From contig NZ_QGGB01000005.1 in the NCBI RefSeq assembly GCF_003150675.1, positions 186,001-250,000 of the forward strand: 64,000 nt of DNA. The letters run 5' to 3'. The notes below the pieces were generated by a model, which worked only from the letters and a program-made list of their open reading frames with translations, was not told the DNA's origin and did no database searches. Source of the DNA: Rhodohalobacter mucosus (GTDB taxonomy: Bacteria > Bacteroidota > Rhodothermia > Balneolales > Balneolaceae). Positions 1 through 64,000 of the stretch are shown piece after piece (the first letter of the stretch is position 1; the number at the start of each line of letters is the position of its first letter). A program made the position numbers and the translations under genes.

Positions 1-1
1 T

Positions 2-454
2 TCAGGCCGGGGAGAGTGCATTGCGCGCTATGATAATTACTGTGAGATTGATCCCGGCACTGTCGATAAATACGGCATTCCGGTTCTGCGTTTCAACTAC
101 ACGTGGAGTGATCATGAACGGCAGCAGGCCAGGCATATGCACGATACATTCGAGGAGATCCTTACTGCAATGGGCGGGACGCTTCTGGGTGATAAGCCGG
201 GAGAAGACAGTGATTACGGACTGCATACGCCTGGAAGGATTATTCACGAAGTGGGAACAACCCGCATGGGTGACAATCCCGGCAGTTCGGTTTTGAACAG
301 CTACGGCCAGGCACACGACTGTAAAAACCTGTTTGTTGTGGATGCAGGCTCTTTTGTGTCACAGGCTGACAAGAATCCAACCTGGACCATTCTTGCACTC
401 TCCTGGAGAACATCGGAGTATATTGCCGATGAGATGCGGAAGGGAAATCTTTAA
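2..454 (+). CDS. GMC-family oxidoreductase, C-terminal part (gene starts before the window)
   Basis: The reading frame is open from the window edge to a TAA at 452-454, giving about 150 residues of the C-terminal domain of a glucose-methanol-choline flavoenzyme. Visible hallmarks are HEVGTTRMG, containing the active-site histidine, and NPTWTILALSW, which carries the second conserved active-site polar residue and the end of the FAD-binding fold. Such enzymes oxidise alcohols or sugars using FAD. The next gene, 71 bp downstream, encodes a gluconate 2-dehydrogenase subunit 3-type protein, so this is probably the catalytic subunit of a membrane-associated sugar or sugar-acid dehydrogenase. The substrate cannot be read from the fragment, and the N-terminal FAD motif lies outside the window. 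Confidence 0.9.
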   Translation, partial: SGRGECIARYDNYCEIDPGTVDKYGIPVLRFNYTWSDHERQQARHMHDTFEEILTAMGGTLLGDKPGEDSDYGLHTPGRIIHEVGTTRMGDNPGSSVLNSYGQAHDCKNLFVVDAGSFVSQADKNPTWTILALSWRTSEYIADEMRKGNL

Positions 455-525
455 TTGACAGCTGATTCTGAAGCCTTTGGATAATGATGGCGAAAGAAAT
501 AATCTTTTAAATCAATCAGAAAACG

Positions 526-1242
526 ATGGACAGAAGACAACATCTTAAACTGCTGCTTGCCGGTTCGTTTGGTGCCGGATTTCTTATGAGCGGCGGCTGC
601 ACCGAGGAGGACCGCAGGACGAGCGAAGAAATTATAAGGAATAACGGGGGAGGTTACGGACGTACCCCTGAAGAAAAGGCCCTGGATGAAAAACTCAGGT
701 CGGAGACCTTTTTTACAGAGGAGGAGATGAAGATGGTGGCGGTTCTGTCCGATATCATTATTCCGGCCGATGGAGACTCAGGAAGCGCAACGGATGCGGG
801 GGTGCCCGACTTTATCGAGTTTATGATGAAAGATTACCCGCCTTTTCAGGTGCCGACGAGGGGAGGACTCATGTGGCTGAACAGTCAGTGCAGAAGCCGC
901 TTCGGATCCGGTTTTCTGGACTGCAGCCAGGATCAGCGAATGGAGGTGATTGACGACATCGCGTGGCCCGACTCCGCATCATCCGATATGGAGTACGGTG
1001 TCAGGTTTTTTAACCGAATGAGAAATCTGGCCGCAACCGGCTTTTTCACCAGCGAGATGGGCATACAGTACCTGGGGTATGTCGGCAACCGGCCGGGATT
1101 CTGGGACGGTGTGCCTGACAATGTGCTTCGCAAGCATGGACTGAGCTATGACCGTAAAACGCTGGAAGAATGCATTAAGCTGGAGGAGCGCAGCCGCATT
1201 GCAGAGTGGGATGAAGACGGCAACCTGCTGAATCGCTCCTGA
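526..1242 (+). CDS. Gluconate 2-dehydrogenase subunit 3 family protein
   Basis: This 238-residue exported protein begins with an RR-containing n-region (DRRQHLKLLLAG), a short hydrophobic stretch and Cys25 in SGGC, compatible with Tat export and perhaps lipid attachment. The mature part has the family pattern FFTEEEMKMVAVLSDIIIPAD followed by a predicted helical domain. In characterised enzymes the small subunit carries the GMC-type large subunit across the membrane and is needed for activity. It sits directly after the GMC oxidoreductase, as expected for a two-gene dehydrogenase operon. No cytochrome c subunit follows; the next gene is convergent. Family assignment is good, substrate unknown. 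Confidence 0.85.
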   Translation: MDRRQHLKLLLAGSFGAGFLMSGGCTEEDRRTSEEIIRNNGGGYGRTPEEKALDEKLRSETFFTEEEMKMVAVLSDIIIPADGDSGSATDAGVPDFIEFMMKDYPPFQVPTRGGLMWLNSQCRSRFGSGFLDCSQDQRMEVIDDIAWPDSASSDMEYGVRFFNRMRNLAATGFFTSEMGIQYLGYVGNRPGFWDGVPDNVLRKHGLSYDRKTLEECIKLEERSRIAEWDEDGNLLNRS

Positions 1243-1291
1243 CCGGGATTTACATGAAGTGAGTTCGACAAACTTCTGTATTGAACTCAGG

Positions 1292-1798
1292 TTAAACGGC
1301 TTCGATTTTCTCTATCTCAAGCCTGAAAGGTCCTTCCTGCTTGTCGCTGATCAGGAAACCATACCGCATGATCTGGGATGCATTCAAGGCTGGAGCATCA
1401 GGAACGGACCGGCCCCGGAACACAGCACGAAACTCATTGAGGGGTAAATCAACGATTTCCCGGTCACCGTTTTTGGTGTCGAACCGATATTCATAACTCC
1501 AGCGATCCGGTTGCCCTGCAGTGCCGGTCTGCAGGCGAAAGCTGTACCTTTTTCCATCCCCCTTAAGGGTTATCCGAATGCTGCGGTATCCGGTCAGGTT
1601 CAGGGGTTCGTGATTTTTGACGGAAGCAAACCCGCCATTGTTTTCAAGCGAAACCCTGCCCAGAAATACCGCATGCCCCTCTGCGTTGATCTGGAACCCG
1701 CTGTCTGAGCGTCCACCCATCACCGAATCATTGGTTATCTGCCATTTCTGGTGAGCCAGGTTCGAAAAATCGGTAATCAGAAAGTGTGATTGATGCAT
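1292..1798 (-). CDS. CIA30 family (NADH:ubiquinone oxidoreductase intermediate-associated protein 30-like) protein
   Basis: The 168-residue product lacks a signal peptide and shows the CIA30 pattern: W-ITNDSVMGGRSDSGF near the N-terminus, the GGFASVKN strand, YRSIRITLKGDGKRYSFRLQT and a C-terminal FRLEIEKIEAV. The fold is a galactose-binding-like beta-sandwich. Mitochondrial members help assemble complex I; bacterial members are mostly uncharacterised, so only the family can be given. It is convergent with the subunit 3 gene and lies about 90 bp downstream of the penicillin-binding protein gene on the same strand, so the two might be cotranscribed. Confidence 0.85.
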   Translation of the reverse strand: MHQSHFLITDFSNLAHQKWQITNDSVMGGRSDSGFQINAEGHAVFLGRVSLENNGGFASVKNHEPLNLTGYRSIRITLKGDGKRYSFRLQTGTAGQPDRWSYEYRFDTKNGDREIVDLPLNEFRAVFRGRSVPDAPALNASQIMRYGFLISDKQEGPFRLEIEKIEAV

Positions 1799-1890
1799 GA
1801 TGGATTTGTTCCGTCTGTTATTTCAGAAGCCGTATGCGGTGTGAGAAAGTGCCGAATCGCTGCCTGGGTGGGCACTTTAATGTCATCACT

Positions 1891-4236
1891 TTACTGGATG
1901 CCGAGTGCCCTGCCCAGCCTCCTGAAGAAGCCTCCTTTTTTCTTTGTACTGTCAGAATTCTGTTCTTCTCCTTCGATAATGCGGGGGTCATCGCTGTCAC
2001 GTCCGGTAAAAAAATCCAGTATGCGATCGCGGAGTCTGTCGTTCTGAAAATCGGGGCACGAAAGGGTAAAGGATGTATTGGTTACGTTCAACGGAAAACG
2101 GTTTTCTGCCGCATTCAGTTCGGGATTCTCCGAAAGTCGGTTCAAAAACCCACCCACAACGGGCAGTGCGGTTTGAGAAGCGTAGGCCGGAAATTCCCTG
2201 AACCGTACACGGTTGTTCCAGCCGCCTATCCGGGTTCCGAAGACCAGATCGGGCGTGAACCCGACAAACCAGCCGTCGGTAAATTGCTGCGTGGTGCCTG
2301 TTTTTCCCGCCAGTGCATGACGGATACCAAACTCTGAACGGAGGGGTTCACCGGTGCCTTCATTTACTGCTTTTTGAAGCATTTGAACCATTGCGCCCGC
2401 GGTTTCAGGGGTGATACCCGATATATCCGACTCCCTACTCACAATCTCGGCGGATGTGTTCAGGCTGTCATCCAGAAAATAGATTCGTTCTCCGTCAGAA
2501 TTCCGGATCTCCTGAATGAATACCGGCTTCGACGGTTGACCGCTATTCAGGAAAGAGGTATATGCAGCCGTGAGTTCCAGCAGCGACACCTCGGCCGTAC
2601 CCAGCGCTATCGACGGAGCCTCCGGCATGGGTGATCGGATACCCATTGCGGACGCAGTTTGTTGAATATTTTCGACGCCTGTTTCCATGGCAACGTGTAC
2701 CGCTACGGTATTGATCGACTGCGAGAGAGCGCCCTGTAGTGAATAGCGTCCGCCATACTCCTCCTCATGGTTGCGGGGTGTCCAGCCGTCATAGTCGGCA
2801 TATTGTGCCAGAACGTTACGCTGATAGTCGCAGGGCTTTCTCCCGTTTTCAAGAGCGGCCGCATAAAGAATCGGTTTAAATGCAGAACCGGGCTGCCTGT
2901 GTGCAGTTACCTGATCGTAGGGGAAATGCCGGTGATTGATGCCGCCCGTCCATGCCATCACTCGTCCTGAATAGGGGTGGAGGGCAACAAAACCCGCATT
3001 CAGAAATGTAAGATAGTGCTTGAGCTCCTCGTAGGGCGAGATCCGGACATCACGATAGCCGTCCCAGGTAAACAGAGAGGTATTAACAGGCGTATGCAGT
3101 ATGTCTTCGATTTCCTGATCGGTGAGCCCTTGTGATACCAGTTCCCGGTACTGCCCGGTCTGTTTCCATGCCTGCAGAATGTCGGGGTCGTCCATTCCGA
3201 ATATGGGGCTCCGGCCGGTTTCCCGGTCCAGAATGGATTGAAGGTACTTCATCCGTTCTGAAATGGCAGCGTCGGCAGCCTGCTGGATTCGCGTATCCAG
3301 GGTCGTTACGACCTCCAGGCCATCGCTGGATGCGTTATATGAAGAGTTTTTACTGCCTGAATGAGCGGATAGAATCTCCGTGAGCTCACGGCGGGCCATC
3401 TCCAGAAAGTAGGGGGCGATATCATCCGGCTCCCGGTAGCGCGTGTAGTCGGTAACCAGGGGCTGTTCTATCGCGGCTTCCGCCTCTTCGGTGCTGATCA
3501 TCCCGTACTTCTCCATCTGTCGAAGAACAACATCCCTGCGCTCTTTCGATGATTCCGGATTTCTGTATGGATTGTATGATGTGGTTGCTTTCAGTAATCC
3601 GGCCAGCACCGCTGCCTGCCGGAGTGTAAGGTCAGAGGCAGACGTATTAAAAAATCTTCTTGACGCCATCTCAATTCCAAAGGTGTCTTCACCGAATGAT
3701 ACCTTGTTCAGGTAAAGGGTCAGGATCTCTTCTTTTGAAAAGATTGCTTCCATACGGCTTGCAATAATCATTTCACGGATCTTATCCGTAATCAGGAAAA
3801 AACCATGGCTGTACTCACGCGGGTAGAGGTTTTTTGCAAGCTGCTGGGTTAGCGTGCTTCCGCCGCCGCTGTCCTGCCCCAGTAAAATGGTTTTAACAAG
3901 AACCCTTGCAAGCGCACGATTGTCAATGCCGTTGTGATCGTAAAAACGAACATCCTCAATGGAAAGGAGTGCGTCAACCATTACAGGGCTCACATCCTCA
4001 AGCTCTGTATGGATACTGTTCTGTTTGCGGGTAGTGCCGATCTGTTTTCCGTCGGACGAGTAGAAAATCGTGTGCTGCTGCCGGTTGACCTGCTGCAATT
4101 CATCTGTGCCTGGCACCGGTCCGAAGAGACCCGTATAGGTGAGAAAAACGATCAGAAACAGGATACCTGAACATGTCGCAATTACAGAGAACCCAAAGTA
4201 TTTCAGTTTTCTTAAAAAGGGGATTTTTTTTGCCAA
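1891..4236 (-). CDS. Class A penicillin-binding protein (transglycosylase/transpeptidase, PBP1A-like)
   Basis: This 781-residue bifunctional enzyme polymerises and cross-links peptidoglycan at the outer face of the inner membrane. A basic start and one transmembrane helix (about residues 12-35) precede the GT51 domain, with the catalytic glutamate in IEDVRFYDHNGID near residue 94 and GGSTLTQQLAKN. The transpeptidase domain has the nucleophile in SAFK (near residue 449), SQSIN as the SxN motif and KTGTTQQFTDGW as the KTG motif (near residue 643). All motifs are intact. The C-terminal tail is acidic then basic. The gene is divergent from egtB across about 240 bp. Length and motif order fit PBP1A better than PBP1C. 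Confidence 0.93.
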   Translation of the reverse strand: MAKKIPFLRKLKYFGFSVIATCSGILFLIVFLTYTGLFGPVPGTDELQQVNRQQHTIFYSSDGKQIGTTRKQNSIHTELEDVSPVMVDALLSIEDVRFYDHNGIDNRALARVLVKTILLGQDSGGGSTLTQQLAKNLYPREYSHGFFLITDKIREMIIASRMEAIFSKEEILTLYLNKVSFGEDTFGIEMASRRFFNTSASDLTLRQAAVLAGLLKATTSYNPYRNPESSKERRDVVLRQMEKYGMISTEEAEAAIEQPLVTDYTRYREPDDIAPYFLEMARRELTEILSAHSGSKNSSYNASSDGLEVVTTLDTRIQQAADAAISERMKYLQSILDRETGRSPIFGMDDPDILQAWKQTGQYRELVSQGLTDQEIEDILHTPVNTSLFTWDGYRDVRISPYEELKHYLTFLNAGFVALHPYSGRVMAWTGGINHRHFPYDQVTAHRQPGSAFKPILYAAALENGRKPCDYQRNVLAQYADYDGWTPRNHEEEYGGRYSLQGALSQSINTVAVHVAMETGVENIQQTASAMGIRSPMPEAPSIALGTAEVSLLELTAAYTSFLNSGQPSKPVFIQEIRNSDGERIYFLDDSLNTSAEIVSRESDISGITPETAGAMVQMLQKAVNEGTGEPLRSEFGIRHALAGKTGTTQQFTDGWFVGFTPDLVFGTRIGGWNNRVRFREFPAYASQTALPVVGGFLNRLSENPELNAAENRFPLNVTNTSFTLSCPDFQNDRLRDRILDFFTGRDSDDPRIIEGEEQNSDSTKKKGGFFRRLGRALGIQ

Positions 4237-4479
4237 CTCCTGTCAGATCCTAAATTTTGTGCTTCTTATTCAATCTGTATTGAACCGCCTGATGAGATGT
4301 AAGTTCCATAAAAAGGCATCTCTATACAATTCGTTTACAACCATTAGGCAATTAATGTTACTTTCAGGATGATAAGGCTGAATTTGTTATCAAAAATTGA
4401 TTATAAGAAAGAGATTTAAAACTATACTGCGGAAATTATTGTTTTCTCGAAAAATGGTAAAATATACAGGGTAAATATT

Positions 4480-5790
4480 ATGAAAAGTGATGTTCTCAGT
4501 ACCACAAAGAAAGACGTTTCAGAAAATAAACAGAGGCTGCTGGAGCGATACGACATAATTCGTTCATTTACCGAAAAACTGACCGAGACCCTTGAAACAG
4601 AAGATTTTGTAATTCAGGCTGTTGAAGAAACAAGCCCGGTGAAATGGCATCTGGCACATACAAGCTGGTTTTTTGAGGCGTTTGTTCTGAAAAAAGGGAT
4701 GCCGGATTATGAATCACTCCATCCTCAGTACGATTACATTTTCAATTCCTATTATGTGCAGACCAGCGACCCTCACTGCAGGGACAAGCGCGGAAATTTA
4801 TCACGTCCTACGGTAAAGCAGGTTTTTGAGTTCCGTGAGTTCATCAACGATAACATGCACAAGTTCATTGCCGGTCTGGATGAGGAGTCATTCAGGGAGT
4901 GGGAGCCGGTTGTTGAAATAGGGCTCAACCACGAACAGCAGCATCAGGAGCTTCTACTGACAGACCTTAAATTTCTGCTCGCTCAAAACCCCCTATATCC
5001 CATCTTCCTGGAGAGAACTCGTGATGCTGCAGCCGATCCGGGACCGCTCTCTTGGGTTGAATTCGATGAAGGGATCTATGAAGTAGGCCATCCCGGAGGC
5101 CAATTCGGGTATGACAATGAATTTCCGGAGCATAAAAATTATCTCTACCCCTTTGGCATATCGAACCGCCTGGTAACAAACGGTGAGTACCTTGAGTTTA
5201 TGAACGACGGCGGGTACGGTGAGGTGAAGTGGTGGCTGGATGAAGGTTTTTCTGCAGTTGAGCGCGAAGAGTGGGCCTCACCTTTGTACTGGATTAAACG
5301 TAACGGCGAGTGGCATCACTATACGCTCAACGGAGTGGAAAAGCTGGATCTGAATGAACCGGTTACACACATCAGCTATTATGAAGCGGACGCATATGCA
5401 CGCTGGGCCGGAGTGCGTCTGCCCACGGAGAAAGAGTGGGAAGCTGCATCGAAAAAAGCGGAGTTGAAGGGACACTTTGTTGAAAGCATGAATGTACATC
5501 CCGCAGGAATTGCGAAGGGAGTAACAGCCGGCGATGATCTGATCCAGATGTTCGGTGATGCCTGGCAGTGGACTCAAAGTGCCTACTCTGCCTATCCCGG
5601 TTACAAGCCTTTTCCGGGCGCTCTGGGAGAGTACAACGGAAAATTTATGGTCAATCAATACGTGCTTCGCGGGGGCTCCTGTGCCACACCCGAATCCCAT
5701 ATTCGCCGCAGTTACCGCAACTTTTTTCACGCCAATGCACGATGGCAGTTTTCAGGAATCCGGCTTGCAAAAGATTTGCATGAAAGCTGA
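4480..5790 (+). CDS. egtB: Ergothioneine biosynthesis sulfoxide synthase EgtB
   Basis: The 436-residue protein has an N-terminal DinB_2 domain with the three-histidine iron site (LAH60 and H151-EQQ-H155) followed by a C-terminal FGE-sulfatase fold (about residues 190-430; GGSCATP and RSYRNFFHANARWQFSGIR are typical). EgtB is a non-haem iron enzyme joining a thiol donor to trimethylhistidine with oxygen. The gene is followed after 41 bp by egtD, forming a minimal ergothioneine operon. No egtA (gamma-glutamylcysteine ligase-like) or egtC (amidohydrolase) is adjacent. This suggests, but does not prove, direct use of cysteine as sulfur donor. OvoA-like specificity cannot be excluded from sequence alone. 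Confidence 0.92.
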   Translation: MKSDVLSTTKKDVSENKQRLLERYDIIRSFTEKLTETLETEDFVIQAVEETSPVKWHLAHTSWFFEAFVLKKGMPDYESLHPQYDYIFNSYYVQTSDPHCRDKRGNLSRPTVKQVFEFREFINDNMHKFIAGLDEESFREWEPVVEIGLNHEQQHQELLLTDLKFLLAQNPLYPIFLERTRDAAADPGPLSWVEFDEGIYEVGHPGGQFGYDNEFPEHKNYLYPFGISNRLVTNGEYLEFMNDGGYGEVKWWLDEGFSAVEREEWASPLYWIKRNGEWHHYTLNGVEKLDLNEPVTHISYYEADAYARWAGVRLPTEKEWEAASKKAELKGHFVESMNVHPAGIAKGVTAGDDLIQMFGDAWQWTQSAYSAYPGYKPFPGALGEYNGKFMVNQYVLRGGSCATPESHIRRSYRNFFHANARWQFSGIRLAKDLHES

Positions 5791-5831
5791 TAAGGATTCA
5801 CGAGAGATGACATGAAATTATACAAATCCGT

Positions 5832-6773
5832 GTGCCGATGAATGAATCTGAAACTGCAAGCGGGATTGCCGCGGAGGAGATCCTCAAAGGCTTGCAGCGA
5901 CCGCAGAAAAGTCTGCCCAGCAAATATTTTTATGATGAAAGGGGATCGGAGCTGTTCGAGCAGATATGCAGTTTGCCTGAGTATTATCCAACCCGTACCG
6001 AGATATCGATTTTAACATCAAACATGAGTGATATCTCCCGTACAATCGGAAAAGGAATAGATCTGGTTGAATTCGGCAGCGGAAGCAGCCTGAAGACGCG
6101 GATGCTCCTGGATCACCTGAAAGATCTGCACGTCTATTATCCGGTTGACATATCGGAAGCATTTCTTATGAAAAGTGCCGATCAGATCCGGTCTGAGTAC
6201 AAAAATTTAAATGTTATACCCGTTCCCGCCGACTATACGGAACCCTTCAGTTTACCCGGTGATCTGAATGGAGAGCGGACCATCATTTTCTTTCCGGGCT
6301 CAACCATCGGGAATTTCCGCCCCGACAGGGCGTCGGGTTTTCTGAAACAGCACAGGCCGCTTATGCTGCCCGGCGGAGGAATACTGATCGGCGTGGACCG
6401 CAAAAAGCCGAAAGAGATACTGGAGCGTGCTTACAACGATGAAAAGGGTGTAACTGCAGAATTCAACCTGAATATACTGAATCACCTGAATGATAAGCTG
6501 GATGCGGCTTTTGACCCTCGCCTGTTTCGCCATAAAGCGTTTTACAATGAAGAGGAAGGCCGGATAGAGATGCACCTGGTTTGCCGGGCCGATCACGAGG
6601 TAGAACTATCAGGCGTTACCGTATCTTTTATGGAAGGAGAATCCATTCATACCGAAAATTCATACAAGTATAGTCCTGATGAGGTAGAAGCACTTTTTGG
6701 AGAGGGGTACAGGCTCGAAGCGATGTGGAGTGACCCGGACAAATACTTCAGCGTCTACTATTTCAGGGTCTGA
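5832..6773 (+). CDS. egtD: L-histidine N(alpha)-methyltransferase EgtD
   Basis: The 313-residue SAM-dependent methyltransferase trimethylates histidine to hercynine, the first step of ergothioneine synthesis. The N-terminal signature KSLPSKYFYDERGSELFE, the SAM-binding VEFGSGSSLKTRMLLDHL, FFPGSTIGNF and the C-terminal SYKYS segment are characteristic of the EgtD (DUF2260) family. The chosen ATG lies shortly after egtB on the same strand; a second ATG two codons later would make no functional difference. The enzyme supplies the substrate for the upstream EgtB. Length matches the family. Confidence 0.93.
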   Translation: MPMNESETASGIAAEEILKGLQRPQKSLPSKYFYDERGSELFEQICSLPEYYPTRTEISILTSNMSDISRTIGKGIDLVEFGSGSSLKTRMLLDHLKDLHVYYPVDISEAFLMKSADQIRSEYKNLNVIPVPADYTEPFSLPGDLNGERTIIFFPGSTIGNFRPDRASGFLKQHRPLMLPGGGILIGVDRKKPKEILERAYNDEKGVTAEFNLNILNHLNDKLDAAFDPRLFRHKAFYNEEEGRIEMHLVCRADHEVELSGVTVSFMEGESIHTENSYKYSPDEVEALFGEGYRLEAMWSDPDKYFSVYYFRV

Positions 6774-6796
6774 AACCGGGGTGCCTCAATTTTTTG

Positions 6797-7510
6797 TCAG
6801 GGCCAGAGTGATCGCTGGTTCCCATGAGCCGGCAGGCCGCCGCTATCCTTCAGCATTCTTGCAGTATGCATCAGGTTCCAGGTCATAAAGGTGGTATTCC
6901 GGTTTGTGAAATCATTCTCCGGACCCCCCGAATTTTCATCCAGGTAGGAGGGACCCGGACCCACTTCACCAATCCAGCCCGCATCCGCCTGGGGTGGGAT
7001 AGTGTACCCGATATGCTGTAAACCGTAAAGGATGCTCATGGAGCAGTGCTTAACCCCATCCTCATTACCGGTTATGATACATCCACCCGCACGCCCGTAG
7101 TAGATATACTGCCCTTTTTTATTCTGTTTGCCCGAAAAGCTGTATAACCGTTCAATCACCATGTTTGCCACGGATGATTTTTCACCGAGCCAGATGGGCG
7201 TACCAATCACCAGGATATTGGCATCCAGGATCTCTTTCTGGAGGTCGGGCCATTCATCCTTGTCCCAGCCATGCTCCGTCATATCCGGATAAACTCCGGA
7301 TGCTATGTCGTAGTCCACAGGCCGGATCATTTTTGCAGCAACCCCGCAGGCTTTCATAATCTGCTGTGAAAGTGACATCAGTCCGGCGGTATTCGACACT
7401 TCCGGGGACTTTTTCAGGGTGCAGTTCAAAAAAAGTGCCTTCAGATCGGAAAAATCCGTCTCATTCTCTTCGATCCATTGTTTCTGAATAGAATTGAGGG
7501 TGTGTTTCAT
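6797..7510 (-). CDS. Flavodoxin-like / NADPH-dependent FMN reductase family protein
   Basis: The 237-residue cytoplasmic protein shows the flavodoxin-type fold: strand LKALFLNCTLKKSPEVSNT (FMN phosphate loop), DANILVIGTPIWLGEKSS (the GTPIW segment typical of NAD(P)H-dependent flavin oxidoreductases) and IITGNEDGVKHCSMSILYGLQHIGY. It probably binds FMN and reduces quinones or other acceptors, but no specific substrate can be named. It is convergent with egtD (about 20 bp apart) and downstream of the amidase gene on the same strand, separated by 177 bp with a hairpin. Confidence 0.85.
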   Translation of the reverse strand: MKHTLNSIQKQWIEENETDFSDLKALFLNCTLKKSPEVSNTAGLMSLSQQIMKACGVAAKMIRPVDYDIASGVYPDMTEHGWDKDEWPDLQKEILDANILVIGTPIWLGEKSSVANMVIERLYSFSGKQNKKGQYIYYGRAGGCIITGNEDGVKHCSMSILYGLQHIGYTIPPQADAGWIGEVGPGPSYLDENSGGPENDFTNRNTTFMTWNLMHTARMLKDSGGLPAHGNQRSLWP

Positions 7511-7640
7511 ACCAGGTGATTTTTGATGAACAATTTCTTGTCAAGAAATGAAAAATCGAGGGTGATCGTGTCACGTCTTTATAACATAAGGTGTCACCGT
7601 CCTGGATTCCGGCAGGCCCTTAATGTGAAGCAGACGAAAT

Positions 7641-7665
7641 ACCCCCTTCCGATTTGAAAGGGGGT
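7641..7665 (-). terminator. Hairpin between the amidase and flavodoxin-like genes
   Basis: An eight-base-pair stem (ACCCCCTT / AAGGGGGT) lies about 25 bp beyond the amidase stop codon on the minus strand. There is no long T tract after it, so it may be a weak terminator or an mRNA 3'-end protecting hairpin. Confidence 0.45.
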
Positions 7666-7687
7666 GGATATTGACTGCCAGAACCGC

Positions 7688-9238
7688 TTAGAGTTCAGGT
7701 ACCAGGCGGTTATCCGTGGCTTGCTCGAATGCATAAGCGATTTCGAGAAGTACCGGCTCACTCCAGGCGCGTCCAAAGAAGGAGACGCCGACGGGAAGTC
7801 CGTCAATATTACCCATGGGAAGGCTGATGATGGGATAGCCCGCGCGGGCGGATGGAGAACTGCTTGAGAGCTGAAAGTTATCACCCAGAATAAGGTCCGT
7901 TTTCCAGGCGGGTGATCCTGTAGGCGCCACAATCGCATCCAGATTGTTTTCGTCCATCACTTTATCCATGCCGTTCTCCCTGCTGCCGGAGAGCATATTT
8001 TCGAGTGCATTTTGATACTCTTCGGAGTCAAGACCGCCTTTTTCGGCCGCTGTTAAAATCAGGTCACGGTCGAACCGCTCGGTTTCAACCGGTGTATTTC
8101 TCGTCAGCTCTGCAAGCTCTTCCATGCTGCTGAGCGGCGCATCCTCTCCCAGTGATGCAAAGTATTCATTCAGTCCGTGTTTGAATTCATAGAGCAGCAC
8201 CTGGAACGCATCGCCGCCGATGTTGCCTCCTATTTGATCAATTTCCACAATCTCGGCACCCAGCTCTTCGAGCTGTCGGATCGTCTGGTGCATCAGGGTA
8301 TCAACCCGGAAGTGATTTCCGAGCGGCTGGGTATAAAAACCGATTCGCTTTCCTTCGAGGCCGTTTTCATTCAGAAACTGCGTATAGTCCGTATAGCTGT
8401 TGCCTTCGCTGGCGGCCGTTTTGTCGTCTGCGGGATCCACTCCTGTGAGGGCTCCGAGCAGAAGAGCCGCATCACGAACGGTTCGCACCATGGGGCCCGC
8501 ACTGTCGGTGGTGTAAGAGATCGGTATGATGCCGCTGCGGCTCCAAAGTCCTACGGTTGGCTTCAGGCCAACTATGCCGTTTGCGTTCGATGGACAGACA
8601 ATGCTGCCGTTGGTTTCCGTACCGATAGTGAGTGTTGCCATGTTTGCGGAGGCTGCCGCTCCGGAGCCTGAACTGGATCCGCAAGGGTTCCTGGTTAGGT
8701 CGTAGGGGTTATTGACCTGGCCGCCCAGTCCGCTCCATCCGCTGGATGAAAAGCTGCTGTGGAAATTGGCCCACTCACTCAGGTTGGTTTTACCGATAAT
8801 AACCGCCCCGTTTTCACGCAGTTTTCGGGCAATATAGGCATCCTCAGGAGGTACAGATCCCTCCATAAACCGCGATCCTGCGGTAGTTGGCATATCGTAT
8901 GTATTGATATTGTCTTTCAGAAGAATGGGCACACCGTGCAGCGGTCTGCGTATTTCACCGGCCTGGAGTTCGCTGTCGAGAGAATCGGCTATTGCAAGCG
9001 CATTCGGATTCACCGTGAGAACGGAATTGAGCCGGTCTTTGTCAAGCGATTCAATTCGGTCGAGATAGGCCCGGGTGACCTGCTGAATAGTGAAGTCGCC
9101 GTTTTCATATCCTTCGTGAAGCTGGTCAATGGTAATCTCTTCAAGATTCAGCATCTCATAGAGGCTGTCACGGTCGCCCGTGCACGACACAAGGAGTAAA
9201 AGAGATAACAGAAGAGTAGATAGAAGTCTGGTCAACAT
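7688..9238 (-). CDS. Secreted amidase-signature enzyme (lipoprotein)
   Basis: The 516-residue product starts with a hydrophobic signal ending in LLVSC19T, a lipobox, so it is probably a periplasm-facing lipoprotein. The amidase-signature catalytic triad is visible: Lys108 in ILLKDN, the cis-serine in NPCGSSSGSG (around 189-190) and the nucleophile Ser212 in TETNGSIVCPS. The TETNGSIVCP form resembles peptide amidases rather than the GatA subunit of Glu-tRNA amidotransferase, and the signal sequence argues against GatA. It likely hydrolyses amide bonds of peptides or other amides outside the cytoplasm. It is transcribed divergently from phhA. Confidence 0.88.
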   Translation of the reverse strand: MLTRLLSTLLLSLLLLVSCTGDRDSLYEMLNLEEITIDQLHEGYENGDFTIQQVTRAYLDRIESLDKDRLNSVLTVNPNALAIADSLDSELQAGEIRRPLHGVPILLKDNINTYDMPTTAGSRFMEGSVPPEDAYIARKLRENGAVIIGKTNLSEWANFHSSFSSSGWSGLGGQVNNPYDLTRNPCGSSSGSGAAASANMATLTIGTETNGSIVCPSNANGIVGLKPTVGLWSRSGIIPISYTTDSAGPMVRTVRDAALLLGALTGVDPADDKTAASEGNSYTDYTQFLNENGLEGKRIGFYTQPLGNHFRVDTLMHQTIRQLEELGAEIVEIDQIGGNIGGDAFQVLLYEFKHGLNEYFASLGEDAPLSSMEELAELTRNTPVETERFDRDLILTAAEKGGLDSEEYQNALENMLSGSRENGMDKVMDENNLDAIVAPTGSPAWKTDLILGDNFQLSSSSPSARAGYPIISLPMGNIDGLPVGVSFFGRAWSEPVLLEIAYAFEQATDNRLVPEL

Positions 9239-9445
9239 AATCGGGTCGTTTTATTTGAGTGAGAGAACGGAAGTAAGGGATAATTCGCTACTGTAGCAAC
9301 CTGTAAAACGGATCGTTCAATGCTTTTCAAATCATGACGACATGTTTACTGCTGCCGGGAAATGAACTCTTTATGGAACTAAAGCATGACATTTTCATTT
9401 TGTTAGGTTTTAATTTTATAAAAAATCTATTTCATCAGCGTATAT

Positions 9446-10192
9446 ATGAACGATATCAGACAGGACTATTCAGCATACACAAACGAGGATTTCACCGTTT
9501 GGCGAACACTTTTCAGCCGGCAGGCCGAGACACTAAAGGGGAGGGCTCATCCGGAATATATGAGCTGCCTTGAAAAACTGGGTGATGTGCTGAATGCTGA
9601 TAAAATTCCGGACTTTGATGAGCTGAACGAAAAATTGATGGCAGAAAACGGCTGGTCGATCGTGGTTGTGCCGGGACTGATTCCCGTGGACCGGTTTTTC
9701 AAACTGCTATCCGAGAAGAAATTCTGTTCTTCCACCTGGCTGCGCAGCATGGATCAGCTCGACTATCTGGAGGAACCGGATATGTTTCACGACATCTTTG
9801 GCCATGTTCCTCTCTTAATGAATCCCGAGTATGCAAAATTTGTTGAGGGGTTCGGCCGGCTTGGGGTGGAATACGGACACAATAAAACCGTTGAAAGGCA
9901 GCTTCAGAGGCTGTACTGGTTCACCATCGAATTCGGGCTGATAAAACTTAAGGAAAACACTAGGATTTACGGTGCGGGAATCATCTCCTCTTCGGGTGAA
10001 ACAAAACATATTTTTGAGGATGATATCGACGTGCACTCTTACAATGCAGACCGTGTGCTCCATACCGATTTCATCACCTCCGAAATACAGACCCAATACT
10101 TTGAGATAACCTCTTTCGAGGAGCTGTATCTGTCGGTAAGCACGCTCGACAAACAGCTTGGAAAAGAAGTCAGCATTGCGCCTGCCAAATAA
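9446..10192 (+). CDS. phhA: Phenylalanine 4-monooxygenase (aromatic amino acid hydroxylase)
   Basis: The 248-residue enzyme converts phenylalanine to tyrosine with tetrahydropterin and oxygen. The iron ligands His115 and His120 in FHDIFGHVPLL and Glu162 in FTIEFGL are present, together with VVPGLIPVDRFF and GAGIISSSGE, all typical of the bacterial single-domain form without a regulatory ACT domain. The ATG at 9446 gives MNDIRQDY and a length normal for the bacterial family. It is followed by a 10-bp inverted repeat. No pterin-recycling dehydratase gene is adjacent in the window. Confidence 0.93.
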   Translation: MNDIRQDYSAYTNEDFTVWRTLFSRQAETLKGRAHPEYMSCLEKLGDVLNADKIPDFDELNEKLMAENGWSIVVVPGLIPVDRFFKLLSEKKFCSSTWLRSMDQLDYLEEPDMFHDIFGHVPLLMNPEYAKFVEGFGRLGVEYGHNKTVERQLQRLYWFTIEFGLIKLKENTRIYGAGIISSSGETKHIFEDDIDVHSYNADRVLHTDFITSEIQTQYFEITSFEELYLSVSTLDKQLGKEVSIAPAK

Positions 10193-10204
10193 CGGTTCAC
10201 CGTT

Positions 10205-10238
10205 GGCCGGATTCCGGAAATGAAGCTTGAATCCGGCC
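10205..10238 (+). terminator. Inverted repeat after phhA
   Basis: GGCCGGATTC at 10205-10214 pairs perfectly with GAATCCGGCC at 10229-10238 around a 14-nt loop, 13 bp after the phhA stop codon. The following bases are only moderately T-rich. It is plausibly a transcription terminator. Confidence 0.5.
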
Positions 10239-10305
10239 TACTTCATTCTTATTTACACAGTGCAGTCTATCCGGCTGCTTAACTTTTAAGACAGGCAAGG
10301 AATCA

Positions 10306-10668
10306 ATGGATCTGAAAATATCAGGCAAGGTGAAGGAAATACTGGAGATGCAGTCGGGAGAGGGGAAGAACGGTCCCTGGAAGAAGCAGGATTTTATCCT
10401 GGAAACCCCCGGTAAATTTCCGCGGCTGGTATGCATCACCCAGTGGGGAGAACAGATTGACAAGAACAACGTACAGGAGGGCGAAACCCTGACGGCATGG
10501 ATTGACATTCAGAGCCGTGAGTACAAGGGAAGGTGGTATACGGATGTAAAGGCCTGGAAAGTGGAGAGGGGAGACTCATCATCCGGGGCGGCCCCCGAGG
10601 GAGGAATGCCGGGTGATGAAAAGGTGATTGACTTCGGAGCCTATGATGACGATGACCCGCCTTTTTAA
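10306..10668 (+). CDS. DUF3127 protein with an SSB-like acidic C-terminal tip
   Basis: The 120-residue cytoplasmic protein matches the DUF3127 pattern typical of Bacteroidota (GKVKEILEMQSG, NGPWKKQDFILET, WIDIQSREYKGRWYTDVKAWKVE), a small beta-rich OB-like domain. A low-complexity linker then leads to a C-terminal DDDDPPF. That ending closely resembles the DDDIPF tip with which bacterial single-stranded-DNA-binding protein recruits repair and replication enzymes. Function is not established; a nucleic-acid role is an inference from fold and tail. It appears monocistronic. Confidence 0.82.
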   Translation: MDLKISGKVKEILEMQSGEGKNGPWKKQDFILETPGKFPRLVCITQWGEQIDKNNVQEGETLTAWIDIQSREYKGRWYTDVKAWKVERGDSSSGAAPEGGMPGDEKVIDFGAYDDDDPPF

Positions 10669-10761
10669 ACCACTCATTTAATTATGCGTGTATTTGAGAT
10701 GAAGGATTGATTCAAGAGGCAAGGATTCTTTAATACAATCTGTTATCGCACTCACCCAGAT

Positions 10762-11895
10762 TTATTGATCCGTATCGCTTAGAGATCCCATCAGGTCAAA
10801 GCCGAGCCGGTCAATTTCAGCTGCCTCTGAATGGCCGGCCGAGATGTTTGACAGCACGATAACGCCGCGGTTGTTTTCGGGGCTGATAACCATGATTGTT
10901 CTGTAGCCGCCGGTGCCCCCATTGTGCCAGTACCAGCGGTCTCCCGAGCTGCGCGTGCTGATAATCCAGCCCATGGCTATTTCCAGGTTCTCTTCCTCAT
11001 TGCTGAAGGTGGTTTGCCTTTCCAGAGCGTACACCTCATTGGAGGGGTCAAAATTGGCGAGGGCGAAGCGGGACAGATCATGCGCCGTAGAATAGATTGC
11101 ACCGGCCCCTTGCAGTACGTTCAGGTCCCAGTTGGATGTTTCGCGGCCGCGTTTATCCAGGCCCGGAACGAGATACTGCTGAATACCTTCCTGAACTGTT
11201 GTCGAACGGGTCATGCCTAAAGGGCGGAAAATATGACGGTTCAGGAGCTCTTCATAGGATGCTCCCTCAGCTTGTTCAAGAGCGTAGCCCAATAGTCCGG
11301 CGCCCAGATTTGAGTAGGCATGCTCTTCACCGGGTTCATACTCCAGCTCTACATCTTCTCTCAGGTAGGTTATCAGGTCTTCTTCACCAAAATAGGCGTA
11401 CGGGTTACTTGTGTTCAGCAGCATATTCCAGATAAATCCGGGCGGTAACCTGGGCAGTCCCGAAGTGTGATTAGACAGTTGCATAAACGTAAATTCCGCA
11501 CTGTCTTTCATCTCCGTTTCAAGATAGTTTCTAATGGGCTCATCCGGATTTATACCTCCTTCAACACTTGCATGTGCCAGCAGAGTGGAGGTGAATACTT
11601 TGGAAATGGAGCCTATTTCAAAAACGCTCTCAGAATTGCTCATATTTTTGAGGGTGTCGGCAGTGCGGATTGCTCCGTAGTATCGGGCTGTGGAGTCATC
11701 TATGATCGCAATGGCAAATTGCGTGTTATTCGGTTAGAGTGACAGAGCATCGCCTATGCGTTCAGCCTGATCTGAGGTTACAACTTCATCAGCCGAAAGC
11801 GAGTAGACAGCTTTTTCGGGAGCACTGATTGAAGAGCATCCTGTAAATAGAACCAGGCACATTGTGCTGAACAGAAGAAGGAGTCGAATGTGCAT
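10762..11895 (-). pseudogene. Serine beta-lactamase/esterase-family lipoprotein, interrupted by an in-frame TAA
   Basis: Reading from the ATG at 11895, one frame encodes a lipoprotein signal (LLLLFSTMC... LFTGCSS), about 53 residues and then TAA at 11736-11734. The same frame continues as a beta-lactamase (PF00144) domain with the catalytic SISK (Ser-x-x-Lys) in VFEIGSISKVFTS, YSNLGAGLLGYALE for the Tyr motif and a C-terminal HNGGTGGYRT. No frame shift is needed; only the one stop codon separates signal and enzyme. Translation restarting at the ATG at 11643 would give a 293-residue protein without a signal, probably mislocalised. This could be a genuine pseudogene, a recent point mutation or a sequencing error. 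Family function would be periplasmic hydrolysis of a beta-lactam, ester or peptide. Confidence 0.75.
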
Positions 11896-12041
11896 TGGTT
11901 TACTAAATTATTTTAGATTTATGCCTGTAATCTAAAGAATCAGCAGGATAGTTCAAGGTTTTAAACAACTCCAAAACAGATAATAAGTGACGGTAAGGGG
12001 GTGGGCCTCCGGGAAAGTCACATTACAAAATGCCTGTCCTT

Positions 12042-12578
12042 TCAGGGCATGTGCCGTTCAGCCTCCGCAACAAACCTGCGTGCATCCCGCCTGCGGAAGT
12101 CTTCCATAACCTTTCGGTCATTCACTTCCATTTCGCCAAAGAGGTCTTTGCCGTCCAGGTCTTTAATCACAAGCCGCCCCTCAGCGATATATACATCACT
12201 TATTTCGGTAAAAGGTATGGCAATTGCACGGTCGAGCATGGTTCTCACGCCGCTGCTCACCATCGATTTAATGACGGTGGCAAAATGGGAGTCATCCGGT
12301 TCTTTGCTGGTCTCAGCATCCAGTTCTTCCCGCAAGTTGGTCATAAACGAATCGCTGAACTGAATAACAATACTCTTTTCTGCGATCATAAAATCAATGG
12401 AGCCCTCGCGGGTCGTCATGGCATAATCCGTGTCGGAATGGGCCATTCGATCGACAAGCTCGGCATCTTCTCCGTAATTGTCTTCACTGAATACAACACC
12501 CTGTGCCCTGGGTACAGAAAGGGCGCAGAGAAAAATAATTGGAATAAGAATGGCTGCTCTGGATTTATTTGACTTCAT
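12042..12578 (-). CDS. Secreted protein of unknown function
   Basis: I do not recognise the family. The 178-residue product has a classical signal peptide (MKSNKSRAAILIPIIFLCALSVPRAQG). The mature part is hydrophilic, with DFMIAEKSIVIQFSDSFMTNLREEL, IPFTEISDVYIAEGRLVIKD and an Arg-rich C-terminal helix. The strand pattern in the second half (disposed like short beta strands around DVYIAEGRLVIKDLDGKDLFG) suggests a small compact periplasmic domain. It is monocistronic and about 150 bp upstream of the interrupted beta-lactamase gene on the same strand. Confidence 0.7.
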   Translation of the reverse strand: MKSNKSRAAILIPIIFLCALSVPRAQGVVFSEDNYGEDAELVDRMAHSDTDYAMTTREGSIDFMIAEKSIVIQFSDSFMTNLREELDAETSKEPDDSHFATVIKSMVSSGVRTMLDRAIAIPFTEISDVYIAEGRLVIKDLDGKDLFGEMEVNDRKVMEDFRRRDARRFVAEAERHMP

Positions 12579-12761
12579 ATTCGTAAGGTATAGTTGGTTG
12601 ACTGTACTTAGATCCGGTCAACTCTACGGAAACCATGGATTACAGTTTCATATATTCAGAATTTTTATTGCAGGGATGAGCATTGGGTCTTGAGATGAAA
12701 AACCCGTTTCTTTGGATGCGTAACGCGTATACCAGTTCAACATAACCCGATTTATCTCTAT

Positions 12762-13388
12762 ATGGAGGATAGCGGCGACAATAAGCCCGATAAGATGTTT
12801 ACGGAAGAGGACCTGAACCTGAGCTCCAGGGAGCTGTTGGGAATGTCGCTTGGGTCTATGGTTCTCTACCTGTTTATAGCCACGCTTCTATACTATTTTG
12901 TTATCGGAGAGAGCCTTTTGTCTGTCTTTTTTACCGGGAAACCGATTGTTGAACAGCTGCTTACGGGATTGGGTGCGGGTGTGGCCTCCGCGCTTGTCAT
13001 TCTTTTCTTCTCTACGCGTCCGCCCATGAGTAAAGTGCTCGACGACTTTATGATATTCAGAATTATTTCACGTGCAGAATTTACCCTTTTCGACAAGGTT
13101 CAGATCTCCCTTTTCGCCGGTGCGGGAGAGGAAATCCTGTTCAGGGGCACCATTCAGCCGCTGATCGGTATCTGGCTCACCTCCGTGCTCTTCATCGCCA
13201 TTCACGGGTACATCAGTATCAAATCGGCCGGACATATTTTGTTTACGGTGCTCCTGCTCGGGCTCAGCGTGATGCTCGGTTTTCTGTTTGAGCTTTCGGG
13301 TATTGTAGCGGCCATGACGGCGCATGCGGTTTATGACCTGGTGATGCTTTTCTGGGCCGGGAAACGACAGGAACAGATTTCCGGGTAG
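12762..13388 (+). CDS. CPBP family intramembrane (CAAX-type) metalloprotease
   Basis: This 208-residue polytopic membrane protein carries the family motifs in order: EEILFRG (Glu123-Glu124, Arg128), FIAIHGYI (His148) and TAHAVYDLVM (His188). These residues form the membrane-embedded glutamate-histidine active site of Abi/CPBP proteases. About five hydrophobic segments follow a polar N-terminus. The physiological substrate is unknown; prokaryotic relatives take part in processing of small peptides and in immunity to bacteriocins, but no such peptide gene is seen nearby. The start ATG is at 12762. Confidence 0.87.
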   Translation: MEDSGDNKPDKMFTEEDLNLSSRELLGMSLGSMVLYLFIATLLYYFVIGESLLSVFFTGKPIVEQLLTGLGAGVASALVILFFSTRPPMSKVLDDFMIFRIISRAEFTLFDKVQISLFAGAGEEILFRGTIQPLIGIWLTSVLFIAIHGYISIKSAGHILFTVLLLGLSVMLGFLFELSGIVAAMTAHAVYDLVMLFWAGKRQEQISG

Positions 13389-13485
13389 AGAAGGCCGGTA
13401 CGCTTTGTGTTGTCTTTATCCTCAGATTCTGTTAATTATATACCGTCCTGTTTGAGGCTCCGACTTTCAACCTAACTTATCTCTT

Positions 13486-15495
13486 ATGCGAAAGCTGATC
13501 AGATCCCTATTCATTCTTATTCCTGGTATTCTTGCCGTACCAACTCTCTTGTGGGCGCAAACCGCGACCGTTACCGTCACGCCTGCCGAGCTGAGGCTGG
13601 ATGTGGGAGAAAAAGTACAGCTCACGGCTCAGATCACCGATGAAAACGGCAATCCGGTTGACGGAGAAATCCGTTTCTTTTCCCGCGCACGCCGCGACAT
13701 GCCGGTGAGCAGATCGGGCGAAGCGACGGCGATGAAGCCCGGTTCCTACACACTCTTTGCACTTTATATTGATGAAGAGGGGAACAGAGTGCAGCAGGAG
13801 GTTCCGGTTGTAGTTGCCTATCCGCCTCTCGACAGAATTGAAATTACCAATGCACCCGAACAGATCTACACAGGGGAGTCGCTCAGGCTTCATCACAAGG
13901 TTCTGGATGAAGCAGGGCTGACCCGTGATGATGTGGATGTCACATTCGCCGTGAATAACGGAAACCGTGCGGAAATATCTCAATTCGGCCATTTCAGGGC
14001 TCTACAGCCTGGTAATGTCACTGTAAGCGTCTCGGCAGAAGGTATTGAAACAACAAAAAGGATTACCATACGGCCCAATCCGGTACGAAGTGTTGAGATA
14101 GGGAATAATGTTCTTGAGGCAAGAACCGGGGACGTGTTGCACGTGAACGCTGTTGCGATGGATGGAAACGGCCGGCCGGTGGAGGATGCCAGAATCAGCT
14201 ACTCCTTTCTTGCGGAGCCCGACGACCAGCTGGGTGAGGGAGCCACGGCACAAATCGATCAGAAAGGAAGGTTTGTGGCAAACAAACCCGGCTTCTATAC
14301 ACTGGTAGCCAAAAACGGAAATACGGTAGAACAACAGCAGGTCAGAATCAATCCGCGGAATGTGTCGCGCGATATCGAACTGGTGGGCCATGCGCTGGTG
14401 GCAAACGTCCATACCTCAGATCTATGGATATGGGAAGGCGTGGACGGCCGCGATTATGCCATTACGGGCACATGGGGAGGAAACGGGGAGGCCTATTTCT
14501 GGGAAGTTACAAACCCTGCCAATATCATCCCGACCGATACGGTTACCGTGGATGCCAGAACGGTGAATGATGTAAAAATCTCCGAAGACGGGCGGCTTGC
14601 GGTAATCACCCGCGAGGGCGCCTCAAACCGGAGAAACGGTATCGTTATTCTGGACGTGACCAATCCCCGTGACGTATCCGTTATTACGGAATATACCGAT
14701 GAATTAACGGGCGGCGTTCACAACGCGTTTATTTATGAAGATCACGTTTACGCGGTAAACAACGGCACGCGGTATGATATTATCAACATCGAGGATCCCT
14801 CAAACCCATACCGGGTGAGCAGGTTTGAACTCGATACCCCGGGGCACTCCATTCACGATGTCTGGATTGAAAACGGCATGGCTTATTCCTCGAACTGGAG
14901 CGACGGGATTGTTGTCGCCGATGTGGGAAGCAACGCAAATGCTTTGTCGCCGGAAGGTGTGGAGCTGGGCCTTGGCTCTCCTTCAAATCCCGTGGAGCTT
15001 GCGCGGTACTCCTACCCGAGCGGATGGAACCACGCGGCGTTTCCTTTCAAGAGTCAGTCAACAGGCGATTTTTACGTGATAGCGGGTGATGAGGCATTTC
15101 CCAACGGACTCTATACGGAGGATCGTCCCACCATTCCTGCCGGATGGATCCATTTCATCAAATTTGATGACTGGGACAACCCCGAAGAGGTGGCAAGCTA
15201 CCGTGTTCCGGAAGCGGGAACTCACAACTTCTGGGTGGAGGACGATATACTATATATTGCCTATTACAACGGAGGGCTCAGGGTGGTAGATATTTCCGGT
15301 GAACTGATGGGAGACCTGTATGCACAAGGCCGCGAAATAGCACACTATGTAACGACCCACCATGAGGGACATATTCCCAATGCGGCCATGGCCTGGGGTC
15401 CGCAGCCGTACAAAGGGCATATTTTTGTGTCGGACTGGAATTCAGGCCTGTGGGCGTTCAAGCTTACAGAAGAGCAAAATGAGGAAGTGAATTAA
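13486..15495 (+). CDS. Secreted protein with Big_2-type Ig domains and LVIVD beta-propeller repeats
   Basis: The 669-residue protein has a signal peptide ending near VPTLLWAQ. About residues 25-290 hold three bacterial Ig-like (Big_2-type) domains, recognisable by PAELRLDVGEKVQLTA, ITNAPEQIYTGESLRLH and ISYSF-type strands with GYYT/GFYTL endings. The rest is a beta-propeller with LVIVD-type blades such as GIVILDVTNPRDVSVI, YDIINIEDPSNPYRV and GGLRVVDISGELMG. Such proteins are extracellular scaffolds or binding proteins with no known enzymatic activity. The next gene begins 14 bp later and is also a propeller, so the two are probably an operon. Confidence 0.83.
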   Translation: MRKLIRSLFILIPGILAVPTLLWAQTATVTVTPAELRLDVGEKVQLTAQITDENGNPVDGEIRFFSRARRDMPVSRSGEATAMKPGSYTLFALYIDEEGNRVQQEVPVVVAYPPLDRIEITNAPEQIYTGESLRLHHKVLDEAGLTRDDVDVTFAVNNGNRAEISQFGHFRALQPGNVTVSVSAEGIETTKRITIRPNPVRSVEIGNNVLEARTGDVLHVNAVAMDGNGRPVEDARISYSFLAEPDDQLGEGATAQIDQKGRFVANKPGFYTLVAKNGNTVEQQQVRINPRNVSRDIELVGHALVANVHTSDLWIWEGVDGRDYAITGTWGGNGEAYFWEVTNPANIIPTDTVTVDARTVNDVKISEDGRLAVITREGASNRRNGIVILDVTNPRDVSVITEYTDELTGGVHNAFIYEDHVYAVNNGTRYDIINIEDPSNPYRVSRFELDTPGHSIHDVWIENGMAYSSNWSDGIVVADVGSNANALSPEGVELGLGSPSNPVELARYSYPSGWNHAAFPFKSQSTGDFYVIAGDEAFPNGLYTEDRPTIPAGWIHFIKFDDWDNPEEVASYRVPEAGTHNFWVEDDILYIAYYNGGLRVVDISGELMGDLYAQGREIAHYVTTHHEGHIPNAAMAWGPQPYKGHIFVSDWNSGLWAFKLTEEQNEEVN

Positions 15496-15509
15496 GCGAT
15501 AGTTGAAAG

Positions 15510-16682
15510 ATGGAAAAAGTCACTGAATTGCGCCCGGGCAGGAAACCCTTTTTAATTTGCGTTAAATGCAATGGACTGGTGCTAATGGCGGCATCTGTGC
15601 TTCTTATGTTTTCTGCTGAGGCATTCGGACAGTCCTATTCCTTTTACGTAGCTTCGGAATCGGAAGATCAGGTATCGCTGATCACATTTGATGCGAACGA
15701 GGCAAAGGCAGCTATAGATAAGGTGATTACCGTGGGTGAGTTTCCAACCGAAACGGAGGGCCCGCACGGGCTTGGAGTGGATCCGTCGGGTGATTACTGG
15801 TATGTGAGCATGGGGCACGGCATGCCCTACGGACATCTCTACAAATACGAAACAGGCACAGACCGGTTGATTACACGGACCGAACTGGGGATGTTCCCGG
15901 CTTCCCTGGATGTATCGGAACAAACCGGCTGGGTGTACGTTGTGAATTTCAACCTTCACGGCGATCATGTTCCAAGCTCCCTTTCGGTAGTTGACGGGGA
16001 GAGCATGGCCGAGATTGAACGGATTGAAACGGGCATCATGCCGCACGGCAGCCGGCTCTCGCCGGACGGTACCCGTCAGTACCACACATCCATGATGACG
16101 GATGAGCTTTTTGAGATGGACGCATTCGGGCTTGCTGTAAACCGTGTACTGAATCTGAACGGGGAGGAACAACGGAATCACGCTTCAGCTGCAATGGAAA
16201 TGGATCATTCCGGTCACCCCATGATGTCCGAACCTGTAGTGAAACCGACCTGGGCATCACCAAGCCCGAACAGACCCGAAGTGTATGTTGCGGGCAACGG
16301 AAACGACAGGATCTATGTAGTGAATACGGACAGCTGGGCTGTGGAACGTGTTCTGGAGTCGCCGGGCCGGGGCCCGTACAACCTGGAACCCACACCTGAC
16401 GGAAAAAAGCTGGTTGTATCGTACAAGGGAGAGGGTGCTACGGGAATCTGGGATATTGAAACGGGAGAGCAGCTTGCCAAAATCAAAAACAGCCGCATGG
16501 TAACACACGGAGTTGTGATATCCCCCGATAACCGCTATGCATTTATCAGTGTGGAAGGGATTGGGGGCGAGCCCGGCTCCGTCGATATCATTGACCTGGA
16601 AACCCATGAACTGGTAGATGTAGTTGAAGTGGGCAAGCAGGCCGGCGGCATCGCTTTCTGGAAATTAGAAACCAATAACTGA
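15510..16682 (+). CDS. Secreted YVTN/YncE-like beta-propeller protein
   Basis: The 390-residue product has a long basic n-region and a hydrophobic core ending at EAFGQ; an internal ATG (MAASVLL) would give a shorter signal. Propeller blades follow the 40-residue YVTN pattern (GLGVDPSGDYWYVSM, SLSVVDGESMAEIERI, YVAGNGNDRIYVVNTD, AFISVEGIGGEPGSVDIIDLE). Between blades, near residue 230, lies a Met/His-rich patch, MEMDHSGHPMM, that could bind copper or another soft metal. The gene follows the Big_2/LVIVD gene after 14 bp and is likely cotranscribed. Role unknown; a periplasmic or outer-surface binding protein is the best guess. Confidence 0.82.
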   Translation: MEKVTELRPGRKPFLICVKCNGLVLMAASVLLMFSAEAFGQSYSFYVASESEDQVSLITFDANEAKAAIDKVITVGEFPTETEGPHGLGVDPSGDYWYVSMGHGMPYGHLYKYETGTDRLITRTELGMFPASLDVSEQTGWVYVVNFNLHGDHVPSSLSVVDGESMAEIERIETGIMPHGSRLSPDGTRQYHTSMMTDELFEMDAFGLAVNRVLNLNGEEQRNHASAAMEMDHSGHPMMSEPVVKPTWASPSPNRPEVYVAGNGNDRIYVVNTDSWAVERVLESPGRGPYNLEPTPDGKKLVVSYKGEGATGIWDIETGEQLAKIKNSRMVTHGVVISPDNRYAFISVEGIGGEPGSVDIIDLETHELVDVVEVGKQAGGIAFWKLETNN

Positions 16683-17003
16683 ATCCATTCCGTACGGATT
16701 TGTTCCTGTCAGGCACCGCTTTTCTTGTCTGACTACCCATAAAATAGAGCTTTTCCCCGGCAGGGGAGCTTATCTGTATACGCCAGTATTAAAAGATTAT
16801 AATGCTGCAGGAGGACGCATATTGGCGCTTTTTTAGTAAGTTGGTTCAGATTGAATTCTACGAGTTACAAGTATCAGGAAAGACGGCGGCCTGACAAGCT
16901 GCTGACGAGTGAAGTAAGAATACAGAATACAGAGTGCTTAACCTGCACAGAGTGGTTTGGAGAAAAGGATTTCGCAGGTTCTTGCATTTTTAAGTGAATC
17001 ATC
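16683..17003. other. Intergenic region without a recognisable gene
   Basis: This 321-bp gap has no credible coding frame. It contains an imperfect hairpin near 16750-16770 (CCCC GGCA GGGG core) that may end the upstream operon, and a short heptamer repeat at 16917-16937. Confidence 0.5.
16917..16937 (+). repeat. Heptanucleotide repeat, unit AGAATAC
   Basis: Two exact AGAATAC units and one degenerate AGAGTGC unit stand in tandem with a 7-bp period. It belongs to the same class as the longer heptamer tracts elsewhere in the window. Confidence 0.55.
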
Positions 17004-18842
17004 TTGACCAGCATATACAACCATTTATCGATTCAGGAAAAGGGACGCAGTCTGAGTCCGCAGTTTCTGCGGTTGCTTACTGCATGTTTTCTTTTTGCAG
17101 CATTTCTCGCCTCCTGCGATACCATTCAGAATGCTCCGGTTGATACCGGCACTGATGCGTCTTTACCCATCTCTTTTGATTTGCCTCCCATCGACGGTGC
17201 AGGCAATTTAAAAATGTCGATCGTGCAGGGTGAAGAGTCGATGTACAGGGCTCAGATAGACGGCCTGCGTCAGGTTGCAATTCCGGGATCAAACCAAAGG
17301 GAAGGCTGGAGTATCTTTCCCGACAGAGACCTGACCACGGGGAATTCGCTCTTCAGCAATGTAACTCTTTTAACCACGAAGGGAAGCAGTGAATGGGACA
17401 GGGTTAATTATCTGCTCAATACACGCCGTCAATTTACAGATTCAGAAACTAATGCGACGCGCCTGGAACTGCAGGCCGCACTGTGGGTCCTATCGCCGCA
17501 CCTCGATTTTGACCATCGCAATCCGGACGTGAATACCCTCAATCAGGATATGCTCCGGAACGGTACACCCGCCTACAATTCAACTATTGTGGATGACATC
17601 CTTACGGCTGTGAATGCGGAATACCGCGGGTACGAATTTGATGACTTTTCAGTCTACGCTGTGCTTGTAAGGGGAGGCAGCGACTCATACGGATTGATGC
17701 TGGAAGCGAGCAGATACCGCGTGGAGATGGTGAACCTGGCGGAGACGGCCGGCCTTTCGGTTGCCTGGGACATCAACAATCGCGGACAGGTAATTGGGGG
17801 AAATCTGTTCTGGGATGAAAATCTGGGAACAGTTAACATGGGCAACATCTTTGCCCGCGCCATCAATGACGATGGCATGGTAGCCGGAAGCCGCGGAAAC
17901 AAGCTGATGCTTTGGAATCCCGATGGCGGCCTTTCGGAAGTGCAGATTCCAATGGGAGATCAGATCGAAGTGTACGACATCAATAACCAAGGTGAGATTG
18001 CCGGTGAAATGGTAAGCGAACAGCTGGTCTACGAAGATGAATACGGATCCTATTACGACTACGAGTTTTACGGATTCGTCTGGGATCACTCGCACAATAT
18101 CCGGGAGATAACCAGAAACGGCTGGTCAAGCGGAATCAACGATATGGGGCTGGTGGTCGGACTGGATTACACCATTACAAACCGTGCCTATAAATGGGAT
18201 GAAGAGCGCGGACTGCGCGGACTTGGAACCTATTCGGGCTTCAGTTCCGGCCGGCCCAACGCCGTAAACAATGCCGGCGAGGTGGTCGGATCCATACTGG
18301 TTTCGTCTGATGCATCCCCGGAGATGTCGGGCAACGCACTTGCCGGAGCAGAGGAGAAGTTTTCGGCGGACCGATTGCTGAAAGCCACAAATACACGCGG
18401 CGTTTACGATCCTGCTCATGTGGCTGAGATGCTTGTGCAGGGCACTTTTTCTGCGGAATCATTTCCCTGGGGAGAAACGGCAGCCGGCGCAGAACAGAGT
18501 TTCAGTCAGAATGATCTGTACGGCAGTGCATCCTCACAGAGTGAAGCGTTTCTGTGGAGTGAAGACGACGGGGTTACCCGGCTCGGTACGCTGGGCGGCG
18601 ACTGGAGCACGGCGTGGGATATCAACGACTATGGACAGATCGCGGGGTACAGCAGCGTGGCTCCCGGTGTTTCCAGGGCATTCCTCTGGAGTGAAGAGTT
18701 TGGCATGATGGAACTTCCCGGCTACGGCGGCAACAGTCTGGCAAGAGCGGTAAACGACCGTGGAGAAGTGATCGGCTACAGTTATGATGAGACAGGCAGT
18801 TTCGTCCCTGTGAAGTGGACGGTTGTCTGGAATGGATTTTAA
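17004..18842 (+). CDS. HAF-repeat lipoprotein
   Basis: The 612-residue product has a signal with lipobox FLASC and then a beta-rich N-terminal domain (about residues 50-250; resembles a choice-of-anchor type with no name I can give). The C-terminal two thirds consist of HAF-type extracellular repeats, each alternating a 'LWSEDDG-TRLGTLGG' strand pair with 'A-DIND-GQIAGYS'; at least eight are visible, one interrupted by a Gly/Ser/Glu-rich insertion near residues 440-510. Such proteins are surface-exposed and uncharacterised. The start is a TTG, the first initiation codon that keeps the full signal; no good Shine-Dalgarno precedes it. A strong terminator follows at 19019. Confidence 0.8.
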   Translation: MTSIYNHLSIQEKGRSLSPQFLRLLTACFLFAAFLASCDTIQNAPVDTGTDASLPISFDLPPIDGAGNLKMSIVQGEESMYRAQIDGLRQVAIPGSNQREGWSIFPDRDLTTGNSLFSNVTLLTTKGSSEWDRVNYLLNTRRQFTDSETNATRLELQAALWVLSPHLDFDHRNPDVNTLNQDMLRNGTPAYNSTIVDDILTAVNAEYRGYEFDDFSVYAVLVRGGSDSYGLMLEASRYRVEMVNLAETAGLSVAWDINNRGQVIGGNLFWDENLGTVNMGNIFARAINDDGMVAGSRGNKLMLWNPDGGLSEVQIPMGDQIEVYDINNQGEIAGEMVSEQLVYEDEYGSYYDYEFYGFVWDHSHNIREITRNGWSSGINDMGLVVGLDYTITNRAYKWDEERGLRGLGTYSGFSSGRPNAVNNAGEVVGSILVSSDASPEMSGNALAGAEEKFSADRLLKATNTRGVYDPAHVAEMLVQGTFSAESFPWGETAAGAEQSFSQNDLYGSASSQSEAFLWSEDDGVTRLGTLGGDWSTAWDINDYGQIAGYSSVAPGVSRAFLWSEEFGMMELPGYGGNSLARAVNDRGEVIGYSYDETGSFVPVKWTVVWNGF

Positions 18843-19018
18843 AGGAGTAAATGATTTGACGTATTTATGGGGTACATCCGGCGGCCACAGCAATAGCTGC
18901 CGGGTTTGTGAACTGCACCAGAGTGAAGACTGTGCAGTGTTGTGTTGATTAAAGGCTGAGAAAAGTGAGACGTTTTCAGCCTGAACAAAAAATGGTCTGT
19001 GTGTTTTCAAAAGAAAAG

Positions 19019-19052
19019 CCCCCGCTCCGGATTTCCGGTGCGGGGGTTTTTT
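19019..19052 (+). terminator. Strong intrinsic terminator after the HAF-repeat gene
   Basis: A 12-bp stem (CCCCCGC...CCGG pairing with CCGG...GCGGGGG) is followed by TTTTTT. An almost identical copy ends the next gene at 21218-21251, including the flanking GGTTTA, so the two terminators are duplicates. Confidence 0.93.
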
Positions 19053-19366
19053 GGTTTATAGGAGGAGTTTTTCCAGTCTTACTGAATCTCGGAAGTTGAT
19101 CCGTGATTAGGGGAGCCACTGATCCATGGATTTTGATGTATCAACCGTAGTTGCGAAGAGGGGAGTACACAGATTAGTGAAAGCAAAAAAAGGTGACCTC
19201 TTACATAAGGTTTTAAAGGCTTACAAATTGTGGTTTAAATAAATTAAATGTTTCTAATTAATTGATTAATAACTATAGAAATAATCAACAGTCAAAATTA
19301 ATTTGTTTATTGAAAATCTAAAGCATCGGGATAACCTTGTGCTTAACAAAAAAAAGGGGTGACAGG
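19053..19366. other. AT-rich upstream region of the NHL-type lipoprotein gene
   Basis: No coding frame is supported here. From about 19190 the sequence becomes strongly AT-rich (runs such as TTAATTAATTGATTAATAAC), typical of a promoter region, but I cannot place a promoter confidently. Confidence 0.4.
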
Positions 19367-21196
19367 ATGAATAATAAACCAAGCAATCTTATTAACACAG
19401 TACATAAGAGCCGGGCAGACAGCGGGCTAAACCTTTTAAAGGGGTTTACCCTGATGCTGGTCATGGCTCTGACGGTGATGGGATGTGATTCCATCGTAGA
19501 CGAGCAAAGAGGTGCCGATTTTAATGGAGAGACTTCTACTTTTGATTCGACGATTGATAAGAAGTATCAGGATTCAAAAGTCCTTGTGAAGGAGATTTAT
19601 ACAGGAGCTCCCATAAAAGGTACCAATGGTCTAAACTTCGGTCCGGATGGCAATCTTTATGTTGCTAGTTTTGCCGGTCAGGAAATAATTGTGATGAATA
19701 AGCAAAACGGCAGGATTATTGAGAGACTTGGCCCAGGGGATGGAGTGATTTCTCCTGATGATTTGGTTTTTGGACCGGATGGGTCGCTTTATTGGACTGA
19801 TTTATTTAAAGGTGAGGTTGGCCGTATGACCCCGGAAGGGTTGGTGACTAAGCAGTTTGTTGCACCTGGCGTCAATCCTATTACCTTTAATGATGAGGGA
19901 CGTCTATTTGTGGGACTCGCTTTTTTGGGAGATGGATTATATGAGCTGGACCCGGACCTTATTGCCCCACCGAGGCAAATCATTGCTTCCACTCCGGCAA
20001 ATCCTTTTCCACTTGGCTTTTTGAATGCATTCGACTTCGGCTCAGATGGTAAATTATACGGACCGTTATTTGCAGGTGGGGCTGTGGTTCGTGTAAATGT
20101 CGGAGGTCCTGGAACTCCAACCTCTACTGATCCTTTTGGAGATGGTACCGTAGAAATTGTAGCCGGGGGCTTCACAGTCCCTGCAGCCGCGAAGTTTGAT
20201 TCCAAAGGAGTGCTACACGTTCTGGATCAAACAGGTGAAGTTTTCAAATTAAATACCTTGACCGGAGAAAAAACACTCTTTATAAAAATTCAAAAGGGAC
20301 TTGACAACCTGGCCTTTGACTCCGATGGTACCTTATATATTTCTAATGCCAACTTTGGATCGGTAGTAGAAATTCTACCTAGTGGTCAGCCACGCACCAT
20401 AAGCGGTGGTGGGATGATTGCACCTATGGGCATGGCCGTTTTACCTGGATCAAATAATAAAGATGCTTTGTTTGTTGCCAACTTATTTACATTGTACCAA
20501 TTAAATGGTCTCACCGGCAGAGAAGAAAATGTTTATAAAGGCAGCTTACTTCCCGGACCTGTGCTGACCTCTCCAATTACTCTTTCTGCGGACGGAGAGA
20601 ATCTGATTGTGTCTTCCTATTTTGGTTCAGTAGTTCAGGTTTGGAATCCACAATCTGAGCAGGTCATTGAAACTTTTCCAATGGCGGTTCCAATAGATGC
20701 CATTCGGTTTAAAAATGACATAGCAGTGTCCGATTTGGGCCTTGGCGGCGTCGTACGGGCAAGTGACCAATCGATGATCTTGCCAATAGACAACGCCAAT
20801 GTATTTGCGCCAAGTGGTTTGGCCACTGACGGGGAAACCTTGTGGGTAGCTGACTGGGGTACAGGAAATGTCTGGCAGATAGAATTTAACGGCAATACTC
20901 CTACAACGCCTGTTCCTGTAGCTACGGGATTAATGAGTCCGGAAGGGTTGGCATGGGATAAAGAAGGCGGACTGCTGGTTGTTGAAGCTGGGGCATCACG
21001 GTTATCGCGCATCGACTTGGCGAATGGAGATGTAAGCACAATCGCAGATAACCTTGAGCTTAGCGGCCCTGCAATTGATCTGGATGGTATTGCACCTCCT
21101 ACATGGTTATTTGATGGGGTAGCCATTGGCCAATCTGGCGATATTTATGTTTCGGGAGGGGTTAAGAATGTGATTTACCGCATCTCTAAGAAATGA
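19367..21196 (+). CDS. NHL/SMP-30-like beta-propeller lipoprotein
   Basis: I chose the ATG at 19367, preceded by a purine-rich GGGGTGACAGG, over an upstream in-frame TTG. The 609-residue product has a lipoprotein signal ending in LTVMGCDS and then about twelve propeller-type repeats of the form 'GLNFGPDGNLYVASF', 'LVFGPDGSLYWTD', 'LAFDSDGTLYISNANFG', 'GLAWDKEGGLLVVEAG'. These match NHL / SMP-30-type blades found in secreted lactonase-like and binding proteins; no catalytic metal ligands can be assigned. It carries its own promoter-like upstream region and its own terminator, which is a near copy of that of the preceding gene. Confidence 0.82.
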   Translation: MNNKPSNLINTVHKSRADSGLNLLKGFTLMLVMALTVMGCDSIVDEQRGADFNGETSTFDSTIDKKYQDSKVLVKEIYTGAPIKGTNGLNFGPDGNLYVASFAGQEIIVMNKQNGRIIERLGPGDGVISPDDLVFGPDGSLYWTDLFKGEVGRMTPEGLVTKQFVAPGVNPITFNDEGRLFVGLAFLGDGLYELDPDLIAPPRQIIASTPANPFPLGFLNAFDFGSDGKLYGPLFAGGAVVRVNVGGPGTPTSTDPFGDGTVEIVAGGFTVPAAAKFDSKGVLHVLDQTGEVFKLNTLTGEKTLFIKIQKGLDNLAFDSDGTLYISNANFGSVVEILPSGQPRTISGGGMIAPMGMAVLPGSNNKDALFVANLFTLYQLNGLTGREENVYKGSLLPGPVLTSPITLSADGENLIVSSYFGSVVQVWNPQSEQVIETFPMAVPIDAIRFKNDIAVSDLGLGGVVRASDQSMILPIDNANVFAPSGLATDGETLWVADWGTGNVWQIEFNGNTPTTPVPVATGLMSPEGLAWDKEGGLLVVEAGASRLSRIDLANGDVSTIADNLELSGPAIDLDGIAPPTWLFDGVAIGQSGDIYVSGGVKNVIYRISKK

Positions 21197-21217
21197 GGTT
21201 CTTCTTCTAAATAAAAA

Positions 21218-21251
21218 CCCCCGCTCCGGGTTACCGGTGCGGGGGTTTTTT
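21218..21251 (+). terminator. Strong intrinsic terminator, near copy of the one at 19019
   Basis: The same 12-bp GC-rich stem is followed by TTTTTT and GGTTTA; only loop bases differ from the upstream copy. It ends transcription of the NHL-type lipoprotein gene. Confidence 0.93.
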
Positions 21252-21398
21252 GGTTTACAAAAGGGTGTGATTCTCAAATAAAATAAACAGATTTGAATAG
21301 AAAGAGGGGAGCTAGGGAAACACGGAGGACGTTGATGAGGTGTGGATCTCAGTTGTTAGCGGAACGGTTGGGTGAAATATTAATCGAAAGGAGTATAA

Positions 21399-21749
21399 CT
21401 TTATGGAGGGAGTGAAACCACTTTTTGCACTACTGGTGCGATTCCACCCCTACCAAATGGGGCTATCGCGGTTATCCATATCCATCCAACCATTTCTGGT
21501 GAAAAGATCAAAGTACCTTGTCTTGTGGAGAAGTTTTTAGATAAATACAATATTACAGATCCTGATGAAAGAGCTGAATATTACGAAAGTGGAGTACCAG
21601 CAGGACAAGGTACTTCTAGTGGGGATTTACTATATGCAGTGGAACATGGAATTACATCTTACTACATGGACGGAGAGACTGTGATGAAATATTATGATGG
21701 ATCAACTAAAGAACTAGTTCATGAACCGGAGGATCGTTGTGGATTCTAA
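21399..21749 (+). pseudogene. C-terminal remnant of a JAB/DUF4329-like Rhs-type protein
   Basis: The frame is open from 21399 (after an upstream TAA) to a TAA at 21747 without a plausible start; a GTG at 21525 could make only 74 residues. The 116 encoded residues contain AIAVIHIHPTISGEK and, after an insertion, GTSSGDLLYAVEHGITSYYMDGETVMKYYDG. The H-x-H-P plus S-x-G-D pattern and the 'G-SYYMDG---YYDG' end are typical of DUF4329/JAB-like domains at the C-termini of Rhs and other polymorphic secreted proteins. The large N-terminal body is absent, so this is a decayed or displaced tip. It overlaps the next gene, as a toxin often does its immunity gene. Confidence 0.6.
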
Positions 21750-22185
21750 AATATATATAATTATAATAATCGTAGCTTACTCGACAATATTTAGCAACTC
21801 AAAGGTATCTGCCCAGTCGAGTTGTGATGATTACTTTGACATATTAGATTACTCAGTCTCGCAACTGTTTACTACTGAGATGAATCGAGGTAATCGTGAA
21901 CAAGCATTTCCATCAATAGTACATGATGTTTCCGAGACTGAAATAAGGCGTCTAGTACTCCCGTCTGAACAATGGATATGTGACGGAGTCTTAAATGCGA
22001 TCTATAAAGATGATCCTGTTAAGGATCCACCCACCCACTATGCCCTTTATGTAGTGAAAGATTACTACTTTATGGTCATATATAAATATCTATCGGACAG
22101 TGATGGTACGCAGTATATTCAAGAACCAACAGTTGGTGGTTTATTTGATCCTCAGTTTAATCGAGTAGGTGTAATATTCATGTAG
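21739..22185 (+). CDS. Small secreted protein, possible partner of the upstream Rhs-type tip
   Basis: I prefer the GTG at 21739, which has GGAGG eight bases upstream; the ATG at 21721 is an alternative. The product (about 148 residues) has a very hydrophobic signal (IYIIIIIVAYSTIFSNSKVSAQ) and a mature part rich in aromatic residues (HYALYVVKDYYFMVIYKYLSD). No family is recognised. Overlap with the preceding Rhs-like remnant and AT-rich composition suggest both arrived together; an immunity or accessory role is only an inference. Confidence 0.55.
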   Translation: MDSKIYIIIIIVAYSTIFSNSKVSAQSSCDDYFDILDYSVSQLFTTEMNRGNREQAFPSIVHDVSETEIRRLVLPSEQWICDGVLNAIYKDDPVKDPPTHYALYVVKDYYFMVIYKYLSDSDGTQYIQEPTVGGLFDPQFNRVGVIFM

Positions 22186-22330
22186 TTATTTAATGACCGG
22201 CACAATAACAGACATTGAATTAAAAAAGTAGATTATTCGATAAAATAGATTTCTATGTGAAATCCATAGTTACTGTATATTATTGGTATAAGAACTCCGA
22301 ACAAAAACCCTTAATTATACGGAGATTCTT

Positions 22331-22669
22331 ATGTCTTTACTTACCCAATGCGGTTCCCGGCGCTGTTCCCTTGAACAGCTTCTTACCATTCCCGAACCGG
22401 AAAAAACCGATTCATACACCCCGCTCAACCACTACGACTTCGCGGTCAATACCCGATCCGTAACCTCGGATTTACTCCGGGACTTCAATTTCGTTAAGGA
22501 TAATTATGCGCTATCCAGAGACGGGCAGAAAATGTTTGGTGTGCTGCCCTATTCAGAGCGATCCAGCTTTGAGGATAGGCTTCTGAACCTTTCGAACGGC
22601 CTGAGTAATTCCGGCGAGAAATGCATTTTGCCCAACATTCCAAAGGCTATTTCACTAAATCTCAGATAG
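22331..22669 (+). pseudogene. Truncated DUF932 (phage/plasmid-like) gene
   Basis: The first 80 residues match the N-terminus of DUF932 proteins: QCGSRRCSLEQLLTIPEPEKT, YTPLNHYDFAVNT and YALSRDGQKMFGVLPY. After that the family sequence ends and about 35 unrelated residues run to a TAG. Full DUF932 proteins are roughly three times longer, so this is a truncated copy. These proteins are carried by phages, plasmids and integrative elements. Purine-rich GGAGATTCTT precedes the ATG. Its position just beside tRNA-Leu fits the debris of an integrated element. Confidence 0.62.
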
Positions 22670-22760
22670 TGAAAACATAACTTTCCTAATGACCGGGAGA
22701 AATTGCATAAGAAAGGAGCATAAATTAGAGGAGAGAGCTTCCAGCTGGTAAAAATCACAG

Positions 22761-22797
22761 ATCGTACATCGTCAATCTGAAATCGCATATCGAGAAT
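22761..22797 (+). repeat. Heptanucleotide repeat, unit ATCGnnn, abutting tRNA-Leu
   Basis: Five consecutive 7-bp units begin with ATC (ATCGTAC, ATCGTCA, ATCTGAA, ATCGCAT, ATCGAGA), followed by ATTGG, which runs into the CCA end of the tRNA gene on the other strand. Confidence 0.65.
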
Positions 22798-22884
22798 TGG
22801 TGCCCGGGGGGGGACTCGAACCCCCACGCTGTTGCCAGCATACGCCCCTGAAACGCACGCGTCTACCAATTCCGCCACCCGGGC
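22798..22884 (-). tRNA. tRNA-Leu (anticodon CAG), CCA encoded
   Basis: Read on the minus strand, the gene begins GCCCGGGTGGCGGAATTGG. The seven-base acceptor stem GCCCGGG pairs with CCCGGGC, and the D arm has the GGTAGACGC form typical of leucine tRNAs. The anticodon loop is TTCAGGG (anticodon CAG), there is a long class II variable arm (TGCTGGCAACAGC), and the T arm is GGGGG TTCGAGT CCCCC. Discriminator A and CCA are encoded. Its 3' end points toward the decayed island at 21399-22669, a usual integration target. Confidence 0.95.
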
Positions 22885-23236
22885 TAGTACATCAACATCA
22901 CTAAAGAAAAAGTCCTGAAACCGAATGATTTATTGTGCGGTTTTACGCAATTGAACCATCAATCGAATTCAAGATTCGTAATATACCAACTTGACCGTAC
23001 CGTATGCAACCCTTTTGAGAGATAAAATAGTGACTGCAGCATATTTGTAAGCCGTTCACCGATGCATATCCCGCCGGCCCGGAGCAGGAATCGGACGGCT
23101 CCGGCCTCAATCTGCAAAAAACCGGCTGATGTGGATGGGGGTAATGAGCTTGATACCTGTCGTCTGAACAACACGAATACAGGCATCCGTTGCCTGAAAC
23201 GTGCTCTCAACCATAACATTTTAAACATGACCTGAG
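22885..23236. other. Intergenic region without a recognisable gene
   Basis: The 352 bp between tRNA-Leu and the PIG-L gene contain no supported coding frame and no clear hairpin or repeat. A minus-strand frame of 89 codons has no family features and unusual composition. The region presumably holds the divergent promoters of the tRNA and of the deacetylase gene. Confidence 0.4.
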
Positions 23237-24112
23237 ATGAAACAGATAATGATACTTACAGCCGCGGTATTGCTGCTGCTGCCGCTCTATGCCAACGCCC
23301 AGCCCGAAGTGCCTATTGAGGAGTGGACAGGAAAAACTATTCTACTGGTAGGGGCACATCCGGATGACGATGCCGGGCGGCACGGAACTTTGGCGATGCT
23401 GCAGGAGAATGGCAATGATGTCTATATCATGCTGCTTACAAACGGCAATGTGGGTACCCGCGACAGAAAAATGACGCGTCAGCGGCTCGAGAAAATCCGA
23501 CGGCATGAGCAGCTCAATGCGATGAACCACATCGGCCTGCCGGCCGAGAACTATATCAATCTCGGGTATACCGACGGCATGGTGGAATTTGCCGATAAGG
23601 AGGAGCTGGTGAAGCGTATGGTGTGGTGGTACAGGAAGCTTCAGCCTGATGTGCTGATTGCATTTGAGCCCGGTTACAGGTATCAGCGCTGGCATAAGGC
23701 GGACCACAGGGCAGCAGCCTACCTGGCCGTTGATGCAGCCCGCGCTGCGGAATGGCACCTGATTTTTCCCGAACACCTGCACCAGGAAGGGCTTGAGCCT
23801 GTCCGCATCAATGAATACATGTTCTGGGGTTCGGAAGGGAATAACATGACCGTTGACATTTCGGACTACCGCGAGCAAAAAATTCAGTCCAGAATGGCGT
23901 ACCTGAGCCAGTTTTCTGAGACGGGCAGAAGCAATTACCCGGGCAACAGCGAAGACTATTTTATGACGCTGGATGATCTGCCGGCGGAGGAGCGGCGCGC
24001 CTACATGGATCGTTTCCGCAATAGCACCGGTGATACGGAAAGCTTTCGCTATTACAGGGGTGCTCCGGACGGTGTGGGTTCGGGTCCCGCACTCGGGCAA
24101 AGAGAATATTAA
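23237..24112 (+). CDS. Secreted PIG-L (LmbE) family deacetylase
   Basis: The 291-residue protein has a signal peptide (LLLLPLYANAQ) and the zinc-binding AHPDDD motif (His41, Asp43, Asp44) at the start of the fold, with the downstream WHKADHRAAAY supplying the third ligand region. PIG-L enzymes remove N-acetyl groups from GlcNAc-containing sugars or related compounds; the signal peptide places this one in the periplasm or outside, unlike BshB or MshB of thiol biosynthesis. It starts the putative amino-sugar locus and is followed by a terminator-like hairpin at 24156. Confidence 0.85.
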   Translation: MKQIMILTAAVLLLLPLYANAQPEVPIEEWTGKTILLVGAHPDDDAGRHGTLAMLQENGNDVYIMLLTNGNVGTRDRKMTRQRLEKIRRHEQLNAMNHIGLPAENYINLGYTDGMVEFADKEELVKRMVWWYRKLQPDVLIAFEPGYRYQRWHKADHRAAAYLAVDAARAAEWHLIFPEHLHQEGLEPVRINEYMFWGSEGNNMTVDISDYREQKIQSRMAYLSQFSETGRSNYPGNSEDYFMTLDDLPAEERRAYMDRFRNSTGDTESFRYYRGAPDGVGSGPALGQREY

Positions 24113-24155
24113 TCAAAAGCCCAGCCCGAATATTTATACGCGGAATGTTAAACCG

Positions 24156-24189
24156 GGAGAGGCCGTTTCCGGACGGCTCTCCTTTTTTT
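24156..24189 (+). terminator. Intrinsic terminator after the PIG-L gene
   Basis: GGAGAGGCCGT pairs with ACGGCTCTCC (one bulged G) around a TTCCGG loop, followed directly by TTTTTTT. It lies 44 bp beyond the stop codon. Confidence 0.8.
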
Positions 24190-24350
24190 ATGAGCGAAAT
24201 TTTTTTAATAGCTGCCTCATGAATGCATCAACTCCATCTTGGTTTTCAGAATCGATCTGATTAGGTTCTTTTTTACCGCCCAAATGCCGCTGACAGGGGA
24301 ATCGTAAACAGTACCATATTACATCATATCATCATTTATTTAATTCGTAC

Positions 24351-26261
24351 ATGGCAAATCACACAGAGCATCCCGGTTTAACGATTTTTGAAAAAATTGA
24401 AACAACGGTCTATCCGGATGCAAGGGAAGCGTCGGTAAAGGTGGCATCCGATATTGCAAACCTCATCCGGGCGCGAAATCAGATAGGCCAGAATACGGTA
24501 CTGGGTCTCGCTACCGGCTCCACGCCTATCCGAGTGTACAGTGAACTGGTGAGGCTGCATAAGGAGGAAGGACTCAGTTTCAGACGGGTGATCACCTTTA
24601 ACCTGGATGAATACTATCCCATGCAGCCCGAAGAGTTACAGAGCTATGTCCGTTTTATGCGTGAGCACCTTTTTGATCATATTGACATACCGGATGAGCA
24701 AATACACATTCCGGACGGCACACTGACAAGGGAAGAAGTGTACGAATACTGCGCAGAATATGAGAGGAAGATCAGCGAGGCGGGCGGTCTCGATGTTCAG
24801 ATTCTGGGGATTGGCCGTACGGGGCATATTGGATTCAACGAGCCGGGTTCCATCGAAAAGACACGCACAAGACTGGTAACGCTGGATGAACTCACGCGCG
24901 CCGATGCAGCTCCCGCATTTTTCGGAGAAGAGCACGTTCCGCGAAGGGCTATCACCATGGGGGTTGGTACCATCCTGAAGGCGAAGAAAATTTACCTGAT
25001 GGCGTGGGGCGAAGCGAAGGCTCCCATTGTTCGCAGAGCCGTTGAAGGGGAAATATCGGAGAAGGTTCCCGCCACCTTTCTGCAGAAGCATGACAATATT
25101 AAGGTAATTCTGGATGAACCGGCCGCTTCCGAATTATCAAGACGAAAAACACCGTGGCTGGTGGGTCCGGTGGACTGGGACGACCGGAAGATTCGCAAAG
25201 CGGTGAACTGGCTCAGTCTTTCCATAGGCAAGCCGATACTGAAACTTACCGATGAGGATTACAACCAAAACGGAATGAGCGACATTGTTACGGACTACGG
25301 CCCCGCATACAATGTGAACATCCGTGTATTCAACCAGGTTCAGCACACCATCACGGGCTGGCCGGGAGGCAAACCCAATGCCGATGACTCCAATCGTCCG
25401 GAGAGGGCTGAGCCGTTTCCCAAACGTGTGCTTATCTTTTCACCGCACCCCGACGATGATGTGATTTCGATGGGAGGGACACTGATGCGCCTTGTTGAGC
25501 ACGGTCACGAGGTGCACGTAGCTTATCAGACAAGCGGAAATATTTCCGTTTATGACGATGAAGCGCTCAGATATGCAGATTTTGTTTCGCTTTACAGTAC
25601 AGGCAAAGAGGAAAAAGAGCTCTATGCAAGACTGGTTGACTCCGTGGAAAAAAAGAAGCCGGGCGATACGGACAGCGATCGGATGCTGGAAGTGAAAACA
25701 AAGATACGGAGGGCGGAGGCTCGTGCGGCCTGCAGGTATGCGGGAGTAAAAGAGGAGAATATCCATTTTCTGGAAATGCCTTTCTATGAAACCGGCAGGG
25801 CGAAAAAGAATGAGCTGAGTCAGAAAGACCTGGATCTTATAACCGGTATCCTGAAAAAAGTGAAGCCTCACCAGGTGTATGCGGCTGGAGATTTGTCGGA
25901 TCCGCATGGTACGCACAGGATCTGCTGGGAGGCAATTCATGAATCCCTGAACTCACTGGAAAGTGAATCATGGATGGATGAGTGCTATGTATGGCTCTAC
26001 CGGGGTGTATGGCAGGATTGGGACGTAAGTGAAATTGATATGGCGGTACCGCTCAGTCCGGGTGAAAGACTCAGAAAGCGGCGTGCCATATTCAAGCACG
26101 CATCTCAAAAGGATCAGCCGAAATATCCGGGTTCGATGAGCCGTGAATTCTGGATGATTGCCGACGAACGGACCATCAAAACAGCTGCAACGTACGACAG
26201 CCTGGGCCTTGCCGAATACGATTCCATTGAAGGATTTTCAAGGTGGGAAGCCCAATTGTAA
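24351..26261 (+). CDS. nagB: Fusion of glucosamine-6-phosphate deaminase (NagB-like) and PIG-L deacetylase domains
   Basis: The 636-residue cytoplasmic protein joins a NagB-type isomerase/deaminase domain (about residues 10-280; ATGSTPIRVY, FNLDEYYP, GRTGHIGFNEPGS) to a PIG-L domain (from about residue 362; FSPHPDDDVISMGGT and DLSDPHGTHR). Such fusions occur in Bacteroidota. In E. coli numbering Asp72, His143 and Glu148 are kept (Asp86, His159, Glu164), but Asp141 is replaced by Thr157. The enzyme would deaminate glucosamine-6-P to fructose-6-P and may deacetylate a GlcNAc-type substrate, if both domains are active. It lies between the secreted PIG-L gene and the sigma/FecR/SusCD genes. Confidence 0.87.
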   Translation: MANHTEHPGLTIFEKIETTVYPDAREASVKVASDIANLIRARNQIGQNTVLGLATGSTPIRVYSELVRLHKEEGLSFRRVITFNLDEYYPMQPEELQSYVRFMREHLFDHIDIPDEQIHIPDGTLTREEVYEYCAEYERKISEAGGLDVQILGIGRTGHIGFNEPGSIEKTRTRLVTLDELTRADAAPAFFGEEHVPRRAITMGVGTILKAKKIYLMAWGEAKAPIVRRAVEGEISEKVPATFLQKHDNIKVILDEPAASELSRRKTPWLVGPVDWDDRKIRKAVNWLSLSIGKPILKLTDEDYNQNGMSDIVTDYGPAYNVNIRVFNQVQHTITGWPGGKPNADDSNRPERAEPFPKRVLIFSPHPDDDVISMGGTLMRLVEHGHEVHVAYQTSGNISVYDDEALRYADFVSLYSTGKEEKELYARLVDSVEKKKPGDTDSDRMLEVKTKIRRAEARAACRYAGVKEENIHFLEMPFYETGRAKKNELSQKDLDLITGILKKVKPHQVYAAGDLSDPHGTHRICWEAIHESLNSLESESWMDECYVWLYRGVWQDWDVSEIDMAVPLSPGERLRKRRAIFKHASQKDQPKYPGSMSREFWMIADERTIKTAATYDSLGLAEYDSIEGFSRWEAQL

Positions 26262-26494
26262 GCGGCTGATATACAACTGCAAATCACTCTTTTTTCTTTC
26301 AAAGAACACACCATATTGCACCTGATTGCTGAAAACGTTATTTAAAAGAGATAACTGCCATTCATCCTTTTTTCGCCGGTTAAGATCGCTGCCTGTTCCA
26401 AATTTATGCTCATAACATTCTCTTGGCTGTTAATCCGTGACGGGGAAGAGCGCTCCTCTGAAACCGTTATCTCTTTTTGTTCGAATCAGGATTC

Positions 26495-27040
26495 ATGAAA
26501 CACCCTACAGAACGACATCAGAAACTTGTTGAAAGGATCAGGGCTGGTGACCGTCAGGCCTTCGAGCAGCTCTTTCAGGCCTACTACTCCAGGCTCTGTG
26601 TTTTTTCAAACAGCTATGTGAAGTCGCTTGATCTTTCCAGGGATGTTGTTCAGGAAGTGTACATTAAAATCTGGGACAATAAAGAGAACTTTTACATCCG
26701 GCAGTCTCTCAAGGCATATCTGTACCAGGCCGTCAGGAACCAATCACTCAACTTTTTGCAACAAAAGAAGCAGATGGAGAGGCTTGAAAAACGTCTCAAA
26801 AGACAGCAAGAGATCTCCGAATCGAGCCGTACAGAAGAGTTCAATACGGAGGAGCTTTCTGAAAAGGTATGGAGGCTTGTAGAGCAGCTGCCGGAGAGAA
26901 GGCGTACGATATTTATACTGTACCGAAAACACGGACTGTCCTATGCCGAAATTGCGGAAGTGCTCAACATTGCCAGGAAAACCGTGGAAAATCAGATGGG
27001 TAAATCACTCAAATTCCTCCGGGAAAATCTGGATCTGTAG
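26495..27040 (+). CDS. ECF (RNA polymerase sigma-70 family) sigma factor
   Basis: The ATG at 26495 (MKHPTERHQ) is preferred to a TTG six codons upstream. The 181-residue protein shows region 2 (DVVQEVYIKIWDNKENF) and region 4 helix-turn-helix (GLSYAEIAEVLNIARKTVENQ), as in the FecI-like group of Bacteroidota ECF factors. The downstream FecR gene encodes its probable anti-sigma factor, and the SusC protein carries an STN signalling domain, so an outer-membrane substrate signal most likely releases this sigma factor to transcribe the susCD genes. Confidence 0.92.
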   Translation: MKHPTERHQKLVERIRAGDRQAFEQLFQAYYSRLCVFSNSYVKSLDLSRDVVQEVYIKIWDNKENFYIRQSLKAYLYQAVRNQSLNFLQQKKQMERLEKRLKRQQEISESSRTEEFNTEELSEKVWRLVEQLPERRRTIFILYRKHGLSYAEIAEVLNIARKTVENQMGKSLKFLRENLDL

Positions 27041-27443
27041 GAACCGGGGAGCAATCAGCTATCAGCTTGTTTGGATTGTGCCTCAGGCTTGCTGTCAGAG
27101 ACCTGAAGCCCCTTCCCAGCACCGTCTTTATGTCGAGGTGTTATTGGGAAGATTATCCAGATGAGATGCTGGGAGATCCCTCGATTCGATCTCCGTCGGC
27201 TGACGGATCTCTCACTCGGGATGACAAGCTGCAAACGGGACAGTGACGGTGCATAAGGATCCCAAATTCATGAATTTAACAATCTGCGCCGCCTCAGCAG
27301 GCTAGTTACTTCCAACGCCGCAGGCGTTGAATATCAATAGCCCCGGGTGAAGCCCGGGTTGGAAAATGGGCTACCCCATTGACCCCGAGGCGCGATCATT
27401 AACACCGCCCGGATCTCTGCCGAGGGGTTACGGAGAGGATTTT
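27041..27443. other. Intergenic region with REP-like hairpins and direct repeats
   Basis: No gene is supported. The stretch has features of dispersed intergenic repeats: a GGGATCTC-type segment around 27170-27230 (CTCGATTCGATCTCC, CTCACTCGGGATGACAAG) and two adjacent hairpins at 27314-27358. Whether copies exist elsewhere in the genome cannot be judged from this window. Confidence 0.45.
27314..27358 (+). repeat. Two adjacent REP-like hairpins
   Basis: AACGCC-GCA-GGCGTT (27314-27328) is a perfect 6-bp hairpin and CCCGGG-TGAAG-CCCGGG (27342-27358) a second perfect one, 13 bp apart. Tight GC hairpins in an intergenic position resemble REP/BIME elements mobilised by RAYT transposases, but no RAYT gene is in the window. 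Confidence 0.5.
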
Positions 27444-27555
27444 GATGGACGATGAGCGATGGGCGATGGACGATGGACGACTTGTGACTGGCGATGGACG
27501 ATGGACGACTTGCGACTGTCGATTGATGATTGATGATTTATTATTGATTATTTGT
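27444..27555 (+). repeat. Long heptanucleotide repeat tract (GATGGAC / GACTTGn / GATTGAT units)
   Basis: Sixteen consecutive 7-bp units keep one phase: GATGGAC (five exact copies), GATGAGC, GATGGGC, GACTTGT, GACTGGC, GACTTGC, GACTGTC, GATTGAT twice, GATTTAT and two TATT-type units. A higher-order block (two GATGGAC, GACTTGY, GACTGGC/GACTGTC) is itself repeated. It ends about 110 bp before the FecR start codon. Confidence 0.85.
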
Positions 27556-27663
27556 TTCTGCCTGCACCCCGCCTCAATCAAATCCATCTGCAGAAAATTT
27601 TTTAAAAAGAATGGGGGGAGGGCTGCTGTAAGCTGTCTACACTCCAGTAATACAGAAAAATTT

Positions 27664-28731
27664 ATGAGCAATACTGACAACATTTGGGCTTTGATAGCGC
27701 GACATCACGACCACTCACTGAGTGAAACGGATGCCCGTAAGCTGGAAGAATGGCTTGAAGCCAGCAACGAGAACAGAAGAATATTTCATTCGGTTGACCG
27801 CATCTGGAAAGCCTCAGAGGAGAAGCAGGGCGAATCGATTATAGGTGAGCTCAATCTTGAGAAAGACTGGAACTGCGTATCCGGAAAGATTAACCGCAAC
27901 CCGGAAGAAAAACGAGCCAGGATACGTCACTTCAGGAAAATAAGAAAACGCCAGCAGTTCTTTTCCAACCTGTTAAAGGTTGCCGCCCTCGTACTGGTTG
28001 CTTTTACATCCGGCATACTTACCCTGAAATATGCTCCGCAGCAGTCTGATGAAAATAGTTATCAGGCTCCCGTATTCAATGAAATTGTAACGTACGACGC
28101 GGAAAGGGCCGGTATCGAGCTGGGCGATGGTTCCCGTGTCACACTCAATGCAGCAAGTAAACTAACAATTCCCGATCGATTCAGCAGTGATACAAGGGAA
28201 GTTACGCTGCAGGGGCAGGCTTTTTTTGATATTAAACGCGATAAGAACCGGCCATTTCACATTAAAGCAGGAAATGCGGTTGTAGAGGTGGTGGGTACGT
28301 CATTTGACGTTCGCTATTATGAAAATGAAAACCTCATCCAGGTTGTGGTTAAAACCGGTACGGTTGAGCTCCGGAATAATAATGATAAGGAGAACAGGCT
28401 TATTGTAAATGAGGGATATAAAGGTACGATAAATACTGAAAACGGGCGTCTGACACTCGAAATGTATCAGGATCCGGACTCCTATTTTGGCTGGATGGAT
28501 GGGCGCATCGTATTCAGAAATGCAGATTTGGAGGATGTATTTAAGGAACTCGAGCGATGGTATGATGTGGATATCACCATCAATAATGAGGTTCAGGGGC
28601 AGCTGAAGGATAAATTCACTGCAAACCTGAAAACAAGGTCCGTTACAGAAGTAATGGACGTAATCCGTGAGTCAATGAACATAAATTATGAAGTATTGGA
28701 GGACGGGGATCGCATTCTCGTCAAAAGGTAA
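27664..28731 (+). CDS. FecR family anti-sigma factor / transmembrane regulator
   Basis: The start is placed at the ATG at 27664 (MSNTDNIWALIARHH); the 222 bp of open frame upstream is repeat DNA with no family features. The 355-residue protein has an N-terminal cytoplasmic domain with a Trp-containing helix (KLEEWLEASNENRR), one transmembrane helix near residues 100-118 (LLKVAALVLVAFTSGILTL), a periplasmic FecR domain (GDGSRVTLNAASKLTIPD, EVTLQGQAFFDI, VEVVGTSFDVRYY) and the C-terminal DUF4974 domain. It should hold the sigma factor inactive until SusC signals. Confidence 0.92.
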   Translation: MSNTDNIWALIARHHDHSLSETDARKLEEWLEASNENRRIFHSVDRIWKASEEKQGESIIGELNLEKDWNCVSGKINRNPEEKRARIRHFRKIRKRQQFFSNLLKVAALVLVAFTSGILTLKYAPQQSDENSYQAPVFNEIVTYDAERAGIELGDGSRVTLNAASKLTIPDRFSSDTREVTLQGQAFFDIKRDKNRPFHIKAGNAVVEVVGTSFDVRYYENENLIQVVVKTGTVELRNNNDKENRLIVNEGYKGTINTENGRLTLEMYQDPDSYFGWMDGRIVFRNADLEDVFKELERWYDVDITINNEVQGQLKDKFTANLKTRSVTEVMDVIRESMNINYEVLEDGDRILVKR

Positions 28732-28800
28732 AACGTGTGAACAGCACAACATAACAGGATGGAGTAAGTCCAAACAAAAAACAAAAAAAGCACCAAGCGT

Positions 28801-31800
28801 ATGAAAACCGTTACGTTGATAAAAGTTATTCCGGTTTTGGTGGGGATGTTATTAAGTACAGCGCTCTCACCGGTTCAGGGATACACTCAAAAACAGTCGT
28901 CAGAATCGTCGTTGCCCGATCTGGTTACGTACTATTCTGTAAAAGATTACAGCTCGCAAATACCGGAGTTAACCAATAAAATTTCCGTCAGTCTGTTTGA
29001 TGTGACAGTTTCGGAAGCGCTTTTTAGAATTGCTGACGAGGCAAATCTTGAAATCGCATTCGATGAAAGCGCACTTTCCGGCAATGACAGGGTAACCATC
29101 AGTGAAAGAAGCATCAGCGTTGCCCAGGCATTGGAAAGAGCTCTTTCAGGAACAGGTTTTGAGCCGGTTATCACTTCCAGAAGACAGATCATGGTGAAAG
29201 AGAGCCTTCCGGTTGAGGAGGCAGAGGAAGACATACCGGTTGTCATTACCGGTGAAGTGGTCGACGCCGATACGGGCGAGCCTCTGATGGGTGTAACTGT
29301 ATTTGTTGTGGGAACTCAGATAGGTACCACAACCAATATGGATGGCCGGTACGAAATTGATGTTCCCGACGAGAACTCCGTACTTGCCTTTTCATACGTA
29401 GGATATGTGCGGCAGGAGTTTACCGTAGGCGACAGAACCGAGATCAATGTTGAAATGGAATCGGACGTTGCCCTTCTTGATGATGTTGTTGTTGTCGGAT
29501 ATGGTGTTCAGAGGCGGACCGAAGTAACGGGTGCTGTTACATCCATCCGTGCGGAAACCATTCAAAGCGCACCGGTTTCCAGCTTTGAAAATGCCCTGCA
29601 GGGTCGTCTGGCGGGCGTTAACGTAGCAGAATCAACGGGTGAACCTGGTGCCGCTCCTCAAATTATTATTCGGGGTGTAGGGTCCATTTCTGCAGGTAAT
29701 GAGCCTCTGTATGTAATTGACGGTGTGCCTGTTTCGCAGAACTTCAACTTGCAGCCAAATGTAGGATCACAGAGATCCAGCTTCGCTGCTCCGAAAGTGA
29801 ACCCGCTGGCAACCATCAACCCGAATGATATTGAATCTATTGAGGTGCTCAAGGATGCGTCTGCAGCTGCTATTTACGGCTCAAGAGGATCTAACGGCGT
29901 TATTTTAATTACCACGAAGCGTGGTCGCACCGACAGCCCGCCACAAATTAATGTTCGTTCATTTGTAGGTGTTCAATCGGCATTTAACGTTCCTGAATTA
30001 ATGAATGCCGAAGAATTAATTGAATACACCAAAGACGCGAGAAATAATACCTATTTGCGTCAGCAGGACCCGACCAACCCCGCAAGTCCGTTCTATAACC
30101 CGCTTTATGATCCTGATACCAATGCGGGTCGTGAAGCTTCCGGCGCAACAGGAACTCACCTGATACCGGAAGCTTATGTAAACTGGGACGGAACCGATAC
30201 CGACTGGCTCGACCTGGTACTGGATACCTCCACGCTTCAAAATTATGATATGTCTGTTAGCGGTGGCGGTACCAACTTTACCTATTTCGTGGGAGGCGGT
30301 TTCATGGATCAGACCGGTATTATCGACGGATCCGGATTCAACCGATATTCACTGAATGCAAATTTTACATCCGATTTGTCTGAAAAATTTCAGATAGGTC
30401 TGGGACTGAACGCAGCATTTACCGAGCATGACCGTAAAGCGGCGAATGCTCCCTATTTCGGTTCTCCACCGGGTATCATCTACTCGGCCATGACGCAATC
30501 GCCTGTCGTTGATCCGTTCAATCCCGACGGAACCTACCGGCAGCAGGACGGAAGCCATAACGATCTGGGTGGTGCTACCACTACAACCAACCATCCGCTG
30601 GCCGTTCGTGATTTTATCGACGAGCGTATAAACAACAACCGCATATTCGGTAACATTTACGGTACCTATAACATCATGGAGAATCTGGCATTTAAGTCTC
30701 TCCTGGGTTATGATATTGATAACTTCCAACGTTCTTTTTACCAGGGTACTCAGCTCTCTTACAGGGGCGGTGCTCCGCGGCCATTCGCTGAGTCAACTTC
30801 CGCACTTGGATTTAACTGGCTCTGGGAAAACACGCTGACCTATCAAACCACGTTTGGTGAAGATCACAGGCTCGACACGGTTGTGGGTTTCACCGCACAG
30901 AAGCAGCGAGACGAGCGAAACCGGGTTATTGCACAGAATTTCCCGGATGACCAGGTTAAAACCGTAAATGGAGGCCAGATTACCGGCGGTGACCAGTTTA
31001 TTGAAGAGTGGTCTCTGGTAAGTTACTTGGCACGTGCCAACTACGTATTCAAGAATAGATATTTGTTAACTGCAACCATTCGATCTGACCGATCATCCAG
31101 ATTCGGGGTGGATAATCAAACAGGTATCTTTCCGTCTGCATCACTTGGCTGGCAGATGACTCAGGAATCATTCATGCAGGATCAAACCCTGTTTAATGAA
31201 CTTAAGCCCAGGATCAGTTACGGTGTTACAGGTAACTTCCTGATCCCGAATTATGGATCTATTGGATTGATTTCATCCAACAATTATGTATTTGGTGATC
31301 AACTTGTATCAGGCGTATCTCCTGTGACTTTAGGAAACAAGGAGCTTACGTGGGAAACCACCAGACAGCTTAATATGGGTCTTGATTTTGCTGTACTGGA
31401 AGATCGCATTTATGGATCCTTTGACTACTACATCAGTAATACCGAGGATCTGCTGCTTGAAGTAAACATCCCGGCTGTAACAGGGTTCACACGTGCACTT
31501 ACCAACATTGGTGAGGTAGAGAACAAAGGATTTGAGTTCCAGGTTACATCCAGAAATATGACCGGCAACTTTAACTGGTCAACGGATTTCAACTTTGCGA
31601 CCAACACCAACGAAGTGAAAAAACTGGGACCGGAAGGAGACCCGATCCTTGTATCAGGAGCTGCAGGTGTTCGTCACATTACACAGGTAGGCTCCCCGAT
31701 CGGTTCCTACTATGGTTATGTGGTTGAAGGGATCTTCCAGACACAGCAGGAAATTGATAGTGCCCCTGAGGATCTGGAAGGCAATCCCACACCGGGCGAC

Positions 31801-32376
31801 TTCCGATTTAAAGACGTGAACGGCGACGGTGTGATTGATGCCAATGACCGGACTGTGATCGGCAGTTATCATCCCGACTACACGTGGGGAATCACCAACC
31901 GGTTTAACTGGAGAAATATTGATTTCAGTTTCTTCTTCCAGGGTGTTGAAGGCCGTGAAGTCCTCAATCTGACGGCCCGTCATCTTCGAAACGGTGAGGC
32001 GAACTTTAACAGCTATGCCGTTTTGAACGATCGATGGAGATCTCCAGAGGATCCGGGCAACGGGAAGCACCCAAAAGCTGAGCGAAACTCAGGCGGAAAC
32101 AACAACCGTCCGTCCTCCTACCAGGTAGATGATGGTTCGTACATCAAGCTGAGAAATATTACGCTTGGATATAATGTGCCTCAAAACCTGATTGGAAACT
32201 TTGCGAGAAGTGTGAGACTGTATGGATCGGTAACCAACGTTGCGATTTGGACCAACTACATCGGTTTCAACCCCGAGGTAAACCTTTCGCAGGGTAACGG
32301 ACTGACACCGGGTGAGGATTACGGTGCTTATCCGCTATCTAGAGCATTCCAGTTTGGAATCGACATCTCCTTTTAA
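28801..32376 (+). CDS. SusC/RagA-type TonB-linked outer membrane protein with STN signalling domain
   Basis: The 1191-residue protein carries a signal peptide, an STN (secretin/TonB N-terminal) domain around residues 60-125 (ISVSLFDVTVSEALFRIADE), a carboxypeptidase-regulatory-like domain (TGEPLMGVTVFVVGTQIGTTTNMDG), a TonB-box-like DDVVVVGYG, a plug with IIIRGVGSISAGNEPLYVIDG, and a long beta-barrel ending in FGIDISF. SusC proteins import oligosaccharides or peptides with TonB energy. The STN domain marks it as an ECF/FecR signalling transporter, matching the two genes upstream. SusD follows after 16 bp. Substrate is unknown; the neighbours point to an amino-sugar glycan. Confidence 0.95.
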   Translation: MKTVTLIKVIPVLVGMLLSTALSPVQGYTQKQSSESSLPDLVTYYSVKDYSSQIPELTNKISVSLFDVTVSEALFRIADEANLEIAFDESALSGNDRVTISERSISVAQALERALSGTGFEPVITSRRQIMVKESLPVEEAEEDIPVVITGEVVDADTGEPLMGVTVFVVGTQIGTTTNMDGRYEIDVPDENSVLAFSYVGYVRQEFTVGDRTEINVEMESDVALLDDVVVVGYGVQRRTEVTGAVTSIRAETIQSAPVSSFENALQGRLAGVNVAESTGEPGAAPQIIIRGVGSISAGNEPLYVIDGVPVSQNFNLQPNVGSQRSSFAAPKVNPLATINPNDIESIEVLKDASAAAIYGSRGSNGVILITTKRGRTDSPPQINVRSFVGVQSAFNVPELMNAEELIEYTKDARNNTYLRQQDPTNPASPFYNPLYDPDTNAGREASGATGTHLIPEAYVNWDGTDTDWLDLVLDTSTLQNYDMSVSGGGTNFTYFVGGGFMDQTGIIDGSGFNRYSLNANFTSDLSEKFQIGLGLNAAFTEHDRKAANAPYFGSPPGIIYSAMTQSPVVDPFNPDGTYRQQDGSHNDLGGATTTTNHPLAVRDFIDERINNNRIFGNIYGTYNIMENLAFKSLLGYDIDNFQRSFYQGTQLSYRGGAPRPFAESTSALGFNWLWENTLTYQTTFGEDHRLDTVVGFTAQKQRDERNRVIAQNFPDDQVKTVNGGQITGGDQFIEEWSLVSYLARANYVFKNRYLLTATIRSDRSSRFGVDNQTGIFPSASLGWQMTQESFMQDQTLFNELKPRISYGVTGNFLIPNYGSIGLISSNNYVFGDQLVSGVSPVTLGNKELTWETTRQLNMGLDFAVLEDRIYGSFDYYISNTEDLLLEVNIPAVTGFTRALTNIGEVENKGFEFQVTSRNMTGNFNWSTDFNFATNTNEVKKLGPEGDPILVSGAAGVRHITQVGSPIGSYYGYVVEGIFQTQQEIDSAPEDLEGNPTPGDFRFKDVNGDGVIDANDRTVIGSYHPDYTWGITNRFNWRNIDFSFFFQGVEGREVLNLTARHLRNGEANFNSYAVLNDRWRSPEDPGNGKHPKAERNSGGNNNRPSSYQVDDGSYIKLRNITLGYNVPQNLIGNFARSVRLYGSVTNVAIWTNYIGFNPEVNLSQGNGLTPGEDYGAYPLSRAFQFGIDISF

Positions 32377-32392
32377 TCGCAAATAAGAAACT

Positions 32393-33808
32393 ATGGTGAA
32401 TTCAATGAAACGTTTAAAAAACATATTGCTGGTAATACCCGCATTACTGATTCTGGTTTCTTGTGGAGAAGATTTCACAATACTGGCTCCGCAATCAGAC
32501 CGTAATGTTGAGAACTTTTACAGAACGGATACAGACTTCGTAGTAGCCATCAACGGCGCCTATGCAGGGCTGGCTTCCAATGATGCATATGGCAGAAACT
32601 ACATGCTGCTGAATGAAATGAGAAGCGATAATATGGATAACGGCGGTGGTGCAACCGGTCTGGCCGAATCGCTTGAGCGGATCACACTGTTCGACGAGCT
32701 TACAACGGCGAGCGAACTGGAAAATACCTGGGCCGGCGGATATGCGGTGATTGCACGCACCAATACAATCCTTAGCAGGCTTGATGAGGCTACACTGGAT
32801 GACCCGGCATTAGGTGATCGAATCAGGGGCGAGGCACTGTTTATCCGCTCACTGGTCTATTATAATTTAGCAGTAGCGTTTGGAAACATACCACTCCAGC
32901 TAGAAGAGGTCACATCTCCAAGTGTAACTATCAATCAGGTGTCTGCAACCGAAATTTACAATCAGATTTCGGATGATTTGGAAACCGCAGAGGGTTTGCT
33001 TCCCGCATCCTACTCCGGTAGTGACATAGGGAGAGTAACCAGCGGTGCGGCAGCTACGCTTCTTGGTCTTGTAGAACTGACTAACGGCAATTCCGGTGCT
33101 GCTGAAGCTGCACTTCGTCGTGTTGTACAGTCTAACCAGTACGAGTTGGTGCCCGACTTTGCTGATATCTGGGGTATCGGTAATGAAAACAATATCGAGT
33201 CGATCTTTGAGATTCAGTATAAGTCAGGCGGAGCCGGAGTTGGCAGCGGTTTTACCGAGTACTACTCTCCGGACAATGCGATTTCAGGTGGTGTAGGTGG
33301 CGGAAATGCTCCTCAGACACCAACTGATGACTTGCTGGCAGCTTATGATGCAGGTGACGATCGTTTCATCGATGGATTCGGCATAACCTCCGGCGGTGAT
33401 GATTATCTCACGAAGTACGACTCTAATCCTACAATCGCTTTTGATTCGGATGTCAACTTTATTGTATTCCGGTATGCTGACGTATTGTTGATGCTCGCAG
33501 AAGCTGTTGGCGAATCACCGGAAGGATGGGGTTTGATCAATGAAGTACGTGAAAGATCCGGTCTGGTTGATCCCGCAGAAGGTCTGGGGCTACCATATAA
33601 TGAAGTATTGCTCCTGGAGCGACGCCGCGAATTTGCGGGCGAAAATAAGCGATGGCCCGATCTTAAACGATTTGGTGTCGCACAACAGATAATGGCCGAT
33701 TTTCTTTCGGATGAGGGTGTGACCGAATCCGATGTTAGATTGCTCTATCCGATCCCGCAGAGAGAGATAGATGCATCACCGGGTGCGTTGACTCAAAATC
33801 CACTGTAA
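32393..33808 (+). CDS. SusD/RagB-type nutrient-binding lipoprotein
   Basis: The 471-residue outer-membrane lipoprotein begins with a signal and lipobox LILVSCGED. It keeps the SusD framework: the N-terminal SusD-like part (NFYRTDTDFVVAINGAYAGL) with TPR-like helices, and the C-terminal RagB segment (YADVLLMLAEA, LLLERRREFAGENKRWPDLKR). It binds the ligand on the surface and lids the SusC barrel. An ATG four codons downstream (MKRLKNILL) could be the start; either gives a normal signal. It is cotranscribed with the susC gene. Confidence 0.94.
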   Translation: MVNSMKRLKNILLVIPALLILVSCGEDFTILAPQSDRNVENFYRTDTDFVVAINGAYAGLASNDAYGRNYMLLNEMRSDNMDNGGGATGLAESLERITLFDELTTASELENTWAGGYAVIARTNTILSRLDEATLDDPALGDRIRGEALFIRSLVYYNLAVAFGNIPLQLEEVTSPSVTINQVSATEIYNQISDDLETAEGLLPASYSGSDIGRVTSGAAATLLGLVELTNGNSGAAEAALRRVVQSNQYELVPDFADIWGIGNENNIESIFEIQYKSGGAGVGSGFTEYYSPDNAISGGVGGGNAPQTPTDDLLAAYDAGDDRFIDGFGITSGGDDYLTKYDSNPTIAFDSDVNFIVFRYADVLLMLAEAVGESPEGWGLINEVRERSGLVDPAEGLGLPYNEVLLLERRREFAGENKRWPDLKRFGVAQQIMADFLSDEGVTESDVRLLYPIPQREIDASPGALTQNPL

Positions 33809-33866
33809 GCAGACCGGCCATTTATAAATAGTTAATTATATCAATGCCTATTCGTTCAGTTGATAT

Positions 33867-33896
33867 TTCCCCGCATGCCTTTGGTATGCCGGGGAA
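33867..33896 (+). other. Stem-loop between the susD and PIG-L genes
   Basis: A long stem (TTCCCCG CATGCC with GGTATG and CGGGGAA, one bulged C, loop TTT) lies 58 bp after the susD stop. No T tract follows, so it is more likely an mRNA-stabilising or attenuation hairpin lowering expression of the downstream genes relative to susCD. Confidence 0.6.
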
Positions 33897-33949
33897 GTAC
33901 AACAAAGCGAATGAAAAACATCAATTAAAATAATATCAACGGAGTATAC

Positions 33950-34843
33950 ATGAAGTACCTCATCTTAATTTCCTTTATGCTGGCTGCGGCTCTTCCGGTA
34001 CGCGCCCAGATCAACACATCGGCCGACACGCCGCTTCGTGTGATTGCAATTTTTGCACATCCGGATGATGCAGAGTCAAAAATGGGTGGAACTGCAGCTT
34101 TGATGGCTGAAATGGGACATGAAGTAAAGTTTCTCTCCCTTACCAACGGCGATGCAGGACATCATGAAAAAGGAGGCGGAGCACTGGCCAGGATACGGAG
34201 AGAAGAATCTCATGAAGCTGCAGAACGGCTGGGAATTGCAGAGTATGAAGTCTTTGACAATCACGATGCTGAACTCCTCCCCGAACTGCATATACGCATG
34301 GATGTGATTCGGGCCATTCGTGAATGGAATGCGGATGTGGTTCTCGGATTGCGGCCCAACGACTATCACCCCGATCACCGGAATGCGGGCAAGCTTGTAA
34401 TAGATGCTTCCTATATGGTGATTGTGCCGAATGTGGCTCCGGATACGCCTCCTGTGGCGAACAACCCGGTATTTCTTTATATGCAGGACAGATTTTCAAA
34501 GCCGAATCCATTCAGCCACGATATCGTGGTGGGTATCGATGATGTGATTGAAACCAAGCTTGCGGGACTGGATGCGCACACATCACAGATGTATGAATGG
34601 CTCCCCTGGACTGCAGGACGCCTTGATGAGGTGCCCGAGGATCCGGATGAAAGGCTTGACTGGCTCCGTCAGCGATGGATCAACCGTGAGATGTCTGATG
34701 AACAGCGTGCCGGACTGGAAAAATGGTATGGTCCGGAAAAAGCTTCGCAGTTCAGATATGCGGAATCATTTGAAATTGCAGAGTACGGTTACAGGCCAAC
34801 AGATGATGAAATTCGAATGATTTTCCCAATGCTGGGTAATTAA
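33950..34843 (+). CDS. Secreted PIG-L (LmbE) family deacetylase
   Basis: The 297-residue protein has a signal peptide ending PVRAQ and the zinc motif FAHPDDAES (His37, Asp39, Asp40), followed by LTNGDAGHHE, ARIRREE and YHPDHRN. It is more typical of Bacteroidota LmbE-like proteins than the first copy at 23237. It would deacetylate an N-acetylated sugar outside the cytoplasm, perhaps before or while the SusCD pair imports it. The region before the ATG is purine-rich (ACGGAGTATAC). It is separated from the susD gene by a hairpin and followed by another before the ROK gene. Confidence 0.88.
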   Translation: MKYLILISFMLAAALPVRAQINTSADTPLRVIAIFAHPDDAESKMGGTAALMAEMGHEVKFLSLTNGDAGHHEKGGGALARIRREESHEAAERLGIAEYEVFDNHDAELLPELHIRMDVIRAIREWNADVVLGLRPNDYHPDHRNAGKLVIDASYMVIVPNVAPDTPPVANNPVFLYMQDRFSKPNPFSHDIVVGIDDVIETKLAGLDAHTSQMYEWLPWTAGRLDEVPEDPDERLDWLRQRWINREMSDEQRAGLEKWYGPEKASQFRYAESFEIAEYGYRPTDDEIRMIFPMLGN

Positions 34844-34863
34844 CCTAATCTTCATAACGTACC

Positions 34864-34896
34864 AAAGCCGGTGAGTGTGATGGCTTTCCGGCTTTT
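34864..34896 (+). terminator. Inverted repeat between the PIG-L and ROK genes
   Basis: AAAGCCGG pairs with CCGGCTTT around a 16-nt loop and ends in TTTTCT. It is a weak terminator or an internal processing hairpin. Confidence 0.5.
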
Positions 34897-34974
34897 CTAA
34901 CCATAAGTGAGCCAGACGAATATATCACCATATCCAGTAAAGTGGCTACATCATTTCATTAAGGAGATCTGTAT

Positions 34975-35847
34975 ATGACACAACATGCACCAATAATTGG
35001 GATTGATCTGGGAGCCACCAATATCAGGGTTGGATTGGTTGAGGATGGCAGGCTTAATGCACTTGAACGAAGGGAACTTCCGGAGGATAAATCCGTGATG
35101 TCTGTTCTCAATGTGATGACCGAAATGATAGAATCCGTTGATAACGGAGCGGAGGAAATCGGAATCGGTGTTCCCAGCGTCGTGGATTCGGATGAGGGCA
35201 TTGTGTACGACGTCCAAAATATCCCCGGCTGGGAAAAAGTACACCTGAAAGACCTTCTGGAAGAGAAAACGGGAAAAAATGTATCCCTAAACAACGATGC
35301 AAATTGTTTTGCCCTGGGAGAGTACATGTTTGGGCATGGCAGAGGCAAACAAAACATGATTGGTGTGATCATCGGCACGGGGTTCGCGGGCGGTATTATA
35401 CTGGACGGCAAAATATATGAAGGCCGTAACTGCGGAGCGGGTGAGTTTGGGATGATTCCCTACAAACAATCGATCCTTGAACACTACTGCAGCGGCCAGT
35501 TTTTCAGTCGCCTGGTGGGAGTGCGGGGTGAAGAGGTATACCAAAGGGCCGTAAACAATGATCCCGCATCCAAAAAACTCTTCTTTGAATTCGGCGGCCA
35601 CGTGGCTGAAGCGATTAAGATAGTACTCTACACGTTTGATCCGGAGCTGATCATAATGGGAGGATCGGTAAGCTCCACCTTTCCGCTGTTCCGGGAGGGG
35701 TTTGAAAGTGAATTAAAAAGTTTTGGGTATCCCAACTCGTTAAAAAACGTTGAAATCATGGTTTCCAAAACCGAGCACGTTGCGGTGCTCGGTGCAGCGG
35801 CCTTGTGTGCCAGCAGCAATGTAAACGTCAATAAAACAGAAAAATGA
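34975..35847 (+). CDS. ROK family sugar kinase
   Basis: The 290-residue protein has the phosphate-binding GIDLGATNIRVGLV at the N-terminus, the catalytic-aspartate segment LNNDANCFALGE and IGTGFAGGIILDG. The usual ROK zinc motif (GH followed by C-x-C-G-x-x-G-C) is replaced by GAGEFGMIPYKQSILEHYCSGQFF, so the structural zinc site is altered or absent, as in a Bacteroidota subgroup. The GGSV motif near the C-terminus is intact. It likely phosphorylates a hexose or amino sugar, fitting the PIG-L / NagB context. AAGGAGATC precedes the ATG, and the last codons overlap the next gene by four bases. Confidence 0.88.
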   Translation: MTQHAPIIGIDLGATNIRVGLVEDGRLNALERRELPEDKSVMSVLNVMTEMIESVDNGAEEIGIGVPSVVDSDEGIVYDVQNIPGWEKVHLKDLLEEKTGKNVSLNNDANCFALGEYMFGHGRGKQNMIGVIIGTGFAGGIILDGKIYEGRNCGAGEFGMIPYKQSILEHYCSGQFFSRLVGVRGEEVYQRAVNNDPASKKLFFEFGGHVAEAIKIVLYTFDPELIIMGGSVSSTFPLFREGFESELKSFGYPNSLKNVEIMVSKTEHVAVLGAAALCASSNVNVNKTEK

Positions 35848-38525
35848 CTCTTCGCTTATTCAATTTCATGTTCATTCTGCTTGTTGCTGCACTGCTTGGA
35901 AGCTGCAGCAGCTCCATGGCACAGGATGGCAGCGTTACCGTAACGGTTCAGCATGCGGAACCGGGCATCCCCGTTAAATTCGGGCTGCCGTTTCCAAAAG
36001 GGGCATTACAATCACCCGACCATGTGCGCGTACTGAATGCAAGGGGAGAGGAGATCGCCTCGCAAAAAACGGAAGTGACGACATGGGAACCTGCGGATAC
36101 AAGCATTAAGTGGCTTTGGGTTTTCTTCTTTGCAGATGAATCCGAAGAGTATACGGTTGAGTACGGAGACAGCGTGCGTCAGAGTGTATTTACGGAGAAC
36201 CCGATCATTTTTAAGAACAATCAGCGCGAAAGCGGATTTGCAGAGATCAATACCGGCACGCTGCATATCAGGGTCAATAAACGCAATGAATCCGGTTTCA
36301 TCGACAGGGTGCAGTTCAACAGCGAAATGAACGGTTTTGATGAAGAGCACACCATTCTAACCGGTATTGCGGGACGAGGCACGTTTCTTGACCTTCTTGA
36401 CGATGCGGGCGTGGATACATCAAAAGCTGTGGTTCATCAGCATTTTATTGAGAAAGGATCCGGCCCCATGCATGCCATCCTGAGGGTGGAAGGCGAATAC
36501 GAATACGAACGCGAGGGACATGAAAATGCTCCGTTTGTAACCTACCTGCACGCGTATGCCGGCAAATCTTATGTAAAAATACTCCATACGGTTACCTATA
36601 CCGGCAAACCTGATAAAAGCAGTCCGCTGTATGGCCGGCAGCATGAGGATATCGGAACGCAAACTGAAAAGCTTGTGGATGAGGAAGTACGCAGCCGTGA
36701 TCCGGGTCTTACGCAACCCAATGACCGGATCCGTTCTATGGGTTTTGGACTTCAATATCATCTTGAAGAGAATCAACAAATAACCACATCCCTGCTCGAT
36801 GGAGACTGGTGGGAAGAAGGGGAGGCTAGATTATTTGAATATTCACTCGGTGAAGGAGAGAAAGCATCTCTGTTTCAAACCGGCCCGGATCCCAAAGGAA
36901 TTCCCCCTGTTGCCAATTCCGGTGCGGATACCCGTATCGATGAAGGTTTTGTAGCCAGGGTTTCCGCAGGAGATGTTGTGACAGAGTCAGAAAAATCGGA
37001 AGGATGGATATCGCTGACCGATGGAAGGCGCAGCATCAGCATCGGAATGCGCAATATGATTGTTGAGTATCCGAATGAACTGGCAGTCAATTCCGCAAGA
37101 AACCTGTTACACGCTTACTCCTGGTCACCCAATGAGATTCCAATGGGTTTTGAACGTGCCGATACGGAGCCTGATGGAGGCATGGTGGGTAATTTTGCCC
37201 AGGGCCTTACCAAAACCACCGAAATGGCAATCAGCTTCCACGACGGAGAGGCTGATGAAGCTGCAATCCGTACCTCGCTGAACCTGGTTTTAAATCCCCC
37301 TGTAGCCCATGCGGGTGCCGATTGGTATAGCGATTCAGGTGTTTATGGTACATTTGCGGGCACAGATCACAATTTTCAGGGTCTGGAGCGCAGCGTGGAA
37401 TATAAAATGAAATGGATGCTCTTTAATCGCGACTGGGAGCCATGGTACGGTACATTCGATTACGGTGATGTGAAAAATTATTTCTTCAATTATGAATGGT
37501 ATCAGTGGGCCAACAACGAACCCGCACAGGATTTTCAGTGGTGGTTCAATTTCATGAGGAGCGGAAATCCGGAATATTACGATATGGCCAGGGATGCCAG
37601 CCGGCATACAATGGATGTGGACAATACGCACTGGCCCGTACCCCGCGATTATCGGGGTGACACCAACCGTTCCCTCGATTGGTTTGACCACGCGGCCCAG
37701 GATGAAATCTGGCCCTATGTGGGCATGGGCCGCCGCCATGCAGGGCAGCAGTGGATCTCCATGCTCTCCGCACACGTCTGGGTTCCGGGCTGGATTGCTT
37801 CCTACTACCTGGACGGGTACCACCGCGGACTGGATGTTGCCAAACTTACCGGCGACTACTACGTAAGGAGAATATTTGGTGGCCACGGACTCACAGGCCG
37901 AAGGCTCTACCTGTCAATCTGGAATCTGGCTGAACTGTACGACGCCACCAAGGATTATGATTATGGTAAGGAGCTGGACGACCGGGTAAATATCTTTTTG
38001 AAACTGCAGCGAGAACAGGGAGGCAGGGCCAATATCGACCGGTACGGATATTCGCAAAACTACATCTCACACGGGCTTTCCAAATACCTTCAGATGAGGG
38101 ATCGTCCGGACGTGGAACGCGCATTGGTAACTCATGCCAGAAGCATGTACTACAATCCGCCGCTTGATCATGATATGGAGTCCTATCTCTCAAGCATTCA
38201 TATGCTGTTGGTTGGGTATGACCTCACCGGCGAAGAGAACTATCTGCTGGAAGCCTGCAGTCGTTCAGGTCATCTGGTTATGGATGAACTGCCGCAGCCG
38301 TTTGAATCCTATTCAACCCAGCGTGACCTTGCTGATGCGCTCGAGGGCGCAAGCAATCTGCCAGGACAGGGTGAAGGCCCGTCTTTTCGTGGTGGCAGCC
38401 CGATATGGACATTTACCGGCGGGCTGCGCATTTATGGCTGGACTCATGCCTTCAATGTAGCCTACACCATAGATCGCCTCAAACAGCGGGCCAATACATC
38501 GGGGCTGGATTGTGCAGTCAGGTGA
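35844..38525 (+). CDS. Large secreted lipoprotein resembling YetA / PL26 exo-lyases (PcRGLX-type)
   Basis: The ATG overlaps the ROK stop (ATGA). The 893-residue product has a signal with LLGSCSSS lipobox. The N-terminal part reads like the RIFT-barrel of PcRGLX/YetA proteins (HAEPGIPVKFGLPFPKGALQ), the middle is a beta-rich domain, and the C-terminal half (from about residue 480) is helical and aromatic (WYQWANNEPAQDFQWWFNFM, GMGRRHAGQQWISML, HIDVGGHG-like segments), consistent with an alpha/alpha-toroid. Characterised relatives are rhamnogalacturonan exo-lyases; whether this acts on that polymer is not shown. The stop codon TGA coincides with the first base of a heptamer repeat, so the natural C-terminus may have been altered. 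Confidence 0.65.
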   Translation: MTLRLFNFMFILLVAALLGSCSSSMAQDGSVTVTVQHAEPGIPVKFGLPFPKGALQSPDHVRVLNARGEEIASQKTEVTTWEPADTSIKWLWVFFFADESEEYTVEYGDSVRQSVFTENPIIFKNNQRESGFAEINTGTLHIRVNKRNESGFIDRVQFNSEMNGFDEEHTILTGIAGRGTFLDLLDDAGVDTSKAVVHQHFIEKGSGPMHAILRVEGEYEYEREGHENAPFVTYLHAYAGKSYVKILHTVTYTGKPDKSSPLYGRQHEDIGTQTEKLVDEEVRSRDPGLTQPNDRIRSMGFGLQYHLEENQQITTSLLDGDWWEEGEARLFEYSLGEGEKASLFQTGPDPKGIPPVANSGADTRIDEGFVARVSAGDVVTESEKSEGWISLTDGRRSISIGMRNMIVEYPNELAVNSARNLLHAYSWSPNEIPMGFERADTEPDGGMVGNFAQGLTKTTEMAISFHDGEADEAAIRTSLNLVLNPPVAHAGADWYSDSGVYGTFAGTDHNFQGLERSVEYKMKWMLFNRDWEPWYGTFDYGDVKNYFFNYEWYQWANNEPAQDFQWWFNFMRSGNPEYYDMARDASRHTMDVDNTHWPVPRDYRGDTNRSLDWFDHAAQDEIWPYVGMGRRHAGQQWISMLSAHVWVPGWIASYYLDGYHRGLDVAKLTGDYYVRRIFGGHGLTGRRLYLSIWNLAELYDATKDYDYGKELDDRVNIFLKLQREQGGRANIDRYGYSQNYISHGLSKYLQMRDRPDVERALVTHARSMYYNPPLDHDMESYLSSIHMLLVGYDLTGEENYLLEACSRSGHLVMDELPQPFESYSTQRDLADALEGASNLPGQGEGPSFRGGSPIWTFTGGLRIYGWTHAFNVAYTIDRLKQRANTSGLDCAVR

Positions 38526-38587
38526 GGCAGAAGACAGAAGGCAGAAGGCAGAAGTGAAAAGGCAGAAGTGAAAAGGGAGTAATGAAA
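38525..38587 (+). repeat. Heptanucleotide repeat, units AGGCAGA and AGTGAAA
   Basis: Nine 7-bp units in one phase: AGGCAGA, AGACAGA, AGGCAGA twice, AGTGAAA, AGGCAGA, AGTGAAA, AGGGAGT, AATGAAA. The first A is the last base of the TGA ending the YetA-like gene. Confidence 0.85.
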
Positions 38588-38607
38588 GGGACACGGGGTG
38601 GATCTGA

Positions 38608-38628
38608 TTGGAGATTGGAGGGTGGAGA
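38608..38628 (+). repeat. Heptanucleotide repeat, unit TTGGAGA
   Basis: Three units (TTGGAGA, TTGGAGG, GTGGAGA) with a 7-bp period lie between two longer heptamer tracts. Confidence 0.6.
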
Positions 38629-38645
38629 TCTTTGATTTAGATTTT

Positions 38646-38719
38646 ACCCTGCACCCTGCACCCTGCACCCTGCACCCTGCACCCTGCACCCTGCACCCTG
38701 CACCCTGCACCCTGCACCC
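38646..38719 (+). repeat. Heptanucleotide repeat ACCCTGC, ten perfect copies
   Basis: Ten exact consecutive ACCCTGC units plus ACCC. It is the purest heptamer array in the window and could be length-variable by replication slippage. Nothing between its units resembles CRISPR spacers. Confidence 0.95.
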
Positions 38720-38930
38720 CTTGGTCAACGAAGCTTATGCGTAGTTGACTGCTGCGTGCAGTTCACTTCGTGGGAATTGCCTGCGGCTCGGAGTTCAGTC
38801 CCGAGACTTTGGGATAGACTTTATACTCTTTTCAAAGTCAGGATGTATGTACCGGGGTTTCCTCATAAAGAAAAGCCATCCTGCTCGCGCAAAATGGCTT
38901 TTGTAGGCAACGTATCTGAGAGTTAGTCTA

Positions 38931-39638
38931 TCATGACCCCAGAAATTGTTCGCCCGGCTCAGGGATCACAACATCCGTATCGCAGTACTCATTGGTGAAC
39001 GATTTAAAATCTTCGGGTTTGCCCGTCAATACCGGAAAAGTACCGTAATGAATGGGAACAGCCATGGTTGCTCCAATCATTTCACAGCAGATCGCCGCCT
39101 CCTGTGGTCCCATCGTGTAATGATCACCGATAGGAACGGCTGCAACATGCGGTTGATAGATCTCACCGTAAATCTCAAGGTCAGAAAAGATATTGGTGTC
39201 GCCCAGATGGTAGAAACAGATGTCATCTTCAAAAGAGACAACCAGTCCGCCTGCTTCACCCGCATATTCACCATCGAATGAGGATGAGTGGTTGGCGCTG
39301 ACCAGTGTTACGGAAAAATCATCAAAGTGTACGGTTCCGCCCTTGTTAAACTCTATGCGCTGGTCATCTTTCAGCCCCCTGTTTTTGAGCAGGTTTGAGA
39401 GTTCAACCTGAGCTACGACTGTGCATCCTGTTTCAGATGCCAGTTCGAGGGTGTCGCCTACGTGATCTTCATGCCCGTGAGTAAGAAGAATATAATCCAC
39501 GTCATCCGGATGTTTGAATTGCTCGGGTGTAGACGGATTCTGTGATAAAAACGGATCAATATAAATAACACTTCCCGCAGGTGATTCCAATCGAAATGCA
39601 GAGTGTCCCATCCACCATGCTTTTATCTTTGTATCCAT
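38931..39638 (-). CDS. UPF0173 family metal-dependent hydrolase (metallo-beta-lactamase fold)
   Basis: The 235-residue cytoplasmic protein shows the family motifs: WWMGHSAFRLES, the metal-binding LTHGHEDHVGD, SANHSSSF, YHLGDTNIFSD and the C-terminal PIHYGTFPVLTG. These belong to the YtkL/UPF0173 branch of metallo-beta-lactamase-fold hydrolases, of unknown substrate. It is monocistronic and transcribed toward the repeat tract downstream of the YetA-like gene. Confidence 0.9.
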   Translation of the reverse strand: MDTKIKAWWMGHSAFRLESPAGSVIYIDPFLSQNPSTPEQFKHPDDVDYILLTHGHEDHVGDTLELASETGCTVVAQVELSNLLKNRGLKDDQRIEFNKGGTVHFDDFSVTLVSANHSSSFDGEYAGEAGGLVVSFEDDICFYHLGDTNIFSDLEIYGEIYQPHVAAVPIGDHYTMGPQEAAICCEMIGATMAVPIHYGTFPVLTGKPEDFKSFTNEYCDTDVVIPEPGEQFLGS

Positions 39639-40013
39639 AAAATTATTTTGATTTAGTTGCTGTTTATTCAGTATAAGGTAAACAAAAGGCAGTCTGAATT
39701 CGTTGATAATCAGGCTAATCCATCAGATCTATTACGATTGCGGACAAATGCTCGCTAAAGGATTACCCGATGTATCAGCGCATGTATCGATCATCATACC
39801 GGAAGTTTATTATTTATGATGAATTTCCCATACAGATTGCTTAAAGTGGTAGAAGAAACCTTAAAAAAATAATCACCCTGTCGGTAAAATGCGGGCGGGA
39901 ATGGCTGATGGACTCATTAATGGTTTACATTTTTTCTTTGTTCATAGTGTTCCATTTGAGTCAGTCCGTTACGTTTAGATCACCTTATTTCAGATTGAAA
40001 ACAGAATTAAAAT
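39639..40013. other. Intergenic region without a recognisable gene
   Basis: The 375 bp between two divergent genes contain only very short open frames (at most about 25 codons) with no family features, and no obvious hairpin or tandem repeat. It must hold two divergent promoters, which I cannot place. Confidence 0.4.
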
Positions 40014-40703
40014 ATGATAAATGATATGCCACACCGAATAAAACTGGATCCGGGTTCTCCACATAAGAAAAAAATTTTTGAACTCACGGATGTACTGCTC
40101 GACGGAGGAGTGGCAGTTATTCCAACCGACAGCCAATATGCACTGGTGTGCGACTACCAAAACAAGAAAGGAATAGACCGGATCAGGAAGATTCGGCGAA
40201 TGGACAAGAAAAGCCACCTTACGGTAATGTGCCAAAGCTTGCAGCATGTATCTACCTTTGCAACGTTGACAGACGATAATTTTAAACTCATCAAGCGACT
40301 CATTCCGGGCCCTTTCACCTTTATTTTGCCGGCTACCCGCGAGGTGCCAAGGCTTCTTACTCACCCGAAGAAACGAACCGTGGGAATACGCGTGCCCGAC
40401 CATCCCATATGCCTTGATTTAATTGATGAACTGGGGCATCCCGTACTTGCAACCACGGCCAAAATTCCCGGGATTGAACATGCCAATCCGGAAGACGGTG
40501 ACCGGGAGCTATTTCTGAGCCGCTTTGATAATATTGTGGATGTGGTTGTAGACGACCAGGAAGAGCTGCCAGCCGTCGAGACAACCATTCTCGACCTTAC
40601 CGGCAGTACACCCGAACTTCTGCGAAGAGGGCTTGGCCTGGAGAAGCTGGACGAAGCGCTGGCCCTGGAAGGGATGGAACTGAATGACGGGGTGCCCGTA
40701 TGA
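40014..40703 (+). CDS. YrdC/YciO/Sua5 family protein (threonylcarbamoyl-AMP synthase-like)
   Basis: The 229-residue protein has the YrdC fold motifs: GGVAVIPTDSQYALVCD, KIRRMDKKSHLTVMCQSL (K/S-rich nucleotide site) and PGPFTFILPATREVP, then RVPDHPICLDLI and ATTAK. The 'KSHLTVMC' form resembles the YciO-like branch more than TsaC; whether it makes threonylcarbamoyl-AMP for tRNA t6A37 is not certain. Its stop overlaps the phosphofructokinase start (ATGA). An ATG four codons downstream (MPHRIK) is an equally good start. Confidence 0.85.
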   Translation: MINDMPHRIKLDPGSPHKKKIFELTDVLLDGGVAVIPTDSQYALVCDYQNKKGIDRIRKIRRMDKKSHLTVMCQSLQHVSTFATLTDDNFKLIKRLIPGPFTFILPATREVPRLLTHPKKRTVGIRVPDHPICLDLIDELGHPVLATTAKIPGIEHANPEDGDRELFLSRFDNIVDVVVDDQEELPAVETTILDLTGSTPELLRRGLGLEKLDEALALEGMELNDGVPV

Positions 40704-41782
40704 GAATTGCGATTAACACCGGAGGAGGCGATGCACCCGGATTGAATGCGGCGATACGCTCAGCAACCCTATCGGCACTGCGAAGGGGCTGGGAAGTGAT
40801 GGGTATTATGAATGGATACGGGTCTATCTACACCGAACATCCATTTAAGAAACTTACCTACGACAGTGTAAGAGGAATTACCATGATGGGCGGTACCATT
40901 CTGGGATCGGCCAACAAGGCAAACCCTTTTGAGGTGCCTGTCACAAAAAAAGATGGTTCGGTTGAGCTCGAAGACCGTTCGGATGCCGTTGTAGAGGAGT
41001 TTGAAAAGTACAGTATCGACGCGCTGGTGGCCATAGGAGGAGACGGTTCTATGCACATCGCCCATCGGCTGTCACAAAAGGGTCTAAACGTAGTAGGCGT
41101 ACCCAAAACCATAGATAATGACATTTGGGGATGCGATGTTTCATTGGGCTTTGATACGGCGGTAACCACCGCAACCGAGGCCATCGACAGAATCAGAACA
41201 ACTGCACAGTCTCATCAGCGCATTATGATCGTGGAGGTGATGGGGCGATATGCAGGATGGATAGCACTTCATTCGGGACTCTCTGCGTCGGCAGACGCCA
41301 TTCTGATTCCTGAGATCAGGTTTAATGTCGACGCCATAGCTGAGAAAGTGATGGAACGGCAGCGGAAGGGAGACACCTACTCCATTATTGTAGCGGCCGA
41401 AGGGGCCGTTGAAGAGGACGGTCATAGATTTGTTAAAGGTAAAGAGCCCGGACAATCGGAGCAGCTTGGCGGCATTGGGGAGTACCTGGAGGATGTTTTA
41501 AGCGAAAAAACCGGCAAAGAGTCCAGATCACTGGTATTGGGACACCTTCAGAGAGGCGGCACACCGTCAACGTACGACCGGCTGATTTCTCTTCGCTTTG
41601 GAGCAGCAGCCATCCGTGCGCTGGATGAAAAGGATTTTAACCGCATGATTGTAATGCAGCAAAACAGCATAAAGCGCATACCGCTTGAGGATGTAGCAGG
41701 AAAGGTCAAAAACGTACCGTTAGACAGCGATACCATTCTTACTGCAAAAGAGATCGGCATATGCCTGGGTAATTCAAAGTGA
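40700..41782 (+). CDS. pfkA: 6-phosphofructokinase
   Basis: The 360-residue enzyme phosphorylates fructose-6-phosphate. Motifs are GGGDAPGLNAAIR, GGDGS (residues 113-117), PKTIDNDI with the catalytic Asp139 and MIVEVMGRYAGW. At the two specificity positions (E. coli Gly104 and Gly124) it has Gly116, as in ATP-dependent enzymes, and Lys136, as in PPi-dependent ones. This Gly/Lys combination is known from ATP-using long-type bacterial enzymes, so ATP is the likelier donor. The start overlaps the upstream YrdC-like gene by four bases and the end overlaps the next gene (GTGA), making a tight operon. Confidence 0.93.
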   Translation: MRIAINTGGGDAPGLNAAIRSATLSALRRGWEVMGIMNGYGSIYTEHPFKKLTYDSVRGITMMGGTILGSANKANPFEVPVTKKDGSVELEDRSDAVVEEFEKYSIDALVAIGGDGSMHIAHRLSQKGLNVVGVPKTIDNDIWGCDVSLGFDTAVTTATEAIDRIRTTAQSHQRIMIVEVMGRYAGWIALHSGLSASADAILIPEIRFNVDAIAEKVMERQRKGDTYSIIVAAEGAVEEDGHRFVKGKEPGQSEQLGGIGEYLEDVLSEKTGKESRSLVLGHLQRGGTPSTYDRLISLRFGAAAIRALDEKDFNRMIVMQQNSIKRIPLEDVAGKVKNVPLDSDTILTAKEIGICLGNSK

Positions 41783-42180
41783 GTTTTTTTGACCGGTTAA
41801 GAGCATTATCGGGAGATGAGCAGGACGCATCATCTCAGTGGGTTCATCTGTCAGAATTCAGCGATCTGAAAGAGCATGTAAATGGATCCGGAAAACCGGT
41901 TCTGATCTACAAACACAGCGACCGCTGCGCAACCTGTTTTATGACAAGAAGAGCCGTTGAACAGGTTATGGCAAACTATTCTGAGAGTGTACATTTTGTT
42001 TATGTTGATGTGATTCGTAACCGGGAACTTTCATCAGAAATTGCGCGTAAAACCTCCATACGCCACGAATCACCCCAGGTAATCATTCTGAAGAACGATG
42101 AGGCCGTCTTCAGTACTTCACACGGACGCATCCGTCAGGATATCCTGAACGAAGAGATAGAAAAGCAACTCCCCGGATAA
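41779..42180 (+). CDS. YtxJ-like (bacillithiol-system) redox protein with a CxxC site
   Basis: The GTG start overlaps the pfkA stop. The 133-residue thioredoxin-fold protein matches YtxJ (DUF2847): VLIYKHSDRC, FVYVDVIRNRELSSEIARK and RHESPQVIILKNDEAVFSTSHGRI. YtxJ family members usually carry a single cysteine in an RCPIS-like motif and are called monothiol bacilliredoxins. Here the site is C50-A-T-C53, a dithiol. A role in de-bacillithiolation or thiol repair is an inference from the family, and implies the organism makes bacillithiol. Confidence 0.85.
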   Translation: MSFFDRLRALSGDEQDASSQWVHLSEFSDLKEHVNGSGKPVLIYKHSDRCATCFMTRRAVEQVMANYSESVHFVYVDVIRNRELSSEIARKTSIRHESPQVIILKNDEAVFSTSHGRIRQDILNEEIEKQLPG

Positions 42181-42207
42181 ACCGTACTAATTTTTTAACG
42201 AACTATT

Positions 42208-43389
42208 TTGTTGAAGAGACTGACCTACCTGACCCTGCTTGCTATCATATTGCTGGTGACCGGCTGTATGAATTCAGAGCGATCCGAACTGCCAGAAAGC
42301 CTCCGCGACCGTGATCCGCTTACAGTACTCAACGGCGGGAATGAAACCGGCCGGATTTCGCTGCAGCGGGATATTGCGTTTAAAGACTCGCTTCTTCTCG
42401 ATCGCGTGAACGGTGTGGCGGTCGATGAATCAGGAGCCGTTCTGATTGCAGGTGAAGCCTGGGAGAGAAGGGAAGTTTACAGGTTCGAAACAGATGGAAC
42501 CAGAACCGGAACATTTGGCGGATACGGCCGGGATGAAGGAGAGTTTCTTCAAATTGACAACATTCAGTTTTCAGGCGGAAGGCTTCATGTTTATGACGGT
42601 AAATCTGAGAGGATTACCGTACTGGATGCAGAGCGCGGTGAATTGACCCATTCATTAAGCGTGCGTTCTGAACAATACAGGGACTCGGTATCTGCACGTC
42701 ATACGGTTGTAACACCGATTCACAGATATGAAAACGGAACCTATTTAATTGGTTTCAAAGATTCACGCAATCCGGCGTTTTTCCCGGAAAGAGAGGTGGT
42801 TTATGCAACGGTCAGCAGAACAGGTGAGCTACTGGCAGACTCTGTTCTGATCCAATCCGATAGCCGGTACCTGGTTGGCGATTATGCCGGAAAGCCCGCT
42901 GCATTTATGCTTGAGCGTCCGGTTCGCCCACTGTTGGCGGCCGACAGAACAGGCCGCATTGTTAGTGCAAATACCTCCGACTTTATTCTGGAAAAGCATG
43001 ATCCGGAATATGGCCTGTTGAATACGATTTATCACCGATACGAACGTGCCCCGCTTGATAAGGAAGAGATCGTTGACGGTCAATTCAGTCACAATGAGCA
43101 GATTCTGAGAGTACGTCAGACGGCTGAATATCCGGAGAGATGGCCGGCTCTTTATTCCATGGTGAGTGACGACGGGGGGAGAATATGGGTGTCAGCGATT
43201 ACAGAAAAGAGGCATGAATTCAAGTGGTATGTGATCCATTCTGACGGGCGTCATTCAACATTTCTTTGGCCTTCCGAAAGAAAAATTGTTCATGTGGAGG
43301 GAGGCTATGCCTATGTAGTCGAGAATGACGAAAACGGATTTGAGGATGTGGTCAGATATATTATACGGGAAGAAGGTTCTGCAGAATGA
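42208..43389 (+). CDS. Six-bladed beta-propeller-type lipoprotein
   Basis: Translation starts at one of two adjacent TTG codons (MLKRLTYL). The 393-residue product has a lipobox signal (LLVTGCMNS) and a repeating pattern of the six-bladed beta-propeller family common in Bacteroidota: NGVAVDESGAVLIAG, EVYRFETDGTRTGTFGGYGRDEGEF, IQFSGGRLHVYDGKSERI. No enzyme motif is visible. It lies 27 bp after the YtxJ-like gene and may belong to the same transcript. Confidence 0.8.
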   Translation: MLKRLTYLTLLAIILLVTGCMNSERSELPESLRDRDPLTVLNGGNETGRISLQRDIAFKDSLLLDRVNGVAVDESGAVLIAGEAWERREVYRFETDGTRTGTFGGYGRDEGEFLQIDNIQFSGGRLHVYDGKSERITVLDAERGELTHSLSVRSEQYRDSVSARHTVVTPIHRYENGTYLIGFKDSRNPAFFPEREVVYATVSRTGELLADSVLIQSDSRYLVGDYAGKPAAFMLERPVRPLLAADRTGRIVSANTSDFILEKHDPEYGLLNTIYHRYERAPLDKEEIVDGQFSHNEQILRVRQTAEYPERWPALYSMVSDDGGRIWVSAITEKRHEFKWYVIHSDGRHSTFLWPSERKIVHVEGGYAYVVENDENGFEDVVRYIIREEGSAE

Positions 43390-43517
43390 CGTGTCAATGA
43401 AAAATTAAGAACACTTCGTGATTCAGATGATAGAATATGAACCCAAATAAGGCCTTTCAAAAGGGCTGGTTAATTAACGAACTCTGGTATCAAACCGGCG
43501 ATTTATAACAAACACCA

Positions 43518-43820
43518 TCACCCGTAATTCCAGGTAACCCCGCGGCCGATTTCCGGATCGGGGAACTCCCAGCTCACCGCTCCCTGGTCGCAGGCATACA
43601 TGCATGTTCCACACTCAATACAATCTTCTACCTGAAAATGGACCTTGCCCTGGTCGTCCATGGTATAACAATTGGCCGGACAGACGTACGTAGTGCACTT
43701 GTGCGGGCAGGTGGAGTTGCAAATGTCCGTTTCAACCGTGATATGCGGTTTAATCTCCGATTTAGCCTGATTGCGGTAGCTCACCAAACCAAGCCGTTCC
43801 TGAAGTGATAAAAGCTTCAT
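43518..43820 (-). CDS. fixX: Ferredoxin-like protein FixX
   Basis: The 100-residue protein has the FixX layout: an N-terminal CNSTCPHKCTTYVCPANCY and a 4Fe-4S ferredoxin motif CIECGTCMYACDQGAVSWEFP with the remaining cysteine supplied from the N-terminal set. It is the electron carrier associated with FixC (or ETF-quinone oxidoreductase). It is the last gene of fixABCX, separated from fixC by about 90 bp that contain heptamer repeats. Confidence 0.92.
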   Translation of the reverse strand: MKLLSLQERLGLVSYRNQAKSEIKPHITVETDICNSTCPHKCTTYVCPANCYTMDDQGKVHFQVEDCIECGTCMYACDQGAVSWEFPDPEIGRGVTWNYG

Positions 43821-43827
43821 TCTAAAT

Positions 43828-43897
43828 GATTATTGATTATTTATTATTGATTATTGGATATCCTCAGTCAAAATTAACCACTGACCACTGACCACTG
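43828..43897 (+). repeat. Heptanucleotide repeats in the fixC-fixX gap (GATTATT and ACCACTG)
   Basis: Ten 7-bp units in one phase: GATTATT twice, TATTATT, GATTATT, GGATATC, CTCAGTC, AAAATTA, then three exact ACCACTG. The ACCACTG unit is strikingly like cyanobacterial STRR heptamers. Confidence 0.8.
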
Positions 43898-43911
43898 ACA
43901 AAATCCTCCTG

Positions 43912-45237
43912 CTAAAGCGCCTTCGCGCCTTTGGCTCCCAATTTAATCAGATCCCAATAGGAAGAGTGCCGTTTGATGGCTCCCCTGAGCATATCTTTTG
44001 ATTTGGGAGTGGGCTCATTTTTAATGGTGAAAAACTGACGGCCGAAATCACAGATCAGGTTGGGAACGTCATGCTGCATTGTGGGTGTGTGCAGCAGGTG
44101 TACCGCATCCTGAAACCCGTTGATATCCTTCATGACGTAACTGTCGTCAAGTGCCTTGCGGTACCCGCTTAACGTGGCAGACGTGAAATCATTTTTCTCT
44201 TTTGCTTTCACGATGGTTTCGGCTGCAAGAATACCCGACCTCATGGCATAATCCATGCCTTGTATGGCTTTGCCGGCATTCATCAGCAGGTTTGCCGATT
44301 CACCGGCCAGAAGAACTCCGTCTTTATAGAGCTCTTTCGGCATAGCGCGTTTGTCGCCGGAAGAGACTACGTGAGCCGTATATTCTACAATCTCACCGCC
44401 TCGTATGATATCTGCAATTGCGGGATGCGACTTGAAATGATTCAGTACATCATGAGGACTCTTATTCTTTTCGCGCATATCCTTGATTCCGAGTACCAGT
44501 CCCAGGGATATGGTGTCGCGATTGGTGTACAAGAAACCTCCGCCTTCCACACCGTCGGTTGCCCACCCCACAAACTCATTGCTCATCCCGCTCAATCCGT
44601 TGAGCTGAAACCTGTCTTCCAGCTCCTTCTGATCGAAACGGATAATCTCCTTGATTCCGGTTAGCATATGATCGGCCGGCACGTATTGGGTCTGTAAACC
44701 CACCTGCCGGGTGAGAAGGTTATTCACCCCTTCCGCAATAATTACAGAATCTGCAAAAAATTCATCCTCTCCCGTTTTGATCCCCACCGCTTTGTCATCC
44801 TTCATAATTATCTGATCTACCAGAATATTGGTAGCGATAAAGGAGTCCATGGCGTAGTCGCTGGCATCGATAGCGTCCTGTACCTTATCGGCAAGCCAGC
44901 GGTCAAACTTGGAGCGCAGAACCACAACTCCGGAGTAGGGGGGCTCATTAAAATGAGAGGATTTGAAATCCAGTGAAAAAGTTGACTCTTCATCCATGAA
45001 GGTCAGCCGCCTGTGGTTGATAAAGCGCTCCCAGCCGGCCTCTTTCTCCTCCCAGTAGTCCGGAACCAGTTTAGCGAGGTCATGCCCCCACAGCACACCA
45101 CCCGAAACGTTCTTGGAGCCTGCAAATTCGCCGCGTTCAATCAGCAGAAATTTCATATTGCTGCGTGCCAGAACCATTGCTGCAGCCAAACCGGCTACAC
45201 CTGCTCCTACGATAATACAGTCAAACTTTTCGTCCAT
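43912..45237 (-). CDS. fixC: FixC / electron-transfer flavoprotein-quinone oxidoreductase
   Basis: The 441-residue FAD enzyme begins with the Rossmann motif DCIIVGAGVAGLAAAMVLARS and has the FixC-type features GGVLWGHDL, YTNRDTISLGLVLG and LLAGESANLLMNAGKAIQGMDYAMRSG. It takes electrons from the FixAB electron-transfer flavoprotein and, with FixX, passes them to quinone or to a low-potential acceptor. Size and gene order (fixA-fixB-fixC-fixX on the minus strand) match a FixABCX cluster. An etfD-like monomeric ETF-QO would be longer and contain its own Fe-S domain. Confidence 0.93.
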   Translation of the reverse strand: MDEKFDCIIVGAGVAGLAAAMVLARSNMKFLLIERGEFAGSKNVSGGVLWGHDLAKLVPDYWEEKEAGWERFINHRRLTFMDEESTFSLDFKSSHFNEPPYSGVVVLRSKFDRWLADKVQDAIDASDYAMDSFIATNILVDQIIMKDDKAVGIKTGEDEFFADSVIIAEGVNNLLTRQVGLQTQYVPADHMLTGIKEIIRFDQKELEDRFQLNGLSGMSNEFVGWATDGVEGGGFLYTNRDTISLGLVLGIKDMREKNKSPHDVLNHFKSHPAIADIIRGGEIVEYTAHVVSSGDKRAMPKELYKDGVLLAGESANLLMNAGKAIQGMDYAMRSGILAAETIVKAKEKNDFTSATLSGYRKALDDSYVMKDINGFQDAVHLLHTPTMQHDVPNLICDFGRQFFTIKNEPTPKSKDMLRGAIKRHSSYWDLIKLGAKGAKAL

Positions 45238-45253
45238 AAACAGTTATTTATTT

Positions 45254-45323
45254 AAAAGGCAAAAGGTCCCGATTCCCCGGGAGTAAAAGGCAAAAAGCTT
45301 CTCACTTTTCACTTTTCACTTTC
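45254..45323 (+). repeat. Heptanucleotide repeats overlapping the fixB 3' end
   Basis: Ten 7-bp units in one phase: AAAAGGC, AAAAGGT, CCCGATT, CCCCGGG, AGTAAAA, GGCAAAA, AGCTTCT, CACTTTT twice, CACTTTC. The last three units encode the final residues of FixB and its TGA stop on the minus strand. Confidence 0.8.
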
Positions 45324-46285
45324 TTCAATTCTTCAATAAAGGGAGGGAGTACCTTGTAGAGATCACCCACCAATCCGTAGTCCGCAATGTCAAAAATGGG
45401 AGCATCCGGATCTTTATTGATGGCTACGACAACCTTGCTGTTTGCCATACCCGCCACATGCTGGATAGCGCCTGAAATGCCTACGCCGATATAAAGCTGC
45501 GGGGATACCACCTTTCCGGTCTGACCGATCTGGAGGCTTGGATCGTACGCACCGGCCTCGGTAAGAGCTCTTGATGCTCCGATTCCGGCATTCAGAACCG
45601 AAGCCAGCTCGGAAATCAGTTCACGGCCCTCTTCGTCTTTTACACCGCGTCCGGCGGCAACAACGGCTTCAGCTTCATTCAGGTCAATACGATCGGATGA
45701 CGCGGAGATAATTTCGCGCAGCGTAATTTTAAGATCATCGTCACTGAACGAAAAGGGGATGGAGGTAATTTCCGGATTTGTTTCATTCTCAGCAACATCG
45801 TAAGAGCCCGATCGCACGGAGATAAAAACAGGGCTTCCGGTAGCTTCTACGGCGGAAATGATTTTGGATGCCATTACGGGACGCTTGCCCTTTACACCCC
45901 CATCAGAAAGTTCAAATTCTGACATGTCGGGAAGAGCTGCTGCCTTCTTATTCGCAGCGAGAGCTCCCAGAATGTCTTTCGACCCTTCCGTCGATGCAAA
46001 AGCGACAACGCTGGGCTGGATTTCTTCCACCGCTTTCGACATGGCCCTCAGGAGAGGAGTGTTCAGGTGGTTTTTAAATATGGGGTCTTCGATCGTGTAG
46101 ATCGCGGATGGTCCGTATTGTTTAAGTTCATCGGCGATTCCGGAGACGGAATCTGAGATTACAATGGCAGCAGATGTGCCGCCATGCTTTTCTGCAAGCT
46201 GGTTGCAGCGCGATAAAACCTCAAGCGATGAACGTTTAATTTTTCCGTCGTTTACAGAGATGTAGGTAAGCAGTTGAGTACTCAT
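45302..46285 (-). CDS. fixB: Electron-transfer flavoprotein alpha subunit FixB
   Basis: The 327-residue protein shows the ETF-alpha N-terminal domain (LTYISVNDGKIKRSSLE) and the FAD-binding C-terminal domain with AVVAAGRGVKDEEG, SRALTEAGAYDPSLQIGQTGKVVSPQLYIGVGISGAIQHVAGM and INKDPDAPIFDIADYGLVGDL. It pairs with FixA to carry electrons in a bifurcating or quinone-reducing FixABCX system. The last residues KKVKSEK and the stop are made from a heptamer repeat, so the C-terminus may be variable. Confidence 0.94.
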   Translation of the reverse strand: MSTQLLTYISVNDGKIKRSSLEVLSRCNQLAEKHGGTSAAIVISDSVSGIADELKQYGPSAIYTIEDPIFKNHLNTPLLRAMSKAVEEIQPSVVAFASTEGSKDILGALAANKKAAALPDMSEFELSDGGVKGKRPVMASKIISAVEATGSPVFISVRSGSYDVAENETNPEITSIPFSFSDDDLKITLREIISASSDRIDLNEAEAVVAAGRGVKDEEGRELISELASVLNAGIGASRALTEAGAYDPSLQIGQTGKVVSPQLYIGVGISGAIQHVAGMANSKVVVAINKDPDAPIFDIADYGLVGDLYKVLPPFIEELKKVKSEK

Positions 46286-46335
46286 GAAAATTCTTTTTCA
46301 GGTATGGTATGGTTATTCGAATGTTATTGCTGAAA

Positions 46336-47106
46336 TCAGATTACGTTGGCTTCGGTATCCAGCAGACGGGCTACTTCCCGTGCGATATCTTCAGGTTCCC
46401 CTTCAAACTTTTTGCCGGGCTCCCGTTCTGGTTTTTCTTCATATGCCAGAATAGTGGTTTTGGCACCTGCTTCAGAGGCAGATCCGCTGAGATCGGATAT
46501 GGCAATGGTATCCACAGGCTTTCTTTTAGACTGCATAATACCCTTAAGACTGGGAATTCGGGGATCGTTCATGTCGTTCGAGCAGGTAACAAGTCCGGGT
46601 GATGGCAGTTCAATCATCTCCTGTCCTGTATCGCCCTGTCGTTTAACAACCAGGGATTCTCCGTTCGCTACCAGACCCACCGCGTTTGTGGTATATGGCA
46701 GATTCAGCATTTCTGCCAGCATGGATCCGGTTAAACCGGCATCGGTATCCTGGCTCTGTTTGCCGCACGATATGTAATCATACTCTTTGTCTTTAAAAAA
46801 GGCAGCCAGAATCTGCGCGTAACCGTACGAATCATACGTTTCGTCAGCGTCAGACAAGATGTGTGTGCCTTTGTGAGCTCCCATTGCGAGGGCTTTTCGC
46901 AGCGTCTCTTTGGCTTTTTCGGATCCTATCAGAACCACTTCAACCTCTCCGCCGTGTTTTTCCGTTAAAACAAGTGCTTCTTCCACGGCTGAAGCATCAT
47001 AGGCATTCAAAATGTTACGGTCGGAATCCTGTATAAGATGTCCCTCTTTGATCTGCAGGGGAGCGTTGACGTCGGGTACCTGTTTAATACAAACGTAGAA
47101 TTTCAT
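46336..47106 (-). CDS. fixA: Electron-transfer flavoprotein beta subunit FixA
   Basis: The 256-residue ETF-beta protein has MKFYVCIKQVPDVNAPLQI, NAYDASAVEEALVLTEKHGGEVEVV, ALAMGAHKGTHI, YDYISCGKQSQDTDAGLTGSMLAEML (nucleotide site) and PRIPSLKGIMQSKRKP, all characteristic. It is the first gene of fixABCX and is divergent, across 425 bp, from a response-regulator gene. Confidence 0.94.
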   Translation of the reverse strand: MKFYVCIKQVPDVNAPLQIKEGHLIQDSDRNILNAYDASAVEEALVLTEKHGGEVEVVLIGSEKAKETLRKALAMGAHKGTHILSDADETYDSYGYAQILAAFFKDKEYDYISCGKQSQDTDAGLTGSMLAEMLNLPYTTNAVGLVANGESLVVKRQGDTGQEMIELPSPGLVTCSNDMNDPRIPSLKGIMQSKRKPVDTIAISDLSGSASEAGAKTTILAYEEKPEREPGKKFEGEPEDIAREVARLLDTEANVI

Positions 47107-47531
47107 GCTTGATGATTTGATTTAGATTCAACGATGAAACCGCTTTTTTGGCATTTCTGAAATATACGAAACGAGAAATAAAAAACTTATCTGCATTCCT
47201 GATTGCATCAACAGGAGAGCAACCCCTCTCATTCCGGTCACCGGCAAGCAGATCCGGCGATCAGAACGAATTTCATAGCATGCTTGAATTGAACAGTGGG
47301 CTCGTGAATAGGTTCGCAATGTGCTCTTTTGATTCCTCGGTCAGGGCGTAACCCAAAATACTATCAGTAATCAAAATAGTATTTAATTGATAAATAAATT
47401 AAAATCAATAATTAGTGTAATTTTACATTTATTATCAAATTAACTTGCAACGAATTGGGGCTACGTTACTCTTGTCTGTAGAGTGATGCCGTCTAGGAGT
47501 GAAAAAATGTTGACTTAACCGATAAGCTTTA
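47107..47531. other. Divergent intergenic region, AT-rich in its right half
   Basis: The 425 bp between fixA and the receiver gene hold no supported coding frame. From about 47355 to 47460 it is strongly AT-rich and should carry the promoter of the receiver gene. I searched by eye for riboswitch-like structures around 47460-47520 and could not support one. Confidence 0.4.
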
Positions 47532-47882
47532 GTGAAAAAAGTATTAATTGTAGAGGATGATCTGATCATCGCTCTTTCAGCCGAGAAGATGATTCAGCGT
47601 CTGGGCCTGGAAGTTCTTAAAGTTGTGGATACCGGTGAAAAAGCGGTTGAAACGGCACTCAACAATAAACCCGATATTATTCTGATGGACATCCGCCTGG
47701 CAGGTGAGATGGACGGGGTTGAAGCCGCCTTCAGAATCAGGGAAGAGCTGTCCAAACCGCGAATTATTTTTGTTACTGGAAATGCGGATCCCGGATACCG
47801 GACCAAAGCGGAAGGAACCGGCTATGAGGCCTACCTGGTAAAGCCGATACGCCTGGAAGATCTGAGAAAAATCATTGGTTAG
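47532..47882 (+). CDS. Stand-alone CheY-like response regulator receiver protein
   Basis: The 116-residue protein is a single receiver domain starting with GTG (MKKVLIVEDDLIIAL). The acidic pair is in VEDD, the phosphoacceptor Asp in IILMDIRL, Thr in FVTGNAD and Lys in YLVKPI. There is no output domain; it probably acts through protein contacts or in a phosphorelay. No histidine kinase gene is near. The next gene encodes a membrane protein 50 bp downstream. Confidence 0.9.
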   Translation: MKKVLIVEDDLIIALSAEKMIQRLGLEVLKVVDTGEKAVETALNNKPDIILMDIRLAGEMDGVEAAFRIREELSKPRIIFVTGNADPGYRTKAEGTGYEAYLVKPIRLEDLRKIIG

Positions 47883-47932
47883 AGAGTTTCCCATTTCCGT
47901 TATATTCAGGGCAGTTCTGAAGGAAACTGGAA

Positions 47933-49162
47933 TTGTCTACTGAAACCTTGATTCGAAACAGGTCAATAACACGCAATGCGGCACTGATTCTGCTGGCGAC
48001 ATTCGCCGGTTTGATATGGGCGGGCGACTACTCTTTTGATGAAAGGGTTGTTACGCTTCGCTATCTGCTTTTTGCCCTTTCCGGACTCATCGCATTTATA
48101 ACGCCCTACCTGCTTTTCCCCGATCCCGGAGTGACTCTTGTTCAGCTTGCAAATCTCACAAAGGGACGGCTGATAAAATACATCGTATCCCGTTACATCA
48201 CGTGGCAGTGGCCCCTGCTGTTGCTCATCGCCAGTATTATTCTGGGCGATACACAGGCTCCGTTCAGTGAATTTTCAAACAAATTGCTGTATGCATTTTA
48301 TGGAGTGTTTCTATTCGTAGGATTGAATTTAATTTCGCTTTCAAGGTACTTGCGCAGCGGGTCAGACTCACAATTCTGGCAGGAATCGGAAAAGGGTCTT
48401 CGAATCAGAAAGCAGGTTGCCGATTACATGAAGTATCCGCTCGACCCGGGATCCATTCCCAGTATGATAAATACCATTGCGGTTTCCGTTACGGGTATGA
48501 TGGCCGTTGTGGCAGGCGCTTTCCTGGGTGAAATGTATGGCAGTACGGTTGAACTGCTGACCGCTGCAGCTGTCTTGATTTTAGGACTGATTTCATTTGT
48601 TAAATTGAGGGTGCAAACCGCCCTGCACTACTATGCCACAAACGCATTTTATAATGAATTTTTTAACTCCGGGAGCGGGGATGAATCAACAGTGGAACGC
48701 AGAAAGGCAGATCAGTTATGGTGGGTGCCGTTCGAATTAAGGGCAGGGGTTTGGCAGTTTCTTCAGCAGATTGACCGGAAGATACCTGCAGGCCGTGCCG
48801 TGCTGGCGGGACACTTTTTAATATGGTTTGTAGCCTACCAGAGGCCGGGTGAAGAATTCATCACTGTATTGTGGATTATTTTCAGTGTAGTTCATCACCT
48901 TTTTATTCTTCTTACCATGCAGAAAAGCATGGCCCCGAACTGGCTGCTGCGATGGATCGATTCGCCTTTCAATTGGTTTTTGATTCGGTTTTGGATGCAG
49001 CTGCGATGGCTCGTACCCCTTTTTGTCAGCATGAACGCGCAGCTGTTTGTGTTTGGATATCCAAAATTACCGGACCAACTGACGGTGATGGTTTTCTACC
49101 TGCTGAGCGGTGCACTGCTCTCGGCAGCGGGAGTCTTCCGGATGAAAAGATCTGTTCAATAG
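47933..49162 (+). CDS. Polytopic membrane protein, probable permease partner of the downstream ABC ATPase
   Basis: A TTG start gives 409 residues with about ten hydrophobic segments (for example ALILLATFAGLIWAG, YLLFALSGLIAFITPYLLF, WQWPLLLLIASIILGD, TVMVFYLLSGALLSAAG). No family signature is recognised, though length and placement suit an ABC-2-type or similar export permease. The ABC ATPase gene starts 14 bp after the stop codon, so the two almost certainly form one transporter. Polar loops contain a charged stretch (SRYLRSGSDSQFWQES...) between helices 4 and 5. Confidence 0.75.
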   Translation: MSTETLIRNRSITRNAALILLATFAGLIWAGDYSFDERVVTLRYLLFALSGLIAFITPYLLFPDPGVTLVQLANLTKGRLIKYIVSRYITWQWPLLLLIASIILGDTQAPFSEFSNKLLYAFYGVFLFVGLNLISLSRYLRSGSDSQFWQESEKGLRIRKQVADYMKYPLDPGSIPSMINTIAVSVTGMMAVVAGAFLGEMYGSTVELLTAAAVLILGLISFVKLRVQTALHYYATNAFYNEFFNSGSGDESTVERRKADQLWWVPFELRAGVWQFLQQIDRKIPAGRAVLAGHFLIWFVAYQRPGEEFITVLWIIFSVVHHLFILLTMQKSMAPNWLLRWIDSPFNWFLIRFWMQLRWLVPLFVSMNAQLFVFGYPKLPDQLTVMVFYLLSGALLSAAGVFRMKRSVQ

Positions 49163-49176
49163 TCTAAATTAGCCAC

Positions 49177-49806
49177 ATGATTTCTGTAGAAAATCTTACC
49201 AAGCAGTACAAAGCGGGAAAACCTGTTTTTAAAGGAATTTCCGAGACGTTTGAGTCAGGAAGGTGCATCGGGATATTTGGTCCCAATGGCTCAGGCAAGA
49301 CCACGTTCCTCAGGATATTGTCGGTAAACTCCTTTCCCACATCCGGTACGGTCTTGTACAACGGTATCAATATTCATGAGGAGCCCGGAAAATATCTGGG
49401 CCATCTGGGGCTGGTTCACGATGAAGAGAGCCTGCCGCTGCATCTAACAGCCGGGGAGCTTCTGGAGTGGATTCTCAGGAAGAGGAAGCTGTGGGATAAC
49501 GGCGGTTCAGGGAAAATTCAAGAAATTTTTGATCGTCTGAGCCTACCCGAATATCATGACCCAATGGGTACCTACTCCACAGGAATGAAAAAGAAAGCGC
49601 AAATTGCCGCTGCTTTCATAGTGAAACCCGATGTGCTGATAATGGATGAACCACTGCGGGGGCTGGATCAGACCACCCGTGGAGTGGTAACCCGAATGAT
49701 CGGTGAAGCTCGCGGGAGGGGAGCCCTTATCTTCATGTCGTCGCACTCGGCCGAAAACCTGAGCGAACTGTTTGACGATCAGCTGGAATTTCCAATGAAA
49801 AAATAG
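49177..49806 (+). CDS. ABC transporter ATP-binding protein
   Basis: The 209-residue ATPase has Walker A GPNGSGKTT (Lys41), the signature as YSTGMKKKAQIAAAFI (a variant of LSGGQ, as in many ABC-2 exporters), Walker B VLIMDEPLRGLD and the switch His in MSSHSAENL. It forms the transporter with the membrane protein encoded 14 bp upstream. Its stop is separated by a single base from the stop of the convergent yihY-like gene. Substrate unknown. Confidence 0.92.
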   Translation: MISVENLTKQYKAGKPVFKGISETFESGRCIGIFGPNGSGKTTFLRILSVNSFPTSGTVLYNGINIHEEPGKYLGHLGLVHDEESLPLHLTAGELLEWILRKRKLWDNGGSGKIQEIFDRLSLPEYHDPMGTYSTGMKKKAQIAAAFIVKPDVLIMDEPLRGLDQTTRGVVTRMIGEARGRGALIFMSSHSAENLSELFDDQLEFPMKK

Positions 49807-49807
49807 C

Positions 49808-50719
49808 TTAATTCTCTGATCCGTTCGAATCAGGCCGGTCAGCACGCCCGCCAAGCGATACATAGCGGTAGGGCTGTATAGTGCCCCCGTACTTCTTCGT
49901 ATACACCTGGGTGAAGACGGCACCGAGCAGAATAGTCTGCACATTGTAGTATACCCAGAGAATCAGGATTACCAGGGATCCGGCTGCACGGTAAGCGGCT
50001 TCGATGTCGGTGCTGGTAAAATAAAAGCCGATGATATATTTGCCTATCAGGAAAAGGAACGTTGTGACAAGCGAGCCGATCAGCAGATCTTTCCATGGAG
50101 CGTTCACATCCGGAAGGATTTTAAAAATCAGCAGAAAGAAAATAGTGGAAAAACCAATTGTTCCCAGCTGTGCTGAAACCCGAAAAAGAGCCAATTCAAG
50201 GTCGGGCACAAGTCCCACAAAAAATTCTGCAACCACCGCAAATGCAGCTTCAGCAAGCAGAGAGAAGATCAGCAGCAGGCTGATAAGGATAATGATTCCA
50301 AATGAGAGAAGCCGGTTCAGAAGAAAATTCCATACAGAATGAATTCGTACTTCCGATACATTCCAGATCCGGTTCAGCGTTGATTTTAGCTGCCCAATCA
50401 CCGCAGTTGCACCAAAAACCACAATTACCAAGGCAAAAATGGTAGTGAGCAGGCCTTCTCCTTCCGTTGCTTTGCTCTCCATATAGGAGGTAAGAAGGTC
50501 CACGGTATCCGGATCAAGCAGGCGGGGCAGAAACTCCTTGATCTGTGCCTCAAACATCTGCTGACTCAGGAACAGGTTTCCAAGAGCTACAATCAGGATA
50601 AAGAGCGGTGCGAAGGAGAAGATGGTATAGAATGCAATGGCAGCCCCCTGGGTGATAATATCATCCTGTCCGGCTTTCCGAATGGTTTCTGCAACCAGGT
50701 ATTTAATCTTTTGTATCAT
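49808..50719 (-). CDS. YihY/BrkB family inner-membrane protein
   Basis: The ATG at 50719 (MIQKIKYLV) is preferred over a GTG two codons upstream. The 303-residue protein contains six predicted helices and the family segments ITQGAAIAFYTIFSFAPLFI, IWNVSEVRIHSVWNF and LVILILWVYYNVQTILLGAVFTQ. YihY/BrkB proteins (once misnamed RNase BN) have unknown transport or envelope roles. It closes a three-gene operon with the aminotransferase (about 9 bp upstream) and DUF502 genes. Confidence 0.9.
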   Translation of the reverse strand: MIQKIKYLVAETIRKAGQDDIITQGAAIAFYTIFSFAPLFILIVALGNLFLSQQMFEAQIKEFLPRLLDPDTVDLLTSYMESKATEGEGLLTTIFALVIVVFGATAVIGQLKSTLNRIWNVSEVRIHSVWNFLLNRLLSFGIIILISLLLIFSLLAEAAFAVVAEFFVGLVPDLELALFRVSAQLGTIGFSTIFFLLIFKILPDVNAPWKDLLIGSLVTTFLFLIGKYIIGFYFTSTDIEAAYRAAGSLVILILWVYYNVQTILLGAVFTQVYTKKYGGTIQPYRYVSLGGRADRPDSNGSEN

Positions 50720-50728
50720 AGGCACACA

Positions 50729-51910
50729 CTATAGCGGGAGTGACTCGAGGCAGGCATCCAGTTCGGCTGTGGTGTTATAAAAATGAGGGGCAATACGCAA
50801 TACTCCTTCTCTGGACGAGATGGTAATCTTCTTCTTTTTGAGTTCATCCGTAAGCGCCTGTACATTTTCAATACGATCGATTGTGAAACTTACGATACCT
50901 GCGCGATGTGCATCATCTGCCGGAGAGATCACCTTCACACCGCTAAGCCCCTCCAGCCGGCGGGTCAGGTATCCCGAGAGGGTTAATACATTCCGGCTGA
51001 TCCTTTCATAGCCAATCTCCTTAAACATTTTAAGAGAGGCACCCAGTCCCGCAAGTCCAATCATGTTGGGCGTTCCTGTTTCAAGATGTTGCGAATAGGG
51101 CAGCCAGTCCTGTTCATACTGAAACAGATCCCAGGGTTCTTCAACCGACAGCCATCCGGTTTTACTGGGCTGCAGTTTTTCGGCGAGTGACGGAGCCGTG
51201 TAGAGAATACCGGTTCCCATTGGGCTCATCAGCCATTTGTGGCTGCCGCTTGCGAGAGCGCTGATGCGGCAAGCCTGAACATCAATCGGAAACGCACCCA
51301 GACACTGAATGGCGTCGACCACAAACCACACACCGCGTTCTTCACAGAGCTTGCCAATCGCCTCCAGATCGGCATGATATCCGCTGAGAAACTGAACTGC
51401 GCTGATGGAAACTACCTTTGTTTTCGGGTTGATCCGCTTCTCAATCATAGATGCGGTTATTTCATTCTGGGGAGTGTCGAGCACGCGCGTTTTAACCCCC
51501 CGCGATGCAAGCGCACGGTAGGGCTGCACATTGGTTGGAAACTCCATGCTGTTGAGCAATATTTCGTCACCGGCTTCCAGCTGTAACCCTTCCGCAACAG
51601 CGGATATTCCGTCAGAGGTATTCCCGGTAAACGTGATGGCTGACGGGGAGTCTGCATTCAGATAATCAGCAGCCAGTTTGCGGGTCTCTTCGCTGATCTT
51701 CATGCACTTTTCCAGGTTGTCGATTGGACCGGATTGCCTTTCGAGGATAAACGAATCAATCGCATCCTTCACACGAACGGATATCGGGGATATGGCAGCG
51801 TGATTCAGATAGATATGACCTGTTTGCGTGTGGGGAAACCAGCTTCGCACATTCTGTTTAAAATCCATTTCTGTGGATGCTTCAATCATCTTATTCAGCG
51901 GTTTGTTCAA
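50729..51910 (-). CDS. Class V aminotransferase (cysteine desulfurase/isopenicillin-N-epimerase-like)
   Basis: The 393-residue PLP enzyme has HIYLNHAAISPIS, SDGISAVAEGL, WFVVDAIQCLGAFPID (Asp binding the pyridine N) and the PLP lysine in SGSHKWLMSPMGTGIL. There is no catalytic cysteine loop typical of IscS; it resembles the SufS-like/epimerase branch, so the reaction cannot be given. The reading frame overlaps the DUF502 gene's end by 20 bp; an ATG at 51889 would reduce that to a near-abutting start. It is between DUF502 and YihY genes in one operon. Confidence 0.87.
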   Translation of the reverse strand: MNKPLNKMIEASTEMDFKQNVRSWFPHTQTGHIYLNHAAISPISVRVKDAIDSFILERQSGPIDNLEKCMKISEETRKLAADYLNADSPSAITFTGNTSDGISAVAEGLQLEAGDEILLNSMEFPTNVQPYRALASRGVKTRVLDTPQNEITASMIEKRINPKTKVVSISAVQFLSGYHADLEAIGKLCEERGVWFVVDAIQCLGAFPIDVQACRISALASGSHKWLMSPMGTGILYTAPSLAEKLQPSKTGWLSVEEPWDLFQYEQDWLPYSQHLETGTPNMIGLAGLGASLKMFKEIGYERISRNVLTLSGYLTRRLEGLSGVKVISPADDAHRAGIVSFTIDRIENVQALTDELKKKKITISSREGVLRIAPHFYNTTAELDACLESLPL

Positions 51911-52466
51911 TTTGTGTGACTCCGGCGCTCACTGCAAACTTCATGGCATCAGCCGGATTTATGTTTACCGGTTTGATGCGGGACGGCTCAACCAAAAACA
52001 GGTTTCCGGAAAAGTTATAGGAGTGGGGGCAGTAAACTGCAACCCTGTCGGGCAGGCCCAGAAAGGAAAGATCTTTTTCCGTTATAAAACCCAGGCGATC
52101 AATGCCATCGGTAAGTGTAACAATAACAGGCCGGTTAAACTTCTTTTTGTCACCAACAAAGGCTTCAATAAAGTCTTTAAGGGCGGTATAGATAATTTTT
52201 ACCAGCGGTATGCGCGCCAGAAGCTGATCAAAATAGGTAAAGAGGGGCCTGGAAATGGCACGGCTCACAATAAAACCAAGCAGCGCAATAGCAATGAGCG
52301 CCGTTACAACGCCCAGGCCGGGTATATTTATAGGAAGCCATTGATCAAAAAGGGAAGAAAAAGCATTATCAATCCAGTTGATCAATTGCAGCACAACATA
52401 GAAGGTTGCAAAAATCGGAAAGATGAATAGAAGTCCCCGAAGGAAGTAATTGAAAAATGTTTTCAT
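51891..52466 (-). CDS. DUF502 family membrane protein
   Basis: The ATG at 52466 (MKTFFNYFLRGLLFIFP) gives 191 residues; the open frame continues further upstream but without family sequence. Two transmembrane helices are followed by the family core: LLARIPLVKIIYTALKDFIEAF, RLGFITEK and VAVYCPHSYNFSGNLFLVEPSRIKPV. DUF502 proteins are membrane proteins of unknown function. It starts the DUF502 / aminotransferase / YihY operon, divergent from alaS. Confidence 0.88.
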   Translation of the reverse strand: MKTFFNYFLRGLLFIFPIFATFYVVLQLINWIDNAFSSLFDQWLPINIPGLGVVTALIAIALLGFIVSRAISRPLFTYFDQLLARIPLVKIIYTALKDFIEAFVGDKKKFNRPVIVTLTDGIDRLGFITEKDLSFLGLPDRVAVYCPHSYNFSGNLFLVEPSRIKPVNINPADAMKFAVSAGVTQIEQTAE

Positions 52467-52679
52467 TGAAGTTGTACTATAAGGGTTTACGGGCACGGTA
52501 TGATAGAGTGCGTGCCGGCTGAAAGTTACATAAAATGAAGCACAGAATGGGAAAGCCCTCATTAGAGCCAGGTTGGAGCAACTTGTTTGAGGCAGCAATC
52601 AGCAGATGAGGTTCAGCACTTTTTTTTCTATTTTAACAAGCTTGATACAGTCATATTTACAACGCTCTAATTGAAATCC

Positions 52680-55340
52680 ATGCCAGTTAAGACTTCGGCT
52701 GAAATACGCCGGGAATTTCTCGATTTTTTTAAGGAAAAAGGCCATCTGATTGTTGACAGTGCACCCGTTGTGCCTCAAAATGATCCTTCCCTGTTGTTTA
52801 CAAATGCGGGAATGAACCAGTTCAAGCCAATATTTCTCGGTGAAAAGGAGGGGCTCAGACGCAATGGCAAACTATGGCAGCGGGCAGCGGATACCCAAAA
52901 GTGCATCCGTGTGAGCGGCAAGCATAACGACCTGGAGGAGGTGGGCCACGATACCTACCATCACACCCTATTTGAGATGCTGGGAAACTGGTCGTTCGGA
53001 GATTATTTTAAGGAAGAGGCTATCGAGTGGGCCTGGGAGCTTCTTGTAGATCGCTGGGGACTTGAACCCGACCGATTGTATGCTACGGTATTCGGTGGTG
53101 ATTCTGATGATGGACTACCGGTTGATACGCAAGCTGAAGAGCTCTGGCGGTCAAAAACGAATATTAATCCGGATCATATTCTCAGGTTCGGCCGGGCGGA
53201 CAATTTCTGGGAGATGGGTGAAACCGGCCCATGCGGACCGTGTTCGGAAATCCACATCGACCTGCGCAGTGAAGAGGATCGCAAAAAAATACCCGGTGCG
53301 GAGCTTGTAAACAGGGACGACCCGCGGGTTATGGAAATCTGGAATCTGGTATTCATTCAGTTTAACAGGCAGCAGGGCGGTTCGCTGAATAAACTGCCCG
53401 CACAGCACGTGGATACCGGTATGGGTTTTGAACGGATCAGTGCTGTTCTGCAGGGTAAAACCTCCAACTACGACTCTGACGTATTTCAGCCGATTATACA
53501 GAATATCGGATCGATAGCGGGCAAGTCGTACGGTACGGACGAGTCTACCGATATTGCGATGAGAGTGATCGCAGACCATATACGAGCGGTCAGCTTTTCG
53601 ATTGCAGACGGCGCTTCTCCCTCCAATGAAGGCAGGGGATACGTGATCCGGCGTATTTTGCGTCGGGCCGTTCGATACGGATGGGACAGTCTCGGATTAC
53701 GGGAACCGTTTATGTTCAGACTGGTACCCGTACTGGCTGCACAGTTTACGGATGTGTTTCCGGAACTGCACTCTCAGCTTGAGTTTGTGCAAAACGTTAT
53801 CAGGGCGGAAGAGAAAAGCTTTCTGAAGACACTGGGCCAGGGCATTGAACTGTTTGAATCCGTGATCACTGATTCCAATAAGATTTCAGGTGATGATGCT
53901 TTCAAATTACACGATACATACGGATTTCCGATCGATCTAACCCAGCTCATGGCCAGGGAAAAAGGAGTGGAAGTGGATACGGAGCGATTTGAAGAACTGA
54001 TGAACGAGCAGAAAGAGCGCGCACGCTCATCCGGCAAGTTTATGGCATCGGCAAAAAGCGAGATAGAGTGGACGGTGGTAAGCGATGAAGGGTCACAATT
54101 TGTGGGATACGATGAACTAGAAACGGAGTGCTGCATCATTGCTTATGCAACCGAAAAGAAAAAGCATTTTCTGATCCTTGACCGTACTCCGTTTTATGCC
54201 GAATCGGGCGGGCAGGTTGCAGACACCGGGACTCTTGTACAGAATGGCAAAACCATCCATGTTGTGGATGTTCAGAAATCAGCCGATGGCCATGTTCATG
54301 AAGTGGACGCACTGCCGGATGACCCGTCCGGGACATGGCTGGCTTCGGTGCACGGAAAGCGCCGTGCAGAGATTGAAAAGCATCACTCTGCCACTCACCT
54401 GATGCATGCAGCACTGCGTGAGGTGCTTGGTGAGCACGTATCACAGAAGGGATCGCTTGTAGCCCCCGACAGGCTCCGGTTCGATTTTTCACACTATGAT
54501 GCTCTGAAGGAAAACGAGCTCAATGAAATTGAGGCATTGGTTAATAAAAAAGTGCGCGAGAATATTCCGCTTATAGAGGAACGGGACGTCCCGGTCGGAG
54601 AGGCCAGAAAAAGGGGTGCAATGATGCTTTTTGGTGAAAAATACGGCGATCGGGTGCGTGTCATCACGTTCGATCCTGGCTTTTCGGTTGAGCTTTGCGG
54701 AGGCACGCACGTCAATGCAAGCGGAAGCATCGGATATTTCCGTTTTACGGGCGAAACATCGGTTGCATCCGGAATCCGGCGGGTTGAAGCCGTAGCAGGT
54801 GAAGCAGCGGATTCGGAACTGAGACAGGAAAAGCTCCTCGTGGAACGGGTACAAACTCTGCTGGGGGCTCAAAAAGATGTGGTTGCCGGCATCGAGGAGC
54901 TTATGGCAAAGAACAAAGAACTCGAGAAAGAGCTGCAGCAGCTGAAACAGGCTGAAGCGGGGGATGCCCTGGATACGGTACTGGCAAGCGCGGCAGAGGT
55001 GGAAGGAGTACAGCTATACACCGGAACCGTGCCACACGCAGAAATGGATACGCTGAAACAGCTCGGATACGAAGCCATTCAAAAAACAAAGGAGCGGAGT
55101 GTTATTGTGCTGGGTTCTGTGGATGAGGAGTCAGGGAAAGTGTATCTGATGGCTGCTCTGACGGACGATCTCGTTGGCAGAGGAATAAAAGCCGGTGCAC
55201 TGGTTTCAAATCTTGGAAAGATTGTGGGCGGAGGCGGCGGTGGCCAGCCCAATCTGGCCACGGCAGGAGGCAGGTTTCCCGATAAACTGCAGGAAGCAAT
55301 GGATGCTGTAGCCGGCTGGATAAAGGAACAGCTGTCATAA
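52680..55340 (+). CDS. alaS: Alanine--tRNA ligase
   Basis: The ATG at 52680 (MPVKTSAEIRREF) is preferred over a TTG three codons earlier; it gives 886 residues, the usual AlaRS size. The class II core is visible (SAPVVPQNDPSLLFTNAGMNQFKPIF, KCIRVSGKHNDLEEVG, WNLVFIQFNRQ), then the editing domain with HSATHLMHAALREVLG and CGGTHV (zinc/editing site), a coiled coil (ELEKELQQLKQAE) and the DHHA1 C-terminal domain (GGGGGGQPNLATAGG). It charges tRNA-Ala with alanine and clears mischarged Ser/Gly. The pdh genes follow. Confidence 0.97.
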   Translation: MPVKTSAEIRREFLDFFKEKGHLIVDSAPVVPQNDPSLLFTNAGMNQFKPIFLGEKEGLRRNGKLWQRAADTQKCIRVSGKHNDLEEVGHDTYHHTLFEMLGNWSFGDYFKEEAIEWAWELLVDRWGLEPDRLYATVFGGDSDDGLPVDTQAEELWRSKTNINPDHILRFGRADNFWEMGETGPCGPCSEIHIDLRSEEDRKKIPGAELVNRDDPRVMEIWNLVFIQFNRQQGGSLNKLPAQHVDTGMGFERISAVLQGKTSNYDSDVFQPIIQNIGSIAGKSYGTDESTDIAMRVIADHIRAVSFSIADGASPSNEGRGYVIRRILRRAVRYGWDSLGLREPFMFRLVPVLAAQFTDVFPELHSQLEFVQNVIRAEEKSFLKTLGQGIELFESVITDSNKISGDDAFKLHDTYGFPIDLTQLMAREKGVEVDTERFEELMNEQKERARSSGKFMASAKSEIEWTVVSDEGSQFVGYDELETECCIIAYATEKKKHFLILDRTPFYAESGGQVADTGTLVQNGKTIHVVDVQKSADGHVHEVDALPDDPSGTWLASVHGKRRAEIEKHHSATHLMHAALREVLGEHVSQKGSLVAPDRLRFDFSHYDALKENELNEIEALVNKKVRENIPLIEERDVPVGEARKRGAMMLFGEKYGDRVRVITFDPGFSVELCGGTHVNASGSIGYFRFTGETSVASGIRRVEAVAGEAADSELRQEKLLVERVQTLLGAQKDVVAGIEELMAKNKELEKELQQLKQAEAGDALDTVLASAAEVEGVQLYTGTVPHAEMDTLKQLGYEAIQKTKERSVIVLGSVDEESGKVYLMAALTDDLVGRGIKAGALVSNLGKIVGGGGGGQPNLATAGGRFPDKLQEAMDAVAGWIKEQLS

Positions 55341-55426
55341 AACGCGGATTGCTTTCTGAAATCTTTCAAATATTGGGTATATTAATCGACTAATCTGAAT
55401 ATGAATTTTTAGGACTAAACCTGAGT

Positions 55427-56542
55427 ATGGCGAAAAAACAACAAGAAGCTTTTTTTACTCCTATTGGGTTAGAAAACAGTACCAACGGCAAGGTTGAAAA
55501 GTCTGTTGATCTCCCGGAACCCACTGAAAAATCCCATAAGGATCTCGACTTGTCGGATGATGATGTGCTGTCGATGTATGAACAGATGTATCTGCAGCGA
55601 CGGTTCGAGGAACGCGCCATGCAAATGTATCAAAAAGGTAAATTTGGCGGATTTCTACATCTCTACATTGGTCAGGAGGCCGTTTCTACGGGTACAGTAT
55701 TTGCACTGAATGATGATGATGATATCATTACAGCCTATCGCGACCATGGCTGGGGACTCGTCCGGGGTGTCACACCCAAAGAAGGAATGGCTGAGCTGTT
55801 TGGCAAAGAAACCGGGTGCTCGAAAGGAAAGGGCGGCTCGATGCACTTTGCAAAGGTTGAAAATCACTTCTGGGGCGGCTACGGAATAGTAGGCGGACAC
55901 ATACCGATTGGCGGGGGAATTGCTTTTGCAAATAAGTATCAGGAAAATGATCGCGTTACCGCCTGCTTTTTTGGCGATGGCGCGGTTGACCAGGGAGCAC
56001 TTCACGAAACACTCAACATGAGTCAGCTCTGGAGCCTTCCATGCATCTACGTGGTAGAGAATAACGGGTATTCCATGGGTACGTCTGCCCGGAGGCATAC
56101 CGTTAATGAAATTCACGAACGATCGAAAGGTTACGGAATGAAAAGTGCTGTTTTCAACGGGATGGATGTGTTCACCGTGTACGAAAATATGCGGAAAATA
56201 GCTGAAGAGGTTCGCAAGGATTCCAAGCCGTGGTTTGTGGAGATCCGTACCTACCGATACAGGGGACATTCCATGTCGGACCCTCAAAAGTATCGAAGCA
56301 AAGAGGAGCTGGAGGAGTACCAGAAAACAGATCCTGTTGAACGGCTCAAGAAGTATATTATCGACAAAAAGGTAGCCGGCAAGAAAAAGATTGAGGAAAT
56401 CGAAGAAAGAATCGAAGAAGAGGTGCTCGAAGCTATAGACTATGCGGAGGATTCTCCCTTCCCGGAAAATGAGGCTCTCTTTGAAGATATGTACGCGGAT
56501 GAACCCCATTTTCATGACCGCGATGACTTCAAAGGGTTTTAG
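55427..56542 (+). CDS. pdhA: Pyruvate dehydrogenase E1 component, alpha subunit
   Basis: The 371-residue thiamine-pyrophosphate enzyme subunit shows MYLQRRFEERAMQMYQKGKF, GFLHLYIGQEAVSTG, YRDHGWGLVRGV, the TPP motif GDGAVDQGALHETLNMSQ...VENN and the phosphorylation-loop-like YRYRGHSMSDP. With the beta subunit it decarboxylates pyruvate and reductively acetylates lipoyl-E2. An approximately 55-residue N-terminal extension (Glu/Ser/Lys-rich) precedes the catalytic part. It is the first of the three pdh genes. Confidence 0.95.
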   Translation: MAKKQQEAFFTPIGLENSTNGKVEKSVDLPEPTEKSHKDLDLSDDDVLSMYEQMYLQRRFEERAMQMYQKGKFGGFLHLYIGQEAVSTGTVFALNDDDDIITAYRDHGWGLVRGVTPKEGMAELFGKETGCSKGKGGSMHFAKVENHFWGGYGIVGGHIPIGGGIAFANKYQENDRVTACFFGDGAVDQGALHETLNMSQLWSLPCIYVVENNGYSMGTSARRHTVNEIHERSKGYGMKSAVFNGMDVFTVYENMRKIAEEVRKDSKPWFVEIRTYRYRGHSMSDPQKYRSKEELEEYQKTDPVERLKKYIIDKKVAGKKKIEEIEERIEEEVLEAIDYAEDSPFPENEALFEDMYADEPHFHDRDDFKGF

Positions 56543-56596
56543 GATCCGTGCACACTCCTTCAAACAAAGACTTTCAACACAATACTATCCGATATA

Positions 56597-57580
56597 ATGG
56601 CTGAATTACAATTTAGAGAAGCAATACGCGAGGCGATCGATGAGGAGATGGACCGCGACGAACGCGTTTTTATCATGGGTGAAGAAGTTGCTGAATACAA
56701 CGGAGCCTATAAGGTTACAGAGGGCATGCTCGACAAATACGGTTTCAGGCGGGTGATCGATACACCGATTTCAGAGCTTGGATTCGCAGGCATCGGTGTG
56801 GGTGCCGCCATGAATGGCCTTCGACCCATCGTTGAGTTTATGACCTTCAACTTTGCCGTTCTCGCTGCCGACCAGATTATCAATCATGCGTCAAAAGCCA
56901 GGTATATGCTGGGCGGACAGCTCGACATCCCCATCGTATTCCGGGGTCCCAATGCTTCTGCAGGGCAGCTGGGAGCAACCCACTCGGTAGCTTACGACTC
57001 CATGTATGCCCAGTTTCCGGGGATGAGCGTTATCTATCCCTCTGAGCCGGATGATGCAAAAGGCCTGCTGAAATCAGCAATCCGAAACAATGACACGGTT
57101 CTGTTTATGGAATCGGAGCAAATGTACGGTATGAAAGGCGAGGTTTCCGAGGAGGAAGATTACATCATACCGATCGGCAAAGCGAAAGTAAAAAGAGAAG
57201 GTGACGATGTGACGATTGTGGCATCGGGTAAAATGTATCATATCGCAAAACAAGCCGCTGATCAGCTTGAGAAAGACGGTGTGGAAGCGGAGATCATCGA
57301 TCCCAGAACAATAAAGCCTCTCGACATTGAAACCATTATTGAATCCGTAAAGAAAACGAATAGGTGTGTGATTGTTGATGAAGCTCACCCATTTGGAGGG
57401 TTGGCGGCTGAAGCCGGATTTTTGATTCAGCGTGACGCTTTCGACTACCTGGACGCACCCGTAAGAAGAGTAACGCTGCCCGATGTAAGTGCACCGTTCT
57501 CAAAATCACTCTTTGATCTGTGGCTGCCTGATGCAAAGCAGGTAATCCAGGCCGTGAATTCAGTAACCTACAGGGGCTGA
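56597..57580 (+). CDS. pdhB: Pyruvate dehydrogenase E1 component, beta subunit
   Basis: The 327-residue beta subunit carries FIMGEEVAEYNGAYKVTEGML, ISELGFAGIGVGAAMNGLRP, FMTFNFAVLAADQIINHASK, PNASAGQLGATHS and DPRTIKPLDIETI. It completes the E1 heterotetramer with PdhA. The start is 54 bp downstream of pdhA. The 140-bp gap to pdhC contains a degenerate heptamer stretch. Confidence 0.95.
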   Translation: MAELQFREAIREAIDEEMDRDERVFIMGEEVAEYNGAYKVTEGMLDKYGFRRVIDTPISELGFAGIGVGAAMNGLRPIVEFMTFNFAVLAADQIINHASKARYMLGGQLDIPIVFRGPNASAGQLGATHSVAYDSMYAQFPGMSVIYPSEPDDAKGLLKSAIRNNDTVLFMESEQMYGMKGEVSEEEDYIIPIGKAKVKREGDDVTIVASGKMYHIAKQAADQLEKDGVEAEIIDPRTIKPLDIETIIESVKKTNRCVIVDEAHPFGGLAAEAGFLIQRDAFDYLDAPVRRVTLPDVSAPFSKSLFDLWLPDAKQVIQAVNSVTYRG

Positions 57581-57630
57581 TTCCGTGAATGGATAGCGTC
57601 TTTCAGGATGAGTATGCAGGCATAGGCAGA

Positions 57631-57665
57631 TGCTCATTTCAGCATTGCCTTTTGCATTTTCACTT
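57631..57665 (+). repeat. Degenerate heptanucleotide repeat before pdhC
   Basis: Five 7-bp units (TGCTCAT, TTCAGCA, TTGCCTT, TTGCATT, TTCACTT) share TT-starts and period, but identity is low; this is the weakest tract listed. Confidence 0.4.
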
Positions 57666-57720
57666 GCTAATGTACTTTTGTAAAATTATAACCGATATAT
57701 ATTTCAACTGAAGAAATACG

Positions 57721-59022
57721 ATGGCTGAAAAAATAGAGATGCCCAAGCTTAGCGACACAATGGAAGAAGGAGTGATCGCCAAGTGGAATGTGAAAGAAGG
57801 GGACAAAGTGGAATCCGGCGATGTAATCGCTGAAGTGGAGACCGACAAGGCAACCATGGAGGTTGAGGTTTTTGATGCCGGCACCATACTGAAGATTTTG
57901 GTGGATGAAGGGGATGCCGTGCCTCTGGGCGGTGCGATGGCCATTGTGGGTGAAGAGGGTGAAGACATAACCGGCCTGCTTGAGGAGAACGGAGAAAAAG
58001 AGTCCGGAAAAGAGGAGCAGAAGAAAGAGAAAGAAGCGAAAAAGGAGAAATCTGAATCCAAAGGCTCATCCGGGGATTTTGACCCGATTCTGGGGGATGT
58101 AAACGGTAAAGACAGCTCTTCAAAAACCGGAGGAACATCCGGGACTGCACCATCAACTCAGAGCGATGAAAACGGACGAATCAAGGCCTCACCATTAGCC
58201 AGAAAAATGGCTGAGGATAAAGGAATTGACCTTTCATCTGTATCAGGTTCAGGACCTGAAGGCCGTATTATCAAAAAAGATATTGAAGAGTATAAGGAGA
58301 GTGCCGGTACTGTTGCAGCCGAAGCGCCATCCTACGCCTCCGAAGAGTCGGAAGAGGTGAAAATTTCTCAAATGCGTAAAGCGATTGCGCGGCGGCTGTC
58401 GGAAAGCAAATTCAGCAGTCCCCACTTCTATGAGACGATTGATATCGATATGGAAGCCGCAATGAAGGCGCGTGCCTCCCTGAATGAAGTGAGCGAGGTA
58501 AAAATCAGCTTCAATGATATTATTGTGAAAGCCTGTGCACATGCACTGCGCCGCCATCCCGACGTCAATTCGTCATGGATGGATGATGTGATACGCAGAC
58601 ACGGCGATGTGAATGTAGCCGTAGCCGTTGCCATTGATGAAGGACTTATGACTCCGGTTATCAACCATTGTGACAAGAAGAATCTGCGGCAAATCTCATC
58701 CGAAACCAGGGAACTTGCGGAGCTTGCACGCAACAGAAAACTGCAACCGGAGCAGATGGAAGGCAGCACGTTCACCATCAGCAATCTGGGTATGTTCGGC
58801 ATTGAAGAGTTTACTGCAATCATAAACCCGCCCAACGCCTGTATTCTGGCCGTGGGAGCCATACGAGACGTACCTGTAGTGAAAAACGGGGAGGTTGTAC
58901 CCGGTAAGCGCATGAAAGTAACGCTTTCCAGCGATCACAGAATTGTAGATGGTGCAAAAGCCGCACAATTTCTGAACACGGTACGGCAAATGCTGGAGAA
59001 TCCGCTCTCTATGCTGCTATAG
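57721..59022 (+). CDS. pdhC: Pyruvate dehydrogenase E2 component (dihydrolipoamide acetyltransferase)
   Basis: The 433-residue E2 has one lipoyl domain (lipoylated Lys in VETDKATMEVEVFDAG), a Glu/Lys/Ser-rich hinge, the E3-binding domain (KASPLARKMAEDKGIDLSSV) and the catalytic domain from about residue 200 with the C-terminal DHRIVDGAKAAQFL. It transfers acetyl groups from lipoate to CoA. No E3 gene follows in the window; the terminator at 59057 ends the operon. Confidence 0.95.
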   Translation: MAEKIEMPKLSDTMEEGVIAKWNVKEGDKVESGDVIAEVETDKATMEVEVFDAGTILKILVDEGDAVPLGGAMAIVGEEGEDITGLLEENGEKESGKEEQKKEKEAKKEKSESKGSSGDFDPILGDVNGKDSSSKTGGTSGTAPSTQSDENGRIKASPLARKMAEDKGIDLSSVSGSGPEGRIIKKDIEEYKESAGTVAAEAPSYASEESEEVKISQMRKAIARRLSESKFSSPHFYETIDIDMEAAMKARASLNEVSEVKISFNDIIVKACAHALRRHPDVNSSWMDDVIRRHGDVNVAVAVAIDEGLMTPVINHCDKKNLRQISSETRELAELARNRKLQPEQMEGSTFTISNLGMFGIEEFTAIINPPNACILAVGAIRDVPVVKNGEVVPGKRMKVTLSSDHRIVDGAKAAQFLNTVRQMLENPLSMLL

Positions 59023-59056
59023 CAAAACGACCCACTGAATTGGATATCAAAATCAG

Positions 59057-59080
59057 CCCCGGCTCTGTCCGGGGTTTTTT
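59057..59080 (+). terminator. Intrinsic terminator after the pdh operon
   Basis: CCCCGG at 59057-59062 pairs with CCGGGG at 59069-59074 around a CTCTGT loop, followed by TTTTTT. Confidence 0.9.
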
Positions 59081-59602
59081 GTTTAGATAATACCTCTGTT
59101 GACCTGAAGCAGGCGGCACAATTCAAATTGGCCCATTCCTTCAGAGATCAGAGATCGAATTTTGCCAATCGCATATCATAATGTGCCTGTACTTATAATC
59201 AGCCAGAGAGATTCTAAATGATAACCATTTAACTACCCGTCTTGAGCAAACCCCTGCACTGAACCTATTCCCGCCCCGGATAATTTTTTGAATAAATACT
59301 GCACTATTCATCAGTTCATAAACCGGTAATTAAGGGGTACGCTTTTCTACCTATAAGCCGTACGCCTTTTTACCGATCTCATTTTTGGGTTTGATAAGGC
59401 TGAAACTCTAATGATTGTAAAAACCGGCTTTTACCAAAATACGTGCCGTTTCGGTATAGGCAGGAACGCCTATTTTGAGTTTGAACCTTTATAATATTAA
59501 GAAAATCTAATACTTTTAATCAGACGGTTAAGCGGCCTGTTGGTTTGAAGATGAAGGCCGTCAGCAGTTACGCATACAAAAGAGAGAGAGGTTGATTGTA
59601 AT
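59081..59602. other. Intergenic region without a gene; AT-rich with short repeated motifs
   Basis: No coding frame is supported. The stretch holds a heptamer tract at 59142-59183 and two direct occurrences of GTACGC (around 59336 and 59361) flanking CTACCTATAAGCC. A TATAAT-like element occurs near 59490. I cannot identify a regulator site. Confidence 0.4.
59142..59183 (+). repeat. Heptanucleotide repeat, CAGAGAT / CGnnTnT units
   Basis: Six 7-bp units in one phase: CAGAGAT twice, CGAATTT, TGCCAAT, CGCATAT, CATAATG. It shares the string AATCGCATATC with the tract beside tRNA-Leu at 22761-22797. Confidence 0.6.
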
Positions 59603-60016
59603 ATGGTTAAACTCATATCAATAGTAATCATCTTGACAACTTTGGAACTATTCATCACGGAACCAAGCAGTGCTCAAAAGCACAATTCCAGCGTAATGAA
59701 TGTGCGTGTGGAAGTGGTTGACGGACTGACTGTTCAGGCTGCGGAGAGCAGCGGACGTATTTTATTACAAAACAGCAGTGTGCCATACGGTGTTTTCTCA
59801 CTGCGATCTGCACGTGGAACAGAGATGTTGATACGCGCACAAAAGGATGTTGAAATGAGGTGTAAAGATGAAATCTGGACAATGAAAAGTGAATTGGCGG
59901 TTAAAGAACAGTCAAACGGTACAATTGTACTCGGTCTTAATACAAGTGAAAAGTTTGTTAGTCGTAGTAAAGGCCTACACAGGGGTACTCAATCCCTAAT
60001 AATTGAGTACCTGTAA
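59603..60016 (+). CDS. Small secreted DUF4402/pilin-like protein
   Basis: The 137-residue protein has a signal peptide (MVKLISIVIILTTLELFITEPSSAQ) and a mature beta-rich part with VRVEVVDGLTVQ, YGVFSLRSARGTEM and a C-terminal GTQSLIIEYL. This G-F/V-x-strand pattern ending in 'G---L-I-Y' resembles DUF4402 and fimbrial subunit-like proteins of usher systems, though it is too short to be sure. It faces the usher-like gene tail to tail across a shared terminator. AAAGAGAGAGAGG upstream is a reasonable ribosome-binding region. Confidence 0.6.
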   Translation: MVKLISIVIILTTLELFITEPSSAQKHNSSVMNVRVEVVDGLTVQAAESSGRILLQNSSVPYGVFSLRSARGTEMLIRAQKDVEMRCKDEIWTMKSELAVKEQSNGTIVLGLNTSEKFVSRSKGLHRGTQSLIIEYL

Positions 60017-60022
60017 TCCCAT

Positions 60023-60058
60023 AAAGATGAACCTCTGACCCGGGTTCATCTTTTTTTT
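60023..60058. terminator. Bidirectional intrinsic terminator between convergent genes
   Basis: AAAGATGAACC pairs perfectly with GGTTCATCTTT (11 bp, 9-nt loop) and is followed by a run of T on the plus strand and A on the other side, so it can terminate both the small secreted gene and the usher-like gene. Confidence 0.92.
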
Positions 60059-63000
60059 ATTCATCAATTATAAATATTTCGGCAGAGTCTGATGAAGAGG
60101 TTCTTCCTGAAATCATGTCAAGTTCCTCAAGAAACCGACTCCAGAGGCCGTATACGTTTTCTTCAAAAAGATAGGCGGTATCCACGTTATCCATTCTGAT
60201 GGTAACCCTGCGGCCTGTTACCTGCTCAAGCCGATCTGCTATTTCCTCAAGTGGATTTTCAGGTCCATAGGTGCCCAGGAACACCCTGAACTGCAGACTA
60301 AACCGGTTCCTGGTGTCCGGGTCCATAATTATGGATATACTATCCGCAACTCCAGACCTGATCAATGCATCACGGACTTCCTCAGCAGCCGAATATCTTT
60401 CAAAGGGACCTGAATAAACAGTTTCAGCTCCATCTTCACCGTCACTCCGCAAGAAAGTATTTTGCTGAAGCTCCGAAGGTAGCGTTCCGATAAAAGCTTC
60501 AGCCTGCTCAGTATTGCTGAAACGGCCCAGATCTATCAGATATTGAACCGGTTTGTAATCGGATTCCGATCCTTCCGGAACACACTGTCCCACGATTGCA
60601 TATTGATTGTAGGGGTCTGTGTCCCTGAAACGGTTCAGCATTTCAGCTGCATCGTTCAGAGTTTCATACCCTTCGGTTCTCAGGGCAAAAAGATCCGTAA
60701 CCTGGTTGTAATAAAGGGTAATATCCGTTCCGATTCGCTCTGAAATGGAGTCTGCGATTTCCCGTGCGAAACGATTTCCGCCAAAACTGCCGACCTGAAC
60801 CGGGAATGTGCATTGTTCGAGGTTTGGAAGGTCAGCAGGCCCGGTGATCCGTATCTCCGGATCGGCTGCTGTTGCAGTATCTGCAGGCTGAACAATAAAC
60901 TCCTCTTCTTCGAGAATTTCAATAACCGGTGTACCTGAATTTCTGATTACGAGGGTGTCAAGCCCGGAGGCAATCAGGGTATCGGCAGGGAGCTCTGCAA
61001 GGTCGAGTTCCACGGGCCTGAAACGCGTTGTATCAACCCTTTGCCGTTCTATACGGTCATCCTCTTCTGCACCCTCATCCATCTCACTGGCTGGAAGGGT
61101 TGGCAGAATGCGGGCAACCGGAGGAGGCATATTTGTGATGGATGAGATGTCAGTACCCAGGTTGAGCAGCCCGGCCCAGTCGCCGGTTTGCTCCTCCGTA
61201 TTCACTTCGAAAGAGCCGTTATCCAGTTGAACCATGGTCAGCGTAACGTTGATCTGGTCGCTGTAACGGTCGATAAAGGCACGTGCGCTATCTGCATTGC
61301 TGAATTCTCCCAGTGACAGTGAAAATCTGTAATCAGGCTCGAACGTATATGCGGGAAGACCGGGTTCGGGTTCGACCTCATCGGGACTGCCGGCCAGCGT
61401 TATCCGCTGAAGGGAATCGAATAGCTCCGTGTCATTTCCATATGCGCCGTTCAGCACCCTGAACACGCTCTCCTGAGGATCGGCGTAAACCATAAGATCG
61501 TAGGGCAGCGCCAGGTCACGGGTATCAATAAACGTGTCAGCTTCTTCCAGTGAACTAAAGACACCCAGCTGAATGTACGGTTCTGCCCCGGCTGATACGT
61601 TCAGTGTATCCGGGTCCATGTCCCTGATTACTGCAGGAGCGAGTGCAGAAAGCTCGGACAGACCTCTCAGGGCAGCCGATATGGATTCTGCGGGCAGCAT
61701 CTCCGAAGCGCGAATGATGTATAGTTCATTTCTTGAATTGTAGGCAATATCAAACGGGATACCCGTTACCGTTTCCGCTTGTTCGGCAAATCGAAGCGCA
61801 TCCCCAAACTCCATGAAGGAGGCAGCCTGCAGCATAAATGGACCGTTCTGGCCGAATAGGCCCGTCAGATCCATGCTGCCGGCGGGACGCTCAGTCAGTG
61901 AAGCCAGAATGAACGGTGCAGTTTCATCCGGTTCCCGGTAACCTTCGGGTGTTACGTTGATGGCAAGCCCTTCAACAAAATCACCCTGCGAGAGTGGCTG
62001 TACCGTAAACTCGAGCTGACCGATATCCGGTTCTGCATCCAGAAAAGCCAGCTGGGTTGAATCCGGTTCTATAACATAGTCGCCCGGCGGAATTTCATAA
62101 GCGTAGAAGCTCCCATCCGAAAATGTGCGCAGCTCCTGTTCGTACGGTTCAACTCCTTCCGGTACATTCACCTGACGCATAAACAGCCGAAGCCCGCCCA
62201 ATCCCGTTTGCGTGCCGTTATCAAGAGTTCGATTAATGACTCCTTCCACGATTCCGGAGGTGTAGAAAGGTACATCAATCACTTTATACTGGTTCGGATC
62301 CGTGATGATGGAAAAGTTTTCAAGCTCGGGGACCAGCAGCGGATTGGTAATCACAGATTTATTGATCGTCAGATTATACTGCCTGTAGGGCTGCAGCTGT
62401 GACAGATAGTGTATGCTGTCTTTTGAAACGGGGATGCCGCCTGCCCGATCAATACGGACGGCATTCTGGGGTATCAGTTCATCAGAATCGGGCTCAAACG
62501 TACCGCTGTTATTGTGATCAACAAACAGGCGCACGGCCGTTCCCGACCGGCCTACCTGTTGTCTGTTGGTAAACAGTGTATTTTTGTTTGACGGATCGTA
62601 TCCAATGGATCCGCGAAGGCTTTGCGTAAATGCGGATGCTGTACGTGTTGAGCGAACGGTGGTAACCGAACGGATGGAGCTGAAATCAACCGTAAAGCCA
62701 AACCTGAAAAGGTTAAAGTCTCCCGTAAAATTTCGTCCCATTGAAATTTGCAGCCTTCCCGTCTGACGTATATTCCGGCTGATCTGTATTTCCGCGTCCT
62801 CAATCTGTGAAAAAGCAGGCAGATAGTTGGTTTGTGCCCTCAAAAAAACACCCCGCAAAAGGGTGGGTACCGTACGGCTTCTCGACACGTTGTAGGTGGC
62901 CGATGCTGTAACCCTTGCAACAGGTGAACTGCTGAAGCTGAAACTGCCCACCTGCGTGTCGCGGTAGCCCAGGCGCAGATTCGCCCTGCCCACGCGGGTG

Positions 63001-64000
63001 TTCAGGTCTACCCTGTAGCGTGATACGGATGAGAGTTCCCTGTTCTCGTTCGAAAGGTTGAAGCGGACAAAGAGCGGAAGGTTTCTTATTTCGAACGGTA
63101 CAAACAGGTTGGTTCTCCAGGCGGAATTATTCCGTGCCGGATTGTAGATGCCTCCGTCTCTGTTGAACCGCGTATAATCGAGGCTGATGCTCGCATTGGA
63201 AGGGTAGATCACGCTGCCGGAGGCCCTGTAAAAAGCCTGGCTGGCTGCCTCAACCGAAATGAGATAATTGTCAAACAGACGGGAAGAGAGTCCGGCCTTG
63301 AGGGTGGGCAAACCGTCATGAAAATCCTCAAAATACTCCACGCCTGCAAGAGCTGAGAAACGGTTGGTGAGGCCGGCGGTGACATCCGCTCTCGACATGA
63401 ACCCGCGGTCTGTGGATCCCGCAATGGGATTGTCAAGCCGTCCTGCATCTACGGTGTAGTTTATCTCTCCCGGAGGCAAAAAATTGAAGGGCACCTGCAG
63501 CCTTACATCGCGGGTGGATACCTGCCCGGTAGGGTTATAAACACGTATGCTGTAGTTGGAGGCTCCGTAGGTGATGGGTACCATGAACCTGTACTGTCCT
63601 GTTTCATCCGCCATTACATAATCGACCAGTGAATTGTTGCGGTAGAGTTCTACCTCCGAACCGGGTTCCACGATGCCGTTAAATGCGGTTTCACCATAGA
63701 GAAAACGGGGCTCCAGAGGCTCATTGGTCAGTTTTACCCCGGTGTAGGAAACAGGCAGCAGGCCAAGTGAGGTGGTCTGACCCGCGGTAACGGAGCTGAT
63801 CAACTCATTGTCCAGTATGCCGTAACGCCATCTTAGCCCGCTGGACCGGATGGCTGTGGTGTTTTCGGACACGTTGCCAAAAATGGTTCCCTGTAAGTCA
63901 CCCCCAATAAGCTCCGTTCCCAGGCTGGTATTATATAGAAAACTGCTTCCAAGGTCGTTGTAGCTTCCGGTCAGGTTGTAATCAAAATAACCGCCGTAAA
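60057..64000 (-). CDS. Usher-like outer-membrane protein with six SPOR-like repeats (5' end beyond the window)
   Basis: The frame is open to the window edge; the GTG at 63872 is internal to it. The N-terminal 600 or more residues read like an outer-membrane usher: FNGIVEPGSEVELYRNN, DETGQYRFMVPITYG, FLPPGEINYTVDAG and many barrel-type amphipathic strands, then GTAVRLFVDHNNSGTFEPD and a carboxypeptidase-regulatory-like domain (YEIPPGDYVIEPD). The C-terminal half holds six SPOR-like repeats, starting near plus-strand positions 61845, 61585, 61335, 60810, 60545 and 60305 (PFMLQAASFMEFGDALRFAEQ, PYIQLGVFSSLEEADTF, YRFSLSLGEFSNADSA, CTFPVQVGSFGG, YLIDLGRFSNTEQAEAF, FSLQFRVFLGTYGPE). SPOR domains bind denuded peptidoglycan. 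A usher joined to six is unusual. Acidic linker near 61030-60850. Confidence 0.75.
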   Translation of the reverse strand, partial: YGGYFDYNLTGSYNDLGSSFLYNTSLGTELIGGDLQGTIFGNVSENTTAIRSSGLRWRYGILDNELISSVTAGQTTSLGLLPVSYTGVKLTNEPLEPRFLYGETAFNGIVEPGSEVELYRNNSLVDYVMADETGQYRFMVPITYGASNYSIRVYNPTGQVSTRDVRLQVPFNFLPPGEINYTVDAGRLDNPIAGSTDRGFMSRADVTAGLTNRFSALAGVEYFEDFHDGLPTLKAGLSSRLFDNYLISVEAASQAFYRASGSVIYPSNASISLDYTRFNRDGGIYNPARNNSAWRTNLFVPFEIRNLPLFVRFNLSNENRELSSVSRYRVDLNTRVGRANLRLGYRDTQVGSFSFSSSPVARVTASATYNVSRSRTVPTLLRGVFLRAQTNYLPAFSQIEDAEIQISRNIRQTGRLQISMGRNFTGDFNLFRFGFTVDFSSIRSVTTVRSTRTASAFTQSLRGSIGYDPSNKNTLFTNRQQVGRSGTAVRLFVDHNNSGTFEPDSDELIPQNAVRIDRAGGIPVSKDSIHYLSQLQPYRQYNLTINKSVITNPLLVPELENFSIITDPNQYKVIDVPFYTSGIVEGVINRTLDNGTQTGLGGLRLFMRQVNVPEGVEPYEQELRTFSDGSFYAYEIPPGDYVIEPDSTQLAFLDAEPDIGQLEFTVQPLSQGDFVEGLAINVTPEGYREPDETAPFILASLTERPAGSMDLTGLFGQNGPFMLQAASFMEFGDALRFAEQAETVTGIPFDIAYNSRNELYIIRASEMLPAESISAALRGLSELSALAPAVIRDMDPDTLNVSAGAEPYIQLGVFSSLEEADTFIDTRDLALPYDLMVYADPQESVFRVLNGAYGNDTELFDSLQRITLAGSPDEVEPEPGLPAYTFEPDYRFSLSLGEFSNADSARAFIDRYSDQINVTLTMVQLDNGSFEVNTEEQTGDWAGLLNLGTDISSITNMPPPVARILPTLPASEMDEGAEEDDRIERQRVDTTRFRPVELDLAELPADTLIASGLDTLVIRNSGTPVIEILEEEEFIVQPADTATAADPEIRITGPADLPNLEQCTFPVQVGSFGGNRFAREIADSISERIGTDITLYYNQVTDLFALRTEGYETLNDAAEMLNRFRDTDPYNQYAIVGQCVPEGSESDYKPVQYLIDLGRFSNTEQAEAFIGTLPSELQQNTFLRSDGEDGAETVYSGPFERYSAAEEVRDALIRSGVADSISIIMDPDTRNRFSLQFRVFLGTYGPENPLEEIADRLEQVTGRRVTIRMDNVDTAYLFEENVYGLWSRFLEELDMISGRTSSSDSAEIFIIDE

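Follow-up and report, generated by a model that had tools for sequence, protein, structure and literature searches.

A cross-phylum SusCD cassette in Rhodohalobacter mucosus with a secreted PIG-L deacetylase and a PL26-sister protein: a candidate system for amino-sugar glycoside scavenging

In a 64,000-nucleotide stretch of the Rhodohalobacter mucosus genome (contig NZ_QGGB01000005.1; hereafter the window), we find a nine-gene locus with a core that recurs in distant bacteria. This core consists of one secreted PIG-L deacetylase, a ROK kinase, a SusCD pair and a PL26-like enzyme, joined in most other loci by an MFS permease. Our preferred but tentative reading, to which we assign a probability of roughly 45%, is that an amino-sugar, carboxylate-bearing glycoside would undergo extracellular de-N-acetylation and exo-cleavage, followed by phosphorylation and deamination. 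We infer these reactions and the substrate from gene content, conservation, protein fold, the scarcity of recognisable NagA across the class (Rhodothermia) and transporter linkage, all of which are directly established.

Gene content and conservation of the cassette

The locus spans positions 23237-38525, with all nine genes on the + strand. The sequence-only reading had listed PIG-L proteins, a NagB::PIG-L fusion, an ECF sigma factor, FecR, a SusC with STN domain, SusD, a ROK kinase and a YetA/PL26-like protein; every named gene was found in its place, with matches above curated cut-offs:

23237..24112, + strand: PIGL1, secreted PIG-L/LmbE deacetylase, 291 aa (PF02585; signal peptide by eye)
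24351..26261, + strand: NagB::PIG-L fusion, 636 aa (NF002557, TIGR00502; no signal peptide seen)
26477..27040, + strand: ECF sigma factor (TIGR02985)
27664..28731, + strand: FecR-type anti-sigma factor (PF04773, 67 bits; PF16344, 62 bits)
28801..32376, + strand: SusC/RagA TonB-linked outer membrane transporter with STN domain (TIGR04056, PF07660)
32393..33808, + strand: SusD-like surface lipoprotein (PF07980, 86 bits; PF14322, 80 bits)
33950..34843, + strand: PIGL2, secreted PIG-L deacetylase, 297 aa (PF02585, 97.6 bits)
34975..35847, + strand: ROK sugar kinase (PF00480)
35844..38525, + strand: PL26-sister protein, 893 aa, putative exo-lyase (PcRGLX domains; lipobox-like LGSC by eye)

The ECF sigma factor scores 158 bits (cut-off 126), FecR exceeds its PF04773 cut-off of 24, and SusC reaches 931 bits for TIGR04056 (cut-off 368) and 31 for the STN domain (cut-off 28.4). 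SusD, with a cut-off of 23, forms a tandem pair with susC, the two genes being 16 bases apart, and the ROK and PL26-sister genes overlap by 4 bases. For FecR, the open frame runs from 27442, where a start adjoins a heptamer repeat array; the start codon is likely the one at 27664. A profile search recognised no glycoside hydrolase among the nine proteins, in agreement with the sequence-only reading, and the only glycan-degrading candidates are the PL26-sister protein and the PIG-L proteins. The combination of SusC with STN domain, SusD, ECF sigma factor and FecR in one run resembles PULs under ECF/anti-sigma control. However, unlike such PULs, the locus lacks a glycoside hydrolase and carries a sugar kinase and a deaminase inside the cassette, with a carboxylate transporter as well in other loci.

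To assess conservation, we compared 77 loci encoding a PL26-like protein in named genomes (Balneolaceae, other Bacteroidetes, KSB1, Acidobacteriota). The cassette is present across Bacteroidetes families, Balneolaceae, KSB1, Caldithrix and Acidobacteriota. SusD and the MFS permease each occur in 52 of the 77 loci, ROK in 51, SusC and PIGL2 in 49 each, FecR in 34, the ECF sigma factor in 33, NagB forms in 14 and PIGL1 (cluster c12) in 9. Within same-strand runs (74 loci), the counts are 51 for SusD, 48 each for SusC, PIGL2 and the MFS permease, 47 for ROK, 33 for FecR, 26 for ECF, 20 for DASS, 9 each for PIGL1 and NagB, 8 for DctA-like transporters and 6 for a long PIG-L. Rhodohalobacter halophilus (L070) is among the carriers, and in Pedobacter loci (L107, L111) the long PIG-L takes the place of PIGL2. 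Pairwise identities rise and fall with those seen for the PL26-like protein (r 0.68 to 0.91, host relatedness included). The sequence-only reading had proposed a conservation check and stood to be refuted by genes not conserved together; since they are kept together in distant bacteria, that objection falls away. Its description of a locus built around three PIG-L domains has to be revised: PIGL2 is the constant PIG-L of the cassette, and PIGL1 and the NagB::PIG-L fusion are variable parts.

Glycosidases are almost absent from the loci. Among the matches listed for the non-core genes in the runs (43 of 44 scanned), there is one GH32 and no polysaccharide lyase. A GH78 alpha-rhamnosidase-like gene lies in line with PIGL2 in one class locus (L052), and three long class loci (L044, L045 and L052) gave no SusC or SusD match. 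In a literature search covering a minority of subscription papers, none of the best matches listed describes this gene set in its title or the start of its abstract.

The MFS permease of most loci is of the FHS type. It was discarded as a component of the pathway in R. mucosus: the best match in the R. mucosus genome is 24% identical, and there is no clear orthologue. A carboxylate transporter is encoded near 38 of the 77 loci (DASS in 29, DctA-like without DASS in 8, LctP in 1). The second transporter cluster is represented in 9 loci, of which 8 lack DASS, and its one scanned member (L112) is a DctA (NF002461, 563 vs 513 bits). Elsewhere in its genome, R. mucosus itself encodes a DASS transporter that shares 73% identity with the one from a relative in the genus.

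The PL26-sister protein

The protein matches PcRGLX_1st, 2nd and 3rd with 28.1, 42.7 and 34.4 bits (cut-offs 22.1, 23.5 and 23.8), modest margins over partial stretches. At E 0.001, PF21345 and PF21346 are found in all 49 of 49 aligned sequences, that of the window included, and PF19501 in 37 of 49. Comparing its AF2 model (pLDDT 91.5) with 5xqg_A by VIA yields a Z of 30.7 over 711 residues with an rmsd of 2.9; the next VIA entry outside PcRGLX has a Z of 24.4 and matches residues 509-888 only. Foldseek against PcRGLX gives an E of 1.2e-31 and a TM of 0.65. The model has the full PcRGLX three-domain fold.

On the sequence level, identity amounts to 15-18% with the exo-rhamnogalacturonan lyase PcRGLX (PDB 5XQG/5XQ3) and to 23% with the canonical PL26 of the class over 601 columns. 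Residues invariant in both the PL26-sister and class PL26 groups include W534, Y535, D542, E559, D563, W567, R572, H588, H596 and R631; past R631, only Y654, R661, G685 and Y792 are common. The first half of the toroid is therefore shared, whereas its C-terminal half has diverged. By these comparisons the protein represents a sister family of PL26 rather than a close member; of the earlier "YetA/PL26-like" label the domains and the fold stand and close PL26 membership does not.

Orthologues occur in 31 of 195 class genomes. Canonical PL26, which scores 330-575 bits for PF21346 vs 34 for the window protein, is found in 6 class genomes, none of them among the 31 carriers. Four canonical loci were fetched and the neighbours of two scanned: L058 is a clear pectin locus with PL4-like, Pel9A-like, GH88 and esterase genes, and L059 has GH31, esterase and sulfatase neighbours. 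The locus in the window holds amino-sugar genes instead of pectinases.

PIG-L domains and amino-sugar enzymes

The genome encodes six PIG-L domains above the cut-off, three of them in the locus. For PF02585 (cut-off 28.2), PIGL1 scores 84.9 bits, the fused domain 76 and PIGL2 97.6, and HPDD and second-His motifs were located. PIGL1 carries HPDD at position 41 and HKADH at 153; its closest solved relative is the diacetylchitobiose deacetylase (Dac) 3wl4 (E 2.3e-17). The catalytic motif of PIGL2 is conserved to at least 95% over 49 loci. Its model (pLDDT 89.5) also matches Dac best among solved structures (Z 24.3), but LnmX, GalB and BC1534/BshB tie within 1 Z, and the PIG-L fold is also used by non-deacetylases such as GalB. 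Subfamily is thus no guide to the substrate.

Two known systems invite comparison. In the archaeal chitin route, deacetylation by Dac precedes sugar cleavage and the kinase and deaminase steps. The window shares a PIG-L deacetylase of the same family, with its Dac match, but here the enzyme is secreted and accompanied by SusCD, and a PL26-like enzyme replaces the exo-glucosaminidase. The locus PIG-Ls further share their family and the HxDD+H motif with the bacillithiol deacetylases BshB/Bca; PMC4101496 describes this motif as metal-binding and Arg109 as a substrate residue of BshB. Unlike these enzymes, PIGL2 is secreted and, judged by eye, has a Tyr at the Arg109 position (PMC4101496). Moreover, the two secreted proteins score 82.3 and 111.8 bits for the BshB1 profile TIGR04001, below its cut-off of 182.5.

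The ROK kinase (PF00480, 157 bits, cut-off 22.9) has N-acetylmannosamine kinase as its nearest solved structure (E 3.6e-27). NagB::PIG-L scores 1000 bits for NF002557 (cut-off 384), and its NagB domain (residues 25-263) lies above the deaminase cut-off of TIGR00502 (251.7 vs 236.9), with DEYY at 86 and GHIGFNE at 158. NagB or NagB::PIG-L is encoded in 15 of 26 class loci. The fused form is found in most loci of the genus to which the window belongs, the separate one in other genera. Because NagB was recruited in two forms, an amino-sugar pathway is favoured. The earlier proposal of such a system holds in this respect and in the joint conservation of the genes, but not in the constancy of three PIG-L domains.

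The fusion is no invention of this locus, being present in 155 of 195 class genomes. MurQ, which makes GlcNAc-6-phosphate, occurs in 185 of the 195, R. mucosus included, whereas NagA exceeds its cut-off in 5. In R. mucosus the best NagA match is 27.7 bits (TIGR00221, cut-off 225.65). One carrier genome (G133) has NagA above the cut-off, and two further carriers have a weaker match. These counts reveal a class-wide gap and make the fused PIG-L domain a candidate for the missing deacetylase, with NagB::PIG-L as a candidate NagA substitute. Compared with the NagA-NagB pathway for GlcNAc, a ROK kinase and a NagB deaminase are common to both, but R. mucosus has no recognisable NagA and places PIG-L enzymes outside the cell and in fusion with NagB.

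Proposed pathway and alternatives

We propose that FecR and the ECF sigma factor would sense the ligand via the STN domain of SusC, the known logic of such trios. SusCD would, as in its family, bring the compound into the periplasm, and secreted PIGL2, with PIGL1 where present, may take off the N-acyl group, in keeping with the catalytic motif. The PL26-sister enzyme, exo-acting by homology, would then cut the glycosidic bond beside the carboxylate, probably by beta-elimination given its fold and the toroid half that it shares with PL26. Once released, the amino sugar would cross the inner membrane, in most loci via the FHS-type permease; ROK would phosphorylate it, and deamination by NagB would yield fructose-6-phosphate. 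As NagB would act on a free amino sugar phosphorylated by ROK, NagA would not be needed; should an acetylated sugar enter, the PIG-L half of the fusion may deacetylate GlcNAc-6-phosphate. The acid part would be imported by DASS or DctA.

This pathway is consistent with the cross-phylum cassette, NagB in class loci, scarce NagA, the PL26-like fold, the PIGL2 motif and the genome's own DASS. Against it count GalB-type PIG-L chemistry, the lack of a clear MFS orthologue in R. mucosus, the three loci devoid of SusC/SusD matches, NagA in G133, the GH78 and GH32 instances, and the limited reach of the carboxylate transporters and NagB forms among the 77 loci.

The alternative that fares best, though we consider it rather unlikely, is that the locus serves the use of uronate-hexosamine oligosaccharides, whether glycosaminoglycan-like or fragments of teichuronic or bacterial capsule material. 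Here the PL26-sister protein would be an exo-lyase on the uronate, and the unsaturated uronate and the hexosamine would take separate routes. PL26 chemistry acts on a uronate, bacterial surface glycans with uronate-hexosamine repeats are widespread, and NagB, ROK and PIG-L would fit the hexosamine part. GH88/105 occurs in 6 of 31 carriers vs 13 of 164 other class genomes (odds ratio 2.8, p 0.09), and KduI is equally frequent in both (3/31 vs 17/164, p 1.0). However, 23 of the 31 carriers, R. mucosus included, have neither at E 1e-30, the runs contain no partner depolymerase, and the carboxylate transporter is left unexplained. We do not count the missing genes for unsaturated uronates as strong evidence against a uronate substrate: the test is weak, since 3 of the 6 canonical-PL26 genomes likewise lack GH88/105 and KduI, and KdgF lies outside the marker set.

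The C4-type transporters could also indicate a widespread scavenger of small glucosaminyl-dicarboxylates, such as glucosaminyl-malate from the bacillithiol of dead cells, rather than a polysaccharide locus; we regard this as improbable. The secreted PIG-L would split the amide, as BshB/Bca do, freeing the amine. Elimination of the sugar from the malate moiety by the PL26-sister enzyme would yield glucosamine and fumarate, with DASS/DctA importing the C4 acid. The distribution of DASS and DctA and the single polymer-cutting enzyme listed for the runs, the GH32, agree with this, and beta-elimination beside the C4 carboxylate of malate would be the same chemistry as that of a lyase. The one long PIG-L scanned (L112) has Mca as its best match, with a score of 45 bits that lies below the Mca cut-off. 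In contrast, PIGL2 is nearer by sequence to Dac than to BC1534/BshB (75 vs 61 bits), its TIGR04001 score and its Tyr depart from BshB, and L085 has a lactate permease and glycerate kinase instead. Such chemistry does not appear in excerpts of one bacillithiol paper. If true, it would mean a dedicated uptake route for bacillithiol remains. We know of no earlier route of this kind, nor of a glycosylated hydroxy acid as the substrate of an enzyme with a lyase fold.

Muropeptides or chitin fragments, with the PL26-like protein acting on muramic acid or chitooligosaccharides, would suit the Dac resemblance of PIGL2 and the presence of MurQ. We give this little credence: MurQ is general in the class rather than tied to the locus, chitin offers no carboxylate to a lyase, and muramidase, chitinase and hexosaminidase families are absent from the matches listed for non-core run genes. 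The PcRGLX fold and domains and the GH78 gene of L052 might suggest a conventional rhamnogalacturonan (pectin) locus whose PL26 enzyme has diverged. This option, with the substrate that the sequence-only reading had named as the alternative, was rejected as the main reading and is very improbable, because canonical PL26 resides in genomes disjoint from the carriers and one of its scanned loci is clearly for pectin, in line with the PF21346 gulf and the diverged toroid half.

Returning to the amino-sugar glycoside pathway, the cross-phylum cassette and the strong conservation of its enzyme point to a common nutrient, the breakdown of which is not described among the literature matches listed. 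Setting the PL26-sister family apart from pectin breakdown has a bearing on automatic annotation, where its members risk being called rhamnogalacturonan lyases. As a candidate for the GlcNAc-6-phosphate deacetylase missing in the class, the fused PIG-L domain lends itself to direct testing.

Layout of the locus

The sequence-only reading had recognised an ECF/FecR-controlled SusCD locus with three PIG-L domains. All nine of its genes could be confirmed, with every domain assignment above its curated cut-off:

23237-38525, + strand: first secreted PIG-L (PIGL1), NagB::PIG-L fusion, ECF sigma factor, FecR, SusC with STN domain, SusD, second secreted PIG-L (PIGL2), ROK sugar kinase, PL26-like protein (893 aa)

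From FecR to the PL26-like gene, the intergenic distances measure 69, 16, 141, 131 and –4 bases, and those before FecR 238, 215 and 623 bases. The 623-base gap ahead of FecR holds a heptamer array, and 27664 is better placed than 27442 as the FecR start codon. Inspected by eye, PIGL1 and PIGL2 both carry a signal peptide, and none was seen in the NagB::PIG-L fusion.

The tandem arrays scoring at least 60 in the 64-kb window (27444-27552, 38525-38587 and 38646-38719) all fall within the locus or at its end and are heptamer-based, with the units GATGGAC, AGGCAGA and ACCCTGC (10.6 perfect copies). A PRK00685 member of the metallo-beta-lactamase fold (250.6 bits) sits just downstream (38931-39638). 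Elsewhere, an FGE-sulfatase/DinB protein adjoins a histidine-specific methyltransferase (4480-6773; PF10017, 365 bits), a pair resembling EgtB/EgtD of ergothioneine synthesis. The window also encodes a biopterin-dependent aromatic amino acid hydroxylase (9446-10192; PF00351, 134 bits) and a 1271-aa protein (60057-63872, – strand) with a SPOR match, best over 1110-1170, as its sole Pfam family at E 1e-4.

A sister family of PL26

The PL26-like protein matches PcRGLX, the canonical PL26 exo-rhamnogalacturonan lyase, only weakly in sequence (E 6.5e-05). Its structural model (pLDDT 91.5) superposes on PcRGLX over its full extent (Z 30.7, 711 residues, rmsd 2.9), and in the next-best match, a sugar epimerase (Z 24.4), the toroid alone is covered. 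Comparing profiles of 49 PL26-like and ten canonical class sequences (nine genes, as L163 duplicates one of L059) gave a probability of 100, E 5.5e-48 and 23% identity over 601 columns. Within the toroid, residues invariant in both families concentrate between W534 and R631 in the first half, and the PL26-like family has an invariant set of its own in the second, such as R686, R687, R733, Y736, Q738 and E779. The GH127 model was weakly touched by 5 of the 49 members (best E 2.7e-05).

Canonical PL26 (PF21346, 330–575 bits; 11 matches at E 1e-30) occurs in 6 of the 195 Rhodothermia genomes and, at that threshold, in none of the 31 carrying the PL26-like protein. Four canonical loci were fetched and the neighbours scanned at two, L058 and L059 (L057 and L060 left out). 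L058 has PL4-like, Pel9A-like, GH88, GDSL and glucuronyl-esterase-like genes, and L059 GH31, GDSL and sulfatase genes. Given the fold and profile match, the diverged toroid half and the separate genomes of canonical PL26, the PL26-like protein is a sister family of PL26, probably with a different job.

Conservation of the cassette

PL26-like orthologues (46–70% identity) occur in 31 of the 195 class genomes; four more hold only paralogues at 25–29%. In the window's genus the distribution is patchy: of the 22 genomes listed for it, the own one included, 9 have the locus. Among neighbourhoods from 26 of the 31 carriers (own genome, G013, G029, G151 and G159 left out), a secreted PIG-L lies near the PL26-like gene in 22, SusC in 20, ROK in 17 and NagB or NagB::PIG-L in 15. 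Three of the four lacking a nearby PIG-L are short or end with the contig (L039, L063, L066); the fourth is L049.

One scan of named genomes yielded 77 loci with a PL26-like protein (41–71% identical), including that of the genus relative Rhodohalobacter halophilus (L070). Within a 10-kb flank, uncorrected for contig ends or for the flank limit, and with each family named from one scanned member, we counted SusD and MFS in 52 each, ROK in 51, SusC and PIGL2 in 49 each, FecR in 34, ECF in 33, DASS in 29, NagB forms in 14, PIGL1 and DctA-like in 9 each, a long PIG-L in 8, and two metallo-beta-lactamase-fold families in 9 and 7. The low NagB figure is in part an undercount, because the flank or contig stopped before NagB. 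Correlations of cassette-protein with PL26-like identities still include host relatedness.

Three KSB1 loci carry a near-complete cassette in one run, L104 without DASS, L136 without FecR, and L078 as follows:

L078: FecR, SusC, SusD, PIGL1, PIGL2, MFS, ROK, PL26-like, NagB, DASS

The long PIG-L replaces PIGL2 in Pedobacter and two acidobacterial loci, and a different TonB-type barrel takes the place of SusCD in L098 (Blastocatellia). The window's own genome has no clear orthologue of the cassette MFS permease.

Several neighbours vary. Long, secreted-looking proteins with an N-terminal PIG-L lie near the PL26-like gene in L098, L100, L105, L107, L111, L112, L118 and L124; the one member scanned (L112, 833 aa) best matches mycothiol conjugate amidase, below cut-off at 45 bits. 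Immediately before PIGL2, L076 (5350-6549) and L102 (6617-7846) have an inserted FAD-dependent amino acid oxidase, for which the N-methyl-L-tryptophan oxidase model scores best (227–232 bits, below the cut-off of 257). In Saprospiraceae and Flavobacteriaceae loci (L081, L090, L106, L113, L114, L133 and others), the two metallo-beta-lactamase-fold hydrolase families lie 3' of the PL26-like gene. PIGL1 of the genus-distant L047 (1469-2329) may be broken, since it is split into two frames (181 and 81 aa).

The predicted substrate and the NagA gap

A NagB fused to PIG-L is seen at L042, L047, L056 and seven loci of the window's genus; NagB is a separate gene in L050, L051, L053, L061, L062, L066 and KSB1. 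This recruitment in two forms, beside ROK and PIG-L, argues for an amino sugar. Across 49 loci, PIGL2 retains its HPDD, RR-pair and HPDH motifs to at least 95%; its closest solved relatives are diacetylchitobiose deacetylases, which in the fold comparison tie with LnmX, GalB and BC1534/BshB. The MFS permease (one member scanned) is of FHS type, under the NagP, FucP and GluP cut-offs.

Carboxylate transport recurs. DASS shares the run of the PL26-like gene in 20 of 74 loci, eight of the nine loci with a DctA-like cluster lack DASS, and L085 has a lactate permease and glycerate kinase. The own genome encodes a DASS 73% identical to a genus relative's, but unlinked to the locus. The same-strand runs of the 74 loci contain 44 non-core genes of at least 120 aa; 43 were scanned (L094:1036-1878, with unknown residues, left out), giving GH32 in one and no further GH or PL family among the matches listed, which for 29 of the genes covered 25 of 32 families. 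In the class locus L052, GH78 is in line with PIGL2. With an exo-acting enzyme but no endo-acting one, the locus would more likely handle an oligomer or small conjugate than a polymer.

From gene content, we predict an amino-sugar glycoside bearing a carboxylate as substrate. A rival reading, in which the enzyme acts on a uronate-hexosamine compound, draws some leaning from GH88/105, whose frequency is, if it differs at all, higher in carriers (6/31) than in other class genomes (13/164; p 0.09). Rhamnogalacturonan is an unlikely substrate, with canonical PL26 confined to other class genomes and, at L058, accompanied by pectinolysis-type PL4-like, Pel9A-like and GH88 genes. The earlier proposal, that an N-acetylated sugar conjugate is imported, deacetylated and phosphorylated, is thus supported in part: its amino-sugar gene set is conserved together across class and named loci, and the rhamnogalacturonan alternative it had allowed for loses ground.

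Across the class, NagA exceeds its cut-off in only 5 of 195 genomes and reaches E 1e-40 in 13; of the PL26-like carriers, one is over the cut-off and three reach 1e-40. The NagB::PIG-L fusion, in contrast, occurs in 155 and MurQ, whose product is GlcNAc-6-phosphate, in 185. In the window's genus, 20 of 22 genomes have two fusion copies, and the own genome and G193 one. Deacetylation may precede phosphorylation, the fused PIG-L may do the work of NagA, or both may apply; the profile model may also have overlooked a divergent NagA. The fused PIG-L domain is thus a candidate GlcNAc-6-phosphate deacetylase for the class as a whole.
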